In this document: piece by piece, positions 1 through 64,000 of the stretch
Position numbering within the stretch: position 1 is the stretch's first letter
Layout: every line of letters begins with the position of its first letter
Source: a virus
DNA length: 64,000 nt
IMG/VR virus record: IMGVR_UViG_3300014499_000004
Span: 1-64,000 of that record
Reading direction: 5' to 3' (one strand)
Translations under genes and position numbers: made by a program
The notes under the pieces: model-generated
What the model was told of the DNA's origin: nothing
The model's input: the letters and a program-made list of their open reading frames with translations, nothing else
Database searches by the model: none

Positions 1-778
1 CACCGAATTGAACGATACGCTCACCAGCAACAACACGGTCCTTGAAGGCCCAACCGGTCTGGTTAATGTCCCACTTGTAGAGGTCTCGGTAGTCAATTGG
101 GTTGAATAGCAAGCGAGTTGCCTCCAACTGGTGGACTTCCACGAGAGCTACAGCATCGAACAATGAGTCAGGAGTGACATAGCCACTCAATTCATTAACG
201 ATGTGGTTAGGACTAACTGTGTGGTTAGGGTCAATGGCGTAGTTATTGATAGCAGCTTGAAGAAGCGTAATAGTACGAGCGTCTTCCTGGATCATAATGG
301 CCTGCTTGGACATGTCCTGTGCATACTCAACAATGTTGACACGAAGGGTCCAGAGGTCTTCCTTTTTGATCTCAGGGAAGGTGGCAATACGATACAGACG
401 AAGGGGAACTTTCTTACCTTCGAATCGTGTTACCTTGACTTCTCCCTCAGAACCGCTGAGAAGATACGCCTGACCATATTCGTCAAGAATATCGTACATA
501 ACGGGGACACCTGGTGTGAGTGGGTCTTCCAGAAGAACGTTACGGGTTAGACCCTGATAACGAAGCTTCAACTGGATAGGACCAATCATACCCTGGCCAA
601 GACGGACCATGTAGTTTGAACGGTCGGCTAGGATCTGACTTAGACGAGCTTCCTTTGCTTCCTTAGAAGCGGTCTTACGACCAGTAGTTTCCTCTAGGCG
701 ATCTTGAGCACCTAGAATCTTCTCGACATAATCATCTGAACCTACCGCAACGCGTGCGCCTGATTTAGTGAATGGCAT
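1..778 (-). CDS. Major capsid protein (partial, C-terminus outside window)
   Basis: Probable main shell protein of the head. The ATG is at 778 and the frame stays open to base 1, giving 259 visible codons. The middle carries LYRIATFPEIKKEDLWTLR followed by MSKQAIMIQEDARTI, the helix-rich style of HK97-fold capsid proteins. The gene sits just downstream of a decoration-like protein, an acidic scaffold-like protein, a prohead protease and the portal, which is the usual head-gene order. Family is inferred from this context and from sequence style; no single catalytic motif proves it. The main alternative is another abundant head protein. Confidence 0.7.
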   Translation of the reverse strand, partial: MPFTKSGARVAVGSDDYVEKILGAQDRLEETTGRKTASKEAKEARLSQILADRSNYMVRLGQGMIGPIQLKLRYQGLTRNVLLEDPLTPGVPVMYDILDEYGQAYLLSGSEGEVKVTRFEGKKVPLRLYRIATFPEIKKEDLWTLRVNIVEYAQDMSKQAIMIQEDARTITLLQAAINNYAIDPNHTVSPNHIVNELSGYVTPDSLFDAVALVEVHQLEATRLLFNPIDYRDLYKWDINQTGWAFKDRVVAGERIVQFG

Positions 779-820
779 TTTCTTTTCCTTTTCCTTTAGT
801 AATTATCTCTATAATTATTC

Positions 821-1345
821 TTATAGAGTGCCACGAGGTACTATACGGATAACGATTTGGGTTGGACCAAGAACGTCAATCAGTTCAGCAACTGGGGTAG
901 CATAAGCATTAGGAGCAGTAGAAGTAAGAACGGCCTTCTGAGTACCAGTACCGGCATACAAATACACAGGAGTACCACTAGTTGAAACTGTGTAACTCTG
1001 TGTAGCATCGAATGCAGGAGCTGAGACTTGGAAGTAGGCGTTGTCACCACCAATCCATACGGTAAATACGTTGACGCCTGTTTGGGTAACATCGTCAATG
1101 CTGGCGTTTCGGTCAAGAGCAGCAAAGCCAAAAGGCTTAGGACTCGTAGAACCGGAAACTGCCGTGTTTCCATCAAATAGTGCGACGGTATCTCCACCAG
1201 TACGATACACAACCATACCGGAATAAATATTGCCTACTTCTGTTGGGTCTAGAAAAGTCCCAACGGGGGTGGCCTCATACTTACTCTGAAGTGGAATGAA
1301 GGTACGGTGGACACCGACTTGTGATAAGCTTGTAAGCTGTATCAT
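821..1345 (-). CDS. Capsid decoration-like / head structural protein
   Basis: A 174-residue protein rich in Val, Thr, Ser, Gly and Ala with alternating beta-strand character and few charges, for example the stretch YTVSTSGTPVYLYAGTG. No signal peptide or membrane segment. It lies immediately upstream (in transcription) of the capsid gene, with a 42-nt gap. This is where phages commonly encode a capsid-stabilising decoration protein or head fibre. The role is inferred from position and composition only. Confidence 0.45.
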   Translation of the reverse strand: MIQLTSLSQVGVHRTFIPLQSKYEATPVGTFLDPTEVGNIYSGMVVYRTGGDTVALFDGNTAVSGSTSPKPFGFAALDRNASIDDVTQTGVNVFTVWIGGDNAYFQVSAPAFDATQSYTVSTSGTPVYLYAGTGTQKAVLTSTAPNAYATPVAELIDVLGPTQIVIRIVPRGTL

Positions 1346-1358
1346 ATGTTGTATCTCC

Positions 1359-2696
1359 TTACTTGATACCTAATAGATAATCATCAGCAAGGACACTGTC
1401 TTTGCTAACGCTGGCCGTAGTCGCTCGACCCATATCCGGTAGGCGTCCACGATTTGTAGAAGCCACCTTTTTGACCCGAGATCGACTAGTCTCGGACTTC
1501 TCAAACATGTCAATTGATTCGCTAAATCCCTTTAGCTCAGCATCTGACATTTGTTCGAATTTAGCAATATGAATAAACTTCTCATCTGGATTAACCATGT
1601 CAAGAGTCTCTAGTTTTTCATAAAGATTGAGAGCTGCAAAAACCTTAGTGCGAGCAGCCTGTACAGCAGAATATGGCACAAGTGCTGGGTTAGTAGTATC
1701 ATTAGGGAAGACTTCAGGATGTACTCCGACTCCCTGCTCAATTCCTGTACCTTGTCCCCAGTTCATATATCCAACATAACCAGCGTCTTCACCATTGACT
1801 TCTTCTGGTTCTAGTACATTCGTTATATGGTCAGGAGTAACTGTCTTCTCGTAAGTGAAGTTACTGCCTGAATCATCTAGATCACGAACATCAGTAATTT
1901 GAAGGGTTTCCTGATTACCATTTGTCGCAAGACGATTTACAAAAGTATCCACAGCACCATCCTCAGTCTTCTCGCCTTGCTGAGTTTCCGTGCTAACTTT
2001 CGTCGCAGTCTTTTCAGAAGGTTCGGTTTCCGACTCATCATCTGTCACCTTTGATGCTTCTTTTGTTGAGTCTTCGTCTTCATCATCATCTTCATCATCA
2101 GAAGCAAACTTGTAAGTGTCTTCTACGAGAGTCTTTAATTCAGAGAGATCTTTTGAGGCTTGACGGTAATCGTTCGTAGCAACAAGGTTGTCTTCAATGT
2201 CATTTAGAATCGAAGGAATACTAGCAACAACAAATTGTAGATTTACATCAGTAGATGCACTCTTTATATGGTCATTAGCTTCATTAGCTGCACTCTGTGC
2301 ACCAGAGAAACTAAAGTCATCACCATTAGCAATAGCTACCTGAACATTATGAATGTTTTCTGCAACCTTATATAGTTTTTCATCTACATCGTTGTCAAAA
2401 GCTCCCTGATAGTTAGCATACATTTGCCGACCTTCTGGGTAAACAGCACTGGAACCAGGACCTCCGACGATTTCGCCTTCGTCAGCAGCATCTAGATCTT
2501 GAACATCAACAAAACGAGCAGCTGGTTGATCTGCAACCCAACCTTCTATTTCATCAGCAGGAGGAGGAGATTGCTCAGAAGCTCCCCATGAATCTAGGTT
2601 AATTGTATCCACTTGGTCATATGGAAGTTGTCGAGGAGTAGCTGGGCTAGGAGCACCACTATTCTGCCAACCGTTTCCAGCTTGGAATCTAGACAT
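1359..2696 (-). CDS. Acidic head-module protein, scaffold candidate
   Basis: A 445-residue hydrophilic protein. Roughly residues 195-260 contain a long Asp/Glu run followed by Ser/Thr/Lys/Glu-rich sequence. The N-terminus is Pro/Gln/Ser-rich and no transmembrane segment is visible. Its ATG overlaps the stop of the upstream zinc-ribbon gene, so the two are probably translationally coupled. Position between the protease and the capsid gene, together with the acidic, low-complexity make-up, fits a scaffolding or internal head protein. It could equally be a minor virion protein. Confidence 0.4.
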   Translation of the reverse strand: MSRFQAGNGWQNSGAPSPATPRQLPYDQVDTINLDSWGASEQSPPPADEIEGWVADQPAARFVDVQDLDAADEGEIVGGPGSSAVYPEGRQMYANYQGAFDNDVDEKLYKVAENIHNVQVAIANGDDFSFSGAQSAANEANDHIKSASTDVNLQFVVASIPSILNDIEDNLVATNDYRQASKDLSELKTLVEDTYKFASDDEDDDEDEDSTKEASKVTDDESETEPSEKTATKVSTETQQGEKTEDGAVDTFVNRLATNGNQETLQITDVRDLDDSGSNFTYEKTVTPDHITNVLEPEEVNGEDAGYVGYMNWGQGTGIEQGVGVHPEVFPNDTTNPALVPYSAVQAARTKVFAALNLYEKLETLDMVNPDEKFIHIAKFEQMSDAELKGFSESIDMFEKSETSRSRVKKVASTNRGRLPDMGRATTASVSKDSVLADDYLLGIK

Positions 2697-3424
2697 TAAT
2701 TTTCCTCTTCTTCGCCTTGTAAGTTTTTAAAGTATTCAAGTTTCGCAGCATCCTCTAACATCTGTTGTCCTCTAGTAATTTTGTCATTAGCTGCAACAGA
2801 TGCATCATCTAAACTTGTTCCAGGAGCGCCATTCATATCCTCATTTGAGTTTTCTGATTTATTACTAGTTTTATTCTTCTTTTTGTAACTTTTTAACTTT
2901 TTTTTCATTACCGTGATGTGTTTCTCGGCGGGACTGACGAACACTCTTTTTTGCTCGATGTCTGGACTGATGCCCGTGTAGGAGGGTGCTTTAAAATCTA
3001 GTTGAGCTGGAGGTCTCTCGTAAGTACATTCTGGTTCTCGGCACATTAGGCCAGTTTCGTCCATTAAATGACCATTAGGGCAAAGATCTAGTTTCGTTCC
3101 ATGATTCTTTTGTAAATATTCATAGTATGTTGAAGTACTTGAACTAGATAATTTTGGGTAACCAGGTGAAAATTGTTTACTGTCTTCGGATTTTTTCTTT
3201 GGCACTTTTACAGGTGTATTTTGTGCTTCTTCAAATTCTTTAATAGCTTCTTGTACTTCAGGACTAATAAAGCCACAGTCTTCACAGATACCAGATCGAT
3301 AGTTATCTCCAGAGCATTGAGGACATAGACCTAGAACAGTGAGATTGACTCTCATTATTTCTTTAGCTTCCTTTTTAGGAAGACTACGGTGGAAGTCAAT
3401 TACTTGGTCTGTAGCGTTTAACAT
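2696..3424 (-). CDS. Zinc-ribbon protein of the head module
   Basis: A 242-residue protein with two cysteine clusters. The first, near residues 34-52, has the pattern CPQC followed by CEDC. The second, near 115-135, has CPNGH, then two further cysteines before YERPP. A Lys/Ser/Asn-rich stretch follows, close to residues 175-200. The start ATG overlaps the preceding gene's stop at 3424, and its own stop overlaps the next start at 2696, so it is part of a tightly coupled run. Metal binding is likely from the cysteine spacing. Function is unknown. Confidence 0.5.
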   Translation of the reverse strand: MLNATDQVIDFHRSLPKKEAKEIMRVNLTVLGLCPQCSGDNYRSGICEDCGFISPEVQEAIKEFEEAQNTPVKVPKKKSEDSKQFSPGYPKLSSSSTSTYYEYLQKNHGTKLDLCPNGHLMDETGLMCREPECTYERPPAQLDFKAPSYTGISPDIEQKRVFVSPAEKHITVMKKKLKSYKKKNKTSNKSENSNEDMNGAPGTSLDDASVAANDKITRGQQMLEDAAKLEYFKNLQGEEEEN

Positions 3425-4113
3425 TAGAATGCAGGGGATTTGTAGAATTTTTTTATAATCAAAGAAGATTCATCGGCTGGATCAAAAACTGAAGATAGTT
3501 CGAAGAAATTAGGTTTAATACAGTTTTCCCAAACTCTCGATTCAATCTTACGACCATTCTTGTAAACAGTGGTCATCTGTCCCTTTAATTTGGGAATATG
3601 AGTGCAATATTCTGCTGGTTTTGAAGCATATTTACCACATGCAGAACATATTGTTCCTTGTACATCTGCCCCCATAGAAACACCATTAAGTGAACCATCC
3701 ATTACAGCATTTGCTAGTCTAGGAAATGTTTGTGCATCTAGTTCCTCTAGACAGTAAACAGAACCATCAATAATTCCACTTCCCAATTTGGTTTCTCTAT
3801 AGATTGATGCAAGAATTACACCACGATGACGCTTGGGATCAGCATTGTTATGCTCCACAAAGCAAGGACGTCCATTGAATGTTTTGTAAGATTGCTTGAC
3901 TTGATCTACGGGCCATCCATCATAGTTGGCATTTACTCGTGTACTGATGGCCCTACTAATCCTATAGAGGTACCCATTTTCAGCATTAGTATTAGGGTTA
4001 AACTTAAAGTCTGACCAATCAATACTGTGTTCAGGAATCTTTTCTATATTTGAGAAGTTAGTATCAATACTATGTGGTAGTTTTAGGAAGGGAGCGCCAT
4101 ATTTTCTAAACAT
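3424..4113 (-). CDS. Prohead (capsid maturation) protease
   Basis: A 229-residue protein that looks like the serine protease cleaving head proteins during maturation. The pattern FNGRPCFVEHNN around residues 79-90 supplies a candidate catalytic His88, and SLNGVSMGADV supplies a candidate Ser146, as in phage prohead core proteases. A cysteine/histidine set follows (Cys156, Cys159, Cys170, His172) that could bind zinc and is common in myophage-type members. The gene lies two genes below the portal and above the scaffold-like and capsid genes, as expected. Catalytic residues are assigned by motif reading, not alignment. Confidence 0.7.
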   Translation of the reverse strand: MFRKYGAPFLKLPHSIDTNFSNIEKIPEHSIDWSDFKFNPNTNAENGYLYRISRAISTRVNANYDGWPVDQVKQSYKTFNGRPCFVEHNNADPKRHRGVILASIYRETKLGSGIIDGSVYCLEELDAQTFPRLANAVMDGSLNGVSMGADVQGTICSACGKYASKPAEYCTHIPKLKGQMTTVYKNGRKIESRVWENCIKPNFFELSSVFDPADESSLIIKKFYKSPAF

Positions 4114-4565
4114 TATTTTTTCTTATCCTTAAATAATTTCTGACTATCTTCATATCCACTGTGCCAACCTATGTGTTCAACAAGTCGTTCATTAGTATTT
4201 GTTACAGTAATCGCTAATACTTCTACAGTTCTATTTAACAGGTCCACCTTTTCTTCAGTACGAGCAGCAACATCACCTAAATTATTACTAGTCATTCCAT
4301 TTCTAGTGATTTTATAATCAATATTAGCAATTTCTGATCTTACTGCTTTGATTACCTCTAATTTAACTGCTTCTGCTATATCTTGTTTAGAATCGGCTAC
4401 TACTTTATCTGTAATAGCTTCCGCAATCGCATCTTTGTTATCTTGTCTATTTTTCTTAATTGCAATATAGAGACTAACCGTTGCCAGTGCAATACCTAAG
4501 AGTAAATAAACAGTGCTGAGGTGAACGCCCGACAAGAGATTAACGGAAACACTTGATAGCAACAT
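4113..4565 (-). CDS. Membrane-anchored coiled-coil protein
   Basis: A 150-residue protein with one hydrophobic segment at about residues 17-37 (STVYLLLGIALATVSLYIAI), followed by a basic stop-transfer patch and a long helical region rich in Ala, Glu, Asp and Lys that looks like a coiled coil. Its stop overlaps the protease start. It resembles many small phage proteins with an N-terminal anchor and a coiled-coil tail. I do not recognise a family. A virion or holin-accessory role is possible but unsupported. Confidence 0.5.
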   Translation of the reverse strand: MLLSSVSVNLLSGVHLSTVYLLLGIALATVSLYIAIKKNRQDNKDAIAEAITDKVVADSKQDIAEAVKLEVIKAVRSEIANIDYKITRNGMTSNNLGDVAARTEEKVDLLNRTVEVLAITVTNTNERLVEHIGWHSGYEDSQKLFKDKKK

Positions 4566-4571
4566 TAGTCA

Positions 4572-4748
4572 TTAATTATCATAAATTGAATCGTTGAGAT
4601 TTAACTTATGACTATTTCGAGCAATTTGATGTTCACCCTCTTGTATAATTGCCAACTTTGTTAGCGGAGAAGTTACACTGAGAAAGGACCCTTCATAAAC
4701 AGCATATTTTGGAAGTGTAACATTATCTTCACCTAGCAAGAATGACAT
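4572..4748 (-). CDS. Small hypothetical protein, 58 aa
   Basis: A short frame between the portal and the coiled-coil gene. It starts MSFLLGEDNVTLPKYAVYEG and ends NLNDSIYDN. The sequence upstream of the ATG contains AAAGG at a usable distance for ribosome binding, and the frame fills almost the whole gap between its neighbours in the same direction. No motif recognised; there is a weak beta-strand flavour and no membrane segment. Called mainly on placement and ribosome-binding context. Confidence 0.5.
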   Translation of the reverse strand: MSFLLGEDNVTLPKYAVYEGSFLSVTSPLTKLAIIQEGEHQIARNSHKLNLNDSIYDN

Positions 4749-4794
4749 TTTAACGACCTTTCATTACCTAGGTTAAGTTTACACTTTAGTTACA

Positions 4795-7700
4795 CTATTT
4801 ATCTTTTGTGTCGTCTGGTTTTTTGCGATTTGGGAATTCTTGTGACCCGAATGTAACTTTAGGACCCATATCCTCTGTATTCACTACAGTAATGGCTTTG
4901 TTATCAAAACCCATCATTTCACTCTTATGCTTATCGAAATCCATATTAGTGGGGATGATGTCTTCATTCAATTTGTCATCGAAGTCATTATCTTCTGGGC
5001 CAACGACGTTAGACTCTAAAATCTTTGCAATATGATCTTTCATATAAATTTCATCATATTTTTCGTAATTATCATCAACAACGATTTTTTGACCATTAGC
5101 TAACTTCATTTGAGTTCTAAACTGTGATTCCCATGGAACAGAAAACTTCATTCTATCTCCATAGGTTATTTCTCGTTCACCATCAAACTCTTCAGTAACT
5201 GATGCCTGCTTGGGGTTACTCTTGCGATACTTACCCCACTCTCCACCTTCTTCACCAACATTAGATACTATGGCACCCTCTTCGATGATAATGTCATCGC
5301 CAGTCTTTTTAGATGTGACTACCATCTCATTATCTTCAATACTGGCAGTCTTCTTCTGTGGACCATTTGGTTTACCCGATTTAGATTGCTTCGGTTGTGT
5401 CTTCTTTTGCTCATGAGATTCTGGTGGATGCTTCTTTTGAGTACCCAAACTATCTAGAGTTTCTTGGTTGGCAATAGATGGATACATATTAGGAATACCA
5501 TTCACATCAGTATGAACAGGTGTTCCACCAATATTTGGAGTAGGAGAAGGCGAACCAAGACCCTGTATAGCACCAGGTCGTAGTTGTTCAGCTAATTGTG
5601 GATCTTGTAGTTGCATAATGTACGCTTCATACTCGGCTTGATATTCCATAGGAATAGGTAGTTGTAATTGGAAGCACCTATCAAAGATATCTTTCTTAAC
5701 TTGCTGTTCTGCAATTACTAGATCGACCTTTTCTCTCTTAACGGTTTCTATTTCATCCTCAAAGTCAAGACCAGCATTTCGAGTAAATGTCTGAAAGCTA
5801 ACAGGAAGACCCATACCAGCTAACTGTTGTAGGAATTGATGCTCAATATTTTCATCCTGTAGTGACATACTTTGGAAGATAATATCAGGGATAGCGAGTT
5901 TTGGGCGTTCTTCAACGAACTGAGCACCAGTTTCTTCATCAACAACTAACACAGTTTCCATGATTGGTACTGGGTGCCCACCGACATTACGATATTCGTA
6001 GAATCCTTGACGTTCAGCAACAGCTCGCATACGACCTTGGATAAAATGCTTAATTTGGTGTTGATGGGTAGTTAACATCTGTGTAATTAGTTCACGGTTA
6101 AGAGCACCACTAGCATAGGTTGCACCACTCTTACCACCCTGTAATAGTTCAGAGCCAATACCAAAAACCATCATGTAGTTAGCCTGGATTCGGTAGAAGT
6201 CATCATCCAATCGAGGCATAGATTCTCTACCGAATGCATTCTGAATTTCTAGACCGTGATGATATACCATTAATCTAAAGTCAGCATTAATAGCCATTGC
6301 TAAGTCATCTCGCAAAGCACCTAATTCCTCAGCATCAGGAATCCAAGGACCATCTCCATCAGCATCAGGTAAACCTAGTGTTGCCAAAATAAGTGGCGAA
6401 TACAATCTATCAGAGATTGCTTCCATACTGGCTTGCAAACTTTCTTCCATCATTAACTGACGGAAGGCCCTCATAAGAAGAGGAGTACCGTGTTCAGCCC
6501 AAGGGTTGGTATTTTTGGTGACTAAACCAGCACTAACATGTGTGTGTGCCCCGGCGATACAAAGTGCATAAGTTTCTTGCTCTCCAGCCACTTTTATCTC
6601 TTTAATCGTATCCCACTCTAAAACAGATGAAGACACAACCTGTTGGTCCCACATCTGTTTTAGTTGTTTTCTAGGAAGCAATGGAGTTAGCTTCTCCCGG
6701 AGAATATCAACACCTTGATAAGATTCAACTTTAATATGATGAGGACTACGGGTGGTTGGGACACCAAGAACAGATAGTAATAGCTGAGTATCATCCAGCA
6801 ACTTCTGGTTGTAACTTGCCCAATCATAAGCATTATACGTTTTCTGTGATTTCTGGTCAGTACGAGAAACTAGACAGCCATCAGAGTCTAAATATCCAGA
6901 GAGAAAAGCCCATTTAGCCTCTTCTGAGCCTTCCCATATTAATTGGGGAACTCTCTTCTCTTGACATTTTTGTCCAAATATACCTAGGTCACGGAAAAGA
7001 TTCCGTAGGTTATTCGATCCAGTTGAAAACTTGGTTTTCCCATTAGTTCCATCATTAACGATAGCAAAACTGCTCTTAAATTTCTTGTGTAGAACACAAT
7101 CATATTGCTTAACAAATTCTTCAACCCAATCGATAAGGACTTGTTCTTCATTATGAAATTCAAAGCAATGAGAATAATAAGATCCATCACCTACCATAAG
7201 TCCCAAGAAATAAGCAAGATCTACAGGCACTTCTTTTGACTTAAGATCAATAGACGTACCTATACGTATTTTATCTCCTGGTGATAAGTCTATTGCATTT
7301 ATCATGCCGGTTGGTGTTAAGAAAGGATGATCCAAAGTACAAGTAAGTGTGCGGCCTTTCTTTGTAGTGACTGTTACTACGGGGGAAGCCTCTTTTACAG
7401 AATTATGTTCTACATAACTAGTAACTGGAGTGTCTGCAGTAATATCCCATGCTATAACAGGATCACCAATCTGAAGATCCTCAACTGGACGTGGACCAGT
7501 TGGAGTTAACATATCAGTTCCTGCTACCAGACACTTATAGGGAATGCCCTTCATAATCACATCTGAAACAGGGATCTCAACATCTTTTCTGGCGTATTCT
7601 ACTACGTCAGGATACATAGCCATAAGCATGGCAAATTCTTTTTCTGGTTGTCTAGTCTCTACTAACTTTTTAACTTCTTCTGGAACTTTAATATGATACT

Positions 7701-9543
7701 GATAAGTTCTCAGAGCTCTGTTCTTGGCAACAACAACATCATTGGGGTTAATTAGTTCATCAGCTTCCCAAGCACCAATACCATCATTCCATGAACCAAG
7801 TGCGAATACATCACCAATGAGCCAGTGCTCACGACTTAATGAATACAGAAAATCTTGATACTGTAAACCATCCCAAAACAACTCTGAGAAAAATTCATTA
7901 ACTCTTTTATCAGGGTGGGCAAATTCCATTCCCAGCAATGGGAATCGAGAATAGATATCGATCATTGAAGGAACTAGATAGTGAGTGGTGTAAATTAACC
8001 TTGCCCAGTCACGAATCTTTCGAGTTTGTTCGTCGGGATCCTCCATGTTGAACCACCATGTATTTTTTTGCGCCAATGATTCGACAACAAAACTATGGTC
8101 TTCTGTGATGGTAAAACTATAAATTGGCCCTGAATAATCTTCTTCAACTACTGATTTTACAGGAACCCAATAACCTGTATCCGTTCTTTCAATTGGAAAA
8201 CGACGTATATTTTCTTCGATAAATTTTGGATCATTATCAAAAATATCAACACCAAGCCACTGCAAAAAACGTGGGTTATCAGAACGATTAATATTTACAT
8301 TTTTGCCTTCTGTATTACTTGAGAAGGATTTAGTTGTACGTTTATAAATTGATGGGAAAAATCCATTTCTTTCTAAGAGAAGAACAAGTTGGTCTGTAAG
8401 AGCATTTGAAGATGAGAAGAATGAACTTTCGACAGGTTGGTAACAACCATCTCCATCGAAGTAACCACGTAGAAGTGCCTTCTGCTTATTCTCTGGAAGG
8501 TGCATCATCCATTCTGGTAAATGCTTATTATATGCACCAGAACCAAATGTATTTCTGAACCACTGTACTAATGCTTGACTAGTAATTATTACATTGATTG
8601 TATTATCAATATGTGAACGATCATCGATATGCCCATCTAGATCGAAGACTTTTTTTGCATAATCAAGTATTTGATTTGCATATTCTGTCTCATTTTTATT
8701 TAGAGAAAAGGTAAGAGATTTATCACGATTTCCGCATGAACCCTCAGCAATATATAGACCACTGAGCCACATCAATTCTTCCGTAACAGGGATTGAGATC
8801 GGAAGATTATTAATTGGTCGTCCAATATTCTTATACTGTCCAGATTTATGATGTGTAATATATCCATCTTTAACAGTAAATTCATCATCATTTAGAGAAT
8901 CAATTATAGATATTTCTTCATAGTCTTCAATAGAATTATCCACGGGAACAAAAACTAGATCTCCGCGCTTTAGATGATTAATATGTACCCAGTCGATTAC
9001 ATCATTTCTTTTTGTCCAAAAAGGATGTCCCTCTGTTAAAGTAACTGGAAATCTATACTGAGGAGTTACTGTATAAATCTTACCGTCATATTGTTGTGTT
9101 TTTGTATCGAGAACTCTACGGTAACGACCCATATGTGTCAAAGCTTTATCACCACAAACTACATCTTCAACCTTTTTAGCACCATCCAACAAACTCATCC
9201 ACTGTCCAGGTAAAATACATCTCTCTCTAAACCACTCAAATGGGTCATGGAGTTTAGGCATTGCCCACTCGGAGTTGGTGCCCATGGATGCACCAGTACG
9301 CTGATTTCTACTAACTGCTGGACCTATATTATCGCTAGGTAAATATAATTCTTTTTTGTTAGCACTAAAACTATTTAACCGCTCTCTACCAGCAGACATT
9401 CGGGTATAGTTTTTTACGTCTTGCGAGAGATTACCGTATCTACCAGTATCAACTGTACTTTGTGCGCGAAGACGATTAAAGAGAGGATTCCTCTTCATCT
9501 CATTTAATTGAGTAGAGGCCGACCAGTCTTTTTCGTTTGGCAT
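4795..9543 (-). CDS. Portal protein precursor carrying two inteins
   Basis: 1582 codons. Removing the two inteins leaves about 855 residues, a plausible portal (dodecameric head-tail channel through which DNA is packaged). Extein sequence such as YLVPSMIDIYSRFPLLG, the helical GKSGATYASGALNRELITQ region and a charged Gln/Pro/Lys-rich C-terminus fit phage portals, as does its place at the head of the module. The first intein spans residues 109-494 and the second 671-1011. Each begins with Cys, ends with Asn and is followed by a Thr extein residue. Splicing is needed for a functional portal. No terminase gene is visible beside it. Confidence 0.75.
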   Translation of the reverse strand: MPNEKDWSASTQLNEMKRNPLFNRLRAQSTVDTGRYGNLSQDVKNYTRMSAGRERLNSFSANKKELYLPSDNIGPAVSRNQRTGASMGTNSEWAMPKLHDPFEWFRERCILPGQWMSLLDGAKKVEDVVCGDKALTHMGRYRRVLDTKTQQYDGKIYTVTPQYRFPVTLTEGHPFWTKRNDVIDWVHINHLKRGDLVFVPVDNSIEDYEEISIIDSLNDDEFTVKDGYITHHKSGQYKNIGRPINNLPISIPVTEELMWLSGLYIAEGSCGNRDKSLTFSLNKNETEYANQILDYAKKVFDLDGHIDDRSHIDNTINVIITSQALVQWFRNTFGSGAYNKHLPEWMMHLPENKQKALLRGYFDGDGCYQPVESSFFSSSNALTDQLVLLLERNGFFPSIYKRTTKSFSSNTEGKNVNINRSDNPRFLQWLGVDIFDNDPKFIEENIRRFPIERTDTGYWVPVKSVVEEDYSGPIYSFTITEDHSFVVESLAQKNTWWFNMEDPDEQTRKIRDWARLIYTTHYLVPSMIDIYSRFPLLGMEFAHPDKRVNEFFSELFWDGLQYQDFLYSLSREHWLIGDVFALGSWNDGIGAWEADELINPNDVVVAKNRALRTYQYHIKVPEEVKKLVETRQPEKEFAMLMAMYPDVVEYARKDVEIPVSDVIMKGIPYKCLVAGTDMLTPTGPRPVEDLQIGDPVIAWDITADTPVTSYVEHNSVKEASPVVTVTTKKGRTLTCTLDHPFLTPTGMINAIDLSPGDKIRIGTSIDLKSKEVPVDLAYFLGLMVGDGSYYSHCFEFHNEEQVLIDWVEEFVKQYDCVLHKKFKSSFAIVNDGTNGKTKFSTGSNNLRNLFRDLGIFGQKCQEKRVPQLIWEGSEEAKWAFLSGYLDSDGCLVSRTDQKSQKTYNAYDWASYNQKLLDDTQLLLSVLGVPTTRSPHHIKVESYQGVDILREKLTPLLPRKQLKQMWDQQVVSSSVLEWDTIKEIKVAGEQETYALCIAGAHTHVSAGLVTKNTNPWAEHGTPLLMRAFRQLMMEESLQASMEAISDRLYSPLILATLGLPDADGDGPWIPDAEELGALRDDLAMAINADFRLMVYHHGLEIQNAFGRESMPRLDDDFYRIQANYMMVFGIGSELLQGGKSGATYASGALNRELITQMLTTHQHQIKHFIQGRMRAVAERQGFYEYRNVGGHPVPIMETVLVVDEETGAQFVEERPKLAIPDIIFQSMSLQDENIEHQFLQQLAGMGLPVSFQTFTRNAGLDFEDEIETVKREKVDLVIAEQQVKKDIFDRCFQLQLPIPMEYQAEYEAYIMQLQDPQLAEQLRPGAIQGLGSPSPTPNIGGTPVHTDVNGIPNMYPSIANQETLDSLGTQKKHPPESHEQKKTQPKQSKSGKPNGPQKKTASIEDNEMVVTSKKTGDDIIIEEGAIVSNVGEEGGEWGKYRKSNPKQASVTEEFDGEREITYGDRMKFSVPWESQFRTQMKLANGQKIVVDDNYEKYDEIYMKDHIAKILESNVVGPEDNDFDDKLNEDIIPTNMDFDKHKSEMMGFDNKAITVVNTEDMGPKVTFGSQEFPNRKKPDDTKDK
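6511..7533 (-). mobile_element. Intein 2 of the portal (LAGLIDADG homing endonuclease)
   Basis: 341 residues, portal positions 671-1011. It begins at Cys671 (CLVAGTDMLTPTG), has block B near LDHPFLTPTG at 738-747, and LAGLIDADG-type motifs FLGLMVGDGS at 779-788 and FLSGYLDSDG at 880-889. It ends AHTHVSAGLVTKN at Asn1011, with Thr1012 as +1. Like intein 1 it has Lys before the terminal Asn. The flanking exteins are GIPYK and TNPWAEHG. The endonuclease motifs and splice blocks appear complete, so it is probably active. Confidence 0.9.
8062..9219 (-). mobile_element. Intein 1 of the portal (LAGLIDADG homing endonuclease)
   Basis: 386 residues, portal positions 109-494. The N-terminal splice block begins at Cys109 (CILPGQWMSLLDG). 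Block B is EGHPFWT at 171-177. Two LAGLIDADG-type motifs are LSGLYIAEGS at 260-269 and LLRGYFDGDG at 357-366. Block F/G is DHSFVVESLAQKN, ending at Asn494, with Thr495 as the +1 residue. It therefore has both splicing and homing-endonuclease domains. The penultimate residue is Lys rather than the usual His. The upstream extein junction reads FRER and the downstream one TWWFNM. Confidence 0.9.
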
Positions 9544-9595
9544 TAACTATATTATATCTTATTTTTGCGAAAATTGCAAATTCTAATAGATAAAA

Positions 9596-9778
9596 TTACA
9601 TTCCGCAAGAGCATGAATCAATGCCAGGAGCTCGTTCATGACCACAGTGATAGAAGGAAGTTTCACCAGATAAGATAATTACTCTTCCCCCACGAATTGC
9701 ACTACCACTTAACGTGTAATTTGTTCCCACACGTCGCAGGGTTGCTGTCTTAATACGTTGTTCGCGTTCCATTGACAT
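9596..9778 (-). CDS. Small hypothetical protein with C-terminal Cys/His cluster, 60 aa
   Basis: The ATG at 9778 is chosen over an in-frame TTG at 9802 because AAAGGA lies at a good distance upstream of it and the longer form would overlap the preceding gene. The C-terminus contains a Cys/His-rich run (YHCGHERAPGIDSCSCGM) that may bind metal. It sits between a beta-rich structural gene and the portal. Function unknown. Confidence 0.5.
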   Translation of the reverse strand: MSMEREQRIKTATLRRVGTNYTLSGSAIRGGRVIILSGETSFYHCGHERAPGIDSCSCGM

Positions 9779-9786
9779 AATATCCT

Positions 9787-10524
9787 TTATGGGCCAAGCC
9801 AAGTATGATTACTTGGGAGATTAGGAATAATTGATGGACCAGGAGTACTAACTATAACTCCACTAATAAGAGAATAGATTTTTGGAGCACTAATAGTAAG
9901 AGATCCCAATGAACTGTTAGTATCCAAAGCATTGGAGCCCACACCCATGGCAGAAAGATCAAGGAACATCCCAGTAGTTGACCAGTTGATAACTCCTGTA
10001 CCACCACTTGCGACTAATCGATATGCATTATAAGCAAAACCAGACGCTTGAGGTTGACCCATAAAGTAAGTTGTCTGAGCAGATGATACAGTCGTCTGAA
10101 TTACGGCTACCCAACCACTAGTTGAATAACGATTTAGATTTCCTTGTAAAGTAACTACACAAGAACCGGCCCAACCAGATACTGCAAAAAGACTTACACT
10201 AGTGTAAGTTGCATCATTAATTGACGTTTGTGAATCAAACGAACAAATTGGTCCAATATCAATACTATTTCCATATCCCCATGGGTTGGTACCACTAATG
10301 GGGTTAAGACCAGGATTTAATGAACCTGGTACTGTACCAGATGGTGTACCATATTGACTTTGCGTTGGATAAGGAGGATAACCAATCTGAGTACCACTAG
10401 GATTAATAGCACTTAGTAGTGCTCCGCTAGGGGGAGTTCCATTCCAAAATAAATTAGTAAATTGGCCAAGAGGCCAAGTGTATTTAACTTGTCTTGGTCC
10501 TACTCCTTCAGCCCAATTAGCCAT
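9787..10524 (-). CDS. Beta-rich virion structural protein
   Basis: A 245-residue protein dominated by Gly, Ser, Thr, Asn, Pro and aromatic residues, typical of phage head or tail surface proteins. The N-terminal third is a Gly/Pro/Thr-rich low-complexity region and the remainder alternates hydrophobic and polar residues. No enzyme motif, signal peptide or membrane segment. It lies just upstream of the portal. Structural role inferred from composition and position. Confidence 0.45.
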   Translation of the reverse strand: MANWAEGVGPRQVKYTWPLGQFTNLFWNGTPPSGALLSAINPSGTQIGYPPYPTQSQYGTPSGTVPGSLNPGLNPISGTNPWGYGNSIDIGPICSFDSQTSINDATYTSVSLFAVSGWAGSCVVTLQGNLNRYSTSGWVAVIQTTVSSAQTTYFMGQPQASGFAYNAYRLVASGGTGVINWSTTGMFLDLSAMGVGSNALDTNSSLGSLTISAPKIYSLISGVIVSTPGPSIIPNLPSNHTWLGP

Positions 10525-10525
10525 A

Positions 10526-11143
10526 TTAATTTCCTTCTAGAAGTCTGACGATTTCCATCTCTGATTTTAATTCAGGATGCTCTTTCAAAAACTCCTGCGA
10601 CTTTAAAGCTAATTGCTCATCAAAATCGTCCACTTCTTCATCGTCCCCTAGGAATTCACCCGAAAATACTGGTGCGGTAGAATCGTTTTCGTAGTCATAA
10701 ATGAAGTTATTATCTATCTCTTCAGATTCTTTTGTATTTGCCATTAAAGCTTTTTTGGTTCTATAGGCATCTGCTTTAAATGGAATTACGTTATTTGGTC
10801 CTGCAAAATCTTGTATTGCACTAACAATATGAGTTGATAATACTTTTACATCTAGACTTGGATCTGGTTTTTTATATAGATTCTTGAGGAATTCACTAGC
10901 TGAAATAATCATTTCAGTATTTAAGTTTTTACCTTTTAGTGCAGCAACCTGATTCTGTTTAGAATCCCATGTATAACTTATCTTATTACCATTATAATCA
11001 AAAAGATTACCTATAATAAATTCATCTTTTCGAGATGTTTCAATATAAGTATCTATCGCAACAAATGTAACTTCTGGGGAAACTACTTCAACCGGATCTA
11101 TTGAACGAGATACAATTTTTGTTGTAGAAAGTCTAAGTACCAT
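10526..11143 (-). CDS. Hypothetical protein, 205 aa
   Basis: The N-terminal half looks beta-rich (LRLSTTKIVSRSIDPVEVVS) and the C-terminal half is acidic and helical, ending with EFLKEHPELKSEMEIVRLL. Its stop lies 1 nt from the next start, so it is co-transcribed and probably coupled to the structural gene at 9787. No family recognised. Confidence 0.5.
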   Translation of the reverse strand: MVLRLSTTKIVSRSIDPVEVVSPEVTFVAIDTYIETSRKDEFIIGNLFDYNGNKISYTWDSKQNQVAALKGKNLNTEMIISASEFLKNLYKKPDPSLDVKVLSTHIVSAIQDFAGPNNVIPFKADAYRTKKALMANTKESEEIDNNFIYDYENDSTAPVFSGEFLGDDEEVDDFDEQLALKSQEFLKEHPELKSEMEIVRLLEGN

Positions 11144-11162
11144 ACTAAACTAGTATAGCATA

Positions 11163-11624
11163 CTACCTTTGATTAATCAAACGGTAATTTGCTTTCTCTT
11201 CAGTAGAAGCTACTTTGTCATCCCAAATAACTGAGAATTCATTAGTTCCTTCTGAGATAACTGTTCCTTGAATTCCTTGAGCAGCGACACGGCCTTTTAC
11301 AACTGAACCATCCTGTACAAGCACAGTACCAAATACAGAATCTTTTGAGGCAGAAACCAACTGATTATATGGAGCGGTCTGTTGGGCTGGATTGTCAGTG
11401 TCACGACCATGTTGAGTTCCATGAGCAATGTCCCAGTCAATGCGTTCTGCCCATCCATTTCGAAGTTCTTGCTTTGAGTTCTCATTGCGTTGTAGGTCAC
11501 TCTGGGACTCATCAACGAAGTCGTTGGGAAGAGCCTGATTTGGGGCAACAAAATCGTCATCTACCTCAGAACCTTCTGAGAAGAGATCAGCGACTTTAAT
11601 GTTTAATTTAGAAGTTGTGGTCAT
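11163..11624 (-). CDS. Hypothetical protein, 153 aa
   Basis: Soluble, acidic N-terminus (LFSEGSEVDDDFV), Asn/Gln-rich middle, and a C-terminal small beta module of about 60 residues (FGTVLVQDGSVVKGRVAAQ) that resembles an SH3-like barrel. Flanked by virion-region genes on the same strand. No recognised domain; the barrel is my impression from strand spacing only. Confidence 0.45.
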   Translation of the reverse strand: MTTTSKLNIKVADLFSEGSEVDDDFVAPNQALPNDFVDESQSDLQRNENSKQELRNGWAERIDWDIAHGTQHGRDTDNPAQQTAPYNQLVSASKDSVFGTVLVQDGSVVKGRVAAQGIQGTVISEGTNEFSVIWDDKVASTEEKANYRLINQR

Positions 11625-11664
11625 AAATTTCCTTTACGATAACTATGGTAAGTTCCAATAGAGA

Positions 11665-14247
11665 TTAACTGTAATTCATTTGAGGTACATCGGGGGTAAT
11701 ATCAGGAGTAGAGGAATTAGTTGGTTCTACCATATGTACTTGAGTTCTTTGCATTTTTTGTACCTTAAGTTTCTTATCAGTATCATAAGTATCATCTGCA
11801 TTTTCTTCAACCGGATTTAACTTATTTTCTTCTTTTGCAGAGGTTTTAGGTGAAGTTTCTTCACCTGGGGAATCAAATAGAGTATTTAAGTCAAAACCAT
11901 CTGTATCAAGACTCCTACCTTCTTCTTGAGCAGGAGGTCCAGTTAATCCTGGACGATCTCGCATTTTTTGACTATTGAACTTTGGTTCTGGTATATAAGG
12001 CTTAAACTTTTCTGGTCGTTTACCATTTTTAATCTGTTTAGCGAAGTGTTGAACAACAGGGTTATTAGCCCACATTCCATGTTCAACTTCTTGTGTACTA
12101 AATGGGTTATTAAGTTGGTATAAGGGGTTTCCAACATATACTGATTCTTTTGGACCACCCTGACGGATCTCCTCTGGAAATTTAACCTTTTCTTTAGCAA
12201 GAACTGGTTCTGGACTTCTACCTGGGACACCTGTTTCTTCTGCTGGCAAAGAAGTGTATTCTGATTTTTCTGTTGGAGGTTCTATAGTGTGATTGACCAC
12301 ATAATGTTCTCTTTGTATCCTATTAGGGACACATGTAGCTCTATCTGCTGGTAGTTCTACTACACGTCCAAAGTTCTCTGGAGTCCACTGTGGGGTTGAA
12401 CCTCTAAGATCTTGTTTAGCTAATCCAGATTCCATAGGTCTTTTTAAACGTGCTCCTACAGTTTGAAGAATAGCTTTGCCATTTGGCTTAGTGTATTTTC
12501 CTGTTACTAGTCTACTGTTAATACCAGTAGTGACGCCTTCTCTAGGGCTATCAGAAGGATTATGATAATCAACCATACATCCAACATCTGGTTCATGGTC
12601 TTCACCAGGATCATGGTCACAACCAAGACCGTTATGGACTTCACGCCAATTTTCGTCATTTTTAAAATATGGCATGGGGTCCGTGATACCCATTTTATGT
12701 TTGCCTAAATCAAGTACGCTACCGCTTTGGTGAGGTATTTTTCTACCCTGCCTAAATTGTTGAGCAGTTAGAGCAGTAGCGATTTCAGGGTCCATATCCT
12801 TACCTATGACAGGAGAAAGTTTTTTTCTCAAAGCTCCTCTTAACTGTCCAAAAATATCCAGGTTTTCGCTAACAGTTTGAAGATTATCTCTCCAACCTCT
12901 ATAAGAAGGACGTAAACCAAGATCGCGTTTTTTGCTCTTTGCCTTTACTTGTTCATCGGGTTCGTTCTCCTGTGTTTCAGTTGCTGCTTCAAGATCCTTC
13001 ATACCCTTAAACATTTTGGACATAGTAGAACGCTTTTCGCTAAGGGACTTTTGCCCCTTTAACATAGATTTAGTTTTCTCTAGTGCTTTAGAAGGATTAT
13101 TTACAAATGGACGCAACATATCAGATTCATCCATTTGGCGAACTGTTATAGGACCTCCATGTAGACGCTTATTCTGTTCAGGCGTTAAAGTTCTTCTAGA
13201 TGGAGTTAATGGAGCTAATGATAATCCTTCTGGTAAAAAGTCTTCTTCTGGTGAATCTTTAGGACCTTCTGGTTTACCAAAAAAATCATCTCCTGATTCA
13301 TCGGGTTTGGCTGTTTTGCTATTGAAACTATTTTTAATCCTTTTAAAGAAGTTACTTGCAGTTCTTTGACGATCTGGGTCTAGTAGTTCTGTCTTTGATA
13401 GGAAGTCCATATAAGATGGCTCTTTTGCACTATGAATCGGAGGTACGGGGGGAGTAAGCATTCCGACTTCGTGTGGAGTTATTCCATCAAAGTCCGATAA
13501 GTTATTTTTACTCTCATAGTCGTACTTTGATTCTACACCTCTAATTTTCCAGAGAAGTTTCAACGGAAGTAGGCGTTGTCCTTCAAAATAATTTTTATCA
13601 TAAGGGCCTAATTCATTACCAGCACCTTCAGCGTCAGGTTTAGTATAAGTATCTTTCCCGTCAACATGTGGGCACTTAACCTGAAGAATTGGTGTATAAG
13701 GAGATGCGATAGTTCTCTTTTTAGAACCATTACATGTAGGACAAACAATATCATGCTTAGCTTCACCAGTTTGAGCAAATCCAGGTTTATCAGATCCTTT
13801 ACCAAGGCATGTAGGACATTCTTTTATAGGAATATTATTCTTATTCCCATTGCAGGTTGGACATGGTATTTCGTTAATTTCATCAACACCACCGCCATAA
13901 GCTGGAACTACTTTTTTACCTCGATTAAAACAATCTGGGCAAACACTTGGTTTATAAACACCGGGTCCTTGCCCAACTCCACGAGCAGTTATAGCACCCT
14001 CTCTACAGGTCTTACATTCTGTATAAGTAGGAGATCCAGCAGTTATTTTCCCAGTACTATTGCAACCCGAACAACCAGGAACTTTTTTTCTACGGATTTT
14101 GTTAGCTGTTGGTTCACCAGATAAGGAATATGGAATTACTGCAACCGAACCAGAATTTTTTCCGGATTTAGTACTGCATAGACGACATGATCTTTCATCT
14201 TCTGCTAATTTAATTAGTTTTGTTTTGGGAGAAAAAAAGATTTTCAT
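11665..14247 (-). CDS. Large virion-region protein with DnaJ-like cysteine repeats
   Basis: 860 residues from the ATG at 14247, which follows the previous stop by 1 nt; an upstream TTG at 14256 is less likely. The first 200 residues hold at least six CxxC units resembling the CxxCxGxG repeats of the DnaJ cysteine-rich domain: CSGCNSTGK, CKTCREG, CPDCFNRGK, CPTCNGNK, CPTCLGKG and CPTCNGSK. No J domain precedes them. The rest is polar, Pro/Lys/Glu-rich and probably disordered, with a second Cys/His patch (CDHDPGEDHEPDVGC) near the middle. Zinc binding is likely for the N-terminus; role in the particle or assembly is unknown. Confidence 0.55.
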   Translation of the reverse strand: MKIFFSPKTKLIKLAEDERSCRLCSTKSGKNSGSVAVIPYSLSGEPTANKIRRKKVPGCSGCNSTGKITAGSPTYTECKTCREGAITARGVGQGPGVYKPSVCPDCFNRGKKVVPAYGGGVDEINEIPCPTCNGNKNNIPIKECPTCLGKGSDKPGFAQTGEAKHDIVCPTCNGSKKRTIASPYTPILQVKCPHVDGKDTYTKPDAEGAGNELGPYDKNYFEGQRLLPLKLLWKIRGVESKYDYESKNNLSDFDGITPHEVGMLTPPVPPIHSAKEPSYMDFLSKTELLDPDRQRTASNFFKRIKNSFNSKTAKPDESGDDFFGKPEGPKDSPEEDFLPEGLSLAPLTPSRRTLTPEQNKRLHGGPITVRQMDESDMLRPFVNNPSKALEKTKSMLKGQKSLSEKRSTMSKMFKGMKDLEAATETQENEPDEQVKAKSKKRDLGLRPSYRGWRDNLQTVSENLDIFGQLRGALRKKLSPVIGKDMDPEIATALTAQQFRQGRKIPHQSGSVLDLGKHKMGITDPMPYFKNDENWREVHNGLGCDHDPGEDHEPDVGCMVDYHNPSDSPREGVTTGINSRLVTGKYTKPNGKAILQTVGARLKRPMESGLAKQDLRGSTPQWTPENFGRVVELPADRATCVPNRIQREHYVVNHTIEPPTEKSEYTSLPAEETGVPGRSPEPVLAKEKVKFPEEIRQGGPKESVYVGNPLYQLNNPFSTQEVEHGMWANNPVVQHFAKQIKNGKRPEKFKPYIPEPKFNSQKMRDRPGLTGPPAQEEGRSLDTDGFDLNTLFDSPGEETSPKTSAKEENKLNPVEENADDTYDTDKKLKVQKMQRTQVHMVEPTNSSTPDITPDVPQMNYS

Positions 14248-14248
14248 A

Positions 14249-14698
14249 TTAGTCAAATAGGTTACTTAGATCTATGTCAAATCCACCTTGGTTACCAGTG
14301 TCTTTATTGTGTGAACGTTGATTGTCCCACTGTTCCTTCAGTTTCTTTTGGTGTTCTACTTCTGGATCATCTATACGTTGACGTTCAACTTGTCGATCAA
14401 CTCTAGTTTTTTCATCAGATAAGTTCTCACTATCTTCTGGGAAAGCTCTATGCAATTCAGCCATACCTGTCATTAACTTCTTTGGTACCTCTGAATGGTT
14501 ACGACATACTGTTGTAAGATATCCCATACTAGCGAATGGATCTATTGCACCATATTTGGCTTCTAGACTACATTCAGAAGTACCGTCAGTACCAACATGT
14601 TCTTTAAGAGTTTTTCCATGTTCGTCAGTTCGTTTTTTAAACGTACATTCTTGACGTGGGTTATACTCACCAATTTCAGCGAAACCAGACTTAGCCAT
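14249..14698 (-). CDS. Hypothetical protein, 149 aa
   Basis: Hydrophilic, helical and charged, with three spaced cysteines in the first 90 residues (QECTF, SECSL, TVCRNH) and a C-terminus ending FDIDLSNLFD. The neighbouring 648-residue protein ends MSTLDLGDLFGD, so both share a short acidic 'D-L-x-x-L-F-x-D' tail. This could be a common docking peptide. No family recognised. Confidence 0.5.
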   Translation of the reverse strand: MAKSGFAEIGEYNPRQECTFKKRTDEHGKTLKEHVGTDGTSECSLEAKYGAIDPFASMGYLTTVCRNHSEVPKKLMTGMAELHRAFPEDSENLSDEKTRVDRQVERQRIDDPEVEHQKKLKEQWDNQRSHNKDTGNQGGFDIDLSNLFD

Positions 14699-14716
14699 TT
14701 TATATTTTAGTTAATC

Positions 14717-16663
14717 TTATTCGTTTGAATCGCCAAATAGGTCACCAAGATCAAGGGTAGACATATCTAAGTTATCCCTAGATGGCTTAACTGTCTTAGG
14801 TTTTTCAGTTGGTCGAGGAGTTTCTGACCTAGCTTTAAATGATGCCTGAGCTCCCTTAAGAGTAGAGTATAGTTTTGATAGTGTGTTTACTTTTTTACTC
14901 GCTGTTTGAACAGTATCAACATTAGAACTTGGATAGTATTGCGTAGTTTCATTTACTGAATTTGGAGAAATCTGATTAGTATCAGGATCAACAGCAGTTC
15001 GGGGATATCTACTTTTACCAGTGGTAGGACTATCTAATCGGTGTACTATTAATGAATATTCACCAGGAGTAGAACCAGCCATGGATGAATCTCCTTCAGT
15101 ATCGGGAGCAAGACCTTCACTTCTACCTAAACGTACATGCTTTCCGTTTCTATGAGAACTCACACCAGCTAATATACCTAAGTTGGCTTCAGTTCTTGGT
15201 TCGCTCGCTCCCCAACTGCGAGTTGTTGATACGATGTCGCCTACTCGATGAGTTTTATCTCCTATCTTAAACGATTCTTGATTATCCGGGTGAGGACCCG
15301 TGCCTCCTGTTCTGGCATGATATGCATCTTTAGCAGCAGCCCATCTTGCACTCTGATCTGGATGCATTAAGAACATCCTACTTGGTGGGATTTCTCCAAC
15401 TTGCTCTTCAGTTGGGTTAGTGAAACTATCCGCTTCAGACCCTGCTGACGACTTTGATCGATTAATATGTTGCTGTCTAGCATCAGGTGTAAGCCCCGAA
15501 AGATCTTTTGGTCTTTCATCTTCCATATGTGGTAGAGCACCAACTTGACCGTTTACACTAACGAAACTGGGGGTTTGTACTTTAGTAAGAATGTGATGTT
15601 GACCACAACCAGGTTGCATTGAGCCATCCTCGGCTACATCTGAAGTTAGACCGCAACCATCACCTTCATGGTGTTCGTGTTGACACTGTGTAAATGAATT
15701 ATCACTGGAATCAAATCCTCGGAAAGTATTACCAGTGCATCTGTGATGACTCTCAAATACACCTGAATTCCCTAAGGAACTACGGCCAAGTACTGTCCCT
15801 GCCATAGCACGAATATGTGATGGATCTATTGCACCAGGAGCATCTTCTCCTTTACGTCCTTTAAGGCTATTACCCAGACGCTTTTTATCTGGTCCGTATA
15901 GACCATGGGCGTCAATCCAGACAGCAGAGTTTGGAGTTAATTGTTTCTTAACTTCTGGGTCATCTAAGCGACCTAGAGATCCACCAATGGCTTTATCTAA
16001 AAGTCCTAATTTTATGGAAGTTTGTTCAAATGGAGTATAAGGTTTACCGGTCTTTGGGCTATTCTCTTCAAGAGGAAAACGTCTTTCTGGTTCTCCATCA
16101 CCATCCTTTTGTCTGGTAATTGACCACTTATCCCATAATTTTCGGCTTTTTTTATCTTCTGGAAGGACCGGGGAGGCAACCCTTTCGGGTAAGTTAAAAT
16201 TTCTCTCAGAGCTACCTTTGGCCGAAGCCTCTTTAGCATATTCTTTTTGTGGAAACGAAGCCGAAGAAAGATCAGAAAGTCCACTGTACGGATTAGACTT
16301 CTTCTGAACATCAGAAGCGTCACTAATAGCTTGTTCTTTATCTTGCTCGTCCTTTACGGAAACTTCTTTATCAGCTACCTTCGGACAAAGAGTACAATTA
16401 GCGTGCTTGATATCCCATTCTTGGTAGAGTGCTTTTACCAATTTTGCTTTGCTATCAGAGACAGAAGCTAGTCGGCGTGAGGAAGTTGATTCAAGAATTT
16501 CATCAATTGCAGTTGCCCTCTGATAGAACTCTTCTTCTGAGTGGGCAATAAATAGGAAATTACCTACCTTTTTGGTAACTTCATATTTAGCATTAACGAT
16601 ATCTTTCGCTGCAGCCTTGGCTTGATAAATTAATTCGTTATCGTCCGAATATTCTAATGACAT
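14717..16663 (-). CDS. Large virion-region protein, 648 aa
   Basis: Starts at ATG 16663 with GGAG 8 nt upstream. The N-terminus (residues 1-90) is helical with a small cysteine pair (CTLCP); the rest is polar and probably largely unstructured, with a Cys/His cluster near residues 300-350 (CTGNTFRGFDSSDNSFTQCQ then HEHHEGDGC). It ends with MSTLDLGDLFGD, similar to the end of the next protein. It is the first gene of a three-gene run with the two downstream genes. Virion or assembly role inferred from location only. Confidence 0.5.
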   Translation of the reverse strand: MSLEYSDDNELIYQAKAAAKDIVNAKYEVTKKVGNFLFIAHSEEEFYQRATAIDEILESTSSRRLASVSDSKAKLVKALYQEWDIKHANCTLCPKVADKEVSVKDEQDKEQAISDASDVQKKSNPYSGLSDLSSASFPQKEYAKEASAKGSSERNFNLPERVASPVLPEDKKSRKLWDKWSITRQKDGDGEPERRFPLEENSPKTGKPYTPFEQTSIKLGLLDKAIGGSLGRLDDPEVKKQLTPNSAVWIDAHGLYGPDKKRLGNSLKGRKGEDAPGAIDPSHIRAMAGTVLGRSSLGNSGVFESHHRCTGNTFRGFDSSDNSFTQCQHEHHEGDGCGLTSDVAEDGSMQPGCGQHHILTKVQTPSFVSVNGQVGALPHMEDERPKDLSGLTPDARQQHINRSKSSAGSEADSFTNPTEEQVGEIPPSRMFLMHPDQSARWAAAKDAYHARTGGTGPHPDNQESFKIGDKTHRVGDIVSTTRSWGASEPRTEANLGILAGVSSHRNGKHVRLGRSEGLAPDTEGDSSMAGSTPGEYSLIVHRLDSPTTGKSRYPRTAVDPDTNQISPNSVNETTQYYPSSNVDTVQTASKKVNTLSKLYSTLKGAQASFKARSETPRPTEKPKTVKPSRDNLDMSTLDLGDLFGDSNE

Positions 16664-16737
16664 GGGAGGTTCTCCAAATAGTAGGTATTATGCCTTAAAA
16701 GGCTCTGTACGTTTACTAGTTTGATTTCCGTTACTAT

Positions 16738-17337
16738 TTACTCACCAGACACAAAATCTAACTCAAATTTATTGCCGATATTCAATATACCTGTACCAGA
16801 AAAATGGCCAACTTCAGTAGCATCATGTTTTTCATATTCGAAGTTATTCCACATTTGTTCCATCTCTGGACTAAGGTGAATATCATCAAGTATAATTAGA
16901 CCTTTAAAACCCATGTCAACCAAAAACTCAATCATTGGAGGTTCCTGTAGGCCATCATGAGGATCTACGTCAATTACGATAAGATCAACAAGATCATATT
17001 CAATCTCATCTTCCATAAAATCAGCAACACGCAGAATAATATTATTTTTATCTAGTGCTCCAGGTTGATGTGTTTCTATACTCATCAAATCATAGCTAAT
17101 AACATTCTTATCACTAGTAGAAAGTGCTAGAGCGGAACCGCCGAATAGCGTACCAATATCTAGAACCATTTTTCCGCCTACTTGTTTTGCTAGATAAGAA
17201 TAGAGTTTATACTCCGTAGTACCTGCTTCTTTGTCCCAGGACATAAAGTTAGGGGGACACCATCCCTCTTGATATTGAGCAAGACTAGTGATATCTTCAT
17301 CTATGATTTCTTTACGATTTAAAGTAAGTTTTTTCAT
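16738..17337 (-). CDS. Class I SAM-dependent methyltransferase-like protein
   Basis: 199 residues from ATG 17337, which follows the previous stop by 1 nt; in-frame starts further upstream would lie inside that gene. The motif MVLDIGTLFGGSALALS matches the glycine-rich SAM-binding loop of class I methyltransferases, followed by an acidic strand end and the DLIVIDVDPHDG and GLIILDDIH strands. It is adjacent to a second methyltransferase of similar style. The substrate cannot be read from sequence: DNA, glycan or small-molecule methylation are all possible. Confidence 0.65.
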   Translation of the reverse strand: MKKLTLNRKEIIDEDITSLAQYQEGWCPPNFMSWDKEAGTTEYKLYSYLAKQVGGKMVLDIGTLFGGSALALSTSDKNVISYDLMSIETHQPGALDKNNIILRVADFMEDEIEYDLVDLIVIDVDPHDGLQEPPMIEFLVDMGFKGLIILDDIHLSPEMEQMWNNFEYEKHDATEVGHFSGTGILNIGNKFELDFVSGE

Positions 17338-17338
17338 G

Positions 17339-17929
17339 TTATTTACGGATGCAAAATAAGAGGTCATCATATCTTCCGAGATTTTCTCTTAAATCTATAC
17401 ACTCATAACTAATACTATCATTTAAATTTAAAGGTAGTGATTCAATAAGAATTGGAAACCATGAAGTATCTTGTACATCTTCTAGAACCATTATTCCACC
17501 CTCATTTAATTTTGGTAAATATAGTTCCATACATTGTTGCAAAGTAGGTATAGTATGAGGACCATCATCAATAATGATATCCCAATTATCGAGTTGATCA
17601 AGTGTTTCTGCATCAAAACTATAGGCATCACAAATTCCTACTGATACTCTATCAATATTCTTATATTTATCTACTCGTTGATCTGAAATATCGAATCCAG
17701 TAATTTCAGCATGTGGAAAATACTTACTCCATAATGCTAAGGAGGCTCCTTTATAGACACCAATCTCTAGAAGACTAATTGGTTGGTCTTGATACTTCTT
17801 AAACTCTTTATTATAGAAACCATTGATATAATCATGTTCTCCTGGATACCCACCTTTGTCGGTACCGCATTCTGGTTCTTTCCACCAAGTTAGGTCTAGA
17901 TTTTCTGCTAATAGAGTTTTAAGATCCAC
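17339..17929 (-). CDS. Class I SAM-dependent methyltransferase-like protein
   Basis: 196 residues beginning at a GTG (17929) inside the end of the previous gene. SAM-loop motif LLEIGVYKGASLALWSKYFP, then acidic GFDIS, DIIIDDGPHTI and GGIMVLEDVQD. This order resembles sugar or macrolide O-methyltransferases of the MycE/cephalosporin-hydroxylase-like group, where the acidic DDGPH segment helps bind metal. Tightly packed with the second methyltransferase downstream, which suggests a joint role, perhaps modifying a surface glycan or nucleotide. No close paralogue is visible elsewhere in the window. Confidence 0.65.
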   Translation of the reverse strand: MDLKTLLAENLDLTWWKEPECGTDKGGYPGEHDYINGFYNKEFKKYQDQPISLLEIGVYKGASLALWSKYFPHAEITGFDISDQRVDKYKNIDRVSVGICDAYSFDAETLDQLDNWDIIIDDGPHTIPTLQQCMELYLPKLNEGGIMVLEDVQDTSWFPILIESLPLNLNDSISYECIDLRENLGRYDDLLFCIRK

Positions 17930-18224
17930 CGGTCACCAATGATTCGATGTTAATAAAGGCATTTTTGATAACCATTTGCAAACGTTCCATATAATACAGA
18001 TTTTCTCCTTCGGGACTTGATCCGAAGCATAGATGTCTTTGAACATAGTTGTAGTCATCACTACCTGTTACTAGTTCTTCTGAAGTACTAAAGATCCAAG
18101 CTGGACAGCCATGACCCTTAATAAAGGATCTTGTAGGAGCCATGGTAGTTCCTTTATCTTCTGTGTCAGGTGCTGGCAATGCAACAATTGAATCTGGTAA
18201 ACATACTACATATAATCTTGCCAT
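17919..18224 (-). CDS. Hypothetical protein, 101 aa
   Basis: Small soluble protein (MARLYVVCLPDSIVALPAP). Its end overlaps the GTG start of the methyltransferase by 11 nt, indicating translational coupling. Contains CPAWIFSTSEE and ends ESLVTGGS. No motif recognised. Confidence 0.5.
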   Translation of the reverse strand: MARLYVVCLPDSIVALPAPDTEDKGTTMAPTRSFIKGHGCPAWIFSTSEELVTGSDDYNYVQRHLCFGSSPEGENLYYMERLQMVIKNAFINIESLVTGGS

Positions 18225-18241
18225 TGTATTAATCTCTTTCT

Positions 18242-18619
18242 CTATGAGGAGTAAACTACCTTTTTAATATCAGCATCATTCAATGCCTTTTTACAACGAC
18301 TGCACGGTTCCGACAAACCAAAGCTACCATCTTTCCTAGCTCTGGCTACATACACAATAGCGCCTTTAGCCTTACTACCTAGTATAGCAAGAAGACGGCG
18401 CTCAGCGCAAATACCTGCCTGTGATTTTATATCTTTGTCTTCTAGAACAGTAGGATGGTTTCTTCCCTTATTACAGGCTACACCAATTACTCTACCACCA
18501 GATACAGCAACTGCTCCGACCTTGAATCTTTCATCAGAGGTTTTAGCTGTTTTCAACGCTAGCAATAGCATCGAAAGATCTTTATTTGAAATCCCTTGAA
18601 AATCAACTAATGTTTGCAT
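18242..18619 (-). CDS. Cytidine/dCMP deaminase family protein
   Basis: 125 residues with the zinc-site pattern of the deaminase superfamily: CAE at 71-73 (Cys71 zinc ligand, Glu73 catalytic) and PCSRC at 105-109. Family members convert cytidine, deoxycytidine or dCMP to the uracil form and feed dUMP/dTMP synthesis. The Cys in the first motif rather than His is more like cytidine deaminases. The ATG overlaps the stop of the HNH gene. With the kinase and deoxyribosyltransferase-like genes at 33.9-35.2 kb it suggests manipulation of nucleotide pools. Confidence 0.8.
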   Translation of the reverse strand: MQTLVDFQGISNKDLSMLLLALKTAKTSDERFKVGAVAVSGGRVIGVACNKGRNHPTVLEDKDIKSQAGICAERRLLAILGSKAKGAIVYVARARKDGSFGLSEPCSRCKKALNDADIKKVVYSS

Positions 18620-19080
18620 TATATAACTCTTTCTAATTTTTTATTTCTAAACTTTGCGTTATAAGCATTTTTTAAAGGTCCACAAAGATCACATTGACAA
18701 TGATACTTTCCGGTAAGTCCTCCTCCGTGATTGACCGTTTTTATATCTCCCTCAGAAATACTTTTTTCTACATGGTGATCGTGGCAAAGAAGATGACACT
18801 TATTCATCTCAGCTGCCAATTTTGTTTCACTGGCACCACTTATCATTTTAGATACATCAAACTCCTTTTCGGAAGCCACTTTATGATCGAATTCTAATCT
18901 TTCAGTTGTTCCGCATACTTCACATATACCACCCAATTTTTCTATCCATTCGGCACGACGACGGTGGTAGCGTGCAAGAGTATATTTCTTCATATACTCG
19001 TTATAGTGAGTTCTACATCTGCTCTTATTACTCTGGGGAAGAGATTCTAATGGACATCCATCAACAATACAAATTTTCAT
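18619..19080 (-). CDS. HNH homing endonuclease
   Basis: 153 residues. An N-terminal Cys/His segment precedes the nuclease core: Cys53-x2-Cys56, Asp65-His66, then KCHLLCHDHH at 94-103, the classic zinc-bound HNH arrangement. A further Cys cluster (CQCDLC) follows near 128-133. Free-standing HNH genes of this kind are mobile. It interrupts a run of metabolic genes and is coupled to the deaminase start. Confidence 0.85.
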   Translation of the reverse strand: MKICIVDGCPLESLPQSNKSRCRTHYNEYMKKYTLARYHRRRAEWIEKLGGICEVCGTTERLEFDHKVASEKEFDVSKMISGASETKLAAEMNKCHLLCHDHHVEKSISEGDIKTVNHGGGLTGKYHCQCDLCGPLKNAYNAKFRNKKLERVI

Positions 19081-19137
19081 ACTCTAAGTATATCACTCTT
19101 AAGACCTTTTGGGTTTGAAGAAGTCATTGGTACCATT

Positions 19138-19410
19138 TTAGTTACTCTCCTTTATCTCTTCTCGTACTATACTAAAATCAGGAACAGTACGAATATTAAA
19201 ATGTCTTATAGGAAAATCTTCATCACGTTCTATAAAGTTATCTCCACATTTAAAAGTACGATCATTCTTATGAAACCAACCAGTAGGAGTACTCCAGTTT
19301 TCTCGATAGATTATTTCAGTTCCTGTCCAATCTACATATTGATAAATTGTTTTACCACAAACACAAAAAGATTCAACAGTATGGTATCCGCCTGGACATT
19401 TTATTTCCAT
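19138..19410 (-). CDS. Small Cys-containing hypothetical protein, 90 aa
   Basis: Starts MEIKCPGGYHTVESFCVCG and contains a further Cys; the N-terminal CPGGYH ... CVCG could bind zinc. The rest is aromatic-rich and beta-like (WTGTEIIYRENWSTPTGWF). It is the first gene after the structured noncoding region downstream of the tRNA. No family recognised. Confidence 0.5.
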   Translation of the reverse strand: MEIKCPGGYHTVESFCVCGKTIYQYVDWTGTEIIYRENWSTPTGWFHKNDRTFKCGDNFIERDEDFPIRHFNIRTVPDFSIVREEIKESN

Positions 19411-19938
19411 TTTTGTTTTCCTTTACTTATTAGAAATATTGGCTCCGGTTTCCATAGCCACGGAGTCCTCTAGCCGCCTCTAGCGAAGAGGTTCCGGGTT
19501 TGCAAGTCCAGTAGCCAACTGCCCCGTGAAACTAATCTTAACCCAGCTAGTATGCATTATTCGGTCTTTATCCCCTTAGCCTTGACGTTGATGAGGTAAC
19601 TTAAGTCTCATCTACGACGCTTAAAGTTCCTTATAACATTAAGCGAAGGAGCGTATTAAAGGGGCTATTTTATTACACCGACTGTCTATACACCACCAAT
19701 ATTTATTTTCCTTTTCCTTATTTAAATTTGCACCTCCGGAGCATCCAACTTAATGAATTGCGCTACCGGAGGAATAATTCGACCAGTAGTACTTCACTAA
19801 CCTAGGCTAGATGAGGTCAGAACCCTCTAGTCAATGATTGATTCGGTTAGACTGTTACCAGCCCCATTCCTTACAGTCTGGCGGATCTGGTACTACTAGT
19901 CTAGGTTTATCCCCTTCTGACTGCAAGATAAACCTTAG
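19411..19938 (-). other. Structured noncoding region, no gene seen
   Basis: About 530 nt between the tRNA and the next gene, without a plausible frame. It holds several inverted repeats: a 7-bp perfect stem CCTCCGG (19733-19739) with CCGGAGG (19766-19772); CCTAGGCTAG (19801-19810) with CTAGTCTAGG near 19896-19905 (one mismatch); AGACTGT with ACAGTCT near 19848-19879; and CCTCT/AGAGG near 19480-19494. Partial resemblances to tRNA arms exist but no full cloverleaf folds. May be a degraded tRNA array or an unknown RNA. Confidence 0.45.
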
Positions 19939-20014
19939 TGGCAGGGGATGGATTTGAACCACCGATCTCTTGGTTATGAGCCAAGCGAGAACGACCAGAC
20001 TTCTCTACCCTGCG
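19939..20014 (-). tRNA. tRNA-Met (CAT), initiator-like
   Basis: 76-nt cloverleaf on the minus strand. Acceptor CGCAGGG/CCCTGCC, D-stem GAGA/TCTC, anticodon arm CTTGG-CTCATAA-CCAAG and T-arm GGTGG-TTCAAAT-CCATC; no encoded CCA. Position 1:72 is a C/C mismatch and position 11:24 is A:U, both typical of initiator rather than elongator tRNA-Met. The anticodon stem has TGG/CCA rather than the usual GGG/CCC, so the initiator call is likely but not certain. Confidence 0.85.
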
Positions 20015-20020
20015 ATCTTG

Positions 20021-20434
20021 TTAGCGCTTAGTCTTTGGTGTTGACTTAGGCGTTTGTTTTGTCCTAGCAGGCGAAACTGGTTTTACAGGTGTCTTTGCAA
20101 CCTCTTGAGCCTTCTCCAATGCATTAACATCAGCAGCCCATACACCATTAGGTGTTTCTGCGAATGTTGAAGATACAGGTGGTGTTACTGGGGGAGTTGG
20201 CAAATTCGCTGGAAGTGCTAGGAAAAACACACTCAGCCAAGGGAACTTCTTTTCACCCTCAGAAATTAGCCAGTGATATGCATACCCAATAGGAGCTGTA
20301 AACAAAAGTACAAATCCATGATCAATTTTTGTCCAATAGGTAAGTCCTAGTGACACTGCTGCTGCTACAAAGGCAGATACTGCTGTAGCCCAGTTAGGCT
20401 TAGTTGCTACGGTGTTGCTTAATCCTTTACTCAT
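20021..20434 (-). CDS. Multi-pass membrane protein, holin candidate
   Basis: 137 residues. Hydrophobic segments at about 14-34, 39-57 and 64-79, then a Pro/Lys/Thr-rich basic tail ending TPKSTPKTKR. Length, two to three membrane spans and a charged C-terminus are what phage holins look like. The neighbours include a permuted NlpC/P60-like peptidase 0.4 kb away. No holin family motif exists to confirm it; it could be another small membrane protein. Confidence 0.45.
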   Translation of the reverse strand: MSKGLSNTVATKPNWATAVSAFVAAAVSLGLTYWTKIDHGFVLLFTAPIGYAYHWLISEGEKKFPWLSVFFLALPANLPTPPVTPPVSSTFAETPNGVWAADVNALEKAQEVAKTPVKPVSPARTKQTPKSTPKTKR

Positions 20435-20490
20435 TATTTCTCTCTCTGTTTAGAATGGTAAAATGTTGCTTATATTATAGTACAGGTTGG

Positions 20491-20802
20491 TTAGGCCTCT
20501 GTCAAGGCTTTGGTTAAAGAATTTTTAGAATTAATCTGAAGGGATGTTGCATTGACTAGTTCGCCATCCTGAAAGACAAGAAATTGAGGGATAGATTTTA
20601 TCCCATACTGAGCGGCAATTTCATAACTTTCATCAACATCTACTACTCCAAAGTGGAGATCGGGATTTTCATTAGAAATCTCTTCTATAATTGGTTTAAT
20701 TACTTGGCATGGATTACACCATGTACCAGAAAATTCTACTATATTTTTCCCTTCAGAAGATATAAAATTTTCAAAATTCTTTTTATTTAATTGGGTAATC
20801 AT
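20491..20802 (-). CDS. Thioredoxin
   Basis: 103 residues, the normal length of thioredoxin. The redox motif WCNPC is at 28-32 (canonical is WCGPC), the cis-proline is at Pro72 in KSIPQFLVF, and the strands around VVDVDE fit the fold. It would reduce disulphides, for example as a reductant for ribonucleotide reductase or a virion enzyme. It overlaps the next gene's end by 4 nt. Other redox enzymes are not visible in the window. Confidence 0.9.
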   Translation of the reverse strand: MITQLNKKNFENFISSEGKNIVEFSGTWCNPCQVIKPIIEEISNENPDLHFGVVDVDESYEIAAQYGIKSIPQFLVFQDGELVNATSLQINSKNSLTKALTEA

Positions 20803-21410
20803 TTGTTTTTCTTTCTTTCTTTTAACATTTGTTTTTCATTTTTGATTTGAATTTTAGTTGGTGATAGTACATCAAAGGCTGATGCTAGATCAGCAGGAGC
20901 AAATAGTTGTGGGGTTCCATTAAAGAATATACCACCACCCCAGAGCATCATAGCAACTAGACCCGAACAGTTAATAGTGTTGTTAACTGTAATTCGAAGT
21001 TTAACTCCAGTTGCAAACTGAAATCCTATAGACATATCACTAACCCAACCATATTTATCTTTTAGGAAGGTTTTGGCTGCATTTACTGATTGAATTCTAT
21101 TTGCAGAACTTAATTTTGTATTAACAACATAGTAAGTTAAATCTTTATATTTAGAAATATTATCAATTTTAACTCCAGAACTTAGAGATTCAATAATAGT
21201 ACCATTATTATCTATAAAGCCTCCACAGTGAGACCACTTAGAATACTTTCGATTTTCACCATGGAATCTAAGTCCTTGTCCAAAGAGAATTAATCTACTA
21301 AAAAGGGTAGTATTGCGTAATAGAAAGAAATCTCCAGGCTTAGAAGAGGTTACTTCCTCTCCTGGACCGTAAACGGTATAATTAGCTTTTTGAGAATTAA
21401 ACGTCGCCAT
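20799..21410 (-). CDS. Permuted papain-like (NlpC/P60, YiiX-type) hydrolase
   Basis: 203 residues. The order is inverted relative to classical NlpC/P60: His61 in SKWSHCGGFI comes first, with the GTIIESLSSGV acidic strand after it, and the nucleophile Cys148 in TINCSGLVAMMLW follows. PQLFAPADL near 167-175 is the usual substrate-pocket end. Such enzymes cut peptide or amide bonds in cell-wall peptides or lipids. With the nearby holin candidate it may take part in lysis or entry. It has no signal peptide. Confidence 0.7.
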   Translation of the reverse strand: MATFNSQKANYTVYGPGEEVTSSKPGDFFLLRNTTLFSRLILFGQGLRFHGENRKYSKWSHCGGFIDNNGTIIESLSSGVKIDNISKYKDLTYYVVNTKLSSANRIQSVNAAKTFLKDKYGWVSDMSIGFQFATGVKLRITVNNTINCSGLVAMMLWGGGIFFNGTPQLFAPADLASAFDVLSPTKIQIKNEKQMLKERKKNK

Positions 21411-21493
21411 GGGTTTACTTATCCAATTTGTTAGTGGTGTTACTTAGGTATTTAAGTATATACTAAATTAGTTAGTAAGTCAAGTAAAACTAG

Positions 21494-22792
21494 TTAAAAA
21501 CTTCCACTAGCGGTTCCTGAACCACCCATTTGATCATGGTCAATTAGCATACCCGGTAATAGTTGGGCACTCTGGTTTGGAAGGTCATTTGCACGAGGTC
21601 TTCCATTTTTAAGTTCATCTGCTGGATTTAATAAAGTATCTGGAGACTCTTCATCTGGATGAGTATCAAAAACTTCGACAGTTGATTGATGCCAACTACT
21701 AGTTATATATGCTGGTTCAATTGTTTCAATATTTTCAGGGATATCTACACCCAAATTGTCATCGTCGTGTTCATGAGTAAGTGGATAATTTTTACGGGCA
21801 GAAGGATTTTTATGAAGATATATATGAGCATCAATTGGCGAAAGATCTTTTGTGTTTCCATCCTTTGAATTATATACAATCACCCTTCGAATATGTGCTA
21901 TGGCTTGTTCTCGACTTTCTCCAAATTGTTCCATGGTAGATTGTATCACAGGTTCATGATGACTAATTATATGCTCTTTAGCATCGTTATGATTTTCGGG
22001 CCAAGGGTGATTAATGCCATCCATATGAGCATATCTCTCTTGAAAAGAACTCATGACAGGACCAGTTGAATCTTCATTCTGATTATCAGTTGGTTCAAAA
22101 TCTAGTGGACCACTTAGGTTCTTAGTGTGTGGCCATGGGCCATTGACATCATCACCAGTGAACCAAGACCTTAATGTAAGAGGATTAGCATCTTGACGTT
22201 GTTCTGAATAATTACGTTGACCATCATCTATTGGGAATCGAGATTGTAGTCTGCTAGTATCCTCTAGGGAGACCATTCTATTGGCATTATCATTAAGTGG
22301 ATTTCCGAACTCATTTGGTCCTGCAGTTTTCCAACTACTGTTTTTAAATACACCAACAGATTTAGGGAATTTATCAACATTAGTAGCGTTACTGTCTAGA
22401 TCTTGTGGACCAACTACTTCTTCGTCAGGATCTATCATCCCCGAAATTCCTTCTCCACGCAGAGTATCGGTAGGATCGGCTAGTTTTTTAAATGAAAATG
22501 ATTGTGGTAATGCATCTGGAATTTCTTCAAATTTATGATCATTCGAATGATAGTGATCTGGTTGATCATTTTTTATTGGGAAACCAAGTCCTTTATAAAA
22601 TGCATTATAACCATTTGGATCTGTATGATATAATTCATGATCATCTTCATCACCAATGAATTGATCTTTATGATGAGTTGTTAGATGTGCTAGTAAATCG
22701 TCTTCATCGTCTATGTGAGGATGATGATCATTGTGAGCAATTTTCCAACTGCTTCTATTCATCTTGGAAGAAAAACGTTCTTTCCAACTCAT
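21494..22792 (-). CDS. His/Asp-rich virion-region protein, 432 aa
   Basis: A very polar protein with repeated His/Asp patches (NDHHPHIDDEDDLLAHL, HEPVIQ and HEHDDDN). A short motif, SSW followed by K/H, occurs three times: RSSWKIA near 14, NSSWKTA near 152, and TSSWHQS near 367. Overlaps the next gene's stop. Multiple His/Asp clusters suggest metal binding but no fold is recognisable. Possibly a tail-associated or packaged protein. Confidence 0.5.
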   Translation of the reverse strand: MSWKERFSSKMNRSSWKIAHNDHHPHIDDEDDLLAHLTTHHKDQFIGDEDDHELYHTDPNGYNAFYKGLGFPIKNDQPDHYHSNDHKFEEIPDALPQSFSFKKLADPTDTLRGEGISGMIDPDEEVVGPQDLDSNATNVDKFPKSVGVFKNSSWKTAGPNEFGNPLNDNANRMVSLEDTSRLQSRFPIDDGQRNYSEQRQDANPLTLRSWFTGDDVNGPWPHTKNLSGPLDFEPTDNQNEDSTGPVMSSFQERYAHMDGINHPWPENHNDAKEHIISHHEPVIQSTMEQFGESREQAIAHIRRVIVYNSKDGNTKDLSPIDAHIYLHKNPSARKNYPLTHEHDDDNLGVDIPENIETIEPAYITSSWHQSTVEVFDTHPDEESPDTLLNPADELKNGRPRANDLPNQSAQLLPGMLIDHDQMGGSGTASGSF

Positions 22793-23580
22793 TAGATGTT
22801 TCTTCCAAAATCACCATCTTGACAGTGTCTACACGCAAATGGATAGGAGTGTATTGATGTATGATACTTGTCGTGATGTTCTTTACTAGTTCCTAAGGAA
22901 TTATTTTCCCCTCTAGAATAGTCATTCCATTTCTGCTGTTCTTGATCTTCGTTCTGGTAATGGGGCATAGTATATGATGGTTGTGGAGTGGAACCCCAGG
23001 CTTGATCGAAATCTTCTCTATCCATTGCTTCAGCATAACGCTCTTTAAAAGCAGTTATTGTACTGGGTTGTACTGCCTTATTTATATCCTTAGTTAAAAG
23101 AGGAGGACCTTCGGGTCTATCACCAACGTCTAGTTTATATTCGGGATGAGCCATTGGTTGACCATTCTCCCAAAGAACTTCTCCATGATTAAAAGCACTG
23201 GGAGAAATACCGTCTAATTGACCTTTACCATCTCCTAATACTTCATTATGTGGTCCATTCAAACCGGCAACTACTGGACTATCAAAGTATGGATCTAACA
23301 TTTTCTTTAATACTTCTATATTAGTAGTAACATTCTTTTGTTCAATATTCTGAACATACTGATTCCAAAGAATTTTTTGACAGGCTACTTCGTAGGTTAA
23401 TTCATCACTTTCTCTAAAAGTAAGAGAAAGTTTGTAATCATCTAATTTGGTGACTTCGGGATCAGCCCCATCAGCCTTAAATTGATTGATTAAACTAAGT
23501 GCAACTGCATCTACATCATAGATAAAGGGAGTGACATTAAGAGTAATTTGGCGACGACGATTTTCACGGTTTAATGGCAT
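22792..23580 (-). CDS. Hypothetical virion-region protein, 262 aa
   Basis: The N-terminal 90 residues look like a compact alpha/beta domain (RRQITLNVTPFIYDVDAVAL); the remainder is disordered and Asn/Pro/Gln-rich, ending with a Cys pair and His (FACRHCQDGDF). Its start follows a 32-nt gap after the HNH-like gene. No family recognised. Confidence 0.5.
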   Translation of the reverse strand: MPLNRENRRRQITLNVTPFIYDVDAVALSLINQFKADGADPEVTKLDDYKLSLTFRESDELTYEVACQKILWNQYVQNIEQKNVTTNIEVLKKMLDPYFDSPVVAGLNGPHNEVLGDGKGQLDGISPSAFNHGEVLWENGQPMAHPEYKLDVGDRPEGPPLLTKDINKAVQPSTITAFKERYAEAMDREDFDQAWGSTPQPSYTMPHYQNEDQEQQKWNDYSRGENNSLGTSKEHHDKYHTSIHSYPFACRHCQDGDFGRNI

Positions 23581-23612
23581 AGTACATTTACTACGCCAAT
23601 TTTTATACCTAA

Positions 23613-24125
23613 TTAGTGTTCAGGATACCAATCTTTGGTCGCAACTTGATCTATTCTTAATGTAGTAGTTCCACTAACAGTAGGACCAGTTACTAAATCC
23701 CAACCTGGATCTTGAAACTTCTGAGTTACCCAATTAGGATAGGTAATTTCGTGAACGCCATATGAATTCGAGCGATGATGCTTGGGACAAAGTAGTATTA
23801 AATTTTCTTTTGAGTCCAAAAACTCTTGGACACTAGTAACGTCTGGAAAAATTGCCTGTATCTTTGCTAAATCAGTAGAGTTAGCCAAGGCCCATTCTAC
23901 GAATTCGTGATGGCCTTCTAGTCGTATTTGTTCGCCTAACTCTTCTTGGGTAATCCCACAGATATAACATCCAGGACTACTAGATGCTTCCATCTCCTTC
24001 TTGTTTTCTGAAAATTCGGGAGATTCAGCACCCCTCTGAACATGAGTAGGATACATCACTGTTTCGGTCAATTTTCTAGTCTGGGAGTGTTGAGTTACTT
24101 CAGCACCTTCTACTGGATCACTCAC
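23613..24125 (-). CDS. HNH-type endonuclease
   Basis: 170 residues from a GTG with AAAGGAG at good spacing upstream. Core pattern: Cys53-x2-Cys56 (CYICG), His72-His73 (LEGHHEF), then LLCPKHHR (Cys113, His116, His117). This is the zinc-bound HNH layout. A free-standing homing-type nuclease is the likeliest identity; a structural-gene HNH involved in packaging is less likely given that it lies far from any terminase. It is one of several nuclease genes in this arm. Confidence 0.7.
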   Translation of the reverse strand: MSDPVEGAEVTQHSQTRKLTETVMYPTHVQRGAESPEFSENKKEMEASSSPGCYICGITQEELGEQIRLEGHHEFVEWALANSTDLAKIQAIFPDVTSVQEFLDSKENLILLCPKHHRSNSYGVHEITYPNWVTQKFQDPGWDLVTGPTVSGTTTLRIDQVATKDWYPEH

Positions 24126-24151
24126 TTTATGCTCCTTTAATTATTTTCCTA

Positions 24152-24708
24152 TTAACTAGAGTGATTTTCGTATCGGTTAATTATCTCATGAGCCCATGAT
24201 AACTTATCTACTACGCGCTGACCTGCTGGTTGAAAAGTGGACCATAATTCTAAATTTTCTTGACGATTATCATCCTTTATTCCATTTATATGATGGACGT
24301 TTTCATCTTTAAATAAAGGACGACCGAGAATTTGTTCCATGATAAATCTATGTTCACGAATACCGTTTTTTTTCCATGACGACCTATCACTCGATATCCA
24401 TCTTTATCTATATAACCTTCTCCGGACTTGCCCTTCTTCCTTAAAGGGATATCGACTCTAGGATCTCCCCATTTTTTGACCCTACTATAATGAGAAACAC
24501 AATATCCGAGAGTACGCGGAGGGTGATCGCAATTATCTACAAAACATGTACTATTTGGAATCACACGATATTTTAGTGGTTGTAATTCTTTTCCTCTATT
24601 TTGTTGATTCCAGTGTCCGTGACAAAGCCCAAGAGCATTGTGAATGTTCTTACAACCAGGAAATGAGCAAAGTCTTATTTCGCCTTTCTTTGCACGTATA
24701 CGCGTCAT
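24152..24708 (-). pseudogene. HNH homing endonuclease split by a frame change at an A8 run
   Basis: Two overlapping frames make one HNH protein. The first (from ATG 24708) has two Cys/His treble-clef-like units (CSFPGC...CHGH and CFVDNC...CVSH) and reads on to RVIGRHGKK. The second continues GIREHRFIMEQILGRP with the core NVHHINGIKDDNRQENLELW. The switch falls at an 8-base homopolymer, 24366-24373 (A8 on the coding strand). It reads GGA AAA AAA ACG, so a -1 shift restores the frame and gives GKKNGIREHR. This could be a programmed -1 shift, a real mutation or a sequence error. I treat it as broken unless shown otherwise. Confidence 0.7.
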
Positions 24709-25838
24709 TAGAACGGCTGTAAATTGGAATACTTACGAGAAACAAATTGCTTCAATGATTTCCCCTCATAACGCCTACATAGATAATCTAAACTAACTTC
24801 CATTAATTCGTAGCCACCATTTCTGACATCATTACACACAATTATACCGCGCCAATGAGCTTCATTCCCCTGGAATCCTCTATACTTTTCGTCGTGAATA
24901 TAACAGGAGCCTGAAACTAATCCTCGTTGTTGCTGGCCCATAACATAACGTATTGCTGTAAGATGAACTTGTTGATGCCCTTGACTAAATGAAGCACCGA
25001 TAGTTTTAAGTCGTGTTTCTATATTATTACCAGAGTAAGGTCTACCTGTCATGTTATTTTGGAAGTAATGTGAATAATTGACGCCTTCAAAATTAGCAAC
25101 TTTCAAGAATGGATAGCGGTTAAATCCATATTTTTCTACATCCATGAATTCTAGTCCAATGAGCCCTTCTAACTCAGGTGACAACTGTAGTGCACGTTCG
25201 ACTCGAAACTCATGATTTCCATCAAGGAATTCTAAACTGAGTGGCCACCATGGAGTTTTGCCCTTCTTTTCATCTTTTGCTCGACTATCTAATAAAGGTT
25301 TCATAAATGCAGCCATTGCATCATTTCCTGCTACAAAATCTGCAATAATTCTGCGACCTTCATAGTCCTTAGTTCCCTTATCATAACTAGATAGGGAAGG
25401 CATATCCCACCAGTCTCCAATGATTATGATTCGTATTCGCCTACCGTAGAAGTGATCTACAATGTACTGTGCGATCCACAGAATATGGTCAATTGGAACT
25501 CCAGGGCCAACTTGTGTGTCTGGGATCATGATATGGGTTATGGGACCATTATCCGATAAATCATCCGGTCCTATTTTAATGACTTGTGGTACAGTATGCT
25601 TAATGGACGTTACTCCTGCAAGCAACTCTGCCCTGATCTTCTCAGTGGCACCAGAGGCCCCTAGATGCCCCGTAGAGGGCACCAAATTGGTATGACCCTT
25701 CCTGATATGGCCACGCAAAGTATAGTAGTTAATACCGTACTTTTCAGCTACTGCTCGTTGTGTAATCTTTCCTTCGGATATGTCTGCATTGATCTTAATG
25801 GCTCTCTCTTGTGGAAAGCATATTGAACATTCTGACAC
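24708..25838 (-). CDS. Calcineurin-like metallophosphoesterase
   Basis: 376 residues from a GTG (25838) with GAGG upstream. Motifs of the dinuclear-metal phosphoesterase fold are in order: IPDTQVG (Asp107, where the usual DxH is DTQ), GDWWD 141-145, GNHE 207-210, SHYF 256-259 and GHQQVH 287-292. The N-terminal 50 residues look like a helix-turn-helix (RAVAEKYGINYYTLRGHI). Family members are nucleases or phosphatases; phage ones often cut nucleic acid. The HTH suggests DNA targeting. Substrate is unknown. Confidence 0.75.
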   Translation of the reverse strand: MSECSICFPQERAIKINADISEGKITQRAVAEKYGINYYTLRGHIRKGHTNLVPSTGHLGASGATEKIRAELLAGVTSIKHTVPQVIKIGPDDLSDNGPITHIMIPDTQVGPGVPIDHILWIAQYIVDHFYGRRIRIIIIGDWWDMPSLSSYDKGTKDYEGRRIIADFVAGNDAMAAFMKPLLDSRAKDEKKGKTPWWPLSLEFLDGNHEFRVERALQLSPELEGLIGLEFMDVEKYGFNRYPFLKVANFEGVNYSHYFQNNMTGRPYSGNNIETRLKTIGASFSQGHQQVHLTAIRYVMGQQQRGLVSGSCYIHDEKYRGFQGNEAHWRGIIVCNDVRNGGYELMEVSLDYLCRRYEGKSLKQFVSRKYSNLQPF

Positions 25839-25873
25839 TATTTACCTCACTGGTTTATATTCCAGCAGAGGCA

Positions 25874-26008
25874 CTAATCTTGTTGCTGATCGTCCTCTGC
25901 TTTGGGGTCGTTCCCGTCTTCGGTATCTATTGTACCAGATGGAACTCCCTCTTGCAACGGATCTTTCGTATAATTTTTGTCGAGCGGTTGTCCGTACTTA
26001 ATAACCAT
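25874..26008 (-). CDS. Micro-protein, 44 aa
   Basis: A short acidic frame (MVIKYGQPLDKNYTKDPLQE, ending in Asp/Gln-rich residues) preceded by AAAGGA at 10 nt. It fills the gap between its neighbours in the same direction. No motif and no membrane segment. Called on ribosome-binding site and placement. Confidence 0.45.
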   Translation of the reverse strand: MVIKYGQPLDKNYTKDPLQEGVPSGTIDTEDGNDPKAEDDQQQD

Positions 26009-26023
26009 AATAATATTCCTTTA

Positions 26024-26287
26024 TTAGTTTGTTAGTTTTTCTTTGTGAGTCATTTTTTTATGACGATCAGAACGTTTTACTAATTCTAATTCTAACATAA
26101 TTACTGCTTTATCGCGTTCTTTAGGAAGAACATTATTCCAAATAACTTTAGAACTATCACTATCCCATATTTGGCCGATAAAACGTTTATTTTCGCCAAG
26201 TAATAGTGCTTCCCAAGTAAAAATGCACTCTTCACAAGTCCACGTAGCTATTACTTCAAATGGATATTCAATAAAGAATTCATGCAT
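26024..26287 (-). CDS. Hypothetical protein, 87 aa
   Basis: An amphipathic protein with a CxxC pair (TCEECIFTWEALLLGENK) that may bind metal or be redox active, and a basic C-terminus (RSDRHKKMTHKEKLTN). Starts at a good ATG at 26287. No family recognised. Confidence 0.5.
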   Translation of the reverse strand: MHEFFIEYPFEVIATWTCEECIFTWEALLLGENKRFIGQIWDSDSSKVIWNNVLPKERDKAVIMLELELVKRSDRHKKMTHKEKLTN

Positions 26288-26317
26288 TATATTTAATATT
26301 TTAACTTTTTAAACTAA

Positions 26318-26557
26318 TTAAAAAATTGCTGAAAAATATCCTAATCGCTGTAGATAATCTTCTACAGGAATTCCTGATGCTCTAGACATAATTGTGTAAG
26401 CACTCAGTAACAGATTAACTAAAGAAGAATAAAGTTCATCTTTATCAACTTCGTTAAATAGTTCTTGAGCGATTTCCTCTTGACCAGAATATATTGCTGT
26501 GAGAATTGCCACAACCTTATTTAGGATCTGAGGCTCGTCTTCTTTATAATCTTCCAA
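26318..26557 (-). CDS. Small helical protein, 79 aa
   Basis: Starts at TTG with GGGAG five bases upstream; no ATG gives a comparable frame. Predicted all-helical (VVAILTAIYSGQEEIAQELF) with an acidic first half. No family recognised. In style it resembles the helical acidic proteins of the right arm (57287, 57821, 58963, 59342), but identity is not evident by eye. Confidence 0.4.
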   Translation of the reverse strand: MEDYKEDEPQILNKVVAILTAIYSGQEEIAQELFNEVDKDELYSSLVNLLLSAYTIMSRASGIPVEDYLQRLGYFSAIF

Positions 26558-26605
26558 GGTTGCTCCCTGGGTTGCATTACGGTATAAATTTTATACCTAA
26601 GACAA

Positions 26606-27307
26606 TTATAGCCAGTTGACACCAGTGTTGTCAAACGTATCGTCATAAGACTTTGTAATATAGGCTTGAGCAACACTAGCTTGTCGAGCCATACTAGTGG
26701 CTTTCTTGAGATTAGCCTCATGACGTTCTCGGCGTGTAAGCTCTACATTATCTAAGAAATTGTCTATAACTGAGGCTCTATGCGTAACATCTAGAATAGG
26801 CATAGTTTCGTCTTCAACGTAATAAGAAGCAGCTTCTCTAGTGGCACTCTGGTCATTTAGCAGAGAAGGGTTCTGATCGATTACCCAATTTTCTGCTCCA
26901 GCAGTAACAAAGTTGATCCAATCAACACTGTCAATATCGTCCTGAGTTTCCTTAGCCAAACGATATTCCAAGGTTCCATCATCTGCACCAAGGTCAATTC
27001 GACCAGAGTATTTACGATACTGAGCGGCTACAACACCCCCAGGCAAACTTTGGAGATACTCTTCAGTATCAAAGTCAACATATTCTGAAGCTACCTTTTG
27101 CAGGACATCCTTTTCGGCGTCCAATTCAACGACATATGAGGCATATCTTTCAATCTCTGCATCACCGGCTCGAACATTTGATGCACCAACTTTTAACCCA
27201 TCAATTATCTCTTGCAATTGATCAATGCGGTAGTAGATACTATCTGAAGAACCGTCAAACCATGAAGCGTTCTTCACTACACTCGCTTGTTTTAATAAAT
27301 CAGACAT
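26606..27307 (-). CDS. Helical virion-region protein, 233 aa
   Basis: Starts MSDLLKQASVVKNASWFDG, then extended helical, mixed-charge sequence with a repeated look (IERYASYVVELDAEKDVLQK). Contains a KNASW motif like the SSW motif in the 432-residue neighbour. No signal peptide, membrane segment or catalytic motif. Likely structural or internal; not recognised. Confidence 0.5.
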   Translation of the reverse strand: MSDLLKQASVVKNASWFDGSSDSIYYRIDQLQEIIDGLKVGASNVRAGDAEIERYASYVVELDAEKDVLQKVASEYVDFDTEEYLQSLPGGVVAAQYRKYSGRIDLGADDGTLEYRLAKETQDDIDSVDWINFVTAGAENWVIDQNPSLLNDQSATREAASYYVEDETMPILDVTHRASVIDNFLDNVELTRRERHEANLKKATSMARQASVAQAYITKSYDDTFDNTGVNWL

Positions 27308-27363
27308 ATCTATTCCTCAACATCTACGTTGATATTCATCTCCATTTAACCAGTATCTTAGTT

Positions 27364-27876
27364 CTAATATGCCGAAGAAAGAGAATTATTGTTAATGTTG
27401 CCAGCAGCGTTTTGATCCCATGTACCATCTTCAGAAATTTGAGTACCGACTGCTTCATCTGGTATTTGACCTGAAGGACCAAAATGATCATTGTGATCTT
27501 TATCATTAGTGGTAGCAAACTCTGGTACTTGAGTAGTATCGAAACCACCAAAAGCTGCTTCGCGTATGAGGTTTTCTATATGAGATTTCTTCTGTGTGGT
27601 ATAAGCAGATTGTTTAGCCTTTTGTTTGGCTGTTGATTGACCTGCTTCATCACCAGGTTGATAGACGTGACATTTTGCTTTCTTGCCACTACCCTTAAAT
27701 CCAGGAAGTCCACCATCACTGCACTCACTAACTTCACCAGCAAGATCAGCTGCATTATAGCTAAACTTAAGAGAGGCCGACTTAATTACGCTTAGACACT
27801 TAATACAGTAGATTTCTTCACCAGCTTTTGAAGCTGTAATAAGTAATTTACCTGAGCAGATTGGGCAGTTAGTCAT
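27364..27876 (-). CDS. Zinc-ribbon protein, 170 aa
   Basis: N-terminal CPIC...CIKC ribbon (residues 4-27), then a Lys/Gly/Ser-rich middle and an Asn/Gln-rich C-terminus (GNINNNSLSSAY). Ends overlap the next start. Zinc binding is likely; role unknown. Confidence 0.5.
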   Translation of the reverse strand: MTNCPICSGKLLITASKAGEEIYCIKCLSVIKSASLKFSYNAADLAGEVSECSDGGLPGFKGSGKKAKCHVYQPGDEAGQSTAKQKAKQSAYTTQKKSHIENLIREAAFGGFDTTQVPEFATTNDKDHNDHFGPSGQIPDEAVGTQISEDGTWDQNAAGNINNNSLSSAY

Positions 27877-28757
27877 TATTCTTCGGTGTTAAAGAATGCT
27901 TCTAGTACGTTGGTAGGAAGAGTCGATGCAATTATTTTACTACGATCAATATCATACCTGTAGTCTTGTCCACCGATTTGACCCCAACCTTCCAATGAAC
28001 CATCTGGTGAGGCAGGTTGCGTGACCTTATGAGGTGTAGTACCAACACTCTCTAGGGGAGTCTTACCATAGTAACGAGCCTGATCATAACCATTAAAATA
28101 GTCATCACTAAGAACTGCTAGATCTTCATCTAGTGGTTTACCATGCAAATGGTCTAAGAATCCTCTGGTGTATAGTTCAGAGTCATTAGAAAATTTCTTA
28201 GATGAAGTTTTGACTACATCACCATCAACTACATCACCTTCTTCAATCTTGTTAGCATCAGGGTTATCTTCTGGGCAATGACCGCAGTGAGCTAATTTGG
28301 CCTCAGCAATTGACTTTGGAGTATAGTAATTTTCACATACTGTGCATTGAGGCGAACCATTTTCAGTGACATAAGCGTGAACGATTTTACGTGCTTCTGC
28401 ATTAACAGTTGAACTTAACATTGTAATTGACCCATCTCCTCGACTGGTCTCTCCAGCATCTCCAAATAATTGCTGTTCGGGTGGATCTTCGACATTAATC
28501 TTATAAACAGACTTTGGAGCACTAATATTCCCCGGTGAGGGATTCTCATCGGTATTAGACATATCAGCTAATTTTGTAGAGCCAGTGAACTGATTACCAT
28601 CTTCTTTGGGCTCAGTAATCCCTAGTGGCTCTGGGTTAACAGGGTCCATAGTCGATTTGTGTTCAGGGTCATCCCCAAAGGGTTGGGGCATATACATTTC
28701 GTCGTTTTGTGAAATTCCTTCTGCTAACTTATATAATCGTTGAAAAGTTGTACTCAT
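27876..28757 (-). CDS. Virion-region protein with a Cys cluster, 293 aa
   Basis: Begins MSTTFQRLYKLAEGISQ, closely like the start of the upstream nuclease gene (MTTAFEKLYKLADD). A Cys cluster CTVCENYY ... HCGHCPED lies near residues 135-165. The C-terminal third (FLDHLHGKPLDEDLAVLSDD) looks ordered. The N-terminal peptide may be a packaging or targeting tag, in the manner of T4 capsid-targeting peptides, but that is only an idea. Confidence 0.5.
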   Translation of the reverse strand: MSTTFQRLYKLAEGISQNDEMYMPQPFGDDPEHKSTMDPVNPEPLGITEPKEDGNQFTGSTKLADMSNTDENPSPGNISAPKSVYKINVEDPPEQQLFGDAGETSRGDGSITMLSSTVNAEARKIVHAYVTENGSPQCTVCENYYTPKSIAEAKLAHCGHCPEDNPDANKIEEGDVVDGDVVKTSSKKFSNDSELYTRGFLDHLHGKPLDEDLAVLSDDYFNGYDQARYYGKTPLESVGTTPHKVTQPASPDGSLEGWGQIGGQDYRYDIDRSKIIASTLPTNVLEAFFNTEE

Positions 28758-29641
28758 TATAGTGTCCTTAAGTCTTTTTCTGTAACAATAGTTACAAACT
28801 TACCAGTTTGACGAAGTAGATCAACTTTGTACAATTTAGGAAATTTTTCATAATCATTAGAAGGTTTTGCTTCAAGCCAGATGTCAAACTCAGGAAGATA
28901 AAAATCTGGCATGTAAGTTGTTGAACCTAGGTTAAACCTTTGAGGTTCATATTCCCATTTGACACCATATGAATCAAGTTTTTTAGCAACTCTTGCCTCA
29001 AATTTACTACGCATCTGAACACCATGATATTGAGTAGGAATACCTCTTCCATTTGATAGAGGAAGTTTCATATTAGGGTTAGTAGCCCACTGCCGTAGTG
29101 TGGATTGACGATTACGCTCTCGTTCTTCTTCAGATCTAGTAATTCCGATTTTACTCTCTGAATTTCTCTTATTTTGTTCTTCTGTACGAACTATACCTTT
29201 TGCATTATGCCCATAAATAAATTCTTGATTTGGAAATTTCGTAGTGAATACTTCATTATCGGGACACTTACAGACCTTGTTTATGATTGGATACTTTTTG
29301 CGATTATGACCAGTGATGTATCTAGCATTATATTTGGTCGTAAATTCTTCATGATCTGGACATTCACATATACGAATTTTCAAAAACTCTTCTTCTTTTT
29401 GCTTTTTCCACTCAATCAGCTCTTCTAAGGTAATTCCCATTCGAGAAGCTGTGGCCTTATCGATTTGTTCTTGTGGTTGGGTAATCCCCGTCTTAAACTG
29501 AGTCTCTATACCATCAGGATTATGGCCTTTAATATACTTAGTTTCTGGATTGCCAGAAATCACTTCTTGACTGCAGCGACCGCAAGCACAAATCTTGGGA
29601 TCATCCGCAAGTTTGTATAGTTTTTCAAAAGCAGTAGTCAT
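28757..29641 (-). CDS. Homing endonuclease with PD-(D/E)XK fold and three C-x-C...GHN repeats
   Basis: 294 residues. The C-terminal nuclease has Glu215 (FEARVAKKLDSYG), Asp246 in YMPDFYLP and Glu257-x-Lys259 in WLEAKP, the PD-(D/E)XK pattern. The N-terminal part carries three copies of a roughly 23-residue unit starting with C-x-C and ending in GHN (at about 17-41, 91-113 and 123-146), probably zinc DNA-binding modules. The extreme N-terminus, MTTAFEKLYKLADD, copies the start of the adjacent virion gene. It is a mobile element inserted immediately upstream of that gene. Confidence 0.75.
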   Translation of the reverse strand: MTTAFEKLYKLADDPKICACGRCSQEVISGNPETKYIKGHNPDGIETQFKTGITQPQEQIDKATASRMGITLEELIEWKKQKEEEFLKIRICECPDHEEFTTKYNARYITGHNRKKYPIINKVCKCPDNEVFTTKFPNQEFIYGHNAKGIVRTEEQNKRNSESKIGITRSEEERERNRQSTLRQWATNPNMKLPLSNGRGIPTQYHGVQMRSKFEARVAKKLDSYGVKWEYEPQRFNLGSTTYMPDFYLPEFDIWLEAKPSNDYEKFPKLYKVDLLRQTGKFVTIVTEKDLRTL

Positions 29642-29679
29642 TTCAACTTCTAGTCTGATTTTTAAGTTGTTTTAACTTA

Positions 29680-30432
29680 TTAACTAGCAGGAGGTACATC
29701 AGTGCCATGAACTTCAGCAAGAGCAGTCTCAAGAGTTGTCCAATTAACACGAGGATCGTACTGGTCAAAGATAACCCAGGAATCGGTAACATTGTTCTCG
29801 CGGAAAGCCTTTGTGAAGGTCTGTAGTCCACCCCAAGTTACCAGGGTTCCGTTGCCTATACCACTTGACTTAACATAAAGGGTATCGTGACCATCAACTT
29901 GGGCCATTTCGTTCCATGAACGACGAGGAGAATCATCAAAGTCCTGACTCGCCACGGCACCATCAATAGCAAGGCCAAGAAGAGCTCCACTAAATTCTTT
30001 GGCGAACCAGTCTAGGTACTGTGGTTGTACTTCAGCATAACCATAAATAAAACTTTCTTGAACAGCCCATGCAAGAACTGTTGCATTAGATACACCCTGA
30101 TCTGGATGTGGCCCTGGCTCTCCCTGGGCTATACCATAAGCAAAGTAAGCATCGATTAAACTTGGATACTTGGATGTTCCAAATTTACCGATAAGGCTTA
30201 CATCACCAGTCTTGGCGACGTTGTAATGATCCAATGCAGCAAATCCGCAGTCTCCATATTCTGAGTTCCCATCCATCCCCCAATTATTTTCACCAATTGC
30301 ATGAGTATGATCAAATTTTAAATAACCTGAAACTGGTGTCACCCCATCCACTAATAGTGAAACAGCGTCTAATCTCGGTTCATGGCTTTCTCGTAGTGAT
30401 CCATACCGTCCAGCTTTCATTACCTCTGTCAT
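29680..30432 (-). CDS. Papain-like cysteine peptidase family protein
   Basis: 250 residues. Cys62 in EYGDCGFAALDH is the candidate nucleophile, His182 in DGHDTLYV the base, and VTWGGLQTF (Trp200) follows, the order of papain-like peptidases. The same order with similar spacing to the Trp is seen in the secreted protein at 48364 (Cys45, His128, Trp145), so the two are probably related. The start is preceded by an adequate ribosome-binding site. Substrate unknown: entry, lysis or processing are possible. Confidence 0.55.
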   Translation of the reverse strand: MTEVMKAGRYGSLRESHEPRLDAVSLLVDGVTPVSGYLKFDHTHAIGENNWGMDGNSEYGDCGFAALDHYNVAKTGDVSLIGKFGTSKYPSLIDAYFAYGIAQGEPGPHPDQGVSNATVLAWAVQESFIYGYAEVQPQYLDWFAKEFSGALLGLAIDGAVASQDFDDSPRRSWNEMAQVDGHDTLYVKSSGIGNGTLVTWGGLQTFTKAFRENNVTDSWVIFDQYDPRVNWTTLETALAEVHGTDVPPAS

Positions 30433-31133
30433 AATATTTTTTCCTTTATTCGTTCACGGGCTGCCCCGCGTTTTACATTACAGATCCAGTGAGTTAATCT
30501 CACATTGTCGTAGGTGTGTGATCCACCCATCGATAGCGGCTCAATGTGGTCCACAGACCAGCATTGTTGATTTGGCCATTTTGTTTCAGGGTTAATAGAT
30601 TTATTACAGATTCCACACATCCAACCATCTCGTTCTGCAAGAGTTGATAGTTTTATGTTTTCAGATTCTGACCCATACATAATTGCCCTGCGTTTATGAC
30701 GATAGTTTTTAGCAATCATAGGATTTTTTACTAGCGATTTTTTCGTTCTTTCATTACAGATTTCAACATGAGATTCTCTATATTTTTTGGAAGACTCTCT
30801 ATGATTTTCTTTGACTTCTGGCCTCTGTTGATATGCCTTTTGTCGAGTTGCAATCATTTCAGCATTTTCAGATTTGTATTTCTTCTGATATTCCAAATAC
30901 GGGACCTTATTGCGTTGATATTCAGCTTTCTTCAAGTTTCTCATATGGTCGGGTTTTTCGATCCATCTCCTACTAGCACGTTCTCTATAACATTGTCGAC
31001 ATTCAGCTTGAAATCCAGATGATCTTCTTTTATCTGCTGTAAATTCTTCTAATGGTTTAATATGTTGACATCTAGAACACTGTTTATTGTTTATTCCATT
31101 AATGGTAACGATAGTTTGACTGGGGGATGCCAT
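30429..31133 (-). CDS. HNH homing endonuclease with N-terminal Cys4 domain
   Basis: 234 residues. The N-terminal Cys4 (CSRCQHIK ... CRQCYRER) is typical of phage and intron-associated HNH proteins. A long basic helical linker follows, then the core CGICNK, WSVDHIEPLSMGGSHTYDN and the final WICNVKRG. The His-Asn-His geometry is complete. It ends 4 nt into the next gene. A free-standing mobile nuclease inserted among virion genes. Confidence 0.85.
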   Translation of the reverse strand: MASPSQTIVTINGINNKQCSRCQHIKPLEEFTADKRRSSGFQAECRQCYRERASRRWIEKPDHMRNLKKAEYQRNKVPYLEYQKKYKSENAEMIATRQKAYQQRPEVKENHRESSKKYRESHVEICNERTKKSLVKNPMIAKNYRHKRRAIMYGSESENIKLSTLAERDGWMCGICNKSINPETKWPNQQCWSVDHIEPLSMGGSHTYDNVRLTHWICNVKRGAARERIKEKIL

Positions 31134-31152
31134 TACTAATTATTTGCCTTTC

Positions 31153-31452
31153 TTAGAATAAAGAATCTTGAGTACCGTACTCAAGTTGTTTTGCTGTTTC
31201 TTTATGAGATTTTGATTTTTTGGAATAATCTTTTGCAAGAGGCCAAAGATGTTTTTTTCCTTTTAAAGCATGAGATGTTGCAGCTTTTGTTACATTATTT
31301 GCTAGATTAGATAATTCATATTGCGTTTCAGGCTTTTTTAATTCTTCTTCACTAGCTCCTATACGCCTAGAGTTATAATCTCTAATAAAACTATCGATCT
31401 CATCAAGGTTTTGGTTATTAGCGGATAACCGTTGTTCCCACTTAATCGTCAT
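31153..31452 (-). CDS. Hypothetical protein, 99 aa
   Basis: ATG at 31452 (MTIKWEQRLSANN) is preferred over an upstream Met-rich start at 31473. Both overlap the previous gene, the chosen one by 11 nt. Helical and very basic in the second half (KGKKHLWPLAKDYSKKSKSH), suggesting nucleic-acid binding. No family recognised. Confidence 0.45.
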   Translation of the reverse strand: MTIKWEQRLSANNQNLDEIDSFIRDYNSRRIGASEEELKKPETQYELSNLANNVTKAATSHALKGKKHLWPLAKDYSKKSKSHKETAKQLEYGTQDSLF

Positions 31453-31747
31453 CGTTTTCATCATCATCTTCATTGCTTATATTGTGATAGTGATGACCAT
31501 TTCCGCCAACATGTCCAATATCTACACCGTCTATTCCGAAGAAATAACGCAATAATCTAACAAATTGGAAGATATCAACTTGCGTATTGAATACCATGAA
31601 ATAACCATTTGGTTCTCCACTAAATAAAGTTAATCCATACTCTTTTTCTGGAACCATATCTTCATCTGCAATTTCTTCAGCAAATTCGTGTTCGAAGTCT
31701 TCGTGACTGTCTAGAAACTGTTGCCACGCTTCCTCTTGATCATTCAT
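31442..31747 (-). CDS. Acidic hypothetical protein, 101 aa
   Basis: Strongly acidic ends around a central hydrophobic and aromatic section (YFMVFNTQVDIFQFVRLLRY), with a His-rich patch (GGNGHHYHN). Coupled to the neighbour by overlap. Not recognised. Confidence 0.45.
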   Translation of the reverse strand: MNDQEEAWQQFLDSHEDFEHEFAEEIADEDMVPEKEYGLTLFSGEPNGYFMVFNTQVDIFQFVRLLRYFFGIDGVDIGHVGGNGHHYHNISNEDDDENDDD

Positions 31748-31757
31748 GGTTTAATTC

Positions 31758-33101
31758 CTATCCGCGAAGTTTTAATCGCTTATGTAAAACCTGTCTAACG
31801 ATATTGGTTGATAGAGAATGTGGATGACCTCCACCTTTAGTTCCATCTTCACGAGTGTAAATCGTTTCTGGGTCATTAACCATAATGGCGTGTGGGTTAT
31901 AAAACCCGAAGTGCTTCTTAAAAACATTCTTTAAGATTGGATCATTACTTGATTTGACTTCACGGTGTAATGAGGAGTCAAGAACGGTAGCCAAAGGGTT
32001 CTCATAGTTTGATATTTGACAATGAGGGCATGGGCAAACAGCCACATTACGAAGAGCTCTGGTTAATCCGTTATATTCATCTTGATGCTGCCCTAATTGT
32101 GCTTTATTGTTTTTATCGATGACATGACGAGTTACCATATCATTAACTTGATTGCCTATTTCAGAACTGGCATAATCACCTTTATTATCAAAAAGTTCTG
32201 GTCGTTGTGAGCGTATTCGACCTTTTGCCTTAAATAAGTCATCTGAAGTAGGTGGTTGTATTTTTGTTTTATCGTAAGGCTGAGTCATACTTTGAATGTT
32301 ATTAGCGAGTGTCGTAAATCCCTTGAAAAATGAAGTTTTTTCACCAGCTGAGTCTACAAATAGAGCCTTATTACGCTTTTTAGAATATCCTCGTAGTCCT
32401 CGGTTAATAGCTCCAGTAACATTTGTAATATCTGGAGTAGATTTTTCTTCTGGGAAAGCACCCTTTTCTATTCCATCAATAGTATCTAATAGGTCTCTTT
32501 GTGTATCAAAATGATGAGCTGTTAAATCAGTTAAAGGACTAGTAACTTTACCACTTGACTCATCTCTGCCAACTGGAACACGACTACTTCCATCAGCATC
32601 TTCACTAGTATCAATCTTGAAATAAGGATCTCTTATAAGAGTACCAAACGTTACATGATCTCGGTCAGCATAACCTTTATTTGATAGTCTCTTAAATCTC
32701 TTTTTGGATTGTGAAACAGGTGATGAATCACCAGTATCTTTTGGAACTAATTTAGTGTCATTATATTTAGTAAGATTTTGTCCATATAAACGTTCATCGA
32801 CTTTTCCATTAGTATTCCACGTACCATCATCTGATTGTGCAAGACCTAGAGCAGAAGCTGCCAAGGGAGAAACTGAATAACCGGATTCAGTGGCCTTATC
32901 TAAATACTCACGAGCAGCATACTTACGACGAGACTCAATAATATTTGCTGGATGATTCTTTGAAAGACTAAGACCTGGGTTACCAACTACATTTTTCTGA
33001 ACACGCCGTGTTCTAATCTTTTTAGTTGGTGTTACAGTTTTAGGTGCTTCTTCACTTACTAAGTCATTCTTGGGAGCAATAGCTACCCTGGAGTTAAACA
33101 C
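31758..33101 (-). CDS. Virion-region protein, 447 aa
   Basis: GTG start overlapping the previous stop. Basic N-terminus (KKIRTRRVQK), Ser/Asp/Lys-rich disordered middle, and a Cys-rich spot near the C-terminal third (CPCPHCQ), then a more ordered tail. Related in style to the other large polar proteins of this arm. Function unknown. Confidence 0.5.
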   Translation of the reverse strand: MFNSRVAIAPKNDLVSEEAPKTVTPTKKIRTRRVQKNVVGNPGLSLSKNHPANIIESRRKYAAREYLDKATESGYSVSPLAASALGLAQSDDGTWNTNGKVDERLYGQNLTKYNDTKLVPKDTGDSSPVSQSKKRFKRLSNKGYADRDHVTFGTLIRDPYFKIDTSEDADGSSRVPVGRDESSGKVTSPLTDLTAHHFDTQRDLLDTIDGIEKGAFPEEKSTPDITNVTGAINRGLRGYSKKRNKALFVDSAGEKTSFFKGFTTLANNIQSMTQPYDKTKIQPPTSDDLFKAKGRIRSQRPELFDNKGDYASSEIGNQVNDMVTRHVIDKNNKAQLGQHQDEYNGLTRALRNVAVCPCPHCQISNYENPLATVLDSSLHREVKSSNDPILKNVFKKHFGFYNPHAIMVNDPETIYTREDGTKGGGHPHSLSTNIVRQVLHKRLKLRG

Positions 33102-33595
33102 TATTCTTCTTCCCTATCAAAAGGGCGTCCTTTTTGAGATCTACCTTGATCACCCGAATTGAATTTAGGATGTTCACTAATATCAGTTATAGAACCACTT
33201 GAAGGGGGAGGACCTCCAGTGTAGCCATTTTCATTATAATCAAAAACTCCATAAGGAGAGCGAGTCTCAGGCTGAAATCCAGGAACAGATGGATGATTAC
33301 GAGCAGGCTTATCAGTTTTACGCTGGTTGACGATATCTCTCATTTTAGACATATCTTCAGAGAAGTCATTGACGTTTTTATTATCGTCCGACTGTTCCTG
33401 TTGTTTACGCTCTTTTCGTTCCTTATACTTAGAGATACCAACAGCTGTACCGAAACCAGTAAGAGCAAGCCATGGGAGGTCCTTTACAGAAGGTCCGCCA
33501 GATAAGCCAAAATTGTGTAAGAATTCGCTAACATATGCATTATCAGCGGTCTTTAGGCGATCCCGCCAATTGTTTTTATAATTATTAGTAGTCAT
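33101..33595 (-). CDS. Hypothetical protein with one weak membrane segment, 164 aa
   Basis: A modestly hydrophobic stretch at about 36-54 (SVKDLPWLALTGFGTAVGIS) is followed by a basic, charged and disordered tail. N-terminus MTTNNYKNNWRDRLKTADN resembles other virion-region starts in this arm (SWKERF, LYKLAE). No family recognised. Confidence 0.45.
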   Translation of the reverse strand: MTTNNYKNNWRDRLKTADNAYVSEFLHNFGLSGGPSVKDLPWLALTGFGTAVGISKYKERKERKQQEQSDDNKNVNDFSEDMSKMRDIVNQRKTDKPARNHPSVPGFQPETRSPYGVFDYNENGYTGGPPPSSGSITDISEHPKFNSGDQGRSQKGRPFDREEE

Positions 33596-33637
33596 ATCAA
33601 CTACTAGTTTGAAAAAACTAGTCTATTAAATTAATAG

Positions 33638-33883
33638 TTAGGTTACTTCTTCTCCATCATGAAATTTCCTAATATGATCCCATCTCTCCCAAGTTTCCCC
33701 TTCTTCAGAGACAGATGCGACAACTGATGCCCAAACAGATTCATCTAATTCAATACTAAGTTCCATAAATCTATCTAAATTGGAATCGAAGTGTTCATGT
33801 CTAATACGTACGCTACCACTATTAGTACGAGCAAAGAACCACCCATTTTTAGCATGAAATTCGCTTCTTATTCCTTCGCTCAT
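33638..33883 (-). CDS. Hypothetical protein, 81 aa
   Basis: Compact alpha/beta protein with many Trp, Glu and Ser residues (NGWFFARTNSGSVRIRHEHF). Resembles many phage early proteins of this size. Overlaps the next gene's start by 4 nt. No family recognised. Confidence 0.5.
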   Translation of the reverse strand: MSEGIRSEFHAKNGWFFARTNSGSVRIRHEHFDSNLDRFMELSIELDESVWASVVASVSEEGETWERWDHIRKFHDGEEVT

Positions 33884-34758
33884 AGTTCAATTCCAAATTC
33901 AGGAAGTACCTCTACAATATTCATATAGGCTTTTTTGGGAGTTCCGTTATTATAAACTGTGATATCGGCATCAAAAGAAATTTGGTCAGATGAATGGTCA
34001 TTTACTGGGCCTACACCATCCCGCATAACTCTGATAACTATACCACCACGTCTACGGACCTCATTTGCTTCATTCTCAAATCTTAGATCGGGAATAACTA
34101 GACGAGCTTTATGAGGTTGGGAGAAAAGTGTATTGACCCAAACATCTTCTCCTAAAGCTTTTCTACCGGCTTCAGTCCCAAGACGCTGGAGTAGTTGACG
34201 TACTTCAGTAATTTTTTTAGCTTCTTCCCATCCGAGTCGATCAACGAGATCTTGAGTACGGTAGTATAGTCCCTTATGAAATATAAGAGGATTCAGTTCA
34301 TAGAGTATCTCTTTTAGAGCATCCGCAAATCCATGACGTTCAAAACCATCATTCTGTACGAACTCCTGAGCGATGGTGTCTTTTCCAACGGTTGCGAATC
34401 CACAAAATGCCAAAATTAACTCTTTCTCAAAATATGAGTTATCGGCATCCACTCGGTAGCGATCCAATTTTAGTACATTAGCAAAGTCACTCTCCAGCTT
34501 GGCTCCACGAGACTTCTCCCATCCTGGCATGAAAATAATGGAATCACACTCTAATAGAGCGGCATAGTCATGTTTAATAACTTCCAGATATCTTTCTTCC
34601 GTCATCACTGTATTAGCATCAATACCAATTTCAGCATCAAGTTCAGCAGGAGAAATTATATCCCAGCCCTTGGCTCGCAGGAACTTAGCATTCTCGTGAA
34701 AAGCGGGGTAATTGAATTGTGGATAATTTGACATTGGACCGCTTAAATATGCTTTCAT
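33880..34758 (-). CDS. Fusion: deoxyribosyltransferase-like domain plus P-loop dNMP-kinase-like domain
   Basis: 292 residues. The N-terminal part (about 1-110) begins MKAYLSGPMSNYPQFNYPAF and has CDSIIFMPGWEKSRGAKLE, the pattern of nucleoside 2-deoxyribosyltransferase-like proteins (Glu89 candidate). The C-terminal part has a P-loop GFATVGKDT (120-128), HGFADALKEIL, and DLRFENEANEV, the layout of phage deoxynucleoside monophosphate kinases. Together they could salvage and phosphorylate nucleotides. It follows directly after a second deoxyribosyltransferase-like gene. Fusion of the two is uncommon to my knowledge. Confidence 0.7.
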   Translation of the reverse strand: MKAYLSGPMSNYPQFNYPAFHENAKFLRAKGWDIISPAELDAEIGIDANTVMTEERYLEVIKHDYAALLECDSIIFMPGWEKSRGAKLESDFANVLKLDRYRVDADNSYFEKELILAFCGFATVGKDTIAQEFVQNDGFERHGFADALKEILYELNPLIFHKGLYYRTQDLVDRLGWEEAKKITEVRQLLQRLGTEAGRKALGEDVWVNTLFSQPHKARLVIPDLRFENEANEVRRRGGIVIRVMRDGVGPVNDHSSDQISFDADITVYNNGTPKKAYMNIVEVLPEFGIEL

Positions 34759-34759
34759 C

Positions 34760-35227
34760 CTACAATTCCGTTCTCTTAGCGTTAAGAATAGCTGGTACTA
34801 GGGTGAGTGCCTCTTCGAGCGTGTCAACACTCCATGCCACTAATTGATTAATAAACTCATGATCATGAACCTCACCACGAACCATCAACACAGGAACTCG
34901 AAAAGCATCAGCCCACGCTATTTCCATACATGTTCCGATACTGACCTTCTTTGCATCAGCAAAATTAACGAGGATCAAATCAGATGTTTTCACATCGTTA
35001 CGGTCTCGTCCTACAATACCCTGAGGGAGTGAGAGAGGCCAATCGGTACGACCAATGTGTTGTTTATCGATTGTCTCAAACGCTGCCAAATAATCTTTAC
35101 CTCGTAATGGGCTTAGTCCTTCAATATCCCATGATTCAAGTTCCTTAATGGCATAATCACGCCAATCCTGACCATCTGCATAAGATAATCCAGTTATTGG
35201 TCCTGCTAAATAGACTCTTTTAGTCAT
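34760..35227 (-). CDS. Nucleoside 2-deoxyribosyltransferase-like protein
   Basis: 155 residues. MTKRVYLAGPITGLSYADGQ at the N-terminus and SDLILVNFADAKKVSIGTCM followed by EIAWA match the family (glycine-rich start; acidic residue in GTCMEIAWA). Length fits a single-domain enzyme. One nucleotide gap to the fusion gene. May transfer deoxyribose between bases or act as a nucleotide hydrolase. Confidence 0.7.
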   Translation of the reverse strand: MTKRVYLAGPITGLSYADGQDWRDYAIKELESWDIEGLSPLRGKDYLAAFETIDKQHIGRTDWPLSLPQGIVGRDRNDVKTSDLILVNFADAKKVSIGTCMEIAWADAFRVPVLMVRGEVHDHEFINQLVAWSVDTLEEALTLVPAILNAKRTEL

Positions 35228-35244
35228 TGTTATTATTCACTTTC

Positions 35245-35787
35245 TTAGTTTCTAACATTTAAACTTTCCTCCAGTATTCTTTTAGTATTTTCCATTATGT
35301 CAATACCATCTTTAATATATCTTTTCTCATCATTACTATCTTTTCGGGCAATGACCCAGGATAATACTGTCCATTGTTCATGATCCCAATCATCACTATA
35401 CACTGTCCAGTCAATAATAGCAACTCGATCTAATGTTAGATCATGAAAACTTCTACCGATGATTTCACCTTCCAATGACATTAAACGATCTGGTGGGAAA
35501 TCCCTATTATGTGACTCGTTACTAATTATTATCCTTGGAAAATCTATAGATAATATTTCATCATCACCAAGATCAATTTCTACACCACCGCTGTTATGTT
35601 TTACTATTAACTCATGAGTTGGCATTAGTGCTAGTGGTTTTTCGACAAATGGCATTGCTGCTGAACGAATTGCCTGTTGGCGTGCTTCATCCTCTAGGTC
35701 TACGGCCCAATTCAATACATTATCAAATGATTCTACGCTCAAGGTCCTACTCCTTCCATCCATACAGTATAGCCGAATCCAGTCCAT
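35245..35787 (-). CDS. Hypothetical protein, 180 aa
   Basis: Mixed alpha/beta, acidic (GVEIDLGDDEILSIDFPRI). Two start candidates exist, at 35787 and 35763; both overlap the previous gene, and neither has a clear ribosome-binding site, so the N-terminus is uncertain. No family recognised. Confidence 0.45.
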   Translation of the reverse strand: MDWIRLYCMDGRSRTLSVESFDNVLNWAVDLEDEARQQAIRSAAMPFVEKPLALMPTHELIVKHNSGGVEIDLGDDEILSIDFPRIIISNESHNRDFPPDRLMSLEGEIIGRSFHDLTLDRVAIIDWTVYSDDWDHEQWTVLSWVIARKDSNDEKRYIKDGIDIMENTKRILEESLNVRN

Positions 35788-36071
35788 CCTGTGTCAAGTT
35801 GATAATCAATTTTATCAATAATTTTTTCTAGGTGAGATTCAGTAATAGCATTTATCGGATATGGTTCTTCATTCTTTAGAGAGAGTAAGACATCGAGAAT
35901 TCTCCGTGCATCATACTTATCTAGGTCGGTATGACTTTTAACATGAAGATCGTGTAGTTGATAGCGATCCATATAGTATACTGAATCATAATTCATTCCA
36001 TGTTCGTTAATCATATGATCTGCGAAATCAACCATTGATATAAACTCATACATTTCTGGAATATCAATCAT
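35739..36071 (-). CDS. Hypothetical protein, 110 aa
   Basis: The ATG at 36071 (MIDIPEMYEFISMVDFADHM) is preferred to the longer frame starting at 36158, which would overlap the previous gene by about 95 nt. Helical and acidic with many Tyr, Asp and Met. Function unknown. Confidence 0.45.
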   Translation of the reverse strand: MIDIPEMYEFISMVDFADHMINEHGMNYDSVYYMDRYQLHDLHVKSHTDLDKYDARRILDVLLSLKNEEPYPINAITESHLEKIIDKIDYQLDTGWTGFGYTVWMEGVGP

Positions 36072-36315
36072 TATTTTCCTTAAATAATTTTTCGACCATC
36101 GCAAAGTGTAGGTCAATTGAGCCATTATCATCAATAAACCACCAAGGTTCTGAACCATCGCCTATTAATTGCCAACCAGTTGGGTTCTTGAATTCAGTAT
36201 CATCATCCTCGTAAACAAATGCAATGGCATAACCTCGTGGATGAAAAACACTAGTGTTGATAAGCCACAATAAGCCTCTATCACGAAACTCTTCAAATGT
36301 ATGAACTTCACTCAT
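36064..36315 (-). CDS. Conserved-type small phage protein, 83 aa
   Basis: Contains LLWLINTSVFHPRGYAIAFV and a GDGSEPWWF segment, a pattern I associate with a widespread small phage protein of unknown function. No catalytic motif. Start overlaps the previous gene's stop. Function unknown. Confidence 0.5.
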   Translation of the reverse strand: MSEVHTFEEFRDRGLLWLINTSVFHPRGYAIAFVYEDDDTEFKNPTGWQLIGDGSEPWWFIDDNGSIDLHFAMVEKLFKENND

Positions 36316-37781
36316 TATAAAAGCTCCCCATATTCAATGTCTATTGGATCTTCAACATCATCATAGAAACCTTCTGGTAATTCTTCTGGAAGCTTTTTCA
36401 AAGGTTTCTTGGTTTTACCCAAAGATTTCTTATACTTATTGTAATAATTTTTATTAATAGGTTCTACCATCATTTTTTGTACATCTTCTGTAATTTCCTT
36501 TAAATCATCTTGAGCAAGTTGTTCTTTGACTGTAACTTTAGTTTGTTCAAAATTTGTTCCTGTGTCATAAGTAATAGTAGTAGAACCATCAATAGGGTTA
36601 ACATATGTATACACTGTATTTTCAGGAGTAACTGATCCAAGAGTAGTCCAAGTACTATTATAAATACCAGTGTATGGACTATTATATGGTACAGTTGTCA
36701 TACCTTGTTGAGTCCATGGATTAGTATTTGGAGTTTGTATAACACCTACACCACCTGGATAATATGGTGGTATTGGATTTATTGGTGTTATTGGATTTAT
36801 TGGTGTTAATGGAGGTTGTTGTACTGGTTGTGGGAACTGCTCATAAAATGGATCAGTATTAGGATCAACGTTACCAGTGTTGTTACGCCACCACCAAATT
36901 TTTATATCATAATCACGGATTAGCATTCCACTACCATACATAGTTGTCCACTCATCATATTCATTATCTTCAAGAGCATAGGGTGGAGGATCAAAAGTAT
37001 TAAGGTAATTAGAGTCTGGAATAATATGAATAAAGTTATTTAGTTCATCAATCGAATCAATAATTGCTGGTTGATTATCATAGTAAATTTCTCGACCAAC
37101 TAAATCTTGACCATCCCTACAGATAGAGAAAGGTTGTACCTTTAGTTCATCAATAGCTCGATCAGCCTTCATTAGAAGATCTTGTACATCGATACTTTCA
37201 AGAATTCTGGCCAATTTATCATTGATATAAATTTTACAAATGGCAGCTTTCTTTACTTCACTACCAATAAGATCTGATCTTTGAAGATCATTCCATGTTT
37301 CGAACTCTACGAATATTTTTTCTTGATGACCATTAAAAGGAACAATTTCACCGTCAGGGAATTTGGCATATAAATCTTCTTCGTCTTCGAATACTGAATC
37401 AATTAATCCAATGTGAGCGAAGACTGGTGTTGGAGTTGAAGGGAAATAAACACCATCTTTGATTCTTGCGTATTGGTGATCTCTTCCAATTTCAACCCTA
37501 CCACACTCTTCAAACTCATTCGCATATATTGGATTTTCCATATCAATATTAGGACTAGGCTCTAGAGCTTCATCAGTAGCTTCATTCCACACTGTCTTAG
37601 GAGAAGGAGAAAATGGTGGCAAGGCAGTACTAGTTTGAGTAGTGGCATAATTACTAGTTTGAGTAGTGGCATAACCAGTATAAGTATTTGTAAGTAATCG
37701 TTGGTTTTGAGCTTTTATTTGATTTACTACTTTATTTAATAAATCTGCTGTTAACATTGGTGGATCTCCATTTAAAGCCAT
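36315..37781 (-). CDS. Virion-region protein with a Pro-rich linker, 488 aa
   Basis: Start set at ATG 37781, preceded by AAGGAAAAG; the longer start 12 residues upstream lacks this. Has tandem ATTQTS repeats near residues 36-50 and a repeated PINPITPINPI stretch near the middle, both typical linkers between structural modules. The C-terminus is Lys-rich then acidic. May be tail-fibre- or baseplate-related; not proven. Confidence 0.5.
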   Translation of the reverse strand: MALNGDPPMLTADLLNKVVNQIKAQNQRLLTNTYTGYATTQTSNYATTQTSTALPPFSPSPKTVWNEATDEALEPSPNIDMENPIYANEFEECGRVEIGRDHQYARIKDGVYFPSTPTPVFAHIGLIDSVFEDEEDLYAKFPDGEIVPFNGHQEKIFVEFETWNDLQRSDLIGSEVKKAAICKIYINDKLARILESIDVQDLLMKADRAIDELKVQPFSICRDGQDLVGREIYYDNQPAIIDSIDELNNFIHIIPDSNYLNTFDPPPYALEDNEYDEWTTMYGSGMLIRDYDIKIWWWRNNTGNVDPNTDPFYEQFPQPVQQPPLTPINPITPINPIPPYYPGGVGVIQTPNTNPWTQQGMTTVPYNSPYTGIYNSTWTTLGSVTPENTVYTYVNPIDGSTTITYDTGTNFEQTKVTVKEQLAQDDLKEITEDVQKMMVEPINKNYYNKYKKSLGKTKKPLKKLPEELPEGFYDDVEDPIDIEYGELL

Positions 37782-37804
37782 TTCTTTTCCTTCTTTCTTA
37801 TGTA

Positions 37805-37993
37805 TTAGTTTAAGCATTTCCAGTTATCATAACTTATCTTTGCGAAGATTGCATCCAACACGATAAAGACTATATCAAATATTGACCAACCAAAATTGCG
37901 TTTTCCTATTTCAACAGATAAACCTTCTATCATTATAAACATAAATACTAACATCATCCAGAATCGAAATTGCCAATCAATTGATCTACTCAT
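37805..37993 (-). CDS. Small membrane protein, 62 aa
   Basis: Two hydrophobic segments, at about 10-24 (FRFWMMLVFMFIMIEG) and 36-53 (SIFDIVFIVLDAIFAKI), joined by a basic loop. Start overlaps the stop of the micro-ORF at 37993. Could be a holin-like or accessory membrane protein. No motif. Confidence 0.5.
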   Translation of the reverse strand: MSRSIDWQFRFWMMLVFMFIMIEGLSVEIGKRNFGWSIFDIVFIVLDAIFAKISYDNWKCLN

Positions 37994-38070
37994 TATAACT
38001 CCTCATGACATGGGCAACTACAGTTAGCAGACCCGAAACAACCGTAAGATCCACACTCTGGATAATTCAT
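37993..38070 (-). CDS. Cysteine-rich micro-protein, 25 aa
   Basis: MNYPECGSYGCFGSANCSC and then PCHEEL: five cysteines and one histidine in 25 residues. GAGGAG sits 4 nt before the ATG, an unusually strong ribosome-binding site, and the stop overlaps the next ATG. The Cys spacing could bind metal. Called on the ribosome-binding site, coupling and Cys pattern. Confidence 0.45.
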   Translation of the reverse strand: MNYPECGSYGCFGSANCSCPCHEEL

Positions 38071-38073
38071 TTA

Positions 38074-38270
38074 ACTCCTCTATTAGATTGCAGCGAGAGG
38101 ACAGCAAAGTCCATTGGAAAAACAGAATGCTTTTAGAAACATCCAACTCCTCTGGTGTTCAAAGCCTGATGAGGGAATATCTCCTTAGTCTTTTACTGCC
38201 CTCTCACTATTACTTAGTATATTAACACTATTTGTTAGTGTCAAGTCATTAGTTAATACTTATATTACAA
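38074..38270 (-). other. Structured leader region, no gene seen
   Basis: About 200 nt upstream (in transcription) of the Cys-rich micro-ORF. A strong long stem pairs AGTGAGAGGGCAG with CTGTCCTCTCGCT across roughly 115 nt (13 positions, two of them G-T). Inner hairpins include TTGGA/TCCAA and CCTC/GAGG. It may be a regulatory leader for the micro-ORF and the membrane protein. No promoter was identified. Confidence 0.4.
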
Positions 38271-38360
38271 CTATATTACGATATTACCTGTCATAGCAAG
38301 ACACACAATGGCAATGATGGCACACCAAAAAGCCCAGTACCAGCATTCATTTCTATTCAT
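38271..38360 (-). CDS. Hydrophobic micro-protein, 29 aa
   Basis: MNRNECWYWAFWCAIIAIVC plus a short tail: one membrane segment after an aromatic start. Its ATG overlaps the previous stop. Ribosome-binding context is weak (AAGG adjacent to the ATG), so the call depends on overlap and hydrophobic content. Confidence 0.35.
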   Translation of the reverse strand: MNRNECWYWAFWCAIIAIVCLAMTGNIVI

Positions 38361-38571
38361 CCTTATCACTGATCAATGCTAAATATTTAAGTGCTGTTTT
38401 TTTCGCAGTTCGCTTAAAAAAATAGGGACCATGCAATGGTATAGGATGTTCACCAGCAGGTATAGCACCACCAAACCAACCATCTTTAGTTCGTCTGATA
38501 ATAGCCATATCTTTACCCTTACGATGAGTCCAGTAAGCAGCACCCAAATACTCATTAAAACTTGGAAGCAT
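38353..38571 (-). CDS. Hypothetical protein, 72 aa
   Basis: Small, basic and aromatic, containing KDGWFGGAIPAGEHPIPLHG. Stop overlaps the hydrophobic micro-ORF; start overlaps the previous stop. No motif recognised. Confidence 0.45.
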   Translation of the reverse strand: MLPSFNEYLGAAYWTHRKGKDMAIIRRTKDGWFGGAIPAGEHPIPLHGPYFFKRTAKKTALKYLALISDKDE

Positions 38572-38957
38572 TATCTCTTTCCTTTATTATCTACTGGTGT
38601 TACTATAGTCTCATGGCTTTCATTAATAAGAACACGTGGTCCAACAATAGGTCTAAGAATTTCATTAAAAACGATTAGTGATGCTTGGCGAACACACTCA
38701 TAGAATGTTTTACTTATTTCAGTTGTTTGATCATATCTTTCATTTTGAAAGAATGCATCTACAGTAATATTACAATTTTCGTGCGAACACCCATTTTTAG
38801 GTCCTACTTCAACTGTTACATTAGGAAATCCAGCATCAGATAGAAATTTTAAGACACCTTTTCTTATTCTTTCGTGGATGTCCTCCTTTTCAGGATCTTC
38901 ACTAATAGATGGATTAGTAGTTGGTTGTATAACTTTAGTGAATAGTTCTTTTAACAT
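38571..38957 (-). CDS. Hypothetical protein, 128 aa
   Basis: Alpha/beta; a pair of cysteines with His in GCSHENCNITVDAFF, then a helical C-terminal half. It ends overlapping the next start. Not recognised. Confidence 0.45.
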   Translation of the reverse strand: MLKELFTKVIQPTTNPSISEDPEKEDIHERIRKGVLKFLSDAGFPNVTVEVGPKNGCSHENCNITVDAFFQNERYDQTTEISKTFYECVRQASLIVFNEILRPIVGPRVLINESHETIVTPVDNKGKR

Positions 38958-39481
38958 TACTCTTTCTTTTCAATATAAAAGGACATTAGAAAAAGAATAA
39001 TACCAAGTACGATTAATGCACCGAAGTACCAGATAGCCAAGGTAGTATCACCAATGGTGGCCGATCCACCAGCACCAGTATTAGGTGGTCCATGAGGAAT
39101 GGTTATTGGTGGGTATGTAGTACTAGGGCCCGTGCTTGTTGATGTCGTAGTTGTCGAGGTACTCGTGCTGGTAGTAGTAGTCGTCCCAATCACGGTCATC
39201 GATGTCGTTATCGGAGGTGGTGGTGGGGTGTTTATGAACCTTACAGTCGTAGTGGTGACCGGGACCGTGGTGGTAGTTTGGACTGGGGCACTTGTCGTTG
39301 TAGTGGACTTCGGTACCGTCGAAGTGGTAGTGGTGTTTTTCGAATATGGAATTGTCGTTGTTGGGCATGGTCTCGTAGTTGTAGTCGTTGGAGAAGCTCC
39401 TGCCGTTAAAGACAGGGAAACTATTAGGGTTGGTATCGCCAGAACTCCGACAAGAACTTTTGATGTAAGTAAGATTTTCAT
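38957..39481 (-). CDS. Secreted Thr-rich (mucin-like) protein with LPXTG-like tail
   Basis: 174 residues. Signal peptide over about 1-29 (VLVGVLAIPTLIVSLSLTAG). Residues 31-130 are very rich in Thr, Pro and Ser, like O-glycosylated actinobacterial surface proteins. The end has the order of a cell-wall sorting signal: PPNTGAGG (132-139), a hydrophobic span (about 149-170) and a short charged tail EKKE. Classical sortase motifs are LPxTG; here the first residue is Pro. Predicted to be wall- or membrane-anchored. It is next to the GH114-like gene and both share the Thr-rich style. Confidence 0.65.
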   Translation of the reverse strand: MKILLTSKVLVGVLAIPTLIVSLSLTAGASPTTTTTRPCPTTTIPYSKNTTTTSTVPKSTTTTSAPVQTTTTVPVTTTTVRFINTPPPPPITTSMTVIGTTTTTSTSTSTTTTSTSTGPSTTYPPITIPHGPPNTGAGGSATIGDTTLAIWYFGALIVLGIILFLMSFYIEKKE

Positions 39482-39541
39482 ATCTACTACTCTAGCAGAG
39501 TAATAGCCTTATGTCAATCCCTAATGATAGGGATCTCTTAT

Positions 39542-40564
39542 TTAGTTACAGGGACTTCTGGTCCCATTAAGGTTTTGATTGAATAGAGCACCATTGATTC
39601 CTGCTGTAATATCAGAAGGACAGAACTTACTCGTAGCAATAGAGTACTCTGCGTTAAAGATTGCCTTATGACCTTCATACTTACTTAGGAAACTACAAGT
39701 ACCATATTGATTGCACTGCTCTGTGATCACTGCATCGGCAAGAGGATACATAGCGTTAGCGTAGGTGTTATCTCCTACATCATCAGGGTTTTTAATGATC
39801 CAAGCTAACCCTAGAGAATGCATATAGTTAGCTAGCGTAGTCATATAGGTTTCTTCGTTTGCTTCGGTTATGGTAAAACCAGTTTTGCCCTCGTTGTTAT
39901 TGAAGGTTTCATCCAGATCGGTTTCAACTCCGTTGAATCCTTTTTGGGCACACTGCTGATTGATCATCGCCTCCGTAATAGATACAGTAGATGGAGCATT
40001 GATATTGAGGAAATATTCGGGATATCCACTGAGCTTGGAACCAAAATCACCTGCGGTCTGGTACTGGGAGTAGTAAGTAGTGGATAAGCCTTCTTGCGCT
40101 GCAGTGTAGTAGTTACCTGCAGTTCCGACTTCGATGTAGCAGATAGTCTTTTTACCAGATGACTCAAGCGTTGATACAGTAGATGCTGAGTTTTCGATTC
40201 CATCGATGTCATAGACTTGCGGTGATGGGGCCGTAGCCCCTGATGGAAGTTTGTCATTAGTTCCCATTTCTGTAGGATTAGTCAAGGATAATTGGCCAGC
40301 TAAATACCACTGCCAAGGGAGGTTGGCACCTGATTGGGGTTGCCACCATGATCCATTCAGTATTGAGGTGGTCGTAGTTGATACGGGGATCGTTGTAGTA
40401 GTACGTGGAACTGTGGTGGTTGTAGATTTAGGTTGTGTAGTAGTAGTAGGATGCTTCTTATGATGAGAACCAACTGATGAATTAGTTGATACCCCTGTTA
40501 ATAGTCCCAATGTTAATAGTATAACTGCAGCAACAGTAATAGGGATAAATAATGGATGTTTCAT
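39542..40564 (-). CDS. GH114-like glycoside hydrolase, membrane-anchored
   Basis: 340 residues. N-terminal membrane anchor or signal (residues about 7-27), Thr/Pro-rich linker (about 39-67), then a TIM-barrel-like domain beginning WWQPQSGANLPWQWYLAGQL. Motifs such as VYDIDG, KTICYIEVGTAGNY, GFNGVETDLDE, and EQCNQYGTC match the GH114 (endo-alpha-1,4-polygalactosaminidase) style. It would degrade aminosugar polysaccharide such as biofilm or capsule. A secreted or surface form is inferred from the N-terminus. Family assignment is from memory of motifs and has not been searched. Confidence 0.65.
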   Translation of the reverse strand: MKHPLFIPITVAAVILLTLGLLTGVSTNSSVGSHHKKHPTTTTQPKSTTTTVPRTTTTIPVSTTTTSILNGSWWQPQSGANLPWQWYLAGQLSLTNPTEMGTNDKLPSGATAPSPQVYDIDGIENSASTVSTLESSGKKTICYIEVGTAGNYYTAAQEGLSTTYYSQYQTAGDFGSKLSGYPEYFLNINAPSTVSITEAMINQQCAQKGFNGVETDLDETFNNNEGKTGFTITEANEETYMTTLANYMHSLGLAWIIKNPDDVGDNTYANAMYPLADAVITEQCNQYGTCSFLSKYEGHKAIFNAEYSIATSKFCPSDITAGINGALFNQNLNGTRSPCN

Positions 40565-40568
40565 AGTA

Positions 40569-40901
40569 TTAATTCTTTCTGTCTAAAAGATCTGCAATAT
40601 GTTGTTTAAGAGATTCGTGGTGCTCGTCAGCTTGTTGCATTTTTTCGTCGTGATGCTGTTGAGCTTGGTCTTTAAGTTCTGTGTGATTCTTATCTAGTTT
40701 TTTGTGAAGAGCCTCAAAGTGGTTGTTGACCCATTTTCTAAATCGAGGAACTAAAAAGTAAGAACCTATTGCTACTAGAATAGCTTGCCAAGGCCAGGTA
40801 GCACCAATATTGGTCTTTACTGCTTCCCAAGCAATAGTTGAAATAACTTCGTGTCTAAAAAGATCTAAGTAGTGTACTGTTAAATGTAAATACCAATGCA
40901 T
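40569..40901 (-). CDS. Membrane and coiled-coil protein, 110 aa
   Basis: Hydrophobic segment at about 37-53 (WPWQAILVAIGSYFLVP) and a long charged helical tail with many Gln, His, Lys and Glu that looks like a coiled coil. Start and stop are tightly packed with neighbours. Possible holin or lysis accessory, together with the next gene. No motif. Confidence 0.45.
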   Translation of the reverse strand: MHWYLHLTVHYLDLFRHEVISTIAWEAVKTNIGATWPWQAILVAIGSYFLVPRFRKWVNNHFEALHKKLDKNHTELKDQAQQHHDEKMQQADEHHESLKQHIADLLDRKN

Positions 40902-40905
40902 TTAT

Positions 40906-41286
40906 TTACTTAAATGCACCACTAGTGAAGAGAATTATAATAGTTCCACTAAAGATACCAATTAAACCTAAAATCGAGAAGAATAACGCACGACCACTTG
41001 TTCTATCAGCATCTTGTTTGGCAGCAAGTTTAGCTTCTAGAGTATTTAGATCCTCTTTAGTAGCATAAAGTCCTCGTTCACTAGCAATTTGTTCACGAAG
41101 TTCATTAGCTTTTTCGTCTTTATACGTTTGCTGTTGGCGTGCCAAATCCAATGCTTTTTCATCGGCCTCTTGTTTAATCTGTAGTGCTCTTTGATCATTT
41201 TCTCGAAGATCTTGGGCGTGTTCAATCCAAGCTTCTAGAGTCCATATTGGACCAGGTGGTTGCATTTGTTTATCTTTTTTTGGCAT
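40906..41286 (-). CDS. Coiled-coil protein with C-terminal membrane anchor, 126 aa
   Basis: ATG at 41286 chosen over an upstream GTG. A long Gln/Glu/Ala/Lys-rich helix (about 40-90) precedes a C-terminal hydrophobic segment (RALFFSILGLIGIFSGTIII). This tail-anchored layout and its partner at 40569 suggest a paired membrane function such as lysis. Unproven. Confidence 0.45.
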   Translation of the reverse strand: MPKKDKQMQPPGPIWTLEAWIEHAQDLRENDQRALQIKQEADEKALDLARQQQTYKDEKANELREQIASERGLYATKEDLNTLEAKLAAKQDADRTSGRALFFSILGLIGIFSGTIIILFTSGAFK

Positions 41287-41342
41287 GATGATCTCTAAAG
41301 TTCTTATATTACTAAACACTAGTTGGAGTTTCAGTACTAATT

Positions 41343-41403
41343 AAAAAAAAAGATAGTATCCATAATCCGCTTTTTAGGGCAAACTACAGATACTACCTTT
41401 TTT
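41343..41403 (-). terminator. Bidirectional intrinsic terminator
   Basis: TAGTATC (41354-41360) pairs with GATACTA (41389-41395), extended past one mismatch by a G-C pair and by A-run/T-run pairs. In the minus direction the stem is followed by nine T's, in the plus direction by six. It ends the short leftward transcript of the gene at 41444. It could also act as a partial attenuator before the lysis-type cluster. Confidence 0.6.
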
Positions 41404-41443
41404 ATTTAATATTAAAGAACTACAATAATAATAATGATTATAA

Positions 41444-41956
41444 TTAAGAGTAGTAATCCGTTCCCTCGGCTCGTCCAGAAGAACGGACTTTTAGTGCGGC
41501 GGTCTCCCAGCGGTCTCGCTCCTTTGTCAACTGGTCTCGCTGCTTGACAATCTCGCCAGTCAACGCCGCCGACGTTTTCAGAGCCTGTTCCAACATCGCC
41601 ACTTTTCCTCGAAGTGTTGAAAGTTCTTCCGGCTCGGCTCGTGAAGGGGCGGCAGGGAGTTCAGAAATTATGTCAAGTGCTGCCATCAGTCCTTCGTCAA
41701 ATGCGTATCCCTGCTCATCAGACATCCATTCGGCCCAGTCGTCATCAATTTTTGCGTCGAGGGCCTCTAGTGCGACTGCTCTACTAATATTATCTGAGCC
41801 GTTAGTCATTGTTAATAACTCTTCGTACCTCTTGAATATCTCACTGACGAATGTGGGATCGGGGCAATCAGAACCGGAGCATGTCAACCACTCACCCTGA
41901 GCAACGAATACCCCTGAATGGCAGAGGGGACACTTTCCTTTAACGAATACGCTCAT
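41444..41956 (-). CDS. Zinc-ribbon and coiled-coil protein, 170 aa
   Basis: N-terminal ribbon CPLC ... CSGSDCP (residues about 9-31), then an acidic region and a C-terminal coiled coil (LRGKVAMLEQALKTSAALTG). The 3' part of the gene is visibly more GC-rich than its neighbours, with CGG, CGC and CTCG codons, so it may have arrived recently. The terminator lies just downstream. Confidence 0.55.
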   Translation of the reverse strand: MSVFVKGKCPLCHSGVFVAQGEWLTCSGSDCPDPTFVSEIFKRYEELLTMTNGSDNISRAVALEALDAKIDDDWAEWMSDEQGYAFDEGLMAALDIISELPAAPSRAEPEELSTLRGKVAMLEQALKTSAALTGEIVKQRDQLTKERDRWETAALKVRSSGRAEGTDYYS

Positions 41957-41989
41957 TTGATTCCTTTCGTATAGAGATTAGTATAACAG

Positions 41990-42253
41990 TTAACTGACTT
42001 GGATCAATCTTGGATTTACTATAATACCTTCCATTAGATCGTCAATCCCACGGCAAAAACACCAGTCATTAAGGTCTCCAACAGCGACAAGACATTGTTG
42101 ACCGCTTGAATGATCCTCTTCAAAGTGACCGCATTGACGACACGAGCTGCCAAAACTTCCTGTGAACAGCCAATTTTCTGCTTGGTATAACATTGCTGTA
42201 TAAAGATCAGCACGAAGTTCTTTTCGTCGGAGTGTATTATCTATTTGATTCAT
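41990..42253 (-). CDS. Small Cys-rich protein, 87 aa
   Basis: Helical N-terminus, then CRQCGHFEEDH ... CLVAVG ... CFCRG (metal-binding style). The CxxCGH...DH pattern matches a group of small phage proteins, including the one at 62213. First gene of the left arm in transcription order. Function unknown. Confidence 0.5.
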   Translation of the reverse strand: MNQIDNTLRRKELRADLYTAMLYQAENWLFTGSFGSSCRQCGHFEEDHSSGQQCLVAVGDLNDWCFCRGIDDLMEGIIVNPRLIQVS

Positions 42254-42930
42254 ACTTATGAGTATAACATAAGGTACTCATTAGCAGTTGGTATTAATGT
42301 TACAATTACATTACAATAAGGGGCAGGGGATTAGGGGTAATAGGCACACGGTTTTGACGGTCACGCTCTGGTTAACTTGAACACGGGCCAGAAATTGATC
42401 TTCTCTTCTGTTAGTATTAGCATTAGTATTACATGTTAAACAATATATAATATAACTCTATTAATATTAATATAGGCACTTAGTAAATTGGGATTTTCAC
42501 TTTATATAAAAAACGCTATTTAGGTATTAGTATATACCAAAGCATGCTTTCTAATATGCTCATTAGAAATAGAGATTTCCAGTTTACATAAAAGGACGAC
42601 TATTCAGATATGCATATTAGAAATTTATTCAGATATGCACATTAGAAATTGAATATTTCAGTCTATATAAAGGTAGAGCTAGCTCTGTTATCAGGTAAAA
42701 TATGGTACCAGTAATACCTTTTGATCTTTTCACAGGAAAATCTAATAGTATAATTCTATGACATTTGTGTTCGTCTAATGCACCTGTTATAATGCCGTTA
42801 TCGCACCTGCCAATGGGTAATGAGGTAAACACTTAATACCAATTGGTTAGACTAATGTGATACCCAATAGAAAATATCTAATGGATGGGCTACGCCCAAA
42901 AAGAAATAAAAGAAAGTGAGTTAATTGATT
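42254..42930. other. Divergent intergenic region with repeats
   Basis: About 680 bp between the two opposed arms. It holds the repeats listed separately and an AT-rich stretch. Both arms start from its edges, so it is the natural place for early promoters and perhaps an origin. I see no reliable gene. A 67-residue minus-strand frame (42629-42832) has no supporting context and is rejected. Confidence 0.6.
42491..42690. repeat. Three ~80-bp direct repeats with a 17-bp iteron
   Basis: Three units are related, each with an element TTTATATAAAA, TTTACATAAAA or TCTATATAAAG (near 42501, 42582 and 42661), spaced about 80 bp. Units one and two also carry copies of ATATGCNYATTAGAAAT, at 42554-42570, 42608-42624 and 42633-42649 (the last two 25 bp apart). 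Spaced iterons suit an origin or a repressor-binding array; the TATA-like elements could be promoter parts. Which is true cannot be told from the sequence. Confidence 0.65.
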
Positions 42931-43650
42931 ATGTCAAATGACTTTACTAGTGACAACACTGACGAGTTCGACGAACTTTTGGCATCCCTACCAGGGTTAT
43001 CGCCAATTGTTCCCGGAAAGCGTGGTGGTGGACGAAAGGCTACCAATAACATTGGGGCTGATGACTTGGGGCTGTCAATGCTCAAGACTCTTCGTTCGGA
43101 CAATCACGTTGACTTGTTCACTGCTGGCAATCTAAAGGGTAATACCCTTTGGGGTGTCATTGACCAAAAGTCCTACGATAGGGCTAATCAAGTCGCAATG
43201 GGCATAACTCCGAGTTATTCTCAGACTGGTATTCTTGCTGTTTCATTGGCAAGGACCAATGAGGGTGAGATTTTCGTTCAGTGGTGGAAGGCAACATTGG
43301 TTAACAGTGTTCTGTCTTTCCAAAAGGTCCTTCGTAAGGGTGCTCAATACCTTTTGGGTGCTAACTCAAAGGGTCAAATGGGAATATGGAAGATTGATGC
43401 AACCAGTGGTCTTCCAGAAGTGAAGAACAATGGGGACTATTTCTCATTCCCATACTCCACTTTGGTTGATTTCGAGGTTTACCTCAATGCCATCGTGGAA
43501 GTTCACGAAGTTGCTGTTTCATTCCCCAATGAGGAAGTTTCTCAATTGCGAGGTCTTGCTGAGATTCTCGCCCAAGTCAACCTCAATGCTATTATCAATG
43601 AGCCAGTTGAGGTAATGACTGAAGAAGAGGATGAAGAGGATGATGAGTAG
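42931..43650 (+). CDS. First right-arm gene: acidic-tailed protein, 239 aa
   Basis: ATG at 42931; a TTG two codons upstream is less likely. The codon choice differs from the neighbouring small genes, with more C and G at third positions, as in a highly expressed gene. An ordered middle (DLFTAGNLKGNTLWGVIDQK) is followed by a beta-rich region and a strongly acidic C-terminus (EEEDEEDDE). Acidic C-tails are typical of single-stranded DNA-binding proteins, but the fold is not evident. A short inverted repeat follows the stop. Confidence 0.6.
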   Translation: MSNDFTSDNTDEFDELLASLPGLSPIVPGKRGGGRKATNNIGADDLGLSMLKTLRSDNHVDLFTAGNLKGNTLWGVIDQKSYDRANQVAMGITPSYSQTGILAVSLARTNEGEIFVQWWKATLVNSVLSFQKVLRKGAQYLLGANSKGQMGIWKIDATSGLPEVKNNGDYFSFPYSTLVDFEVYLNAIVEVHEVAVSFPNEEVSQLRGLAEILAQVNLNAIINEPVEVMTEEEDEEDDE

Positions 43651-43665
43651 GGGTTAATAACCCCT
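43649..43665 (+). terminator. Hairpin after the acidic-tailed gene
   Basis: Near-perfect inverted repeat AGGGGTTA / TAACCCCT around a one-base centre. There is no T-run after it, so it may be a weak terminator, an mRNA 3' end stabiliser or a protein site. Confidence 0.35.
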
Positions 43666-43682
43666 GCTTCATCAACTCAATA

Positions 43683-43790
43683 CTAATCCTGGGTATGATT
43701 AGCGGTAATGATCAATACTAATAACTTGATTATGATCAGTTATTGATTAATGATCAGTAATTGATTTAAGTCCGTACTCGATAACTGCCC
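43683..43790 (+). ncRNA. Compact pseudoknot RNA PKc1 (with insertion)
   Basis: Stem CTAATC 43683-43688 with GATTAG 43697-43702, loop CTGGGTAT. Loop GGGTA 43691-43695 pairs with TGCCC 43786-43790. About 80 nt of AT-rich sequence with its own 7-bp stem (ATCAATA/TATTGAT) lies between. It stands just before tRNA-Asn. Confidence 0.55.
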
Positions 43791-43829
43791 AATGTCTTGG
43801 TCCCCCCAGTAGTACAAATATCAAGACAT

Positions 43830-43902
43830 TCCCAGATAGCTCAATTGGCAGAGCAAATCCCTGTTAAGGATAAGGTTGTAGGTTCGAGTCCTGCTCTGGG
43901 AG
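43830..43902 (+). tRNA. tRNA-Asn (GTT)
   Basis: 73-nt cloverleaf: acceptor TCCCAGA/TCTGGGA, D-arm GCTC/GAGC, anticodon loop CTGTTAA, T-arm GTAGG-TTCGAGT-CCTGC, discriminator G; no encoded CCA. One mismatch (A-A) at the base of the anticodon stem. The 3' flank GCGATGTA recurs after several tRNA-like elements in this arm. Confidence 0.9.
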
Positions 43903-43903
43903 C

Positions 43904-44013
43904 GATGTAAGTTCAATGCTAACTATTATTTCTTGAGACTAACTATTATTTCTTGAGAGTAGTTAGTATTGAGTCAAACACTAGGTTGATTCCAAATTTA
44001 GTGTTATTACATC
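43904..44013 (+). ncRNA. Three-way-junction RNA with a tandem repeat
   Basis: Outer stem GATGTAA 43904-43910 with TTACATC 44007-44013. Arm 1 pairs TCAATGCTAACTA 43913-43925 with TAGTTAGTATTGA 43960-43972 (13 positions, one G-T). Arm 2 pairs AACACTA 43977-43983 with TAGTGTT 43999-44005. Inside arm 1 is a 20-bp tandem repeat (43919-43938 and 43939-43958). Unknown function. Confidence 0.5.
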
Positions 44014-44080
44014 CCACCTAAACTAGTGGCTAAATTAGTTTGCCAAGTAAGTAACGGCTTAGATACTTGCCTACCTCAAA

Positions 44081-44116
44081 GCCATCACTGGGGAGAATAA
44101 GATAGTAAGTGATGGC
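44081..44116 (+). ncRNA. Hairpin
   Basis: GCCATCACT 44081-44089 pairs with AGTGATGGC 44108-44116 (9 bp). Upstream CAAGTA 44044-44049 pairs with TACTTG 44064-44069. An intergenic structured stretch without a gene. Confidence 0.4.
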
Positions 44117-44129
44117 CGATTAATAATTT

Positions 44130-44215
44130 AATAGTGGTGCCCTAATGTGACCTGGGTTAAATGACTGAGTACGAGCCACTATTAACTACCTTGGGACATG
44201 TAGTTAAACTGTCCC
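44130..44215 (+). ncRNA. Compact pseudoknot RNA PKc2 with flanking stem
   Basis: A stem AATAGTGG 44130-44137 / CCACTATT 44176-44183 precedes the pseudoknot. Pseudoknot: stem ACTAC 44185-44189 / GTAGT 44200-44204, loop GGGACA 44193-44198 pairs with TGTCCC 44210-44215 (6 bp), linker TAAAC. Here the loop is GGGACA rather than GGGTA and its partner changes to match. Confidence 0.6.
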
Positions 44216-44299
44216 CATTTCTTATTAATACTACGACTTGGAACATTGGATGTTTCCTTAGTATTGAGTCTAGTACACTTATTTTCATTTGTCAAGTGA

Positions 44300-44510
44300 C
44301 CTGATGAGAGGGTGTAAATATAGAGTCATTGACGAAAATTTGATTAGGATAGCCTCTGATCAGGTTATTTGTTTAATCATGACCAAATTGGTCAGTTATT
44401 GATAGATGTAATAAGTGATAGGGATTGGCAAAAGTTTCGCAGAAGGTCACCACCCTGTCTGTTATCAGTTTACCCTGTGGTGGGGATACTGATAGTTCCT
44501 ATCACTTATT
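44300..44510 (+). ncRNA. Long structured leader of the 52-aa gene
   Basis: Two big stems: CCTGAT-x-AGAGG 44300-44311 with CCTCT-x-ATCAGG 44353-44364 (11 of 12 pairs), and AATAAGTGATAGG 44410-44422 with CCTATCACTTATT 44498-44510 (13 bp perfect). Between them is a 7-bp inverted repeat TGACCAA/TTGGTCA (44380-44394). The second stem ends 37 nt before the next ATG. The RNA may control that gene or be a separate small RNA. Confidence 0.5.
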
Positions 44511-44547
44511 AGGTTTATCAATTAAATAAAATAAATAAGGAGAAATA

Positions 44548-44706
44548 ATGACTGACAAATTAGGTGAAATTGCAAAATTACATCGACCCCAATTAAGAGC
44601 AACAAGGTTTCAAAAGGTTTTCTTTAGTATTAAGCCAGTAAGATGTTGCATTGAATGCAATGAAGTTTGGCCTTGCAAAACAAGTCAGATTATAGCATCT
44701 TCATAG
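44548..44706 (+). CDS. Small zinc-knuckle protein, 52 aa
   Basis: ATG after AAGGAGAAATA. Contains CCIECNEVWPCKTSQII, the same C-x2-C-x3-WPC pattern seen at the start of the 173-residue protein at 56524. Its stop falls inside the following pseudoknot. Probably zinc binding; role unknown. Confidence 0.55.
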   Translation: MTDKLGEIAKLHRPQLRATRFQKVFFSIKPVRCCIECNEVWPCKTSQIIASS

Positions 44707-44786
44707 GGTGCTATGTGTAGTGGAAGGTACAGAGCCAACAAAGGAATTTCGTGAATTCTATTCCACTACGCATAAGGCTTTATGAA
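44692..44786 (+). ncRNA. Long-stem pseudoknot RNA PKL1
   Basis: Stem 1 ATAGCA 44692-44697 / TGCTAT 44709-44714. Stem 2 (11 bp) 44715-44725 / 44761-44771. Loop TTCATA 44700-44705 pairs with TATGAA 44781-44786 (6 bp). Stem 1 covers the last codons and stop of the 52-aa gene. The start codon of the next gene is 16 nt downstream. Confidence 0.65.
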
Positions 44787-44801
44787 AACAAAGGAGAATA
44801 A

Positions 44802-44975
44802 ATGGTTAAACAAATAACCAGTAAAGTAGGATGTTATATCCAAATTCCTTACTGGCCAAAACGTGGAGTTGTTATATTCAAACGAAGTAGATTGTTTAAA
44901 CATAAGTTTCTTCCAGGTGAAGGCACAAAAGTTTGTATGATTTGCTTTGGTGTTATTCCCGTGGGAGGAGAATAA
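44802..44975 (+). CDS. Small protein, 57 aa
   Basis: Starts MVKQITSKVGCYIQIPYWPK after AAGGAGAATAA. Basic, aromatic, with a CMIC pair near the end. Beta-like. It is preceded by pseudoknot PKL1 and followed 3 nt later by a hydrophobic micro-ORF. No motif. Confidence 0.5.
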   Translation: MVKQITSKVGCYIQIPYWPKRGVVIFKRSRLFKHKFLPGEGTKVCMICFGVIPVGGE

Positions 44976-44978
44976 AGA

Positions 44979-45053
44979 ATGTATGCAATTATAATCTTGA
45001 TTTTGATCTTTGGTTTTGGATCATTTTCAATGGCTGCTTCTGCAAAGAACTGA
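44979..45053 (+). CDS. Hydrophobic micro-protein, 24 aa
   Basis: MYAIIILILIFGFGSFSMAA plus four residues: a single membrane segment. A strong ribosome-binding site (GGAGGAG, 9 nt upstream) overlaps the end of the previous gene. Too short for a family call. Confidence 0.5.
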   Translation: MYAIIILILIFGFGSFSMAASAKN

Positions 45054-45070
45054 CTGGACTACAAGTCAGT

Positions 45071-45149
45071 AATAATAGAGATAGGCGTGAACTTCGGTTA
45101 ATAATCCTTTACGGGATAAAATTCCTATAATGAATAGTTCTCTATTATT
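45071..45149 (+). ncRNA. Long hairpin
   Basis: AATAATAGAGA 45071-45081 pairs with TCTCTATTATT 45139-45149 (11 bp). Inner hairpins include ATAGG/CCTAT and ATCC/GGAT. First of several structures in the 45054-45592 gap, where no gene is seen. Confidence 0.45.
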
Positions 45150-45231
45150 TAAATGATCAGGAAACTCTATTAGAGATAATCAGAGAATTCTATCATTAGT
45201 GGAAGCATATACCACTTTAATAAAATGGTGC

Positions 45232-45265
45232 ACCAACCTGGGTATTGTTGGTTTAAAAACTGCCC
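45232..45265 (+). ncRNA. Compact pseudoknot RNA PKc3
   Basis: Stem ACCAAC / GTTGGT (45232-45237 / 45247-45252). Loop GGGTA 45240-45244 pairs with TGCCC 45261-45265. Linker TTAAAAAC. Confidence 0.6.
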
Positions 45266-45346
45266 CATTTCTAATTGATCTTGTAGTGGAGAAGGGATGA
45301 TACCCACCATTATTAGAAGTGAGCCATAACACTTTGAATCATGGTT

Positions 45347-45379
45347 GCACCTTGGATAAGTGCGTTAAATATGATCCAA
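45347..45379 (+). ncRNA. Compact pseudoknot RNA PKc4
   Basis: Stem GCAC 45347-45350 / GTGC 45360-45363. Loop TTGGAT 45352-45357 pairs with ATCCAA 45374-45379 (6 bp). Linker GTTAAATATG. Confidence 0.6.
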
Positions 45380-45446
45380 TAATAAGTTACCCATGAATTT
45401 ATTCTTAGCATATTAAGTGCTGGCTTTAACTTATTATTATAATATG

Positions 45447-45472
45447 TACCTGGATAAGTAATTAAACTGTCT
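45447..45472 (+). ncRNA. Compact pseudoknot RNA PKc5
   Basis: Stem TAC 45447-45449 / GTA 45458-45460 (short). Loop GGATA 45452-45456 pairs with TGTCT 45468-45472 (G-T allowed). Linker ATTAAAC. The weakest of this group. Confidence 0.45.
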
Positions 45473-45479
45473 AAACATT

Positions 45480-45539
45480 GGTCCTGGGTATGGCTGACAT
45501 GCAGAAACCTAATGAGGTAAATGTATGGTTAAACTGCCC
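45480..45539 (+). ncRNA. Compact pseudoknot RNA PKc6 (with insertion)
   Basis: Short stem GGTC / GGCT (45480-45483 / 45492-45495, with G-T pairs). Loop GGGTA 45486-45490 pairs with TGCCC 45535-45539. An inserted hairpin (ACCT/AGGT) lies between, and linker GTTAAAC precedes the closing strand. The 128-aa gene begins 54 nt later. Confidence 0.5.
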
Positions 45540-45592
45540 TTTTTCTTAACACAAATGTAATAAGATTACAAGAATATTACAAAGGAGAAAAT

Positions 45593-45979
45593 ATGGCTTT
45601 AACTGAACAAGAGCAACAGAATGTTGACAATGGATTAACGACTGATGGTCGAGTTATTGATATTGACCATTATCATTGTCCTGATGGTTGTGGAAGTCAT
45701 GGAGGATGTTTCTTCGATTTCCATTTTGATGGACAAGTATGTGAATTGGGACATCCCCAATTAGCATGTAGTTGGTGCGACTACAAAGGAAGTAGTGCAG
45801 AATTACTTGCAAACCATGTAATGTTAAATCATCATTTACTTGGTCTTCTAAAAACTATGGATATCCCAGAGTGGAGAAGAAATGACATTGAATGGTTAAG
45901 ACGCAATCTTCCATTTAATAATAGTGGACACCCTGATTTTGCTAGGGCTTGGAAATTATTAGGAATGGAACCATTGTGA
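45593..45979 (+). CDS. Zinc-finger plus WLRRNL-module protein, 128 aa
   Basis: Starts at ATG after AAAGGAGAAAAT. A Cys/His region (HYHCPDGCGSHGGC) and a C2H2-like unit (CSWCDYKGSSAELLANHVML) precede a C-terminal unit IPEWRRNDIEWLRRNLP...GHPDF...KLLGM. The latter recurs in the 86-aa protein at 46332, so these are paralogous modules with different zinc N-termini. Nucleic-acid binding is likely. Confidence 0.6.
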   Translation: MALTEQEQQNVDNGLTTDGRVIDIDHYHCPDGCGSHGGCFFDFHFDGQVCELGHPQLACSWCDYKGSSAELLANHVMLNHHLLGLLKTMDIPEWRRNDIEWLRRNLPFNNSGHPDFARAWKLLGMEPL

Positions 45980-46080
45980 TTAATTGGTTTGCAATCACAG
46001 TCATGGTTATTGTCTTTTTATTAGTAATAGACAATATTGTGGCTAATATCACTAAGACAAGAAAAGGAGGGAAAAAATGA
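45976..46080 (+). CDS. Small membrane protein, 34 aa
   Basis: GTG start overlapping the previous stop by 4 nt. MINWFAITVMVIVFLLVIDN forms a single membrane segment, followed by a Lys/Arg-rich end; its stop overlaps the next ATG. Small coupled cistron. Confidence 0.5.
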   Translation: MINWFAITVMVIVFLLVIDNIVANITKTRKGGKK

Positions 46081-46178
46081 CAACAACCAAAGTCATTAAC
46101 CGAAGAAAGAAGAAGAATCACCAGAATCGTCCCAAGCAGGTCTGGAACACTGAGACCAAGAAGTGGGAGCATAAGTAA
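46077..46178 (+). CDS. Basic micro-protein, 33 aa
   Basis: MTTTKVINRRKKKNHQNRPK followed by a mixed tail. Strongly basic, probably nucleic-acid binding. Strong AAAAGGAGGG ribosome-binding site inside the previous gene, and ATGA overlap. Confidence 0.5.
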   Translation: MTTTKVINRRKKKNHQNRPKQVWNTETKKWEHK

Positions 46179-46216
46179 ACTCAGTTGTAGCTGATGTTTA
46201 CATTGAATTGATGCTG

Positions 46217-46252
46217 GTATACATAAAGCCGATGTATACTATGAATAAGGCT
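46217..46252 (+). ncRNA. Pseudoknot-like hairpin before TLE1
   Basis: Stem GTATACAT 46217-46224 / ATGTATAC 46232-46239 (8 bp). Loop AGCC 46227-46230 can pair with GGCT 46249-46252. Related in layout to the pseudoknot set but with a different sequence. It leads directly into the minihelix at 46255. Confidence 0.4.
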
Positions 46253-46254
46253 GG

Positions 46255-46305
46255 ACCCAGAAGGTATAGTGAATTACAATTGAGGTTCGATTCCTCAACT
46301 GGGTA
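46255..46305 (+). ncRNA. tRNA-like minihelix TLE1 (acceptor and T-arm only)
   Basis: Acceptor ACCCAG 46255-46260 / CTGGGT 46299-46304, T-arm TGAGG-TTCGATT-CCTCA (46281-46297), discriminator A. The centre is only 20 nt, without D or anticodon arm. Confidence 0.7.
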
Positions 46306-46331
46306 CTATGTATTAACTGAAAGGAGATTAA

Positions 46332-46592
46332 ATGATTGATACTAATGTTTGTTTCTTTGGATGTGGTAAGATTCGTAGTACAGAAGATGATCCACGATTC
46401 TTTGATAAAGAAACAGATTTAGTATGTAAAGACTGTAGAGAAATTGAACGTCTTGTAACCAATATGGGTGTTCCAGAGTTTAGAACCCATGATTTTGGTT
46501 GGTTAAGACGAAATTTAGGAATAAATTTTAGTGAACACCCTGATTTTGATCAGGTTTCTAAACTATTAGAAGCACAAACAAGAAAAATATAA
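46332..46592 (+). CDS. Zinc-knuckle plus WLRRNL-module protein, 86 aa
   Basis: CFFGCGKI ... CKDC (residues 7-35) then VPEFRTHDFGWLRRNLGI ... HPDF ... KLLEA, paralogous to the C-terminus of the protein at 45593. It follows the minihelix. Probable nucleic-acid binding; role unknown. Confidence 0.6.
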   Translation: MIDTNVCFFGCGKIRSTEDDPRFFDKETDLVCKDCREIERLVTNMGVPEFRTHDFGWLRRNLGINFSEHPDFDQVSKLLEAQTRKI

Positions 46593-46600
46593 GGAGAAAT

Positions 46601-46780
46601 ATGAAACCAGGAACAAAAATGGTTAAGGATACTACCAGTAAAATCGATCATGATATTACGGTCAAGGGCACCAAGCAACACACCATTGCAATTTGTTATA
46701 CTGAATCAGGTGGTGAGTTAATTGCAATTGGTTCACGTAATCATGTGAATCGTCAAGTAAGAATGCATAGAAGTAGGTAA
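46601..46780 (+). CDS. Basic small protein, 59 aa
   Basis: MKPGTKMVKDTTSKIDHDIT ... RQVRMHRSR; beta-like and basic. Preceded by AAGGAGAAAT. Ends immediately before pseudoknot PKL2. No family recognised. Confidence 0.5.
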   Translation: MKPGTKMVKDTTSKIDHDITVKGTKQHTIAICYTESGGELIAIGSRNHVNRQVRMHRSR

Positions 46781-46783
46781 TAA

Positions 46784-46939
46784 TAGCGTCGTTAGGCGCT
46801 AAGTGTAGTGGGATATTACTTGTAGAACTATTCGCTAACTAGGCGGGCAAGTAATAGTAGGTTCCTAGTTGGATACTCTTATTGCTCGTAGCCTCTGGCT
46901 ACATAGGTATAAGATTCCACTACACTTAAGGCTTAACGA
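46784..46939 (+). ncRNA. Long-stem pseudoknot RNA PKL2
   Basis: Stem 1 TAGCG 46784-46788 / CGCTA 46797-46801. Stem 2 (10 bp) 46802-46811 / 46917-46926. Loop TCGTTA 46789-46794 pairs with TAACGA 46934-46939. The long stem encloses two further hairpins (ATTACTTG/CAAGTAAT and GTAGCC/GGCTAC). Next ATG is 22 nt away. Confidence 0.65.
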
Positions 46940-46960
46940 ACAATAAAAAGGAGGTAAACA

Positions 46961-47353
46961 ATGATATTAGTCATTGATGATGTAAAGACATTTCCATTTC
47001 CAGATGATAAAGAAGTGTATTATGCTCGCACTTTGAAAGATGGTAATTTGTTTCTTGATCAATTTGAGAGAAATATTTACGCTACTTCAATGAATAATGA
47101 AAGTCTGGATGAACTCTGGCTTGACCATGATTTAGGTGGTGATGATACTATCAGATCAATTTGTTTAATGCTTGCTGAAAGAGCATTTAATGGTAATCCT
47201 TATCCAGTTGGTCGTATTGTTATTTGTTCAATGAATCCAGTTGGTATTGATTGGATATGGTCAACACTAAGTCCATACTATGATCTGGTAATATGTAATG
47301 ATCCAGAGTCAGTTCAAGATTTATTAGGTAGTACTCAAGCAAAGTGGTATTAA
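46961..47353 (+). CDS. Receiver-like (cREC-type) protein, 130 aa
   Basis: Starts MILVIDDVKTFPFPDDKEVY. Asp6-Asp7 at the first strand, LDHDLGG (54-60), and ICSMNP (88-93) are the residues that define the phage receiver-like (cyclic-phosphate processing receiver) family. No output domain. Likely binds phosphate or a small nucleotide. Family name is from memory; function in phage is unknown. Confidence 0.6.
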   Translation: MILVIDDVKTFPFPDDKEVYYARTLKDGNLFLDQFERNIYATSMNNESLDELWLDHDLGGDDTIRSICLMLAERAFNGNPYPVGRIVICSMNPVGIDWIWSTLSPYYDLVICNDPESVQDLLGSTQAKWY

Positions 47354-47359
47354 GAATGA

Positions 47360-47454
47360 CTTGAAGTTAATAGCTTCAAGGGTCACATGGAGTGGAATAG
47401 TTGGTACCAAGACTATTCTTTCGGTACACTCCATGTGTGCCTTGTAGTTATTAA
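47360..47454 (+). ncRNA. Long-stem pseudoknot RNA PKL3
   Basis: Stem 1 CTTGAAG / CTTCAAG (47360-47366 / 47374-47380). Stem 2 CACATGGAGTG 47384-47394 / CACTCCATGTG 47427-47437 (11 bp). Loop TTAATA 47367-47372 pairs with TATTAA 47449-47454. Next gene starts 29 nt downstream. Confidence 0.65.
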
Positions 47455-47482
47455 TAAAGGAGATTAATGATAAGGAGAATGA

Positions 47483-47677
47483 ATGAGTAGTGGTAAGAAT
47501 AGTTGGACTAGAGAAGTAGTTTGTCAAGCTGTTATACCTATTAGAATTGATCCAACAGCATCTGATGAGGAGGCTATTGAAGTAGTCCAAAAATTGATTG
47601 CAGATAGTCCTAGTGGAGCATTAAGAGTAGATCAATTGGACTTCTTTGCTATTCCTTTAGAGGATGAAGAAGAATGA
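47483..47677 (+). CDS. Small protein, 64 aa
   Basis: Alpha/beta, helical in the middle and acidic end (FFAIPLEDEEE). Starts after pseudoknot PKL3 with AAGGAGAATGA. Stop overlaps next start. Not recognised. Confidence 0.5.
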   Translation: MSSGKNSWTREVVCQAVIPIRIDPTASDEEAIEVVQKLIADSPSGALRVDQLDFFAIPLEDEEE

Positions 47678-47952
47678 AACTATCAGAACTAATCAAAGAA
47701 CTGCAAGATGTTAAAGCAGAAATTGGTGATGTTGAAGTATTATCTACTGATGAGCATGGTAGTCTCAACATAATTGAATCAGTTAAAACTTCAGTTAATA
47801 AAAAGATGGTTATTATTGATACTGTAGATGATCTTCCAAGAAGAGGACCATTTAAGCCATCTATCACTGGTAAAGAATTAGGTGAAATGGGTGGTATACC
47901 TGGAGTAACTGAAGAAGATGTTGAAGATTTTCTCCGAAATATTAGAGGATAA
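47674..47952 (+). CDS. Small protein, 92 aa (ELI-type phage early protein)
   Basis: MKLSELIKELQDVKAEIGDV followed by a beta-strand VLSTDEHGSLNIIE. This start resembles a common small phage protein and also the 58-aa protein at 53889 (MKMNELIEYL). Probably a small alpha/beta domain. The two are paralogues in my reading. Confidence 0.5.
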   Translation: MKLSELIKELQDVKAEIGDVEVLSTDEHGSLNIIESVKTSVNKKMVIIDTVDDLPRRGPFKPSITGKELGEMGGIPGVTEEDVEDFLRNIRG

Positions 47953-47959
47953 GTATTAA

Positions 47960-48004
47960 ACCCCATTACTTAAGTGTACGAGTGGAACAAGACCACATGG
48001 GGTA
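47960..48004 (+). ncRNA. Divergent tRNA-like minihelix
   Basis: Acceptor ACCCCAT 47960-47966 / ATGGGGT 47997-48003 (7 bp perfect), arm GTGG-AACAAGA-CCAC (47982-47996). The loop is not a T-loop. Otherwise it has the same layout and acceptor as TLE4. May be a diverged copy. Confidence 0.45.
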
Positions 48005-48083
48005 CTATGAAAGGAGATGATCATTATGCCCTAATTTAATTGTGTATAATACTTAACTAATGAAATAAGAAAATATAGTATCT

Positions 48084-48111
48084 GGTCCTGAGTATGGACC
48101 TTAAACTGCTC
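48084..48111 (+). ncRNA. Compact pseudoknot RNA PKc7
   Basis: Stem GGTCC / GGACC (48084-48088 / 48096-48100). Loop GAGTA 48090-48094 pairs with TGCTC 48107-48111 (one G-T). Linker TTAAAC. Enclosed by the 9-bp stem listed with the intergenic region. Confidence 0.6.
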
Positions 48112-48296
48112 CACATTGTTGGTTAGATGTAAGATACTATGAATTACCCATCAATGTCAGAGTGGAAAGTCCCAAATAATAGACCTGTAAATGGGGACTG
48201 AGATGGTAGTGGGTTCAGGCCATCATTTGATAAATACACAGACGGTTTCAGTACGCTTATCAAGCTAGATATAATAAGTAATTATGGCCAATGTGG

Positions 48297-48324
48297 ACAC
48301 CTTGGGTAAGTGTATAAACTGCCC
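48297..48324 (+). ncRNA. Compact pseudoknot RNA PKc8
   Basis: Stem ACAC / GTGT (48297-48300 / 48310-48313). Loop GGGTA 48304-48308 pairs with TGCCC 48320-48324. Linker ATAAAC. Start codon of the peptidase gene is 40 nt on. Confidence 0.6.
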
Positions 48325-48363
48325 CATTTCGTGTGTTAACGAATCAATAATAAAGGAGAATGA

Positions 48364-48915
48364 ATGAAAAAATCATTAATTGCACTTTCATTGTTGTCAC
48401 CTTTATTGTTGACTTCAACTGCTAGTGCAACGAATAATCAACCGTTAACATTACCGCCTGCATTAAATGCATTTGGTAATCAAAAATTCGAAGATTGTAT
48501 ATACTCTGCTGATGCAAACATGGTAGAACTATATGATCCCCATGTTCATATTACTGTAAAACAAGTAATAGAGGCATTCCAAACCTATGGAGAATCAGAT
48601 GGTCTCAACTATATGATAACCAATGGTTTTGATGGAGTAAAAGCCAGTACTATTATTGATCTTGGCAAGAATACTATTAATCTTTCAACTGAACTTGCTA
48701 ATGGTGGAGTTCAAGCATGGATTAATTTTCCAGGCCAAGGTCAACATGCAGTAGCAATAATACAAGTCACTAACAAACAAATTGAGTTTGTGAGTTGGGG
48801 ATATAAGTATTGGTGGAGTTTAAAAGAGTATCAAACAAAAATGTATGATCAATATACATTCATATGGAATGGAAATAGGAGAAAAAATGAGTTATTTTAT
48901 ACAATCAGGAGATAG
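48364..48915 (+). CDS. Secreted papain-like cysteine peptidase
   Basis: 183 residues with a classical signal peptide (MKKSLIALSLLSPLLLTSTA, cleaved near SATNN). Mature domain: Cys45 (KFEDCIYSAD), His128 (GQHAVAIIQV), Trp145 (EFVSWGYKYWW), the same triad order as the protein at 29680. Overlaps the ATPase start. May act outside the cell membrane, for example on the wall or an incoming phage. Substrate unknown. Confidence 0.55.
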   Translation: MKKSLIALSLLSPLLLTSTASATNNQPLTLPPALNAFGNQKFEDCIYSADANMVELYDPHVHITVKQVIEAFQTYGESDGLNYMITNGFDGVKASTIIDLGKNTINLSTELANGGVQAWINFPGQGQHAVAIIQVTNKQIEFVSWGYKYWWSLKEYQTKMYDQYTFIWNGNRRKNELFYTIRR

Positions 48916-49945
48916 TTTTTTTCCTGCAGCTTCTAAAGAAGCATTATTGGAAGGATTACCTTCGGGTAATTATACAATAGAACAAAGTATGACAGGATTA
49001 TTCTTTAAAAGAATAGAAAGTTTTCAACCTTTAGATAAGGTTTATGGAAGCCTAAATACTTGGGCAGAACGCACTCTTCAAACATTTGAAGATCGTGAAG
49101 TTAGTACAGGTATTCTTTTGTCAGGAGAAAAAGGTAGTGGAAAATCACTATTAGGTAGACTTATTTCACTAAAAGCTCATGATAAGAGTATTCCTACAGT
49201 AATAGTAAATGCTCCTTTTGAGGGTGCTGCACTACTAAAACTATTTGGAGAACTTACTCAACCTGTAATAGTATTTTTTGATGAATTTGATAAAGTTTAT
49301 AGTGATCTTGATCTTCAAGAATCAGTTTTATCATTACTCGATGGTATTTCAGGTACTAAACATTTGTTTATCATTACTTGTAATGATCTTTATCGTTTAT
49401 CAAGATTTCTATTAAATCGACCAGGAAGAATTTTCTATTTCATTGAATTTAATGGGATAGAAGAAAGTTTTATTAGGGAATATTGTAAAGATAATCTTAA
49501 TAATAAGTCAGAAATTGATAATATTGTTAAAATTTCAAAAATCTTTGAGAAGTTCAATTTTGATATGCTTAAATCATTAGTTGAAGAAATGAATAGATAT
49601 AATGAATCAGCACTTAAAGCAATTGAACTATTAAATATTACTCCTTCTCATCAAAATAATGTTGAATATAAAGTTTCTATCACAGATAAAGATAATAATG
49701 AATATATCAATTATCCTAATGAATGGGATGGATTCCCTCTAGAAGAGGAAAAGTTTGATATGAGAATTATGAGAACTGATGATAAAGAGAAAAAGGAATG
49801 GTTGGAGATAATGTTTTTAGATTCAGATCTAAATAATTTTGATACTTCTAATAAAGTATTTACTTACATTAATAAACAAGGATTTATTTTAACTTTCAAA
49901 ATTTCTGAACAGAAACACACAAATTGGATGAGTGCATTATATTAG
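48887..49945 (+). CDS. AAA+ ATPase
   Basis: 352 residues from ATG 48887 (AATAGGAGAAAAAATG); an upstream ATG would only extend it into the preceding gene. Walker A GEKGSGKS 80-87, Walker B VIVFFDEFD 117-125, sensor 1 Asn156 in FIITCND, arginine finger RPGR 168-171. C-terminal part unrecognised. Could be a DNA-remodelling, replication-loader or protein-unfolding factor. It is the only clear ATPase in the right arm. Confidence 0.8.
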   Translation: MSYFIQSGDSFFPAASKEALLEGLPSGNYTIEQSMTGLFFKRIESFQPLDKVYGSLNTWAERTLQTFEDREVSTGILLSGEKGSGKSLLGRLISLKAHDKSIPTVIVNAPFEGAALLKLFGELTQPVIVFFDEFDKVYSDLDLQESVLSLLDGISGTKHLFIITCNDLYRLSRFLLNRPGRIFYFIEFNGIEESFIREYCKDNLNNKSEIDNIVKISKIFEKFNFDMLKSLVEEMNRYNESALKAIELLNITPSHQNNVEYKVSITDKDNNEYINYPNEWDGFPLEEEKFDMRIMRTDDKEKKEWLEIMFLDSDLNNFDTSNKVFTYINKQGFILTFKISEQKHTNWMSALY

Positions 49946-49957
49946 AATTAAGTATCA

Positions 49958-50029
49958 TAGCATCGTATGGTGCTAAGGGTATTAGCATATAGCCCATAAC
50001 GGGATGCTAGTACTCTTAGGGCTATACGA
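49958..50029 (+). ncRNA. Long-stem pseudoknot RNA PKL4
   Basis: Stem 1 TAGCA 49958-49962 / TGCTA 49971-49975. Stem 2 (13 bp, two G-T) 49976-49988 / 50004-50016. Loop TCGTAT 49963-49968 pairs with ATACGA 50024-50029. Shortest long-stem member. Confidence 0.7.
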
Positions 50030-50089
50030 AAGTATTAGTCTATAAATAAAGTAAGGAATCTCATAATGAGAAAAATAAAGGAGAAAGAA

Positions 50090-50404
50090 ATGCCATTAGT
50101 AACAGATAAGGTTAAGGCTGCGCTTCAAGTTCAGTATGATGAGTATGCTGAAACAACGCGACTTAATCAGTTGGCTAGTCCCGGGGGAACCAAGAAGATA
50201 GTTAAGGGTGAGGAAGTTTTTGAGCCATTTCCTGATGCTGTTTCCTTCGATCAGTGGGTGAAAGAACAGCTCACCAGCGAGTTGGAAACACAACTTAAAA
50301 ATCTGGCTAATCATCGATTGGGTAATAAGTACAGCGTAGTTGCTGGTACTGTTAGCGATGCTCTCATTGGATTTTATCAGGGGCTCATTGCTGAGGTGAA
50401 GTAA
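50090..50404 (+). CDS. Hypothetical protein, 104 aa
   Basis: ATG 50090 (MPLVTDKVKAALQVQYDEYA) has AAAGGAG at the right distance; the ATG eight codons upstream does not. Helical and acidic. The gene uses more C/G-ending codons than its neighbours. No family recognised. Confidence 0.5.
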   Translation: MPLVTDKVKAALQVQYDEYAETTRLNQLASPGGTKKIVKGEEVFEPFPDAVSFDQWVKEQLTSELETQLKNLANHRLGNKYSVVAGTVSDALIGFYQGLIAEVK

Positions 50405-50667
50405 TGCCTATTGTTGATGAACCTAAAGAACCTAAAACAGTAAGAGTTATTACCGATGGGGGCAGCCATGCCATGAAAGGTGAAATTCTTACAGTAAGAT
50501 CATGGCCTGACCCTAGCTATGAAATGACTTACTATCAAATCAATAGAAATGGTATATGGACCGACAAGAGTATTAAAATATCTAATACTGAACTAGTGAA
50601 TATTGAAGATATTGATAATACTTCAAAGAGTGAGTTTAACTTTACTTTGATAGCAGTAGGGAATTAA
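50404..50667 (+). CDS. Small SH3-like protein, 87 aa (paralogue 1)
   Basis: MPIVDEPKEPKTVRVITDGG ... MKGEILTVRSW; beta-barrel style. The C-terminal FNFTLIAVGN is echoed by NFAQIAMGNL in the next gene, so the two are tandem paralogues. Overlaps the preceding stop. No function known. Confidence 0.5.
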   Translation: MPIVDEPKEPKTVRVITDGGSHAMKGEILTVRSWPDPSYEMTYYQINRNGIWTDKSIKISNTELVNIEDIDNTSKSEFNFTLIAVGN

Positions 50668-50668
50668 C

Positions 50669-50902
50669 ATGAATCCAACACTTAGAGTTAAACTTGTTGC
50701 TAACAAAGCTAGATATAATGGTAATAGATATCCAATCGGTACAGAAATTGAAGTAACTCAAAGCGAAAGAGATAAAAGGAAATTTTTCTTTCCTCGTAAA
50801 GACTATTATTGTTACAGAGAAGACTTTGAGATACTCGGAGAATCGTATAACGAAAGTAGTAGTGGAATGAATTTTGCTCAGATAGCAATGGGTAATTTGT
50901 AG
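50669..50902 (+). CDS. Small SH3-like protein, 77 aa (paralogue 2)
   Basis: MNPTLRVKLVANKARYNGNR ... Related in layout to the previous protein, with a shared C-terminal motif. Followed at once by PKL5. Confidence 0.5.
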   Translation: MNPTLRVKLVANKARYNGNRYPIGTEIEVTQSERDKRKFFFPRKDYYCYREDFEILGESYNESSSGMNFAQIAMGNL

Positions 50903-50914
50903 TACAATGTTTTA

Positions 50915-51009
50915 TAGCACCGTCGTATGGTGCTAAGAGTAGTAGAGCCAGAGAAAACAACACGGTAGGTTATCGTCATTGCAACTCTACTACTCTTAGG
51001 ACTATGCGA
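50915..51009 (+). ncRNA. Long-stem pseudoknot RNA PKL5
   Basis: Stem 1 TAGCACC / GGTGCTA (50915-50921 / 50929-50935, 7 bp). Stem 2 (12 bp perfect) 50936-50947 / 50985-50996. Loop TCGTAT 50923-50928 pairs with ATGCGA 51004-51009 (one G-T). Next ATG 23 nt away. Confidence 0.7.
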
Positions 51010-51031
51010 ATAGTTTAATAGAAGGAGAAAA

Positions 51032-51352
51032 ATGAGCGAAAGAACAGTTTTAGAATGGGAAGAATATATATGTAATGGACTTCCTGCTGTAAGAACTAAA
51101 CAAGGAAAGAAGTGGGATATCCATGTATGGGGTGGGACAAAAGAAAATCCTGTCTATGCACTTTCAGTTAGTGGTATACTTATTATTCAAGTAAATATTC
51201 CATCTATAGAAATAGCTAAAAGAATTGCACAAGAACTTCAACATGTTCTGGATGGTAATCTAATGGAAACTATTGGTGAACTTGTAGTAATTGCTTATCA
51301 ACGTGGTTTGACGAATGGGCAACCATTAGAAGAAAGTGAGATGAATATATAA
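51032..51352 (+). CDS. Hypothetical protein, 106 aa
   Basis: Alpha/beta, containing KKWDIHVWGGTKENPVYALS and a helical C-terminal half. Its stop overlaps the next start. Not recognised. Confidence 0.5.
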   Translation: MSERTVLEWEEYICNGLPAVRTKQGKKWDIHVWGGTKENPVYALSVSGILIIQVNIPSIEIAKRIAQELQHVLDGNLMETIGELVVIAYQRGLTNGQPLEESEMNI

Positions 51353-51786
51353 TGAGTATTTGGAGTTCAATACCTGGAACTTTTGCACTTCATTATGAAA
51401 ATAGTGTTACTGATCCTCGTAAAGCAAAACGATTACCAGGAGTAATGCCTGGTGAGTTTGGTGATGAAATTGATCTAGCAGTAGTTGTTAATGATGTTTA
51501 TGAAGATGCTCCCAATGAAGAGGGTTATTTACCTTATTTGCGTGTTGGTGTCACTGTTAATAATTTTACTAAGGGAGATGTAATTCTAAATCGTAAGCAA
51601 GTAAAGAAATTACGTAATGAATTAAATAGATTTCTTAAAGAAACTAAAAAGAAGAAAGAGACTATTGAAGAATTAGCACCAGGTCCTCACGGTAATGGAT
51701 ATACTTGCAAAAGTTGTGGTGAAAGTGCAATAACTTGTGGTATGCGTGAGAATGGTGATTGTTGTAATCACTGTGATCATAGTTAA
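51352..51786 (+). CDS. Hypothetical protein with C-terminal zinc knuckle, 144 aa
   Basis: Beta-rich body, basic helix (KQVKKLRNELNRFLKETKKK), then CKSCG ... CGMRENGDCCNHC at the end. Probably nucleic-acid binding. Followed by a 680-nt noncoding gap. Confidence 0.5.
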   Translation: MSIWSSIPGTFALHYENSVTDPRKAKRLPGVMPGEFGDEIDLAVVVNDVYEDAPNEEGYLPYLRVGVTVNNFTKGDVILNRKQVKKLRNELNRFLKETKKKKETIEELAPGPHGNGYTCKSCGESAITCGMRENGDCCNHCDHS

Positions 51787-52464
51787 TGAATTATAACTAT
51801 CAGGATAGCTAATATTATTAGCGTATCTAGGATCAAATCCACTGATAGTACGATGTATAGTTAGATGCTCTTGCACGAAGCAATCATCGGTGAAGAAGAA
51901 CCCCGCGTATTGCGGTTAGTAGCTTGCTATACATTAAGTGGAAGCACCATATTGTGTTGGAATATAATCGCCAATCAATAGTAGGTAAGCTGGGTGTATG
52001 CCATACTCTGGGTTGGGTATGTGCGCTGATTGGTCTGCGTATAGTAGATCCTACATTAATGTATTAATGTAAAAATTTGAAAAGTGATAAGAGTAACTGT
52101 TCTGAACGAGCTAAAAGTAAAGATCTTTTGCGGTCTGTTCTAACTCCCTGATATTACCGTATCATGGAACAGATTCTGTCGAACAATGAAAACACTTTCG
52201 AATTAAAGTTGGAATATATTGGTGCCAACCTCTTCCAATTTTCTTATTAATAATTAATGTAGGGTCTGCTATCGGCTAACCAATTAGAATTAGTCAATAG
52301 TCTTCCTAATAGAGATACTGTATTAAGGGCTTTTTATATTTTTTCACTCTTAATATACTGTCGGAGTAGTGTTCATTTGGATGATAACACTATTTATTAG
52401 GAAAGAAACAGCTGAGCAACTGTATAAACTGCTCCATTTCTGTAGTAAAATATAAAGGAGAAAA
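51787..52464 (+). other. Long structured intergenic region, no gene seen
   Basis: Contains many inverted repeats: ACTATCAG/CTGATAGT around a GCTAATA/TATTAGC hairpin; ATGTATAG/CTATACAT around a CCGC/GCGG hairpin; CCAATCA/TGATTGG; TCTGTTC/GAACAGA around TGATA/TATCA; TTGGAA/TTCCAA followed by TTTTCTT (terminator-like); TATTAAG/CTTAATA; TAGTGTT/AACACTA around CAT/ATG. Ends with PKc9. No frame of merit. Confidence 0.5.
52408..52434 (+). ncRNA. Compact pseudoknot RNA PKc9
   Basis: Stem ACAG / CTGT (52408-52411 / 52420-52423). Loop GAGCA 52414-52418 pairs with TGCTC 52430-52434 (all Watson-Crick). Linker ATAAAC. Next ATG 31 nt on. Confidence 0.65.
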
Positions 52465-52734
52465 ATGATCAAAGTAACCACTCATAGTGGGACGATTTAT
52501 ATTATTGATGAAAATAACAAGCGGATAAAGCGGGTTCCGCGTCCTGGTACCTCATTTGATTCAATATTAAGAGGTATGATTAATGTTGGAGAATGGCAAC
52601 CATTTACCTCAATTAATACATTTGGAATAGGTGGTGTTTTATATGTTACTTATCCAAATGAACAAACATGGACTCGTTCTACTCTTATAACAGAGATTGA
52701 ATATGAGTATGAAGAAAATGGAGAAAATACATGA
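52465..52734 (+). CDS. Hypothetical protein, 89 aa
   Basis: Beta-rich (MIKVTTHSGTIYIIDENNKR). Preceded by AAAGGAGAAAA, directly after PKc9. Overlaps the next gene's start. No family recognised. Confidence 0.5.
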   Translation: MIKVTTHSGTIYIIDENNKRIKRVPRPGTSFDSILRGMINVGEWQPFTSINTFGIGGVLYVTYPNEQTWTRSTLITEIEYEYEENGENT

Positions 52735-53033
52735 AAGACGAAACAAAGCATAATGATTTACACCCATTAGCAGGTAAGACAGTTAAGTTACACTCACATA
52801 ATCCTGATCTTCATAATAAAGATTTTGTTGTTGAGGATTGGTGGGATCATTATTTTGGTCAGAGTTGGCGAACATCAAATGGTAATGCAATTTGTAATTA
52901 CTATGCAACTCACTCAACTTACCATATACCTGTTGATGATGAAGTAGTCTTTGGCTACATCAATGGAAATGGTTATTTGGTGCATATAACAGAAATTGTA
53001 CTAATTCATGAAAAAGTGAAAGTAGATGCATAA
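52731..53033 (+). CDS. Hypothetical protein, 100 aa
   Basis: Beta-rich with many His, Asn and Tyr (NAICNYYATHSTYHIPVDDE). Coupled at both ends by overlaps. Not recognised; KTVKLHS...DFVVEDWWD resembles small regulatory barrels. Confidence 0.5.
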   Translation: MKDETKHNDLHPLAGKTVKLHSHNPDLHNKDFVVEDWWDHYFGQSWRTSNGNAICNYYATHSTYHIPVDDEVVFGYINGNGYLVHITEIVLIHEKVKVDA

Positions 53034-53326
53034 TGACTAATGATCAACTAGAACAAGTTAAAGTAGAACTTGCAGCTATTGTTAATAATGTTCAGCAAAT
53101 GATTTTGCAGATGAATGATTTAGGTAATATTGTACAGGAAATTGATGGTGAAGCACAGCCAGAAGAGTTTAAAGAGGCTGCTGTTTTGTATTCACAATCC
53201 AAGAATCAACTTACTTCATATCTTCTAACTGTTGTTGATAGTTTAGGTATAACATTACTTGATGTAATAGAATATGTACAGTCAAGTCCCAAACAAAAAC
53301 TTTGGACGCCAGAGAGTGTGAGATAA
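53033..53326 (+). CDS. Helical protein, 97 aa
   Basis: MTNDQLEQVKVELAAIVNNV: helical bundle style, Gln/Val/Leu/Asn-rich. Both ends coupled. No motif. Confidence 0.5.
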   Translation: MTNDQLEQVKVELAAIVNNVQQMILQMNDLGNIVQEIDGEAQPEEFKEAAVLYSQSKNQLTSYLLTVVDSLGITLLDVIEYVQSSPKQKLWTPESVR

Positions 53327-53502
53327 TGTATAATAATGGAGGAAGTGCTTCTCAAGCAGTTAAATGTATTGGTTTTGGGAGAATATTTGGACACAAATTT
53401 AAAATGAATGCAGGTGATTATACATTTGTACTACGAATTTGTAAGAGATGTGGATATCATCCTGAAGGATGGGAAGGTATAGAAAAAGGTATAGAAAAAT
53501 AG
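53326..53502 (+). CDS. Small protein with Cys pair, 58 aa
   Basis: ATG at 53326 (MYNNGGSASQAVKCIGFGRI) overlaps the previous stop; a longer TTG form is less likely. CKRC occurs late (RICKRCGYHPEGW). tRNA-Arg begins 6 nt after the stop. Confidence 0.5.
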   Translation: MYNNGGSASQAVKCIGFGRIFGHKFKMNAGDYTFVLRICKRCGYHPEGWEGIEKGIEK

Positions 53503-53508
53503 TATTAA

Positions 53509-53583
53509 GCCTCTGTAACTCAGTCTGGACAGAGTACTCCGTTTCTACCGGAATAGTCGGGCGTTCAAATCGCTCCAGGGGCA
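53509..53583 (+). tRNA. tRNA-Arg (TCT)
   Basis: 75-nt cloverleaf: acceptor GCCTCTG/CAGGGGC, D-stem ACTC/GAGT, anticodon loop TTTCTAC (TCT), T-arm GGGCG-TTCAAAT-CGCTC, discriminator A, no CCA. One mismatch at the base of the anticodon stem. Decodes AGA, a codon likely frequent in this AT-rich genome. Confidence 0.9.
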
Positions 53584-53642
53584 CTTAGTTTTAACAGATC
53601 TCAATGTATGAGAAAAAAAAATAGTAGTTAGAAAGGAATTAA

Positions 53643-53879
53643 ATGTCAGAAACTATTAAGACTATTCCTTATGGTATAGTGAATGCTGGTAAGCCAGAGG
53701 TTAATTACTTTAATTTTAGGCCAACACCAGTAACAAAGAAAAAGGTAAAAGGAATTCAAGAGCTTGGTCTAACGATCAAATCAACAGTGAATTCTCCACG
53801 AACCAGTAGAGCAATTCGTCGTAGTGTGAATGGTTCATTTGGTAAGGAAAGACTGCTAGCATCAGAGTTTAATCTATAA
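53643..53879 (+). CDS. Small basic protein, 78 aa
   Basis: The end RAIRRSVNGSFGKERLLAS resembles ARKLRKFNNGAFGRMKSHN in the protein at 60213, an R-rich then NG[SA]FG motif. Probably nucleic-acid binding. No other motif. Confidence 0.5.
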   Translation: MSETIKTIPYGIVNAGKPEVNYFNFRPTPVTKKKVKGIQELGLTIKSTVNSPRTSRAIRRSVNGSFGKERLLASEFNL

Positions 53880-53888
53880 GGAGTACTT

Positions 53889-54065
53889 ATGAAGATGAAT
53901 GAACTCATTGAATATCTCATCATGGTTGAAAAAGATGAGTCTATAGATGATCTAGAGATTCGTTGTAGTCATCGTGGTGGAGGACTTGAATTATTTCCAA
54001 CATCAGTTGAGTTAGTAACTATTGCTGGAACTGATAAAATATATTTTTCATTAGAGGTTATATAA
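53889..54065 (+). CDS. Small protein, 58 aa (ELI-type)
   Basis: MKMNELIEYLIMVEKDESID ... ; helical start then beta strands. Paralogous style to the protein at 47674. AAGGAGTACTT precedes the ATG; stop overlaps the next start (TAATG). Confidence 0.5.
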   Translation: MKMNELIEYLIMVEKDESIDDLEIRCSHRGGGLELFPTSVELVTIAGTDKIYFSLEVI

Positions 54066-54286
54066 TGGAAGTATGGGTGTTAGAGCAATACTTATCAGCA
54101 GAAGGAACTTCAGAGACTCTAAATGTTTATGAAAATGTAGATGTAGCCATAAATGAAGTTAAAAGACTACATATAGATATTATATGGGCCCAAATTAAAG
54201 ATGGTAGTTGGGCCAGTAATCAGGTAGATGATGTAATCTATTATATTAATAAATTTGAAGTTATTCTAGATGAAGTACCAAATTAA
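54065..54286 (+). CDS. Hypothetical protein, 73 aa
   Basis: Alpha/beta, acidic (MEVWVLEQYLSAEGTSETLN). Coupled to the previous gene. No motif. Confidence 0.5.
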   Translation: MEVWVLEQYLSAEGTSETLNVYENVDVAINEVKRLHIDIIWAQIKDGSWASNQVDDVIYYINKFEVILDEVPN

Positions 54287-54296
54287 GGAGATATAA

Positions 54297-54485
54297 ATGG
54301 ATAACGAGAAACGAATTCAGAATTATGTTAAGCAGAGGAAGGCTACTACTTCAGCATGTCTTTCTTTTAGACAGAAGCGTCGTATTCGTAAGCATGATAA
54401 GAAGGAAAATAGATCAAAATTGTTAGTATCGAATCACTCAGCAAAACATCTTAATGAAGATGCAACTGTTGCTTTACATGAATAA
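54297..54485 (+). CDS. Small basic protein, 62 aa
   Basis: Very basic (RQKRRIRKHDKKENRSK); no zinc pattern. Likely nucleic-acid binding. TLE2 follows 12 nt after its stop. Confidence 0.5.
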   Translation: MDNEKRIQNYVKQRKATTSACLSFRQKRRIRKHDKKENRSKLLVSNHSAKHLNEDATVALHE

Positions 54486-54497
54486 CTAAGTAGTACA

Positions 54498-54540
54498 GCA
54501 CTGAATGGTTGTAATGAAAGGTTCGATTCCTTCCAGTGCG
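54498..54540 (+). ncRNA. tRNA-like minihelix TLE2
   Basis: Acceptor GCACTG 54498-54503 / CAGTGC 54534-54539, T-arm AAAGG-TTCGATT-CCTTC (54517-54533, one A-C mismatch), 13-nt centre with ATGGT. Discriminator G. 3' flank CGATAG. Confidence 0.7.
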
Positions 54541-54593
54541 CGATAGATAGATGCGCCATCGTATACAATCCTACGATAATGCGAATCGCTATT

Positions 54594-54622
54594 AGACCTA
54601 GATATATGTCTTTAAAGTGTCT
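54594..54622 (+). ncRNA. Compact pseudoknot RNA PKc10
   Basis: Stem AGAC / GTCT (54594-54597 / 54608-54611). Loop AGATA 54600-54604 pairs with TGTCT 54618-54622. Linker TTAAAG. Confidence 0.55.
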
Positions 54623-55270
54623 CGTTACTATATGATTGATTCAAAAATCAATGCTTATAACAGAGTTGACTGTAGAAATACTCTTTTAAGAATGAATTCT
54701 TTTGAAAAAAGATATAGTAAATGTGGAGCTGAGTAATCTCTTACCATAGGAATATTTATGGGCTAAACTATTTGTTATATTGACGATAGATATTATTCGA
54801 AATTTATCTAATGTGAAAAGCATTAAGGAAATAGTTAATAGAATATTATACTTTCGCAGCTGCATTAGATAATATCGACTGACATCTAACATAACTGAGC
54901 AAAGTACGGCTAGCGTCCGAGAAGGAATGTTATGACATTTATCAGGGGAGATAATATTGACAATAAATATAACGTTTTGCACACAACGGCTTATGATCCA
55001 TCCAGAAAATGGCATACCAAACTTATGTATGATGTTTGATATACAGAAGAGGTCAATCCCAGGATTAAATGTTGGTGTTTAGGTATTTACCAATAATGGC
55101 TTTGGCCCTGAGGTAATTGAGGGTAGGATCTATTAGTCAGCCTATAAAAATATATGGACTAAAATGCTAATTCTATTAGAAAGTTTTAGGCTTGTGGGTT
55201 AACACACGAAAATAAGACTCAAAGATAGGAATTAGTGAGAAGTAAAAGGACAACCCCTTTGGTTGAGGTA

Positions 55271-55323
55271 ACTCCAGGTAGATAGTTTTGGTACAGTAAT
55301 GGGTTCGATCCCCTTCTGGAGTG
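55271..55323 (+). ncRNA. tRNA-like minihelix TLE3
   Basis: Acceptor ACTCCAG 55271-55277 / CTGGAGT 55316-55322 (7 bp), T-arm ATGGG-TTCGATC-CCCTT (one T-T mismatch). 21-nt centre. Discriminator G, followed by CGATGTA like tRNA-Asn. Confidence 0.75.
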
Positions 55324-55353
55324 CGATGTATAATTAAGAAAGAAGGTTAATAT

Positions 55354-55545
55354 ATGGCAAGACTATTAGTTAGTGAACTTATTGACTACAATCTTGAAAA
55401 TGGATTAATAAATGAAAAATGTAAAGGTTGTCAACCACATGGGGATTATTATATACTGTGTTCCTACCATGAAGGTTGGGTTGATGGCATTGATGCTAAA
55501 TTTGCTCAAATTTCAAAGATAATGGATAAGGAAATGGAAAAATAA
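55354..55545 (+). CDS. Small protein, 63 aa
   Basis: Has CKGCQPHGDYYILCSYH (Cys/His-rich) and a helical end; it may bind metal. Overlaps the next start. No family. Confidence 0.5.
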   Translation: MARLLVSELIDYNLENGLINEKCKGCQPHGDYYILCSYHEGWVDGIDAKFAQISKIMDKEMEK

Positions 55546-55850
55546 TGGATTTTTATGAAAACGCAGCAGCGTTACAAAGAGATGTACCAAATTTGCATAC
55601 TGGTGATACTGTTAATGAAAAGAATTTCAGCACAGCAGAACTTGCTGAGCAGATGGCAGTTGCCTTTCAAAGGGGACGTAAATATAATTTTGGTAAGCTT
55701 AAAGGTAAAATTCAAGATGCAATTGATAATATTAGAAAATTTAAACCAGATGCAGCAACTTCTAGAGCAATTAGTACTAACTATGAAGATGGTCGAGCAG
55801 ATGCTTATATCATAGTTTTAGGTTGGATATATGAACTAGAAAAGAATTAA
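55545..55850 (+). CDS. Helical protein, 101 aa
   Basis: MDFYENAAALQRDVPNLHTG; mixed helix, basic middle (KYNFGKLKGKIQDAI). The last base of its stop is the first base of TLE4. No motif. Confidence 0.5.
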   Translation: MDFYENAAALQRDVPNLHTGDTVNEKNFSTAELAEQMAVAFQRGRKYNFGKLKGKIQDAIDNIRKFKPDAATSRAISTNYEDGRADAYIIVLGWIYELEKN

Positions 55851-55892
55851 CCCCATATGGTACAAGTACAGGTTCAATTCCTGTATGGGGTA
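55850..55892 (+). ncRNA. tRNA-like minihelix TLE4
   Basis: Acceptor ACCCCAT 55850-55856 / ATGGGGT 55885-55891 (7 bp perfect), T-arm ACAGG-TTCAATT-CCTGT (5 bp perfect), centre only 11 nt (ATGGTACAAGT), discriminator A. The cleanest example. It begins at the stop codon of the previous gene. Confidence 0.8.
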
Positions 55893-55919
55893 CAAAGTTA
55901 ATTAAGAAAAGGAGAAAAA

Positions 55920-56204
55920 ATGTATGAAGATTTTGCAAAACAACATTTTGAAAAATTAAAAGGAACAGATAATGATTATTTAGTAATATGTAGAGAAAAT
56001 AATTCTACTGCTGGTCCATATAGAGATTATGGTTGGAGTACAATACCATATCCGCCTCTTTGGAACACTATCGAAGAAGCAATTAGATGGCACTTTGAAA
56101 AAGGTTGGCAGATAGTTGAAATATATGATCTGTATGCAGAATGGCATAAAGCAATAATAAGAAGTGTTGAAAAAGCTGATAAACAGAAAAGAGAAAGTTT
56201 TTAA
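55920..56204 (+). CDS. IYDLYA-family protein, 94 aa
   Basis: Contains KQHFEKL ... DYLVI ... WSTIP ... EIYDLYAEWHKAIIRS. The protein at 59858 has the same order (KQHF, DYLVI, WSTIP, IYDLYAPFETSII). Duplicated gene of unknown function; alpha/beta fold suspected. Confidence 0.55.
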   Translation: MYEDFAKQHFEKLKGTDNDYLVICRENNSTAGPYRDYGWSTIPYPPLWNTIEEAIRWHFEKGWQIVEIYDLYAEWHKAIIRSVEKADKQKRESF

Positions 56205-56205
56205 T

Positions 56206-56505
56206 ATGCAAGATAATTATCAAACTTGTATAGTAAAAATGGAACAATTTGAAGAGTTTGTACATTATGATGGTAATATGACTGGTTATTTATCTCACAT
56301 AGATATTCAGTTAATTAAACATTATCATATTAATTATTTGATTTATTCTTATTCAACATTAATATGTTTTATTAATTTTAACGATAAAACCTATTGTATA
56401 AACCCCCAAAGATATAGTACTACTACTAGTAAACAAGTATCATATATTAGAAGAGCAGTTAAAGTATGGGAACGTAAAGGATTTCAAAGAATTTTATGGA
56501 TTTAG
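56206..56505 (+). CDS. Hypothetical protein, 99 aa
   Basis: ATG at 56206 just after the previous stop; a longer start 42 nt upstream would overlap. Tyr/His/Ile-rich (MQDNYQTCIVKMEQFEEFVH). No motif. Confidence 0.45.
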   Translation: MQDNYQTCIVKMEQFEEFVHYDGNMTGYLSHIDIQLIKHYHINYLIYSYSTLICFINFNDKTYCINPQRYSTTTSKQVSYIRRAVKVWERKGFQRILWI

Positions 56506-56523
56506 TAAAAGAAAGGAAATAAA

Positions 56524-57045
56524 ATGATTAATTTTAATAAAATTAAGCAACAGCATTTAAAATTGGAAGATATGAATGGAATGCCATATTGTGATAAATG
56601 TACAATTATTTGGCCTTGTGAAGTGATAACAATTTTAGATGAGTTTGAACACTTTATTAAGAAGATTAAGTTTAATTCAAAGGTTGTTTATTCTTGGATT
56701 AAAGATTATCAAGAAGTATTTGAGGTAGGAGATATTGTTGACTTTGTGAATAGTGCATTACCTGAAGAGTTTGCTAATGTTGCAACTATTAAAGATATTG
56801 AATCACTACCCACCTACCATCTGGAAGATGATGATGGAAGAGGGTGGATAAATGTTAAGCAAAATGATCTCACCATGATCAAGAAGCGTCAAGATAAAGA
56901 ATTAGTACCTCATGCTCATAGTTCTGATTGTACTAGTTGGAGAACATGTAATTGTCCAAGAATTGTAGAAGTTTGTGCTAAATGTGGAACACCATTTGAT
57001 AATGATAAGTTTAATAGATGTAAAATATGTCATCCTATGGGATAA
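56524..57045 (+). CDS. Zinc protein with WPC motif, 173 aa
   Basis: N-terminal CDKCTIIWPCEVITILDE (the C-x2-C-x3-WPC unit seen at 44548) and C-terminal CNCPRIVEVCAKCGT ... CKICHP cluster. A middle domain (VVYSWIKDYQEVFEVGDIVD) looks SH3-like. Probably nucleic-acid binding. Confidence 0.55.
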   Translation: MINFNKIKQQHLKLEDMNGMPYCDKCTIIWPCEVITILDEFEHFIKKIKFNSKVVYSWIKDYQEVFEVGDIVDFVNSALPEEFANVATIKDIESLPTYHLEDDDGRGWINVKQNDLTMIKKRQDKELVPHAHSSDCTSWRTCNCPRIVEVCAKCGTPFDNDKFNRCKICHPMG

Positions 57046-57059
57046 TACTTAAAGAAACA

Positions 57060-57088
57060 TGACCTTAAACACGTCATTAAACTGTTTA
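57060..57088 (+). ncRNA. Compact pseudoknot RNA PKc11
   Basis: Stem TGAC / GTCA (57060-57063 / 57073-57076). Loop TAAACA 57066-57071 pairs with TGTTTA 57083-57088 (6 bp). Linker TTAAAC. AT-rich loop and AT-rich partner: strong covariation against GGGTA/TGCCC. Ends 4 nt before TLE5. Confidence 0.65.
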
Positions 57089-57091
57089 CAT

Positions 57092-57254
57092 GGTCCTGAT
57101 AGTTGGTATTACTATCTTTAAACTACGAGTTATTGATCAGTTTCAGTTAATAATCCCTAGTATGTTCGCTTTATATAAATGTATTTTAATTGATTTTAGC
57201 ATTTATATTTAGCTTGAGCAATTATAGTAGGTAGTTCAAATCTACCCAGGACCC
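57092..57254 (+). ncRNA. tRNA-like element TLE5 with a 131-nt central insert
   Basis: Acceptor GGTCCTG 57092-57098 / CAGGACC 57247-57253 (7 bp), T-arm GGTAG-TTCAAAT-CTACC (57230-57246). The centre has TACTAT/ATAGTA and ATATAAATG/CATTTATAT stems and a D-arm-like TAGT-TGGTATT-ACTA. It may be a normal tRNA split by an insertion or an enlarged relative of the minihelices. No full anticodon arm can be assigned. Confidence 0.55.
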
Positions 57255-57286
57255 CTAGTTTTAAAATACAAATAGAAAAGAGAAAG

Positions 57287-57802
57287 ATGGAAAATGAATT
57301 TGAAAATGAATTTAATGATAATAGTACAGATCTTAAATCCCTAGAGGAGTTTTTTAGTAAAGAAATTAACAATCTTTTTACTCCTCAAGAAATAATGATA
57401 TTATCATTGTCGTTAAATCACATAGCAAATGTATTAAATCTATACAGTATGTATTCTGATGTAGCTATTTTTGATGTAAAAGCATTTATAGAGAAACATC
57501 CTGAATATGCTAATATAGATTTTAATAATTTAAAAGATTTAGATGAAGATACACTAAAAACTATAGAAGATGCACTTTATGATAAAAATGGAAGTAATGG
57601 TGAAGAATTTAATAAAGGTGATATACTTATTAAAAATATTATTACAACAATATTAAGTGCTTCTTCAAAGTTGTATAATACCTATACAAAAGAATATAGT
57701 AAAATATCACCACCAGATACAGAACCATTTTTTACAATGTTAGAGAATTGTTTACAAAGTTCTCTTTCATTGTTAACAGCACTCTTTACACCAAGACCTT
57801 AA
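57287..57802 (+). CDS. Acidic helical protein, 171 aa
   Basis: All-helical, acidic, with Asn/Leu/Ile-rich repeats. Resembles in style the proteins at 57821, 58963 and 59342 (short hydrophobic stretches and TPQE-, TPLQ-like spots). Possibly a diverged paralogue group. No motif. Confidence 0.5.
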   Translation: MENEFENEFNDNSTDLKSLEEFFSKEINNLFTPQEIMILSLSLNHIANVLNLYSMYSDVAIFDVKAFIEKHPEYANIDFNNLKDLDEDTLKTIEDALYDKNGSNGEEFNKGDILIKNIITTILSASSKLYNTYTKEYSKISPPDTEPFFTMLENCLQSSLSLLTALFTPRP

Positions 57803-57820
57803 AGAAAGAGAAGAAATAAA

Positions 57821-58183
57821 ATGGATGAATCTAAAATATTAGAGGAATGTGTTAATATTAGCCTTACTCCTCTCCAGACTATACTGTTATCAAAAACTTT
57901 AATTGTAACTAATACATTAATAGATTTTCTGTTAGCAAATAATTGTATGGACATAGAAAAAATTAAAAACGATAGTTCTGAAATTCCAGTTTTTGAACCA
58001 ACAGGAAATATTCTAATTAAATCTGCAGTTGCAGCAATGAAAGAAGTTTGTGACAAGATTTGGGAAAGTGGACGTGAAGAAATTGGAGAAGAAATTCCTG
58101 AAGAATTTGAAGAAGTTATATTAGTATATTCTACAGTCGTAGAGCAAATTGCTATACAATTTGTAAAATCATTAAAAAAATAG
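57821..58183 (+). CDS. Acidic helical protein, 120 aa
   Basis: Starts MDESKILEECVNISLTPLQT. Helical, with a region ILIKSAVAAMKEVCDKIW. Same style group as 57287. No motif. Confidence 0.5.
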   Translation: MDESKILEECVNISLTPLQTILLSKTLIVTNTLIDFLLANNCMDIEKIKNDSSEIPVFEPTGNILIKSAVAAMKEVCDKIWESGREEIGEEIPEEFEEVILVYSTVVEQIAIQFVKSLKK

Positions 58184-58200
58184 AGAGAAAGATAAATTAA

Positions 58201-58359
58201 ATGTCAAAACACAGTACTGAAAATGGGAAACCAGCACAGAGACTTCAGAAGAGAATAGATGCTTATGAGGACTCTGTTAATGGTAGATCTTCAGGTAGTT
58301 ATCCGCAAAGTGCTAGTATTAGAAATACTTTGCGAAAGCCGGGGAGTAGGAAAAAATGA
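58201..58359 (+). CDS. Small basic protein, 52 aa
   Basis: MSKHSTENGKPAQRLQKRID ... LRKPGSRKK. Basic, Ser-rich, probably nucleic-acid binding. Stop overlaps next ATG. Confidence 0.5.
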   Translation: MSKHSTENGKPAQRLQKRIDAYEDSVNGRSSGSYPQSASIRNTLRKPGSRKK

Positions 58360-58592
58360 TTTGGTGGATTACTGAAAAATTTTACAAAGTTGCTCCATGG
58401 TTTTGGGTAATAGCTACATTTATATGGATAATTAGTGACTTTATCTTATGGTGTCAAGAGAAATCTATTATTAGTTGGGGATCATTTGGCTATTTTATTT
58501 TAATTCTTTTAACAATGTGGATCTTTGAAAGCAATTGGAAAATTTTAGTTGCAAGATCAAATGCTAAAAAAGTATCAAGAAATAGGAGATAA
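58356..58592 (+). CDS. Membrane protein, 78 aa
   Basis: Two hydrophobic segments (WFWVIATFIWIISDFILW and SFGYFILILLTMWIFES) with a basic end. Coupled to the previous gene. No motif. Confidence 0.55.
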   Translation: MIWWITEKFYKVAPWFWVIATFIWIISDFILWCQEKSIISWGSFGYFILILLTMWIFESNWKILVARSNAKKVSRNRR

Positions 58593-58594
58593 CT

Positions 58595-58843
58595 ATGATT
58601 TGTAATAGTCATTGTAGCCATGGTGGAGTTTGTATACTAACAGAAAATCATGAAGAAAAGCATGATAGTCGATACTGTCAGTGGACTGATGAAGAAGCTA
58701 TTAGTAAAGAAGAAGCAGATCAACTGTTCTTACTTGAAGCAAAATTTCAAGGAGCTGAACAAATAGCAGAATTAATGATTGCTATAGAAGATCAACTAAT
58801 GGCTCGTTTAAAAGAGTTAGAAGAAGAAGAAAATAAAAAATAA
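58595..58843 (+). CDS. Cys/His small protein, 82 aa
   Basis: CNSHCSHGGVCILTENHEEK then H ... C-rich, followed by helical acidic tail. This Cys/His arrangement (CSHGGVC...H...H...C.W) is widespread in small phage proteins. No known function. Confidence 0.55.
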   Translation: MICNSHCSHGGVCILTENHEEKHDSRYCQWTDEEAISKEEADQLFLLEAKFQGAEQIAELMIAIEDQLMARLKELEEEENKK

Positions 58844-58850
58844 GTAGTAA

Positions 58851-58894
58851 GGGCAGCTGGTGCGTTAAAGGGAGTTCGTTTCTCCCTTTGCCCA
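58851..58894 (+). ncRNA. tRNA-like minihelix TLE6
   Basis: Acceptor GGGCAG 58851-58856 / TTGCCC 58888-58893, T-arm GGGAG-TTCGTTT-CTCCC (58870-58886), centre 12-13 nt (TGGTG), discriminator A, 3' flank CGATA. T-loop has T instead of A at the fifth position. Confidence 0.65.
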
Positions 58895-58962
58895 CGATAT
58901 TAGCAGTAATGATATGTATAATATCAATTAGTATCAGTAAAGACAGTTAAAAAAGGAGATAT

Positions 58963-59307
58963 ATGAATGATGAAAATATTCAAATAAAAGATTTAACTGA
59001 AATGGAAAGATTAGTTATCGGTAGTTCTATAAATTTTGTTTATAATATTATTAATAGTCAAATTTATCATATAGAACACCATGACCCAGCATTAACAGAA
59101 TTATTAGCTTCTAATGAAATTGCTCAAGAAGATTATATTCTTTTACAAAATTTAAGAGAAGTTACAGAAAAGTTGACTAATTTGTTTGGTAATACACTTT
59201 CTTCATTTTCAGATGAAGAAAAAGAAAGTTTATCAAAACCAGGTATGAAATTAGAATTCTTTTTTCAGGGAATATTTCATGCAATATCATGTGATGACGG
59301 AAATTAA
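58963..59307 (+). CDS. Acidic helical protein, 114 aa
   Basis: MNDENIQIKDLTEMERLVIG; all-helical acidic. Same style group as 57287, 57821 and 59342. No motif. Confidence 0.5.
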   Translation: MNDENIQIKDLTEMERLVIGSSINFVYNIINSQIYHIEHHDPALTELLASNEIAQEDYILLQNLREVTEKLTNLFGNTLSSFSDEEKESLSKPGMKLEFFFQGIFHAISCDDGN

Positions 59308-59341
59308 AACTATAATAAACAATAATATTTAAAGGGAAAAA

Positions 59342-59773
59342 ATGTTAGATGATGAATTTAAAAAGATTGAAGACTTCCTTAAAGTTGGAGGAAATTTAGA
59401 GTTACAAACTCTTCAAAAATTTGAAGAAATAGTAGATGACTTTATTACAAATAAATTTAAAGTGAATTCTAAGGAAAGTTTTTCAACTTTAAATTTACTA
59501 ATTTTTCATAGTTATAGTGAATTTGAAAAAAGTAATGAAAGTATTACAAAAGATTTTGCTATTACTATATTAGTTATTAAAAAACTTATATTAATACTTC
59601 AAAATACAAATGATGAATCTATTTTGAATGAAGAAGATAAAAAAACATATATGCGATTAATAAAAATGTTAATGGGTTCATTTAAGAAAGAAATTGAATC
59701 TCATCTTAATTTCTTTAAGACATTTGCAGAATATATTGATGATATTACTAACTTACTTAGTACTGAAAGCTAA
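59342..59773 (+). CDS. Acidic helical protein, 143 aa
   Basis: Helical, Phe/Lys/Glu-rich (LKVGGNLELQTLQKFEEIVD). Same style group. Followed by TLE7. No motif. Confidence 0.5.
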   Translation: MLDDEFKKIEDFLKVGGNLELQTLQKFEEIVDDFITNKFKVNSKESFSTLNLLIFHSYSEFEKSNESITKDFAITILVIKKLILILQNTNDESILNEEDKKTYMRLIKMLMGSFKKEIESHLNFFKTFAEYIDDITNLLSTES

Positions 59774-59785
59774 AATAAGTTAGTA

Positions 59786-59830
59786 GGGGTTCTGGTGATT
59801 TTATAGTGGGTTCGATTCCCACTGACCCCG
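59786..59830 (+). ncRNA. tRNA-like minihelix TLE7
   Basis: Acceptor GGGGTT 59786-59791 / GACCCC 59824-59829 (one G-T), T-arm GTGGG-TTCGATT-CCCAC (perfect), 14-nt centre containing TGGTG, discriminator G. Confidence 0.7.
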
Positions 59831-59857
59831 CTCAGTAAATAAAAAATAGGAGTTATA

Positions 59858-60127
59858 ATGATAGATCCACAATATAGAAAAGAATATACAAAACAACATT
59901 TTATGAATAATGTTGAAAAAGATGCAGACTACTTAGTAATACTCGAAAAAAGTGATACTTTAAATTGGTCTACTATACCAAGTGTATTTGGAGTATTTGA
60001 AACTGTAGATGAAGCAATTGAATATTTTTTTAGTGAGGATAAGACCGGTAAAAAATGGACCACAATTAGAATATATGATCTTTATGCACCATTCGAAACA
60101 TCAATAATACAAAGTTCATCACGTTAA
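59858..60127 (+). CDS. IYDLYA-family protein, 89 aa
   Basis: Paralogue of 55920 (KQHF ... DYLVI ... WSTIP ... IYDLYA). TLE7 lies just upstream; TLE4 likewise precedes its paralogue, so the arrangement was duplicated. Confidence 0.55.
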   Translation: MIDPQYRKEYTKQHFMNNVEKDADYLVILEKSDTLNWSTIPSVFGVFETVDEAIEYFFSEDKTGKKWTTIRIYDLYAPFETSIIQSSSR

Positions 60128-60152
60128 ATGAGCTAATTACTCACTCATATCC

Positions 60153-60182
60153 TTGATTTTTTATCAAAATTGATGCTATACT
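60153..60182 (+). promoter_or_regulatory. Possible sigma70-type promoter
   Basis: TTGATT, an 18-nt spacer, TATACT, just before the gene at 60213. The first box overlaps an inverted repeat TTGAT/ATCAA. The only decent match I noticed; weak evidence. Confidence 0.35.
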
Positions 60183-60212
60183 ATTAGATATACATTAAGC
60201 AAGGAAATATCT

Positions 60213-60419
60213 ATGAGCACTACGAAAGACAATCGTTTAATCTTTAAAATCAAGAATAGCAATCGTAAAAAGTATTTTACTCAATCTACTGACTCCGAGA
60301 AATATACGGCTCGAAAACTCCGTAAATTCAATAATGGAGCGTTCGGTAGAATGAAATCTCATAATACCAAAAACTATAACAAGATGATTATTGGAACTAG
60401 TTTAGGATCAAAGATGTAA
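60213..60419 (+). CDS. Small basic protein with NGAFG motif, 68 aa
   Basis: MSTTKDNRLIFKIKNSNRKK ... ARKLRKFNNGAFGRMKS; basic throughout; similar to 53643. Probably nucleic-acid binding. Followed by two compact pseudoknots. Confidence 0.5.
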   Translation: MSTTKDNRLIFKIKNSNRKKYFTQSTDSEKYTARKLRKFNNGAFGRMKSHNTKNYNKMIIGTSLGSKM

Positions 60420-60427
60420 TTTACATT

Positions 60428-60455
60428 AGACCCGGATATGTCTCAAAACTATGCC
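60428..60455 (+). ncRNA. Compact pseudoknot RNA PKc12
   Basis: Stem AGAC / GTCT (60428-60431 / 60440-60443). Loop GGATA 60434-60438 pairs with TATGCC 60450-60455 with one bulged G. Linker AAAAC. Second best-effort member. Confidence 0.45.
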
Positions 60456-60491
60456 CCGTAAGGTATGTAATAAATATAATACGATACATCC

Positions 60492-60519
60492 ACGACCTGA
60501 GTATGTCGTTAAAGTGCTC
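60492..60519 (+). ncRNA. Compact pseudoknot RNA PKc13
   Basis: Stem ACGAC / GTCGT (60492-60496 / 60505-60509). Loop GAGTA 60499-60503 pairs with TGCTC 60515-60519. Linker TAAAG. Start of the next gene 30 nt on. Confidence 0.6.
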
Positions 60520-60548
60520 TATTTCTTATATAAAAAAAGGAGTGTAAT

Positions 60549-61151
60549 ATGAAATTACAAACAGTTATAGATAAAGATTATGTACCACAAGTTGGTGATG
60601 TTCTATCTAATGATAAACATTCATGCATAACTATAGAGATGATTTATAAATTAGATAGATATTCATATAGAGTTAATAGGAATTATAATGATGATCTATT
60701 TAAATATGAAGCTCTTAAGAAAGTAATTCGGAGAAAAGAAATTATTTGGAGTCAACACAAATTTGATTTTCAATTATTTCCAGTAACTAGCCCAGCACAC
60801 CGTGGTAATGACGAAGAACAAACTATAGATATACGCAAGAATATAACTTTTCATATATATCTTTTTTATAATGACAACAAACAATATCAGCGATTATACA
60901 ATTCAAAGTATGATTTCCCGCCTCAGCGTAAAAGTAGAGTTATAATAGGTAAAAAAATAATGGTAAGAGTAAATCATAGTTTATGTCGTGAGGAAGTTCC
61001 AGCTGATGAAAAACAATATCATTCATCTGGAAGAGGTTGCTACTATTGGTATGGCAAAAAAGCTACTCCATTAGGTTCTCTTGTAAATCAGAAATTTGTA
61101 TACCATGGTAATATATACTCTGATCTATTAGAGTCGCATGATTGGGACTAA
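60549..61151 (+). CDS. Hypothetical protein, 200 aa
   Basis: Beta-rich, basic, Tyr-rich (YRVNRNYNDDLFKYEALKKV), with one Cys in NHSLCREEVP. Starts after AAAGGAGTG. No family recognised; probably nucleic-acid or protein binding. Confidence 0.5.
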   Translation: MKLQTVIDKDYVPQVGDVLSNDKHSCITIEMIYKLDRYSYRVNRNYNDDLFKYEALKKVIRRKEIIWSQHKFDFQLFPVTSPAHRGNDEEQTIDIRKNITFHIYLFYNDNKQYQRLYNSKYDFPPQRKSRVIIGKKIMVRVNHSLCREEVPADEKQYHSSGRGCYYWYGKKATPLGSLVNQKFVYHGNIYSDLLESHDWD

Positions 61152-61427
61152 ATGAAAGTTAACTTTAATGATGAAGATCATGAGAGTGTAGTAATAGCCA
61201 TGGAAGTTGGTTATCAAGCACTAGCAGATTTAGCAAATTTGTATAAAGAGATCAATAGTGAATTATTAAAACAATTAGCTATCTTTGAGGGTAAATCAGT
61301 TAGAGATATTAAGAAAGATATTAATACTTCTTTATCATTAGATGGTAAAGAAAAAGATTTATTAGCAAAGATTAAAGCATCACAAGAAGTAATAAAAAGA
61401 TATAATAAGTCAAAAAAGGAGAAATAA
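61152..61427 (+). CDS. Helical protein, 91 aa
   Basis: Helical, Lys/Ser-rich end (KRYNKSKKEK). Start right after the previous stop. No motif. Confidence 0.5.
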   Translation: MKVNFNDEDHESVVIAMEVGYQALADLANLYKEINSELLKQLAIFEGKSVRDIKKDINTSLSLDGKEKDLLAKIKASQEVIKRYNKSKKEK

Positions 61428-61628
61428 ATGCCTCAAAGTGAAACATTTTGTTGGATGCATATGAAAGATCATTGTAATCACTGTGAACTTGAACAATTAA
61501 GAAAAATTGTTAAAGATGCAGTTTACAATATTGAATCTGCTGATAGTTTTGGTGATGAATTAGATCCTGATGATTTACTAAAAATACTTAAACGCCCAAT
61601 TAAACCTAGTAACATCATAGAAGAATAA
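61428..61628 (+). CDS. Small zinc protein, 66 aa
   Basis: CWMHMKDHCNHCELEQLRK: Cys/His N-terminus and acidic helical tail. Followed by TLE8 after 4 nt. No known function. Confidence 0.5.
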   Translation: MPQSETFCWMHMKDHCNHCELEQLRKIVKDAVYNIESADSFGDELDPDDLLKILKRPIKPSNIIEE

Positions 61629-61632
61629 CACA

Positions 61633-61675
61633 ACCCCATATGGTATTTACATCTGTTCGATTCAGATGTGGGGTA
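61633..61675 (+). ncRNA. tRNA-like minihelix TLE8
   Basis: Acceptor ACCCCAT 61633-61639 / GTGGGGT 61668-61674 (one T-G), T-arm ATCTG-TTCGATT-CAGAT (perfect), 11-nt centre with ATGGT, discriminator A. The acceptor matches TLE4 almost exactly. Confidence 0.75.
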
Positions 61676-62212
61676 CTTAATCGTAACAAACTTGTAATAT
61701 TAAGTTACTTGCTAATCTAGCTGGTATCAGTTACTCTTTATAATGCCCGTAGGGTTAAAGGGTGCTGGGGTGGGGTAGTAACTCCATAACACTAACTAAT
61801 AGTCAATTGATAGTCATTGTTACTTGTGAAGTAACGTATATCACTAATAGTTAACAGTTAATCAATCAAATATATAACAGTTAGTTATTAATCCCTTAAT
61901 ATTTAAGGTGTAATAGAATCTAAAATAATGTAGTACAGCTCCAAATGGTTATATACCAGTTCGATTCTGGTCTGGAGCACGACTGATAACTGATGGATCT
62001 TCTTTTCTTAGAATAAGTGGAGGGATTACAGGCAGTCTAATAGTATGTACGTTTATCTATTTCTAGCATACTTGATAATAAGGAATAGGGGAATAGTTAT
62101 GGCTATAAACTGTAAATAATAGTACAAGTCTCCAATCATGAGAGGGTGAAAGCTGTGATGTCCTAAGCAAGATAGTAAAAGGCTTATTCGTTCGTATAAA
62201 GGAGGTCGTAAA
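61676..62212 (+). other. Structured intergenic region, no gene seen
   Basis: About 540 nt with TLE9 and GC-rich patches (TGCCCGTAGGGTTAAAGGG). Short pairs such as TAG-TTATGG-CTA precede a TAAACTG segment near 62095-62115, a weak relative of the compact pseudoknots. No frame of merit. Confidence 0.45.
61938..61979 (+). ncRNA. tRNA-like minihelix TLE9
   Basis: Acceptor GCTCCA 61938-61943 / TGGAGC 61973-61978, T-arm ACCAG-TTCGATT-CTGGT (perfect), 10-11-nt centre with ATGGT, discriminator A, 3' flank CGACT. Confidence 0.75.
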
Positions 62213-62431
62213 ATGAGTTATACATCAAAAGACGAAAATTTACTTTGTACTTGTGGTCATACACTGATCGATCATCACATCTCTTATTTGATGGGCGGGT
62301 CAGTATGGGTTGAAGAGTGTGAATTTTATGGTTTTAATGAAAGTAGTGGAATGAAACAAGATGAAAATGGTCAATGGATAGTTCACTGTATGAAATTTAC
62401 CCCAGTTAAGGAAAAAATAAATGGAAATTAA
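62213..62431 (+). CDS. Zinc protein with CGH motif, 72 aa
   Basis: CTCGHTLIDHH ... CEFYGF ... HCMKF. Similar to the left-arm protein at 41990 (CRQCGHFEEDH). Preceded by AAAGGAGG. Overlaps the next gene's start. Metal binding likely. Confidence 0.55.
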   Translation: MSYTSKDENLLCTCGHTLIDHHISYLMGGSVWVEECEFYGFNESSGMKQDENGQWIVHCMKFTPVKEKINGN

Positions 62432-62705
62432 AGTAGGTGAAGGAGTTTGGGAACAAATAGATGAAGATAACTATAAGTTAGTTAGTTTAACTGGTGTTCC
62501 TACAATTCTTCCTAGAATTACTTATTATGTAGGTATTAAAAAAATATTTGATTGTCATGTAGCAGGAGTATCATACTGTGATAAGGCATTTTTTTATGAG
62601 CCTATTACTCAAACCTGTAAAACATTTGCAGGGGCTGCAACATGGGCTCAAGAGAAACTATTAGAAATAGTTAATAGATATGAGAAGGTATTAGGAAATG
62701 GCTAG
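62421..62705 (+). CDS. Hypothetical protein, 94 aa
   Basis: Beta-rich (MEIKVGEGVWEQIDEDNYKL). Overlaps both neighbours. No motif. Confidence 0.5.
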   Translation: MEIKVGEGVWEQIDEDNYKLVSLTGVPTILPRITYYVGIKKIFDCHVAGVSYCDKAFFYEPITQTCKTFAGAATWAQEKLLEIVNRYEKVLGNG

Positions 62706-62871
62706 AACCCACAAACAAATTCGTGAGTATATTAAAGCGCAACGTACTAAAGTATATGAAAAGTATTCTGGTGCTGCATATGAGGATTCAGATTGGTGGC
62801 ATCAGCAGGGTAGTATATATGGTTACGAAGAAGCTCTAGATGATTTAGAACTATTTTTGGATGGTAAATAA
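62698..62871 (+). CDS. Helical protein, 57 aa
   Basis: MARTHKQIREYIKAQRTKVY ... DLELFLDGK; ATG overlaps the previous gene by 8 nt. No motif. Confidence 0.5.
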   Translation: MARTHKQIREYIKAQRTKVYEKYSGAAYEDSDWWHQQGSIYGYEEALDDLELFLDGK

Positions 62872-62872
62872 T

Positions 62873-63076
62873 ATGACACTCTATAAAGTAACTGTTACTA
62901 AAACAGTTGAAGCAACTAGTGGTAGCCCTACATGGCGTGAAGGAACTGCTGAATACTATGTAGAAGAAGAAATTAAAACCTATGGGTTTAATCACTGTGA
63001 AGTAACAGTTGAAGAGGTAACTGATTCTTTTAAAGATGAAGCACTATCTATGGATCGAAATGAGGAGAAGGATTAA
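62873..63076 (+). CDS. Hypothetical protein, 67 aa
   Basis: ATG at 62873 is chosen because GGATGG lies about 10 nt upstream; an earlier ATG at 62861 gives four more residues. Beta-rich (MTLYKVTVTKTVEATSGSPT). Overlaps next start. No motif. Confidence 0.45.
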   Translation: MTLYKVTVTKTVEATSGSPTWREGTAEYYVEEEIKTYGFNHCEVTVEEVTDSFKDEALSMDRNEEKD

Positions 63077-63255
63077 TGAAGAAATTTGTAGCAAACAGTC
63101 GAACTCTTTCAATGGAAGATCCAATTAGAATAGATTTAACTGTAAGTGGAATTAATAGACTTCCTCGTAAGATTAAGAAGAAAATTAAGTCGATGGTTAA
63201 AAGAGTATCTACAGTTGAACTACTAAGCTATATAGTTGGTAATGAAGATGATTAA
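63076..63255 (+). CDS. Small basic protein, 59 aa
   Basis: MKKFVANSRTLSMEDPIRID ... RKIKKKIKSMVKRV: basic helix. Starts in a TAATG overlap after GGAGAAGG. No motif. Confidence 0.5.
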   Translation: MKKFVANSRTLSMEDPIRIDLTVSGINRLPRKIKKKIKSMVKRVSTVELLSYIVGNEDD

Positions 63256-63298
63256 AGATCTTAAAGTAGGAGATAAGGTATGGTTAAAAGGAAAATAA
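63248..63298 (+). CDS. Micro-ORF, 16 aa
   Basis: MIKDLKVGDKVWLKGK looks like the beginning of a small beta-barrel protein and is cut by a stop 1 nt before the next gene. It may be a truncated gene or chance. Low confidence. Confidence 0.25.
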   Translation: MIKDLKVGDKVWLKGK

Positions 63299-63532
63299 AT
63301 GAGAAAGTATCATGTAGGTGATGAAGTAGTTATATGGACTGATCCTGGGTCATATAACTATGGTAGAAAATTTAAGATAACTAATGCATATTTTCAAATG
63401 GTCGATCCATCTAATCCTAAATTAGATAAATTTAGTTATACCATTCAAGATGGTATAACAATTTTACATCGAGATGAAAAAGATTTATATTGGATTCCCT
63501 CAAATACTATTGATAGACCAAAAGGAAAGTAA
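63299..63532 (+). CDS. Small barrel-like protein, 77 aa
   Basis: MRKYHVGDEVVIWTDPGSYN; beta-rich, a VGDxV start as in small barrel proteins. Overlaps the next start. No motif. Confidence 0.5.
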   Translation: MRKYHVGDEVVIWTDPGSYNYGRKFKITNAYFQMVDPSNPKLDKFSYTIQDGITILHRDEKDLYWIPSNTIDRPKGK

Positions 63533-63759
63533 TGGATGAAGAAACACTTGAAGCAATTAAACAAAAGTATGAATTAAGTGTTATTACTGCTTCTTTAGCA
63601 GCAATAACACGATATGAAAAACAGAAACTATTAGAATCAGCAACTTTTGATTTTGACAAATCCAAAAGAGATCATTCTCACGCAGTAGACGATATTAATA
63701 AAAATCGTAAAGAATATGAAAATGCTTTGTACGAATTTTGGGAGATAAATAATGAATGA
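63532..63759 (+). CDS. Helical protein, 75 aa
   Basis: MDEETLEAIKQKYELSVITA; helical, charged coiled-coil style. Coupled at both ends. No motif. Confidence 0.5.
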   Translation: MDEETLEAIKQKYELSVITASLAAITRYEKQKLLESATFDFDKSKRDHSHAVDDINKNRKEYENALYEFWEINNE

Positions 63760-64000
63760 AGAAATGTGGATTAAGTGCACTAAGTGCGGTGTTTCTATTC
63801 CTCCTGAGTTTGAACCAGAATTTACACGAAGACTGGGAGATGAAAAACAATTTGAACAAATTAAAGATGGTGTAAAATTAATCTTTAGCGTTGGTTATGG
63901 AATGTTTACTGATAATCTTACTCAAAGTGATCCAGTCGCATTTTTGTGTCATGACTGTGTAGTGGAACTACTGGAGTTCTTTCCAGAATCATTTAAAAAT
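63752..64000 (+). CDS. Zinc protein (3' end outside window)
   Basis: ATG overlaps the previous stop. CTKCGVSIPPEF near the start and CHDC near residue 70 form a probable zinc pair. 83 codons visible. No family. Confidence 0.5.
   Translation, partial: MNEEMWIKCTKCGVSIPPEFEPEFTRRLGDEKQFEQIKDGVKLIFSVGYGMFTDNLTQSDPVAFLCHDCVVELLEFFPESFKN

Follow-up and report, generated by a model that had tools for sequence, protein, structure and literature searches.

Background

In mitochondria, full tRNAs located between genes mark the cut sites in polycistronic transcripts, an arrangement referred to as tRNA punctuation. The acceptor/T-arm minihelix, in contrast, has so far been mainly a laboratory substrate of RNase P and a hypothetical ancestor of tRNA. 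Hairpins made of an acceptor stem and a T-arm are RNase P substrates in vitro; in AT1 and other synthetic substrates of bacterial RNase P the acceptor stem, T-stem and T-loop form one helix, the D-arm and anticodon arm are missing, and a purine discriminator is followed by C in molecules that end in CCA (PMC11143913). Two natural RNAs, mascRNA and menRNA, come from the 3′ ends of MALAT1 and MEN-beta; they are tRNA-like, are not aminoacylated, and are located just 3′ of an RNA whose end is made by RNase P. RNase P and RNase Z recognise mascRNA, which is human and present once per locus, through an elbow built with two D-loop guanines, and it retains a small D-arm and an anticodon-like stem (PMC11693755). 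Actinobacteriophages carry a further kind of small intergenic repeat, SAS/ESAS, defined by conserved primary sequence (13-bp SAS, 17-bp inverted repeats) and of unknown function (PMC3203893, PMC7302621).

The phage elements described here resemble the AT1 type in their single helix, in the missing arms and in the purine discriminator followed by C, but, unlike it, they occur naturally between genes, have kept a GG reminiscent of the D-loop and seldom encode CCA; their cleavage is putative. With mascRNA and menRNA they share a tRNA-like form, a predicted elbow of T-loop and two guanines, and a putative cut next to an upstream RNA, whereas they are shorter, occur many times per genome and are mostly found between protein genes. 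Where mitochondria use full tRNAs, the phages would be using, at putative cut sites, a minihelix that is unable to decode. The full tRNAs of the same phages are similar in their position after stop codons and in their 3′ trailer statistics, yet possess an anticodon arm and a D-stem. The likeness to SAS/ESAS is limited to small repeats in gaps upstream of gene starts, as no tRNA-like architecture is part of their published description.

Minihelices of the window

The window is the whole stretch of DNA that was analysed, 64,000 nt corresponding to positions 1 to 64,000 of IMG/VR virus record IMGVR_UViG_3300014499_000004. Eight tRNA-like minihelices had been predicted in it from the letters alone, and all eight are present where predicted, each with an acceptor/T stack and a T-loop. 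These elements, a ninth minihelix of the same contig and a neighbouring tRNA are as follows; "strict descriptor" marks elements found by that pattern, and bit scores are those of the covariance model.

46255..46305, + strand: E1, minihelix ACCCAG / TTGAGG-TTCGATT-CCTCAA / CTGGGT, discriminator A then C; strict descriptor, 39.3 bits
53509..53584, + strand: full tRNA-Arg, 6 nt past a possible small ORF, a position of the same kind as that of the minihelices
54498..54540, + strand: E2, minihelix GCACTG / CAGTGC, linker AATGGTT, 11-bp stack including one mismatch, discriminator G; 43.2 bits
55271..55323, + strand: E3, minihelix ACTCCAG / CTGGAGT, 21-nt linker with TTGGT, discriminator G; strict descriptor, 17.2 bits
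55850..55892, + strand: E4, minihelix ACCCCAT / ATGGGGT, linker TATGGTA, loop TTCAATT; strict descriptor, 51.3 bits
58851..58894, + strand: E5, minihelix GGGCA / TGCCC, 7-bp T-stem, stop codon 7 nt upstream; strict descriptor, 41 bits
59786..59830, + strand: E6, minihelix GGGGT / ACCCC, 7-bp T-stem, stop codon 12 nt upstream; strict descriptor, 41.6 bits
61633..61675, + strand: E7, minihelix ACCCCA / TGGGGT, stop codon 4 nt upstream; strict descriptor, 54.1 bits
61938..61979, + strand: E8, minihelix GCTCCA / TGGAGC, linker AATGGTT; strict descriptor, 50.7 bits
Record bases 64355-64401 (L082:4355), beyond the window: ninth minihelix

The strict descriptor recovers seven of the eight elements along with two false matches, one on each strand; its chance expectation is 0.17 matches per 20 kb of Markov-shuffled DNA. 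E2, with its internal mismatch, is missed by the descriptor and scores 43 bits with a covariance model whose training set included it. E3 is the weakest of the eight (17 bits, a T-stem mismatch and a 21-nt linker), and for E1 a longer alternative partner strand, ACTCAGT, is present at 46179.

Structure and covariation

Across phages the elements measure 41-53 nt and have no anticodon. In the window the acceptor and T-stem stack to 12 bp (11 in E2), and this stack with its 7-nt T-loop matches the corresponding part of tRNA (RF00005). The boundary between acceptor and T-stem shifts on the 5′ strand, giving acceptors of 5-8 bp, a wider range than the 6-7 bp first proposed; the proposed middle of 10-21 nt holds, and leaves no room for a cloverleaf with an anticodon arm. 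Neither ARAGORN nor the Rfam tRNA model (RF00005) gives a match at the window elements, which also lack a small D-arm and an anticodon-like stem. The T-loop is TTCGATT, with single cases of TTCAATT, TTCGTTT and TTCGATC, and R73-C74 follows directly 3′ of all eight.

The ATGGT or TTGGT noted earlier in five linkers is there (four and one, respectively), and the shared part is broader: GGT occurs in all eight, the others having CTGGT (two) or AAGGT (one), and GG is found in all nine minihelices of the contig. The D-arm, originally described as lacking, is missing as a stem while its functional GG is kept; this linker GG may be the counterpart of the D-loop GG and able to form an elbow with the T-loop.

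The minihelix folds are stable in folding calculations. When eight of this contig's elements are aligned, 97.8% of paired cells are paired and both sides change in 11 of the 12 pairs; none of 500 shuffles reaches the covariation score. Over 105 distinct minihelix sequences, compensatory changes are likewise found in 11 of 12 pairs.

Distribution among phages

Among the matches listed from covariance models and pattern scans, this element occurs in about 100 viral contigs and in a few isolate prophages of Bacteroidota, Bacillota and Actinomycetota. Cultured phages of the laboratory bacterium Mycobacterium smegmatis carry unannotated minihelices as well (Indlulamithi 12, Cuke 10, Fowlmouth 9, MrMiyagi 9, Papyrus 5), while some genomes have one only. 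The search of other phages that had been suggested as a check uncovered conservation, and the many relatives of these elements in unrelated phages, some of them cultured, strengthen the reading as acceptor/T-arm minihelices, a minimal substrate of tRNA enzymes that the phages would present for cleavage. The impression that no such phage family had been described is borne out: no Rfam 15 family matches the minihelix, and a literature search found no publication describing it.

Fourteen well-known phages (T4, lambda, Mu, HTVC008M, HTVC011P, Rhodococcus E3, Finch, Pupper, Stormageddon, Tonenili, ET08, StarPlatinum, LE2-3 and phiPsa315) gave no full match, just partial 21-bit matches; with Elizabethkingia phage TCUEAP3, which has no minihelix, 15 cultured phages are without a homologous element. 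At the DNA level no near relative among phage records covers the window region, the contigs found as relatives being either near-identical or lacking coverage there, and 44 records related by their AAA-ATPase gave just five weak matches of 22-30 bits. Blastn of a 45-nt element against named phages mostly returned tRNA T-arms. A control pattern in which the D-loop GG was changed to CC was also abundantly matched, because that string exists in real tRNAs.

Genomic position

All window elements lie between ORFs, as originally predicted, apart from a single base that the element at 55850 shares with a stop codon. More widely, 152 of 177 elements are intergenic, compared with 20% of random placements, and same-strand genes are present on both sides of 112 of 134; the count used ATG-only ORFs, because admitting every start codon in ORFs of 40 aa made overlap too noisy to judge. 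As in tRNA punctuation, tRNA-like structures stand at boundaries of co-directional genes, and gene-minihelix-gene arrays are found in L172, L179 and phage Indlulamithi.

In three cultured mycobacteriophages the order is stereotyped: the minihelix comes about 9 nt past a stop codon, and a hairpin, a ribosome-binding site and ATG follow it. Their 31 elements begin a median of 9 nt past the stop codon, the next annotated ATG follows at a median of 44 nt downstream, and a hairpin occurs right 3′ of C74 in all 31; the phage of the window shows no such hairpin. Positional orthologues can have differing stems (F3/H5 and Fowlmouth/Cuke). Marine phages have a single minihelix 10-14 nt past a TATAAATA-like motif, so that punctuation would be less needed there.

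The 3′ trailer of the minihelices reads N-C-N-A, with C74 fixed, A76 favoured and CCA mostly absent, and the full tRNAs of the same loci share this pattern, including the usual absence of CCA. C75 is mostly missing, CC being present in 11 of 153 minihelices and in 13 of 160 full tRNAs of the same loci. This shortage of C75 in the RCC motif that binds RNase P speaks against the punctuation reading, although the phages' own tRNAs share it. Also against that reading are the lack of a downstream hairpin in the window's phage, the single elements of marine phages and the 15 cultured phages with no homologous element.

Proposed function

The observed structure, covariation, position, tRNA-like 3′ trailer and spread describe elements that are probably natural tRNA minihelices serving as punctuation marks in phage transcripts; cleavage, the enzymes responsible and the benefit to the phage we infer. 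With slightly less assurance, it appears likely that in phages of several phyla an anticodon-less mini-tRNA separates genes and that host RNase P and RNase Z yield hairpin-protected messages. Here, the linker GG would dock into the T-loop to form a tRNA elbow on the 12-bp stack, and host RNase P, measuring the distance from elbow to acceptor, would cleave on the 5′ side of the acceptor, a few nucleotides past the upstream stop codon. A host 3′ tRNA endonuclease of the RNase Z type would cut 3′ of the discriminator base, and the polycistronic transcript would thereby be divided into separate mRNAs. The downstream mRNA would start at C74, followed in many phages within a few nucleotides by a stabilising hairpin, then by a ribosome-binding site and ATG, and this 5′ hairpin would protect the freed mRNA.

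If true, the minihelices would form an RNA class that is widespread yet has so far escaped annotation and that hands viral mRNA processing to host tRNA maturation. Such a system would be a bacterial equivalent of punctuation by mitochondrial tRNAs, built on the smallest RNase P substrate, and would give the acceptor/T-arm minihelix a natural task in vivo. It would also account for many of the gaps of about 80-100 nt in some phage operons and could supply bacterial gene circuits with compact RNA-processing parts of about 42 nt. Thanks to the cultured phages of M. smegmatis, the claim is open to direct testing.

Alternative explanations

An uncut minihelix could act as a stable untranslated-region structure, either a roadblock to exonucleases at the 3′ end of one message or a spacer that insulates terminating from initiating ribosomes. 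The stable folds and the location, about 9 nt past stop codons and ahead of ribosome-binding sites, would suit this role, but a plain hairpin would suffice for it, and the conserved T-loop, linker GG, 12-bp stack, R73-C74 and tRNA-like trailer would be left unexplained, making this account unlikely. A little more doubtful is the proposal that the product of interest is the 42-nt RNA released by the cuts: as a mimic of tRNA it would serve as decoy or regulator, either by taking CCA or by binding EF-Tu, RNase P or another tRNA enzyme. A product function is compatible with RNase P cleavage, some genomes have a single element, and the marine-phage element follows its TATAAATA-like motif as if made for its own sake; however, the many distinct stem sequences within one genome, and the fixed sites at gene boundaries, where a hairpin and a ribosome-binding site follow, point to the cut and not the product as what matters.

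The location between stop codon and ribosome-binding site might also suggest an action on the ribosome, with the minihelix as a tRNA-like promoter of reinitiation or internal initiation at the downstream gene. This is very improbable given that the minihelix has no anticodon, is followed by a separate ribosome-binding site and in some cases comes after a non-coding RNA rather than between two genes. Least credible of all is an origin as decayed tRNA genes, att fragments of tRNA genes or chance: T-arm and acceptor do resemble the attachment core of many integrating phages, yet the complementary 5′ strand is always there and covaries, which together with the ordered arrays refutes decay or att fragments as a general account, and the chance rate is negligible. 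At an integrase-adjacent element of Paenibacillus, an att site was considered and rejected, as its genome holds no second copy.

Non-coding RNAs next to minihelices

Some minihelices are located after a non-coding RNA instead of between two genes. Under the punctuation reading, these cuts would also release a mature non-coding RNA wherever two minihelices flank a gene-free stretch or one follows a GOLLD RNA. A general association of GOLLD with minihelices was rejected, since seven related lake-phage records have it and six other GOLLD loci do not. The window contains two such flanked stretches; in the longer one the sole ORF is on the opposite strand and has no Pfam match.

54542..55270, + strand: gene-free stretch between E2 and E3, candidate excised non-coding RNA, folding z -2.3
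61677..61937, + strand: gene-free stretch between E7 and E8, candidate excised non-coding RNA, folding z -2.0

Structure of the minihelices

The original prediction claimed eight intergenic minihelices, each consisting of an acceptor stem and a T-arm joined by a short linker, with no D-arm or anticodon arm. All eight are present at the predicted positions, and a ninth lies beyond the window on the same 67,760-base contig.

46255 (+): minihelix E1, with a longer alternative partner strand
54498 (+): minihelix E2, with a mismatch
55271 (+): minihelix E3, a weak member
55850 (+): minihelix E4
58851 (+): minihelix E5
59786 (+): minihelix E6
61633 (+): minihelix E7
61938 (+): minihelix E8
64355-64401 (+): minihelix E9

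A strict descriptor recovered seven of the eight, with one extra false match on each strand; in Markov-shuffled DNA its chance rate is 0.17 per 20 kb. It requires a 7-nt T-loop of the TTC type and a T-stem of 4-7 bp, with the acceptor pairing perfectly along the rest of the same 12-nt 3′ strand. E2 was recovered by a covariance model that includes E2 itself among its training members. Acceptor and T-stem together stack to 12 bp (11 in E2), equal to the 7 + 5 of tRNA, even though the point on the 5′ strand where one gives way to the other shifts between elements. Across eight of the nine elements, 11 of 12 base pairs show changes on both sides and 97.8% of cells pair; no shuffle or slid register comes near their covariation score. 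A purine and C follow each of the nine elements, and every linker contains GG, placed 2-4 nt past the acceptor (farther in E3). ATGGT or TTGGT was previously noted in the linkers of five elements; GGT is present in all eight.

Genomic setting

The contig is a phage fragment, and its portal protein resembles those of large Mycobacterium, Gordonia and Rhodococcus phages, with approximately 40% identity in parts. The elements are situated among small genes that have no Pfam matches, and six of the nine begin within about 12 nt of the preceding stop codon (E9 by inspection); an ordinary tRNA-Arg at 53509 occupies the same kind of position. Gene-free stretches bracketed by E2/E3 and by E7/E8 fold better than expected. 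Elsewhere, the 1582-aa portal ORF (4795-9543, minus strand) has internal matches to endonuclease and intein-like families, which suggests from sequence that the portal protein may contain an intein.

Relatives in phages and bacterial genomes

A covariance-model search of other phages, as proposed with the original prediction, found related minihelices in further phage lineages. Model R1 and an ACCCCA-type pattern yielded two more related phage lineages, one with three different elements and the other with five; F3 and H5, minihelices of these lineages, both lie 5′ of the same orthologous gene and differ by compensatory changes. When a looser pattern was applied to viral contigs, 95 of 121 among the matches listed were complete minihelices, compared with none of 16 when the T-loop was scrambled. 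Changing the D-loop GG to CC gave, among the matches listed, 92 ordinary tRNAs in 122 and six minihelix-like sequences, five of them inside tRNAs. In random DNA with the pattern planted, 0.1-0.5% would pass. The pairs covary again over 105 distinct sequences, and a second model, R2, detects elements in each of the 34 source records tested, with a maximum of 12 per record, these having been chosen for holding a match. Model E-values are rough, and host and abundance estimates, drawn from the matches listed, are skewed by the AATGGTT pattern.

In bacterial genomes, the looser pattern gave 26 minihelices in 117 among the matches listed. Those examined include prophage regions of Paenibacillus and Corynebacterium as well as Mu-like prophages of Bacteroidota; in three loci of the latter, the element adjoins the transposase gene. 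Eight isolate genomes hold only one or two elements apiece, and a search of reduced sensitivity found no match in 198 other Bacillota genomes. Separately, Pseudomonas phage phiPsa315 has an unannotated intergenic tRNA-like sequence (L240, 5940-6065) with a normal T-arm and a long outer stem, ATAGACTAGG...CCTAGTCTATAT.

Cultured mycobacteriophages

The 12-element record belongs to Mycobacterium phage Indlulamithi, which is grown on M. smegmatis; Fowlmouth has 9 elements, Cuke 10, MrMiyagi 9 and Papyrus 5, none annotated in the regions read of the phage gene tables. Measured against these tables, 31 elements of three phages have a median distance of 9 nt from the preceding stop codon and a median of 44 nt to the next annotated ATG. 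In each of the 31, the 30 nt past C74 form a hairpin with a stability of 4 kcal/mol or more, which in most cases begins 1-4 nt into this stretch. Such downstream hairpins occur less uniformly in other lineages (28% with z below -1.5), and no regular one was seen in the window's own elements. Fowlmouth and Cuke elements at corresponding places show compensatory differences.

The 3′ end compared with full tRNAs

Position N74 is C in 152 of 153 minihelices and in 154 of 160 full tRNAs from the same loci. Although RC was required by the search pattern, 42 of 43 elements outside the patterns also have the C, and the one that does not is a truncated match. An encoded CCA is present in 9/153 minihelices and 13/160 tRNAs, and the N-C-N-A form in 111/153 and 113/160, respectively. 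Because these counts match, minihelix 3′ ends resemble those of the phages' real tRNAs, and this shared kind of site suggests that both may be handled by the same 3′ enzymes. The full tRNA genes themselves have an odd partial CCA, with C74 present, A76 often and CCA rarely.

Proposed role

Acceptor and T-arm hairpins are cut by RNase P in vitro (PMC11143913). The elbow is recognised by both RNase P and RNase Z, which measure the distance to the cut site from it (PMC11693755; PMC4919913), and two guanines of the elbow are important in mascRNA, the tRNA-like RNA at the MALAT1 3′ end (PMC11693755). The phage element keeps the features that these enzymes read and drops those for decoding. It resembles AT1, a synthetic acceptor/T-arm RNase P substrate, and differs from tRNA in lacking an anticodon arm and from mascRNA in lacking both the D-arm and the anticodon-like arm. 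The elements match no Rfam 15 family, and no phage RNA of this form was found in the open-access literature.

The elements are most economically read as a processing signal, for which we infer cleavage. RNase P would cut the upstream side and a 3′ tRNA nuclease the downstream side, and the two cuts would leave separate mRNAs, the new 5′ end covered by a hairpin, in the manner of tRNA punctuation. We class the minihelix as a tRNA-like processing signal, presumably cleaved, of unusual breadth and simplicity.

In one lake-phage lineage among the GOLLD loci compared (L157, L128, L137, L148, L184, L552-L558), the 3′ end of the GOLLD RNA lies 6-11 nt 5′ of a minihelix, where the cuts would mature a non-coding RNA; the other GOLLD loci examined have no minihelix, and two have tRNAs about 100 nt downstream. 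Punctuation fits less well at marine loci (for example L160:5016-5190, L199, L154 and L183), whose arrangement leaves room for the excised RNA to have a role of its own. Here a TATAAATA-like motif precedes a single minihelix by 10-14 nt, and both sit between a conserved ORF of about 75 aa and variable downstream genes. The motif is T4-late-promoter-like.

Other features of the window

57092-57254 (+): large tRNA-like structure, folding z -4.8
46775-46950, 49950-50045, 50905-51015 (+): long intergenic hairpins, -41 to -67 kcal/mol
44204, 45255, 45529, 48101, 48314, 52424 (+): motif TWAAACTGCYCC

The large structure, which was undetected by ARAGORN or Rfam, has a 7-bp acceptor (GGTCCTG/CAGGACC), a D-arm and a T-arm, with two long extra arms replacing the anticodon and variable arms. 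The three hairpins share a similar base sequence (GCRTCGTATGGTGCTAAGRGTA...) and form a second family of repeated RNAs in this phage. The six copies of TWAAACTGCYCC, against one expected, are all on one strand, and some lie shortly upstream of gene starts.
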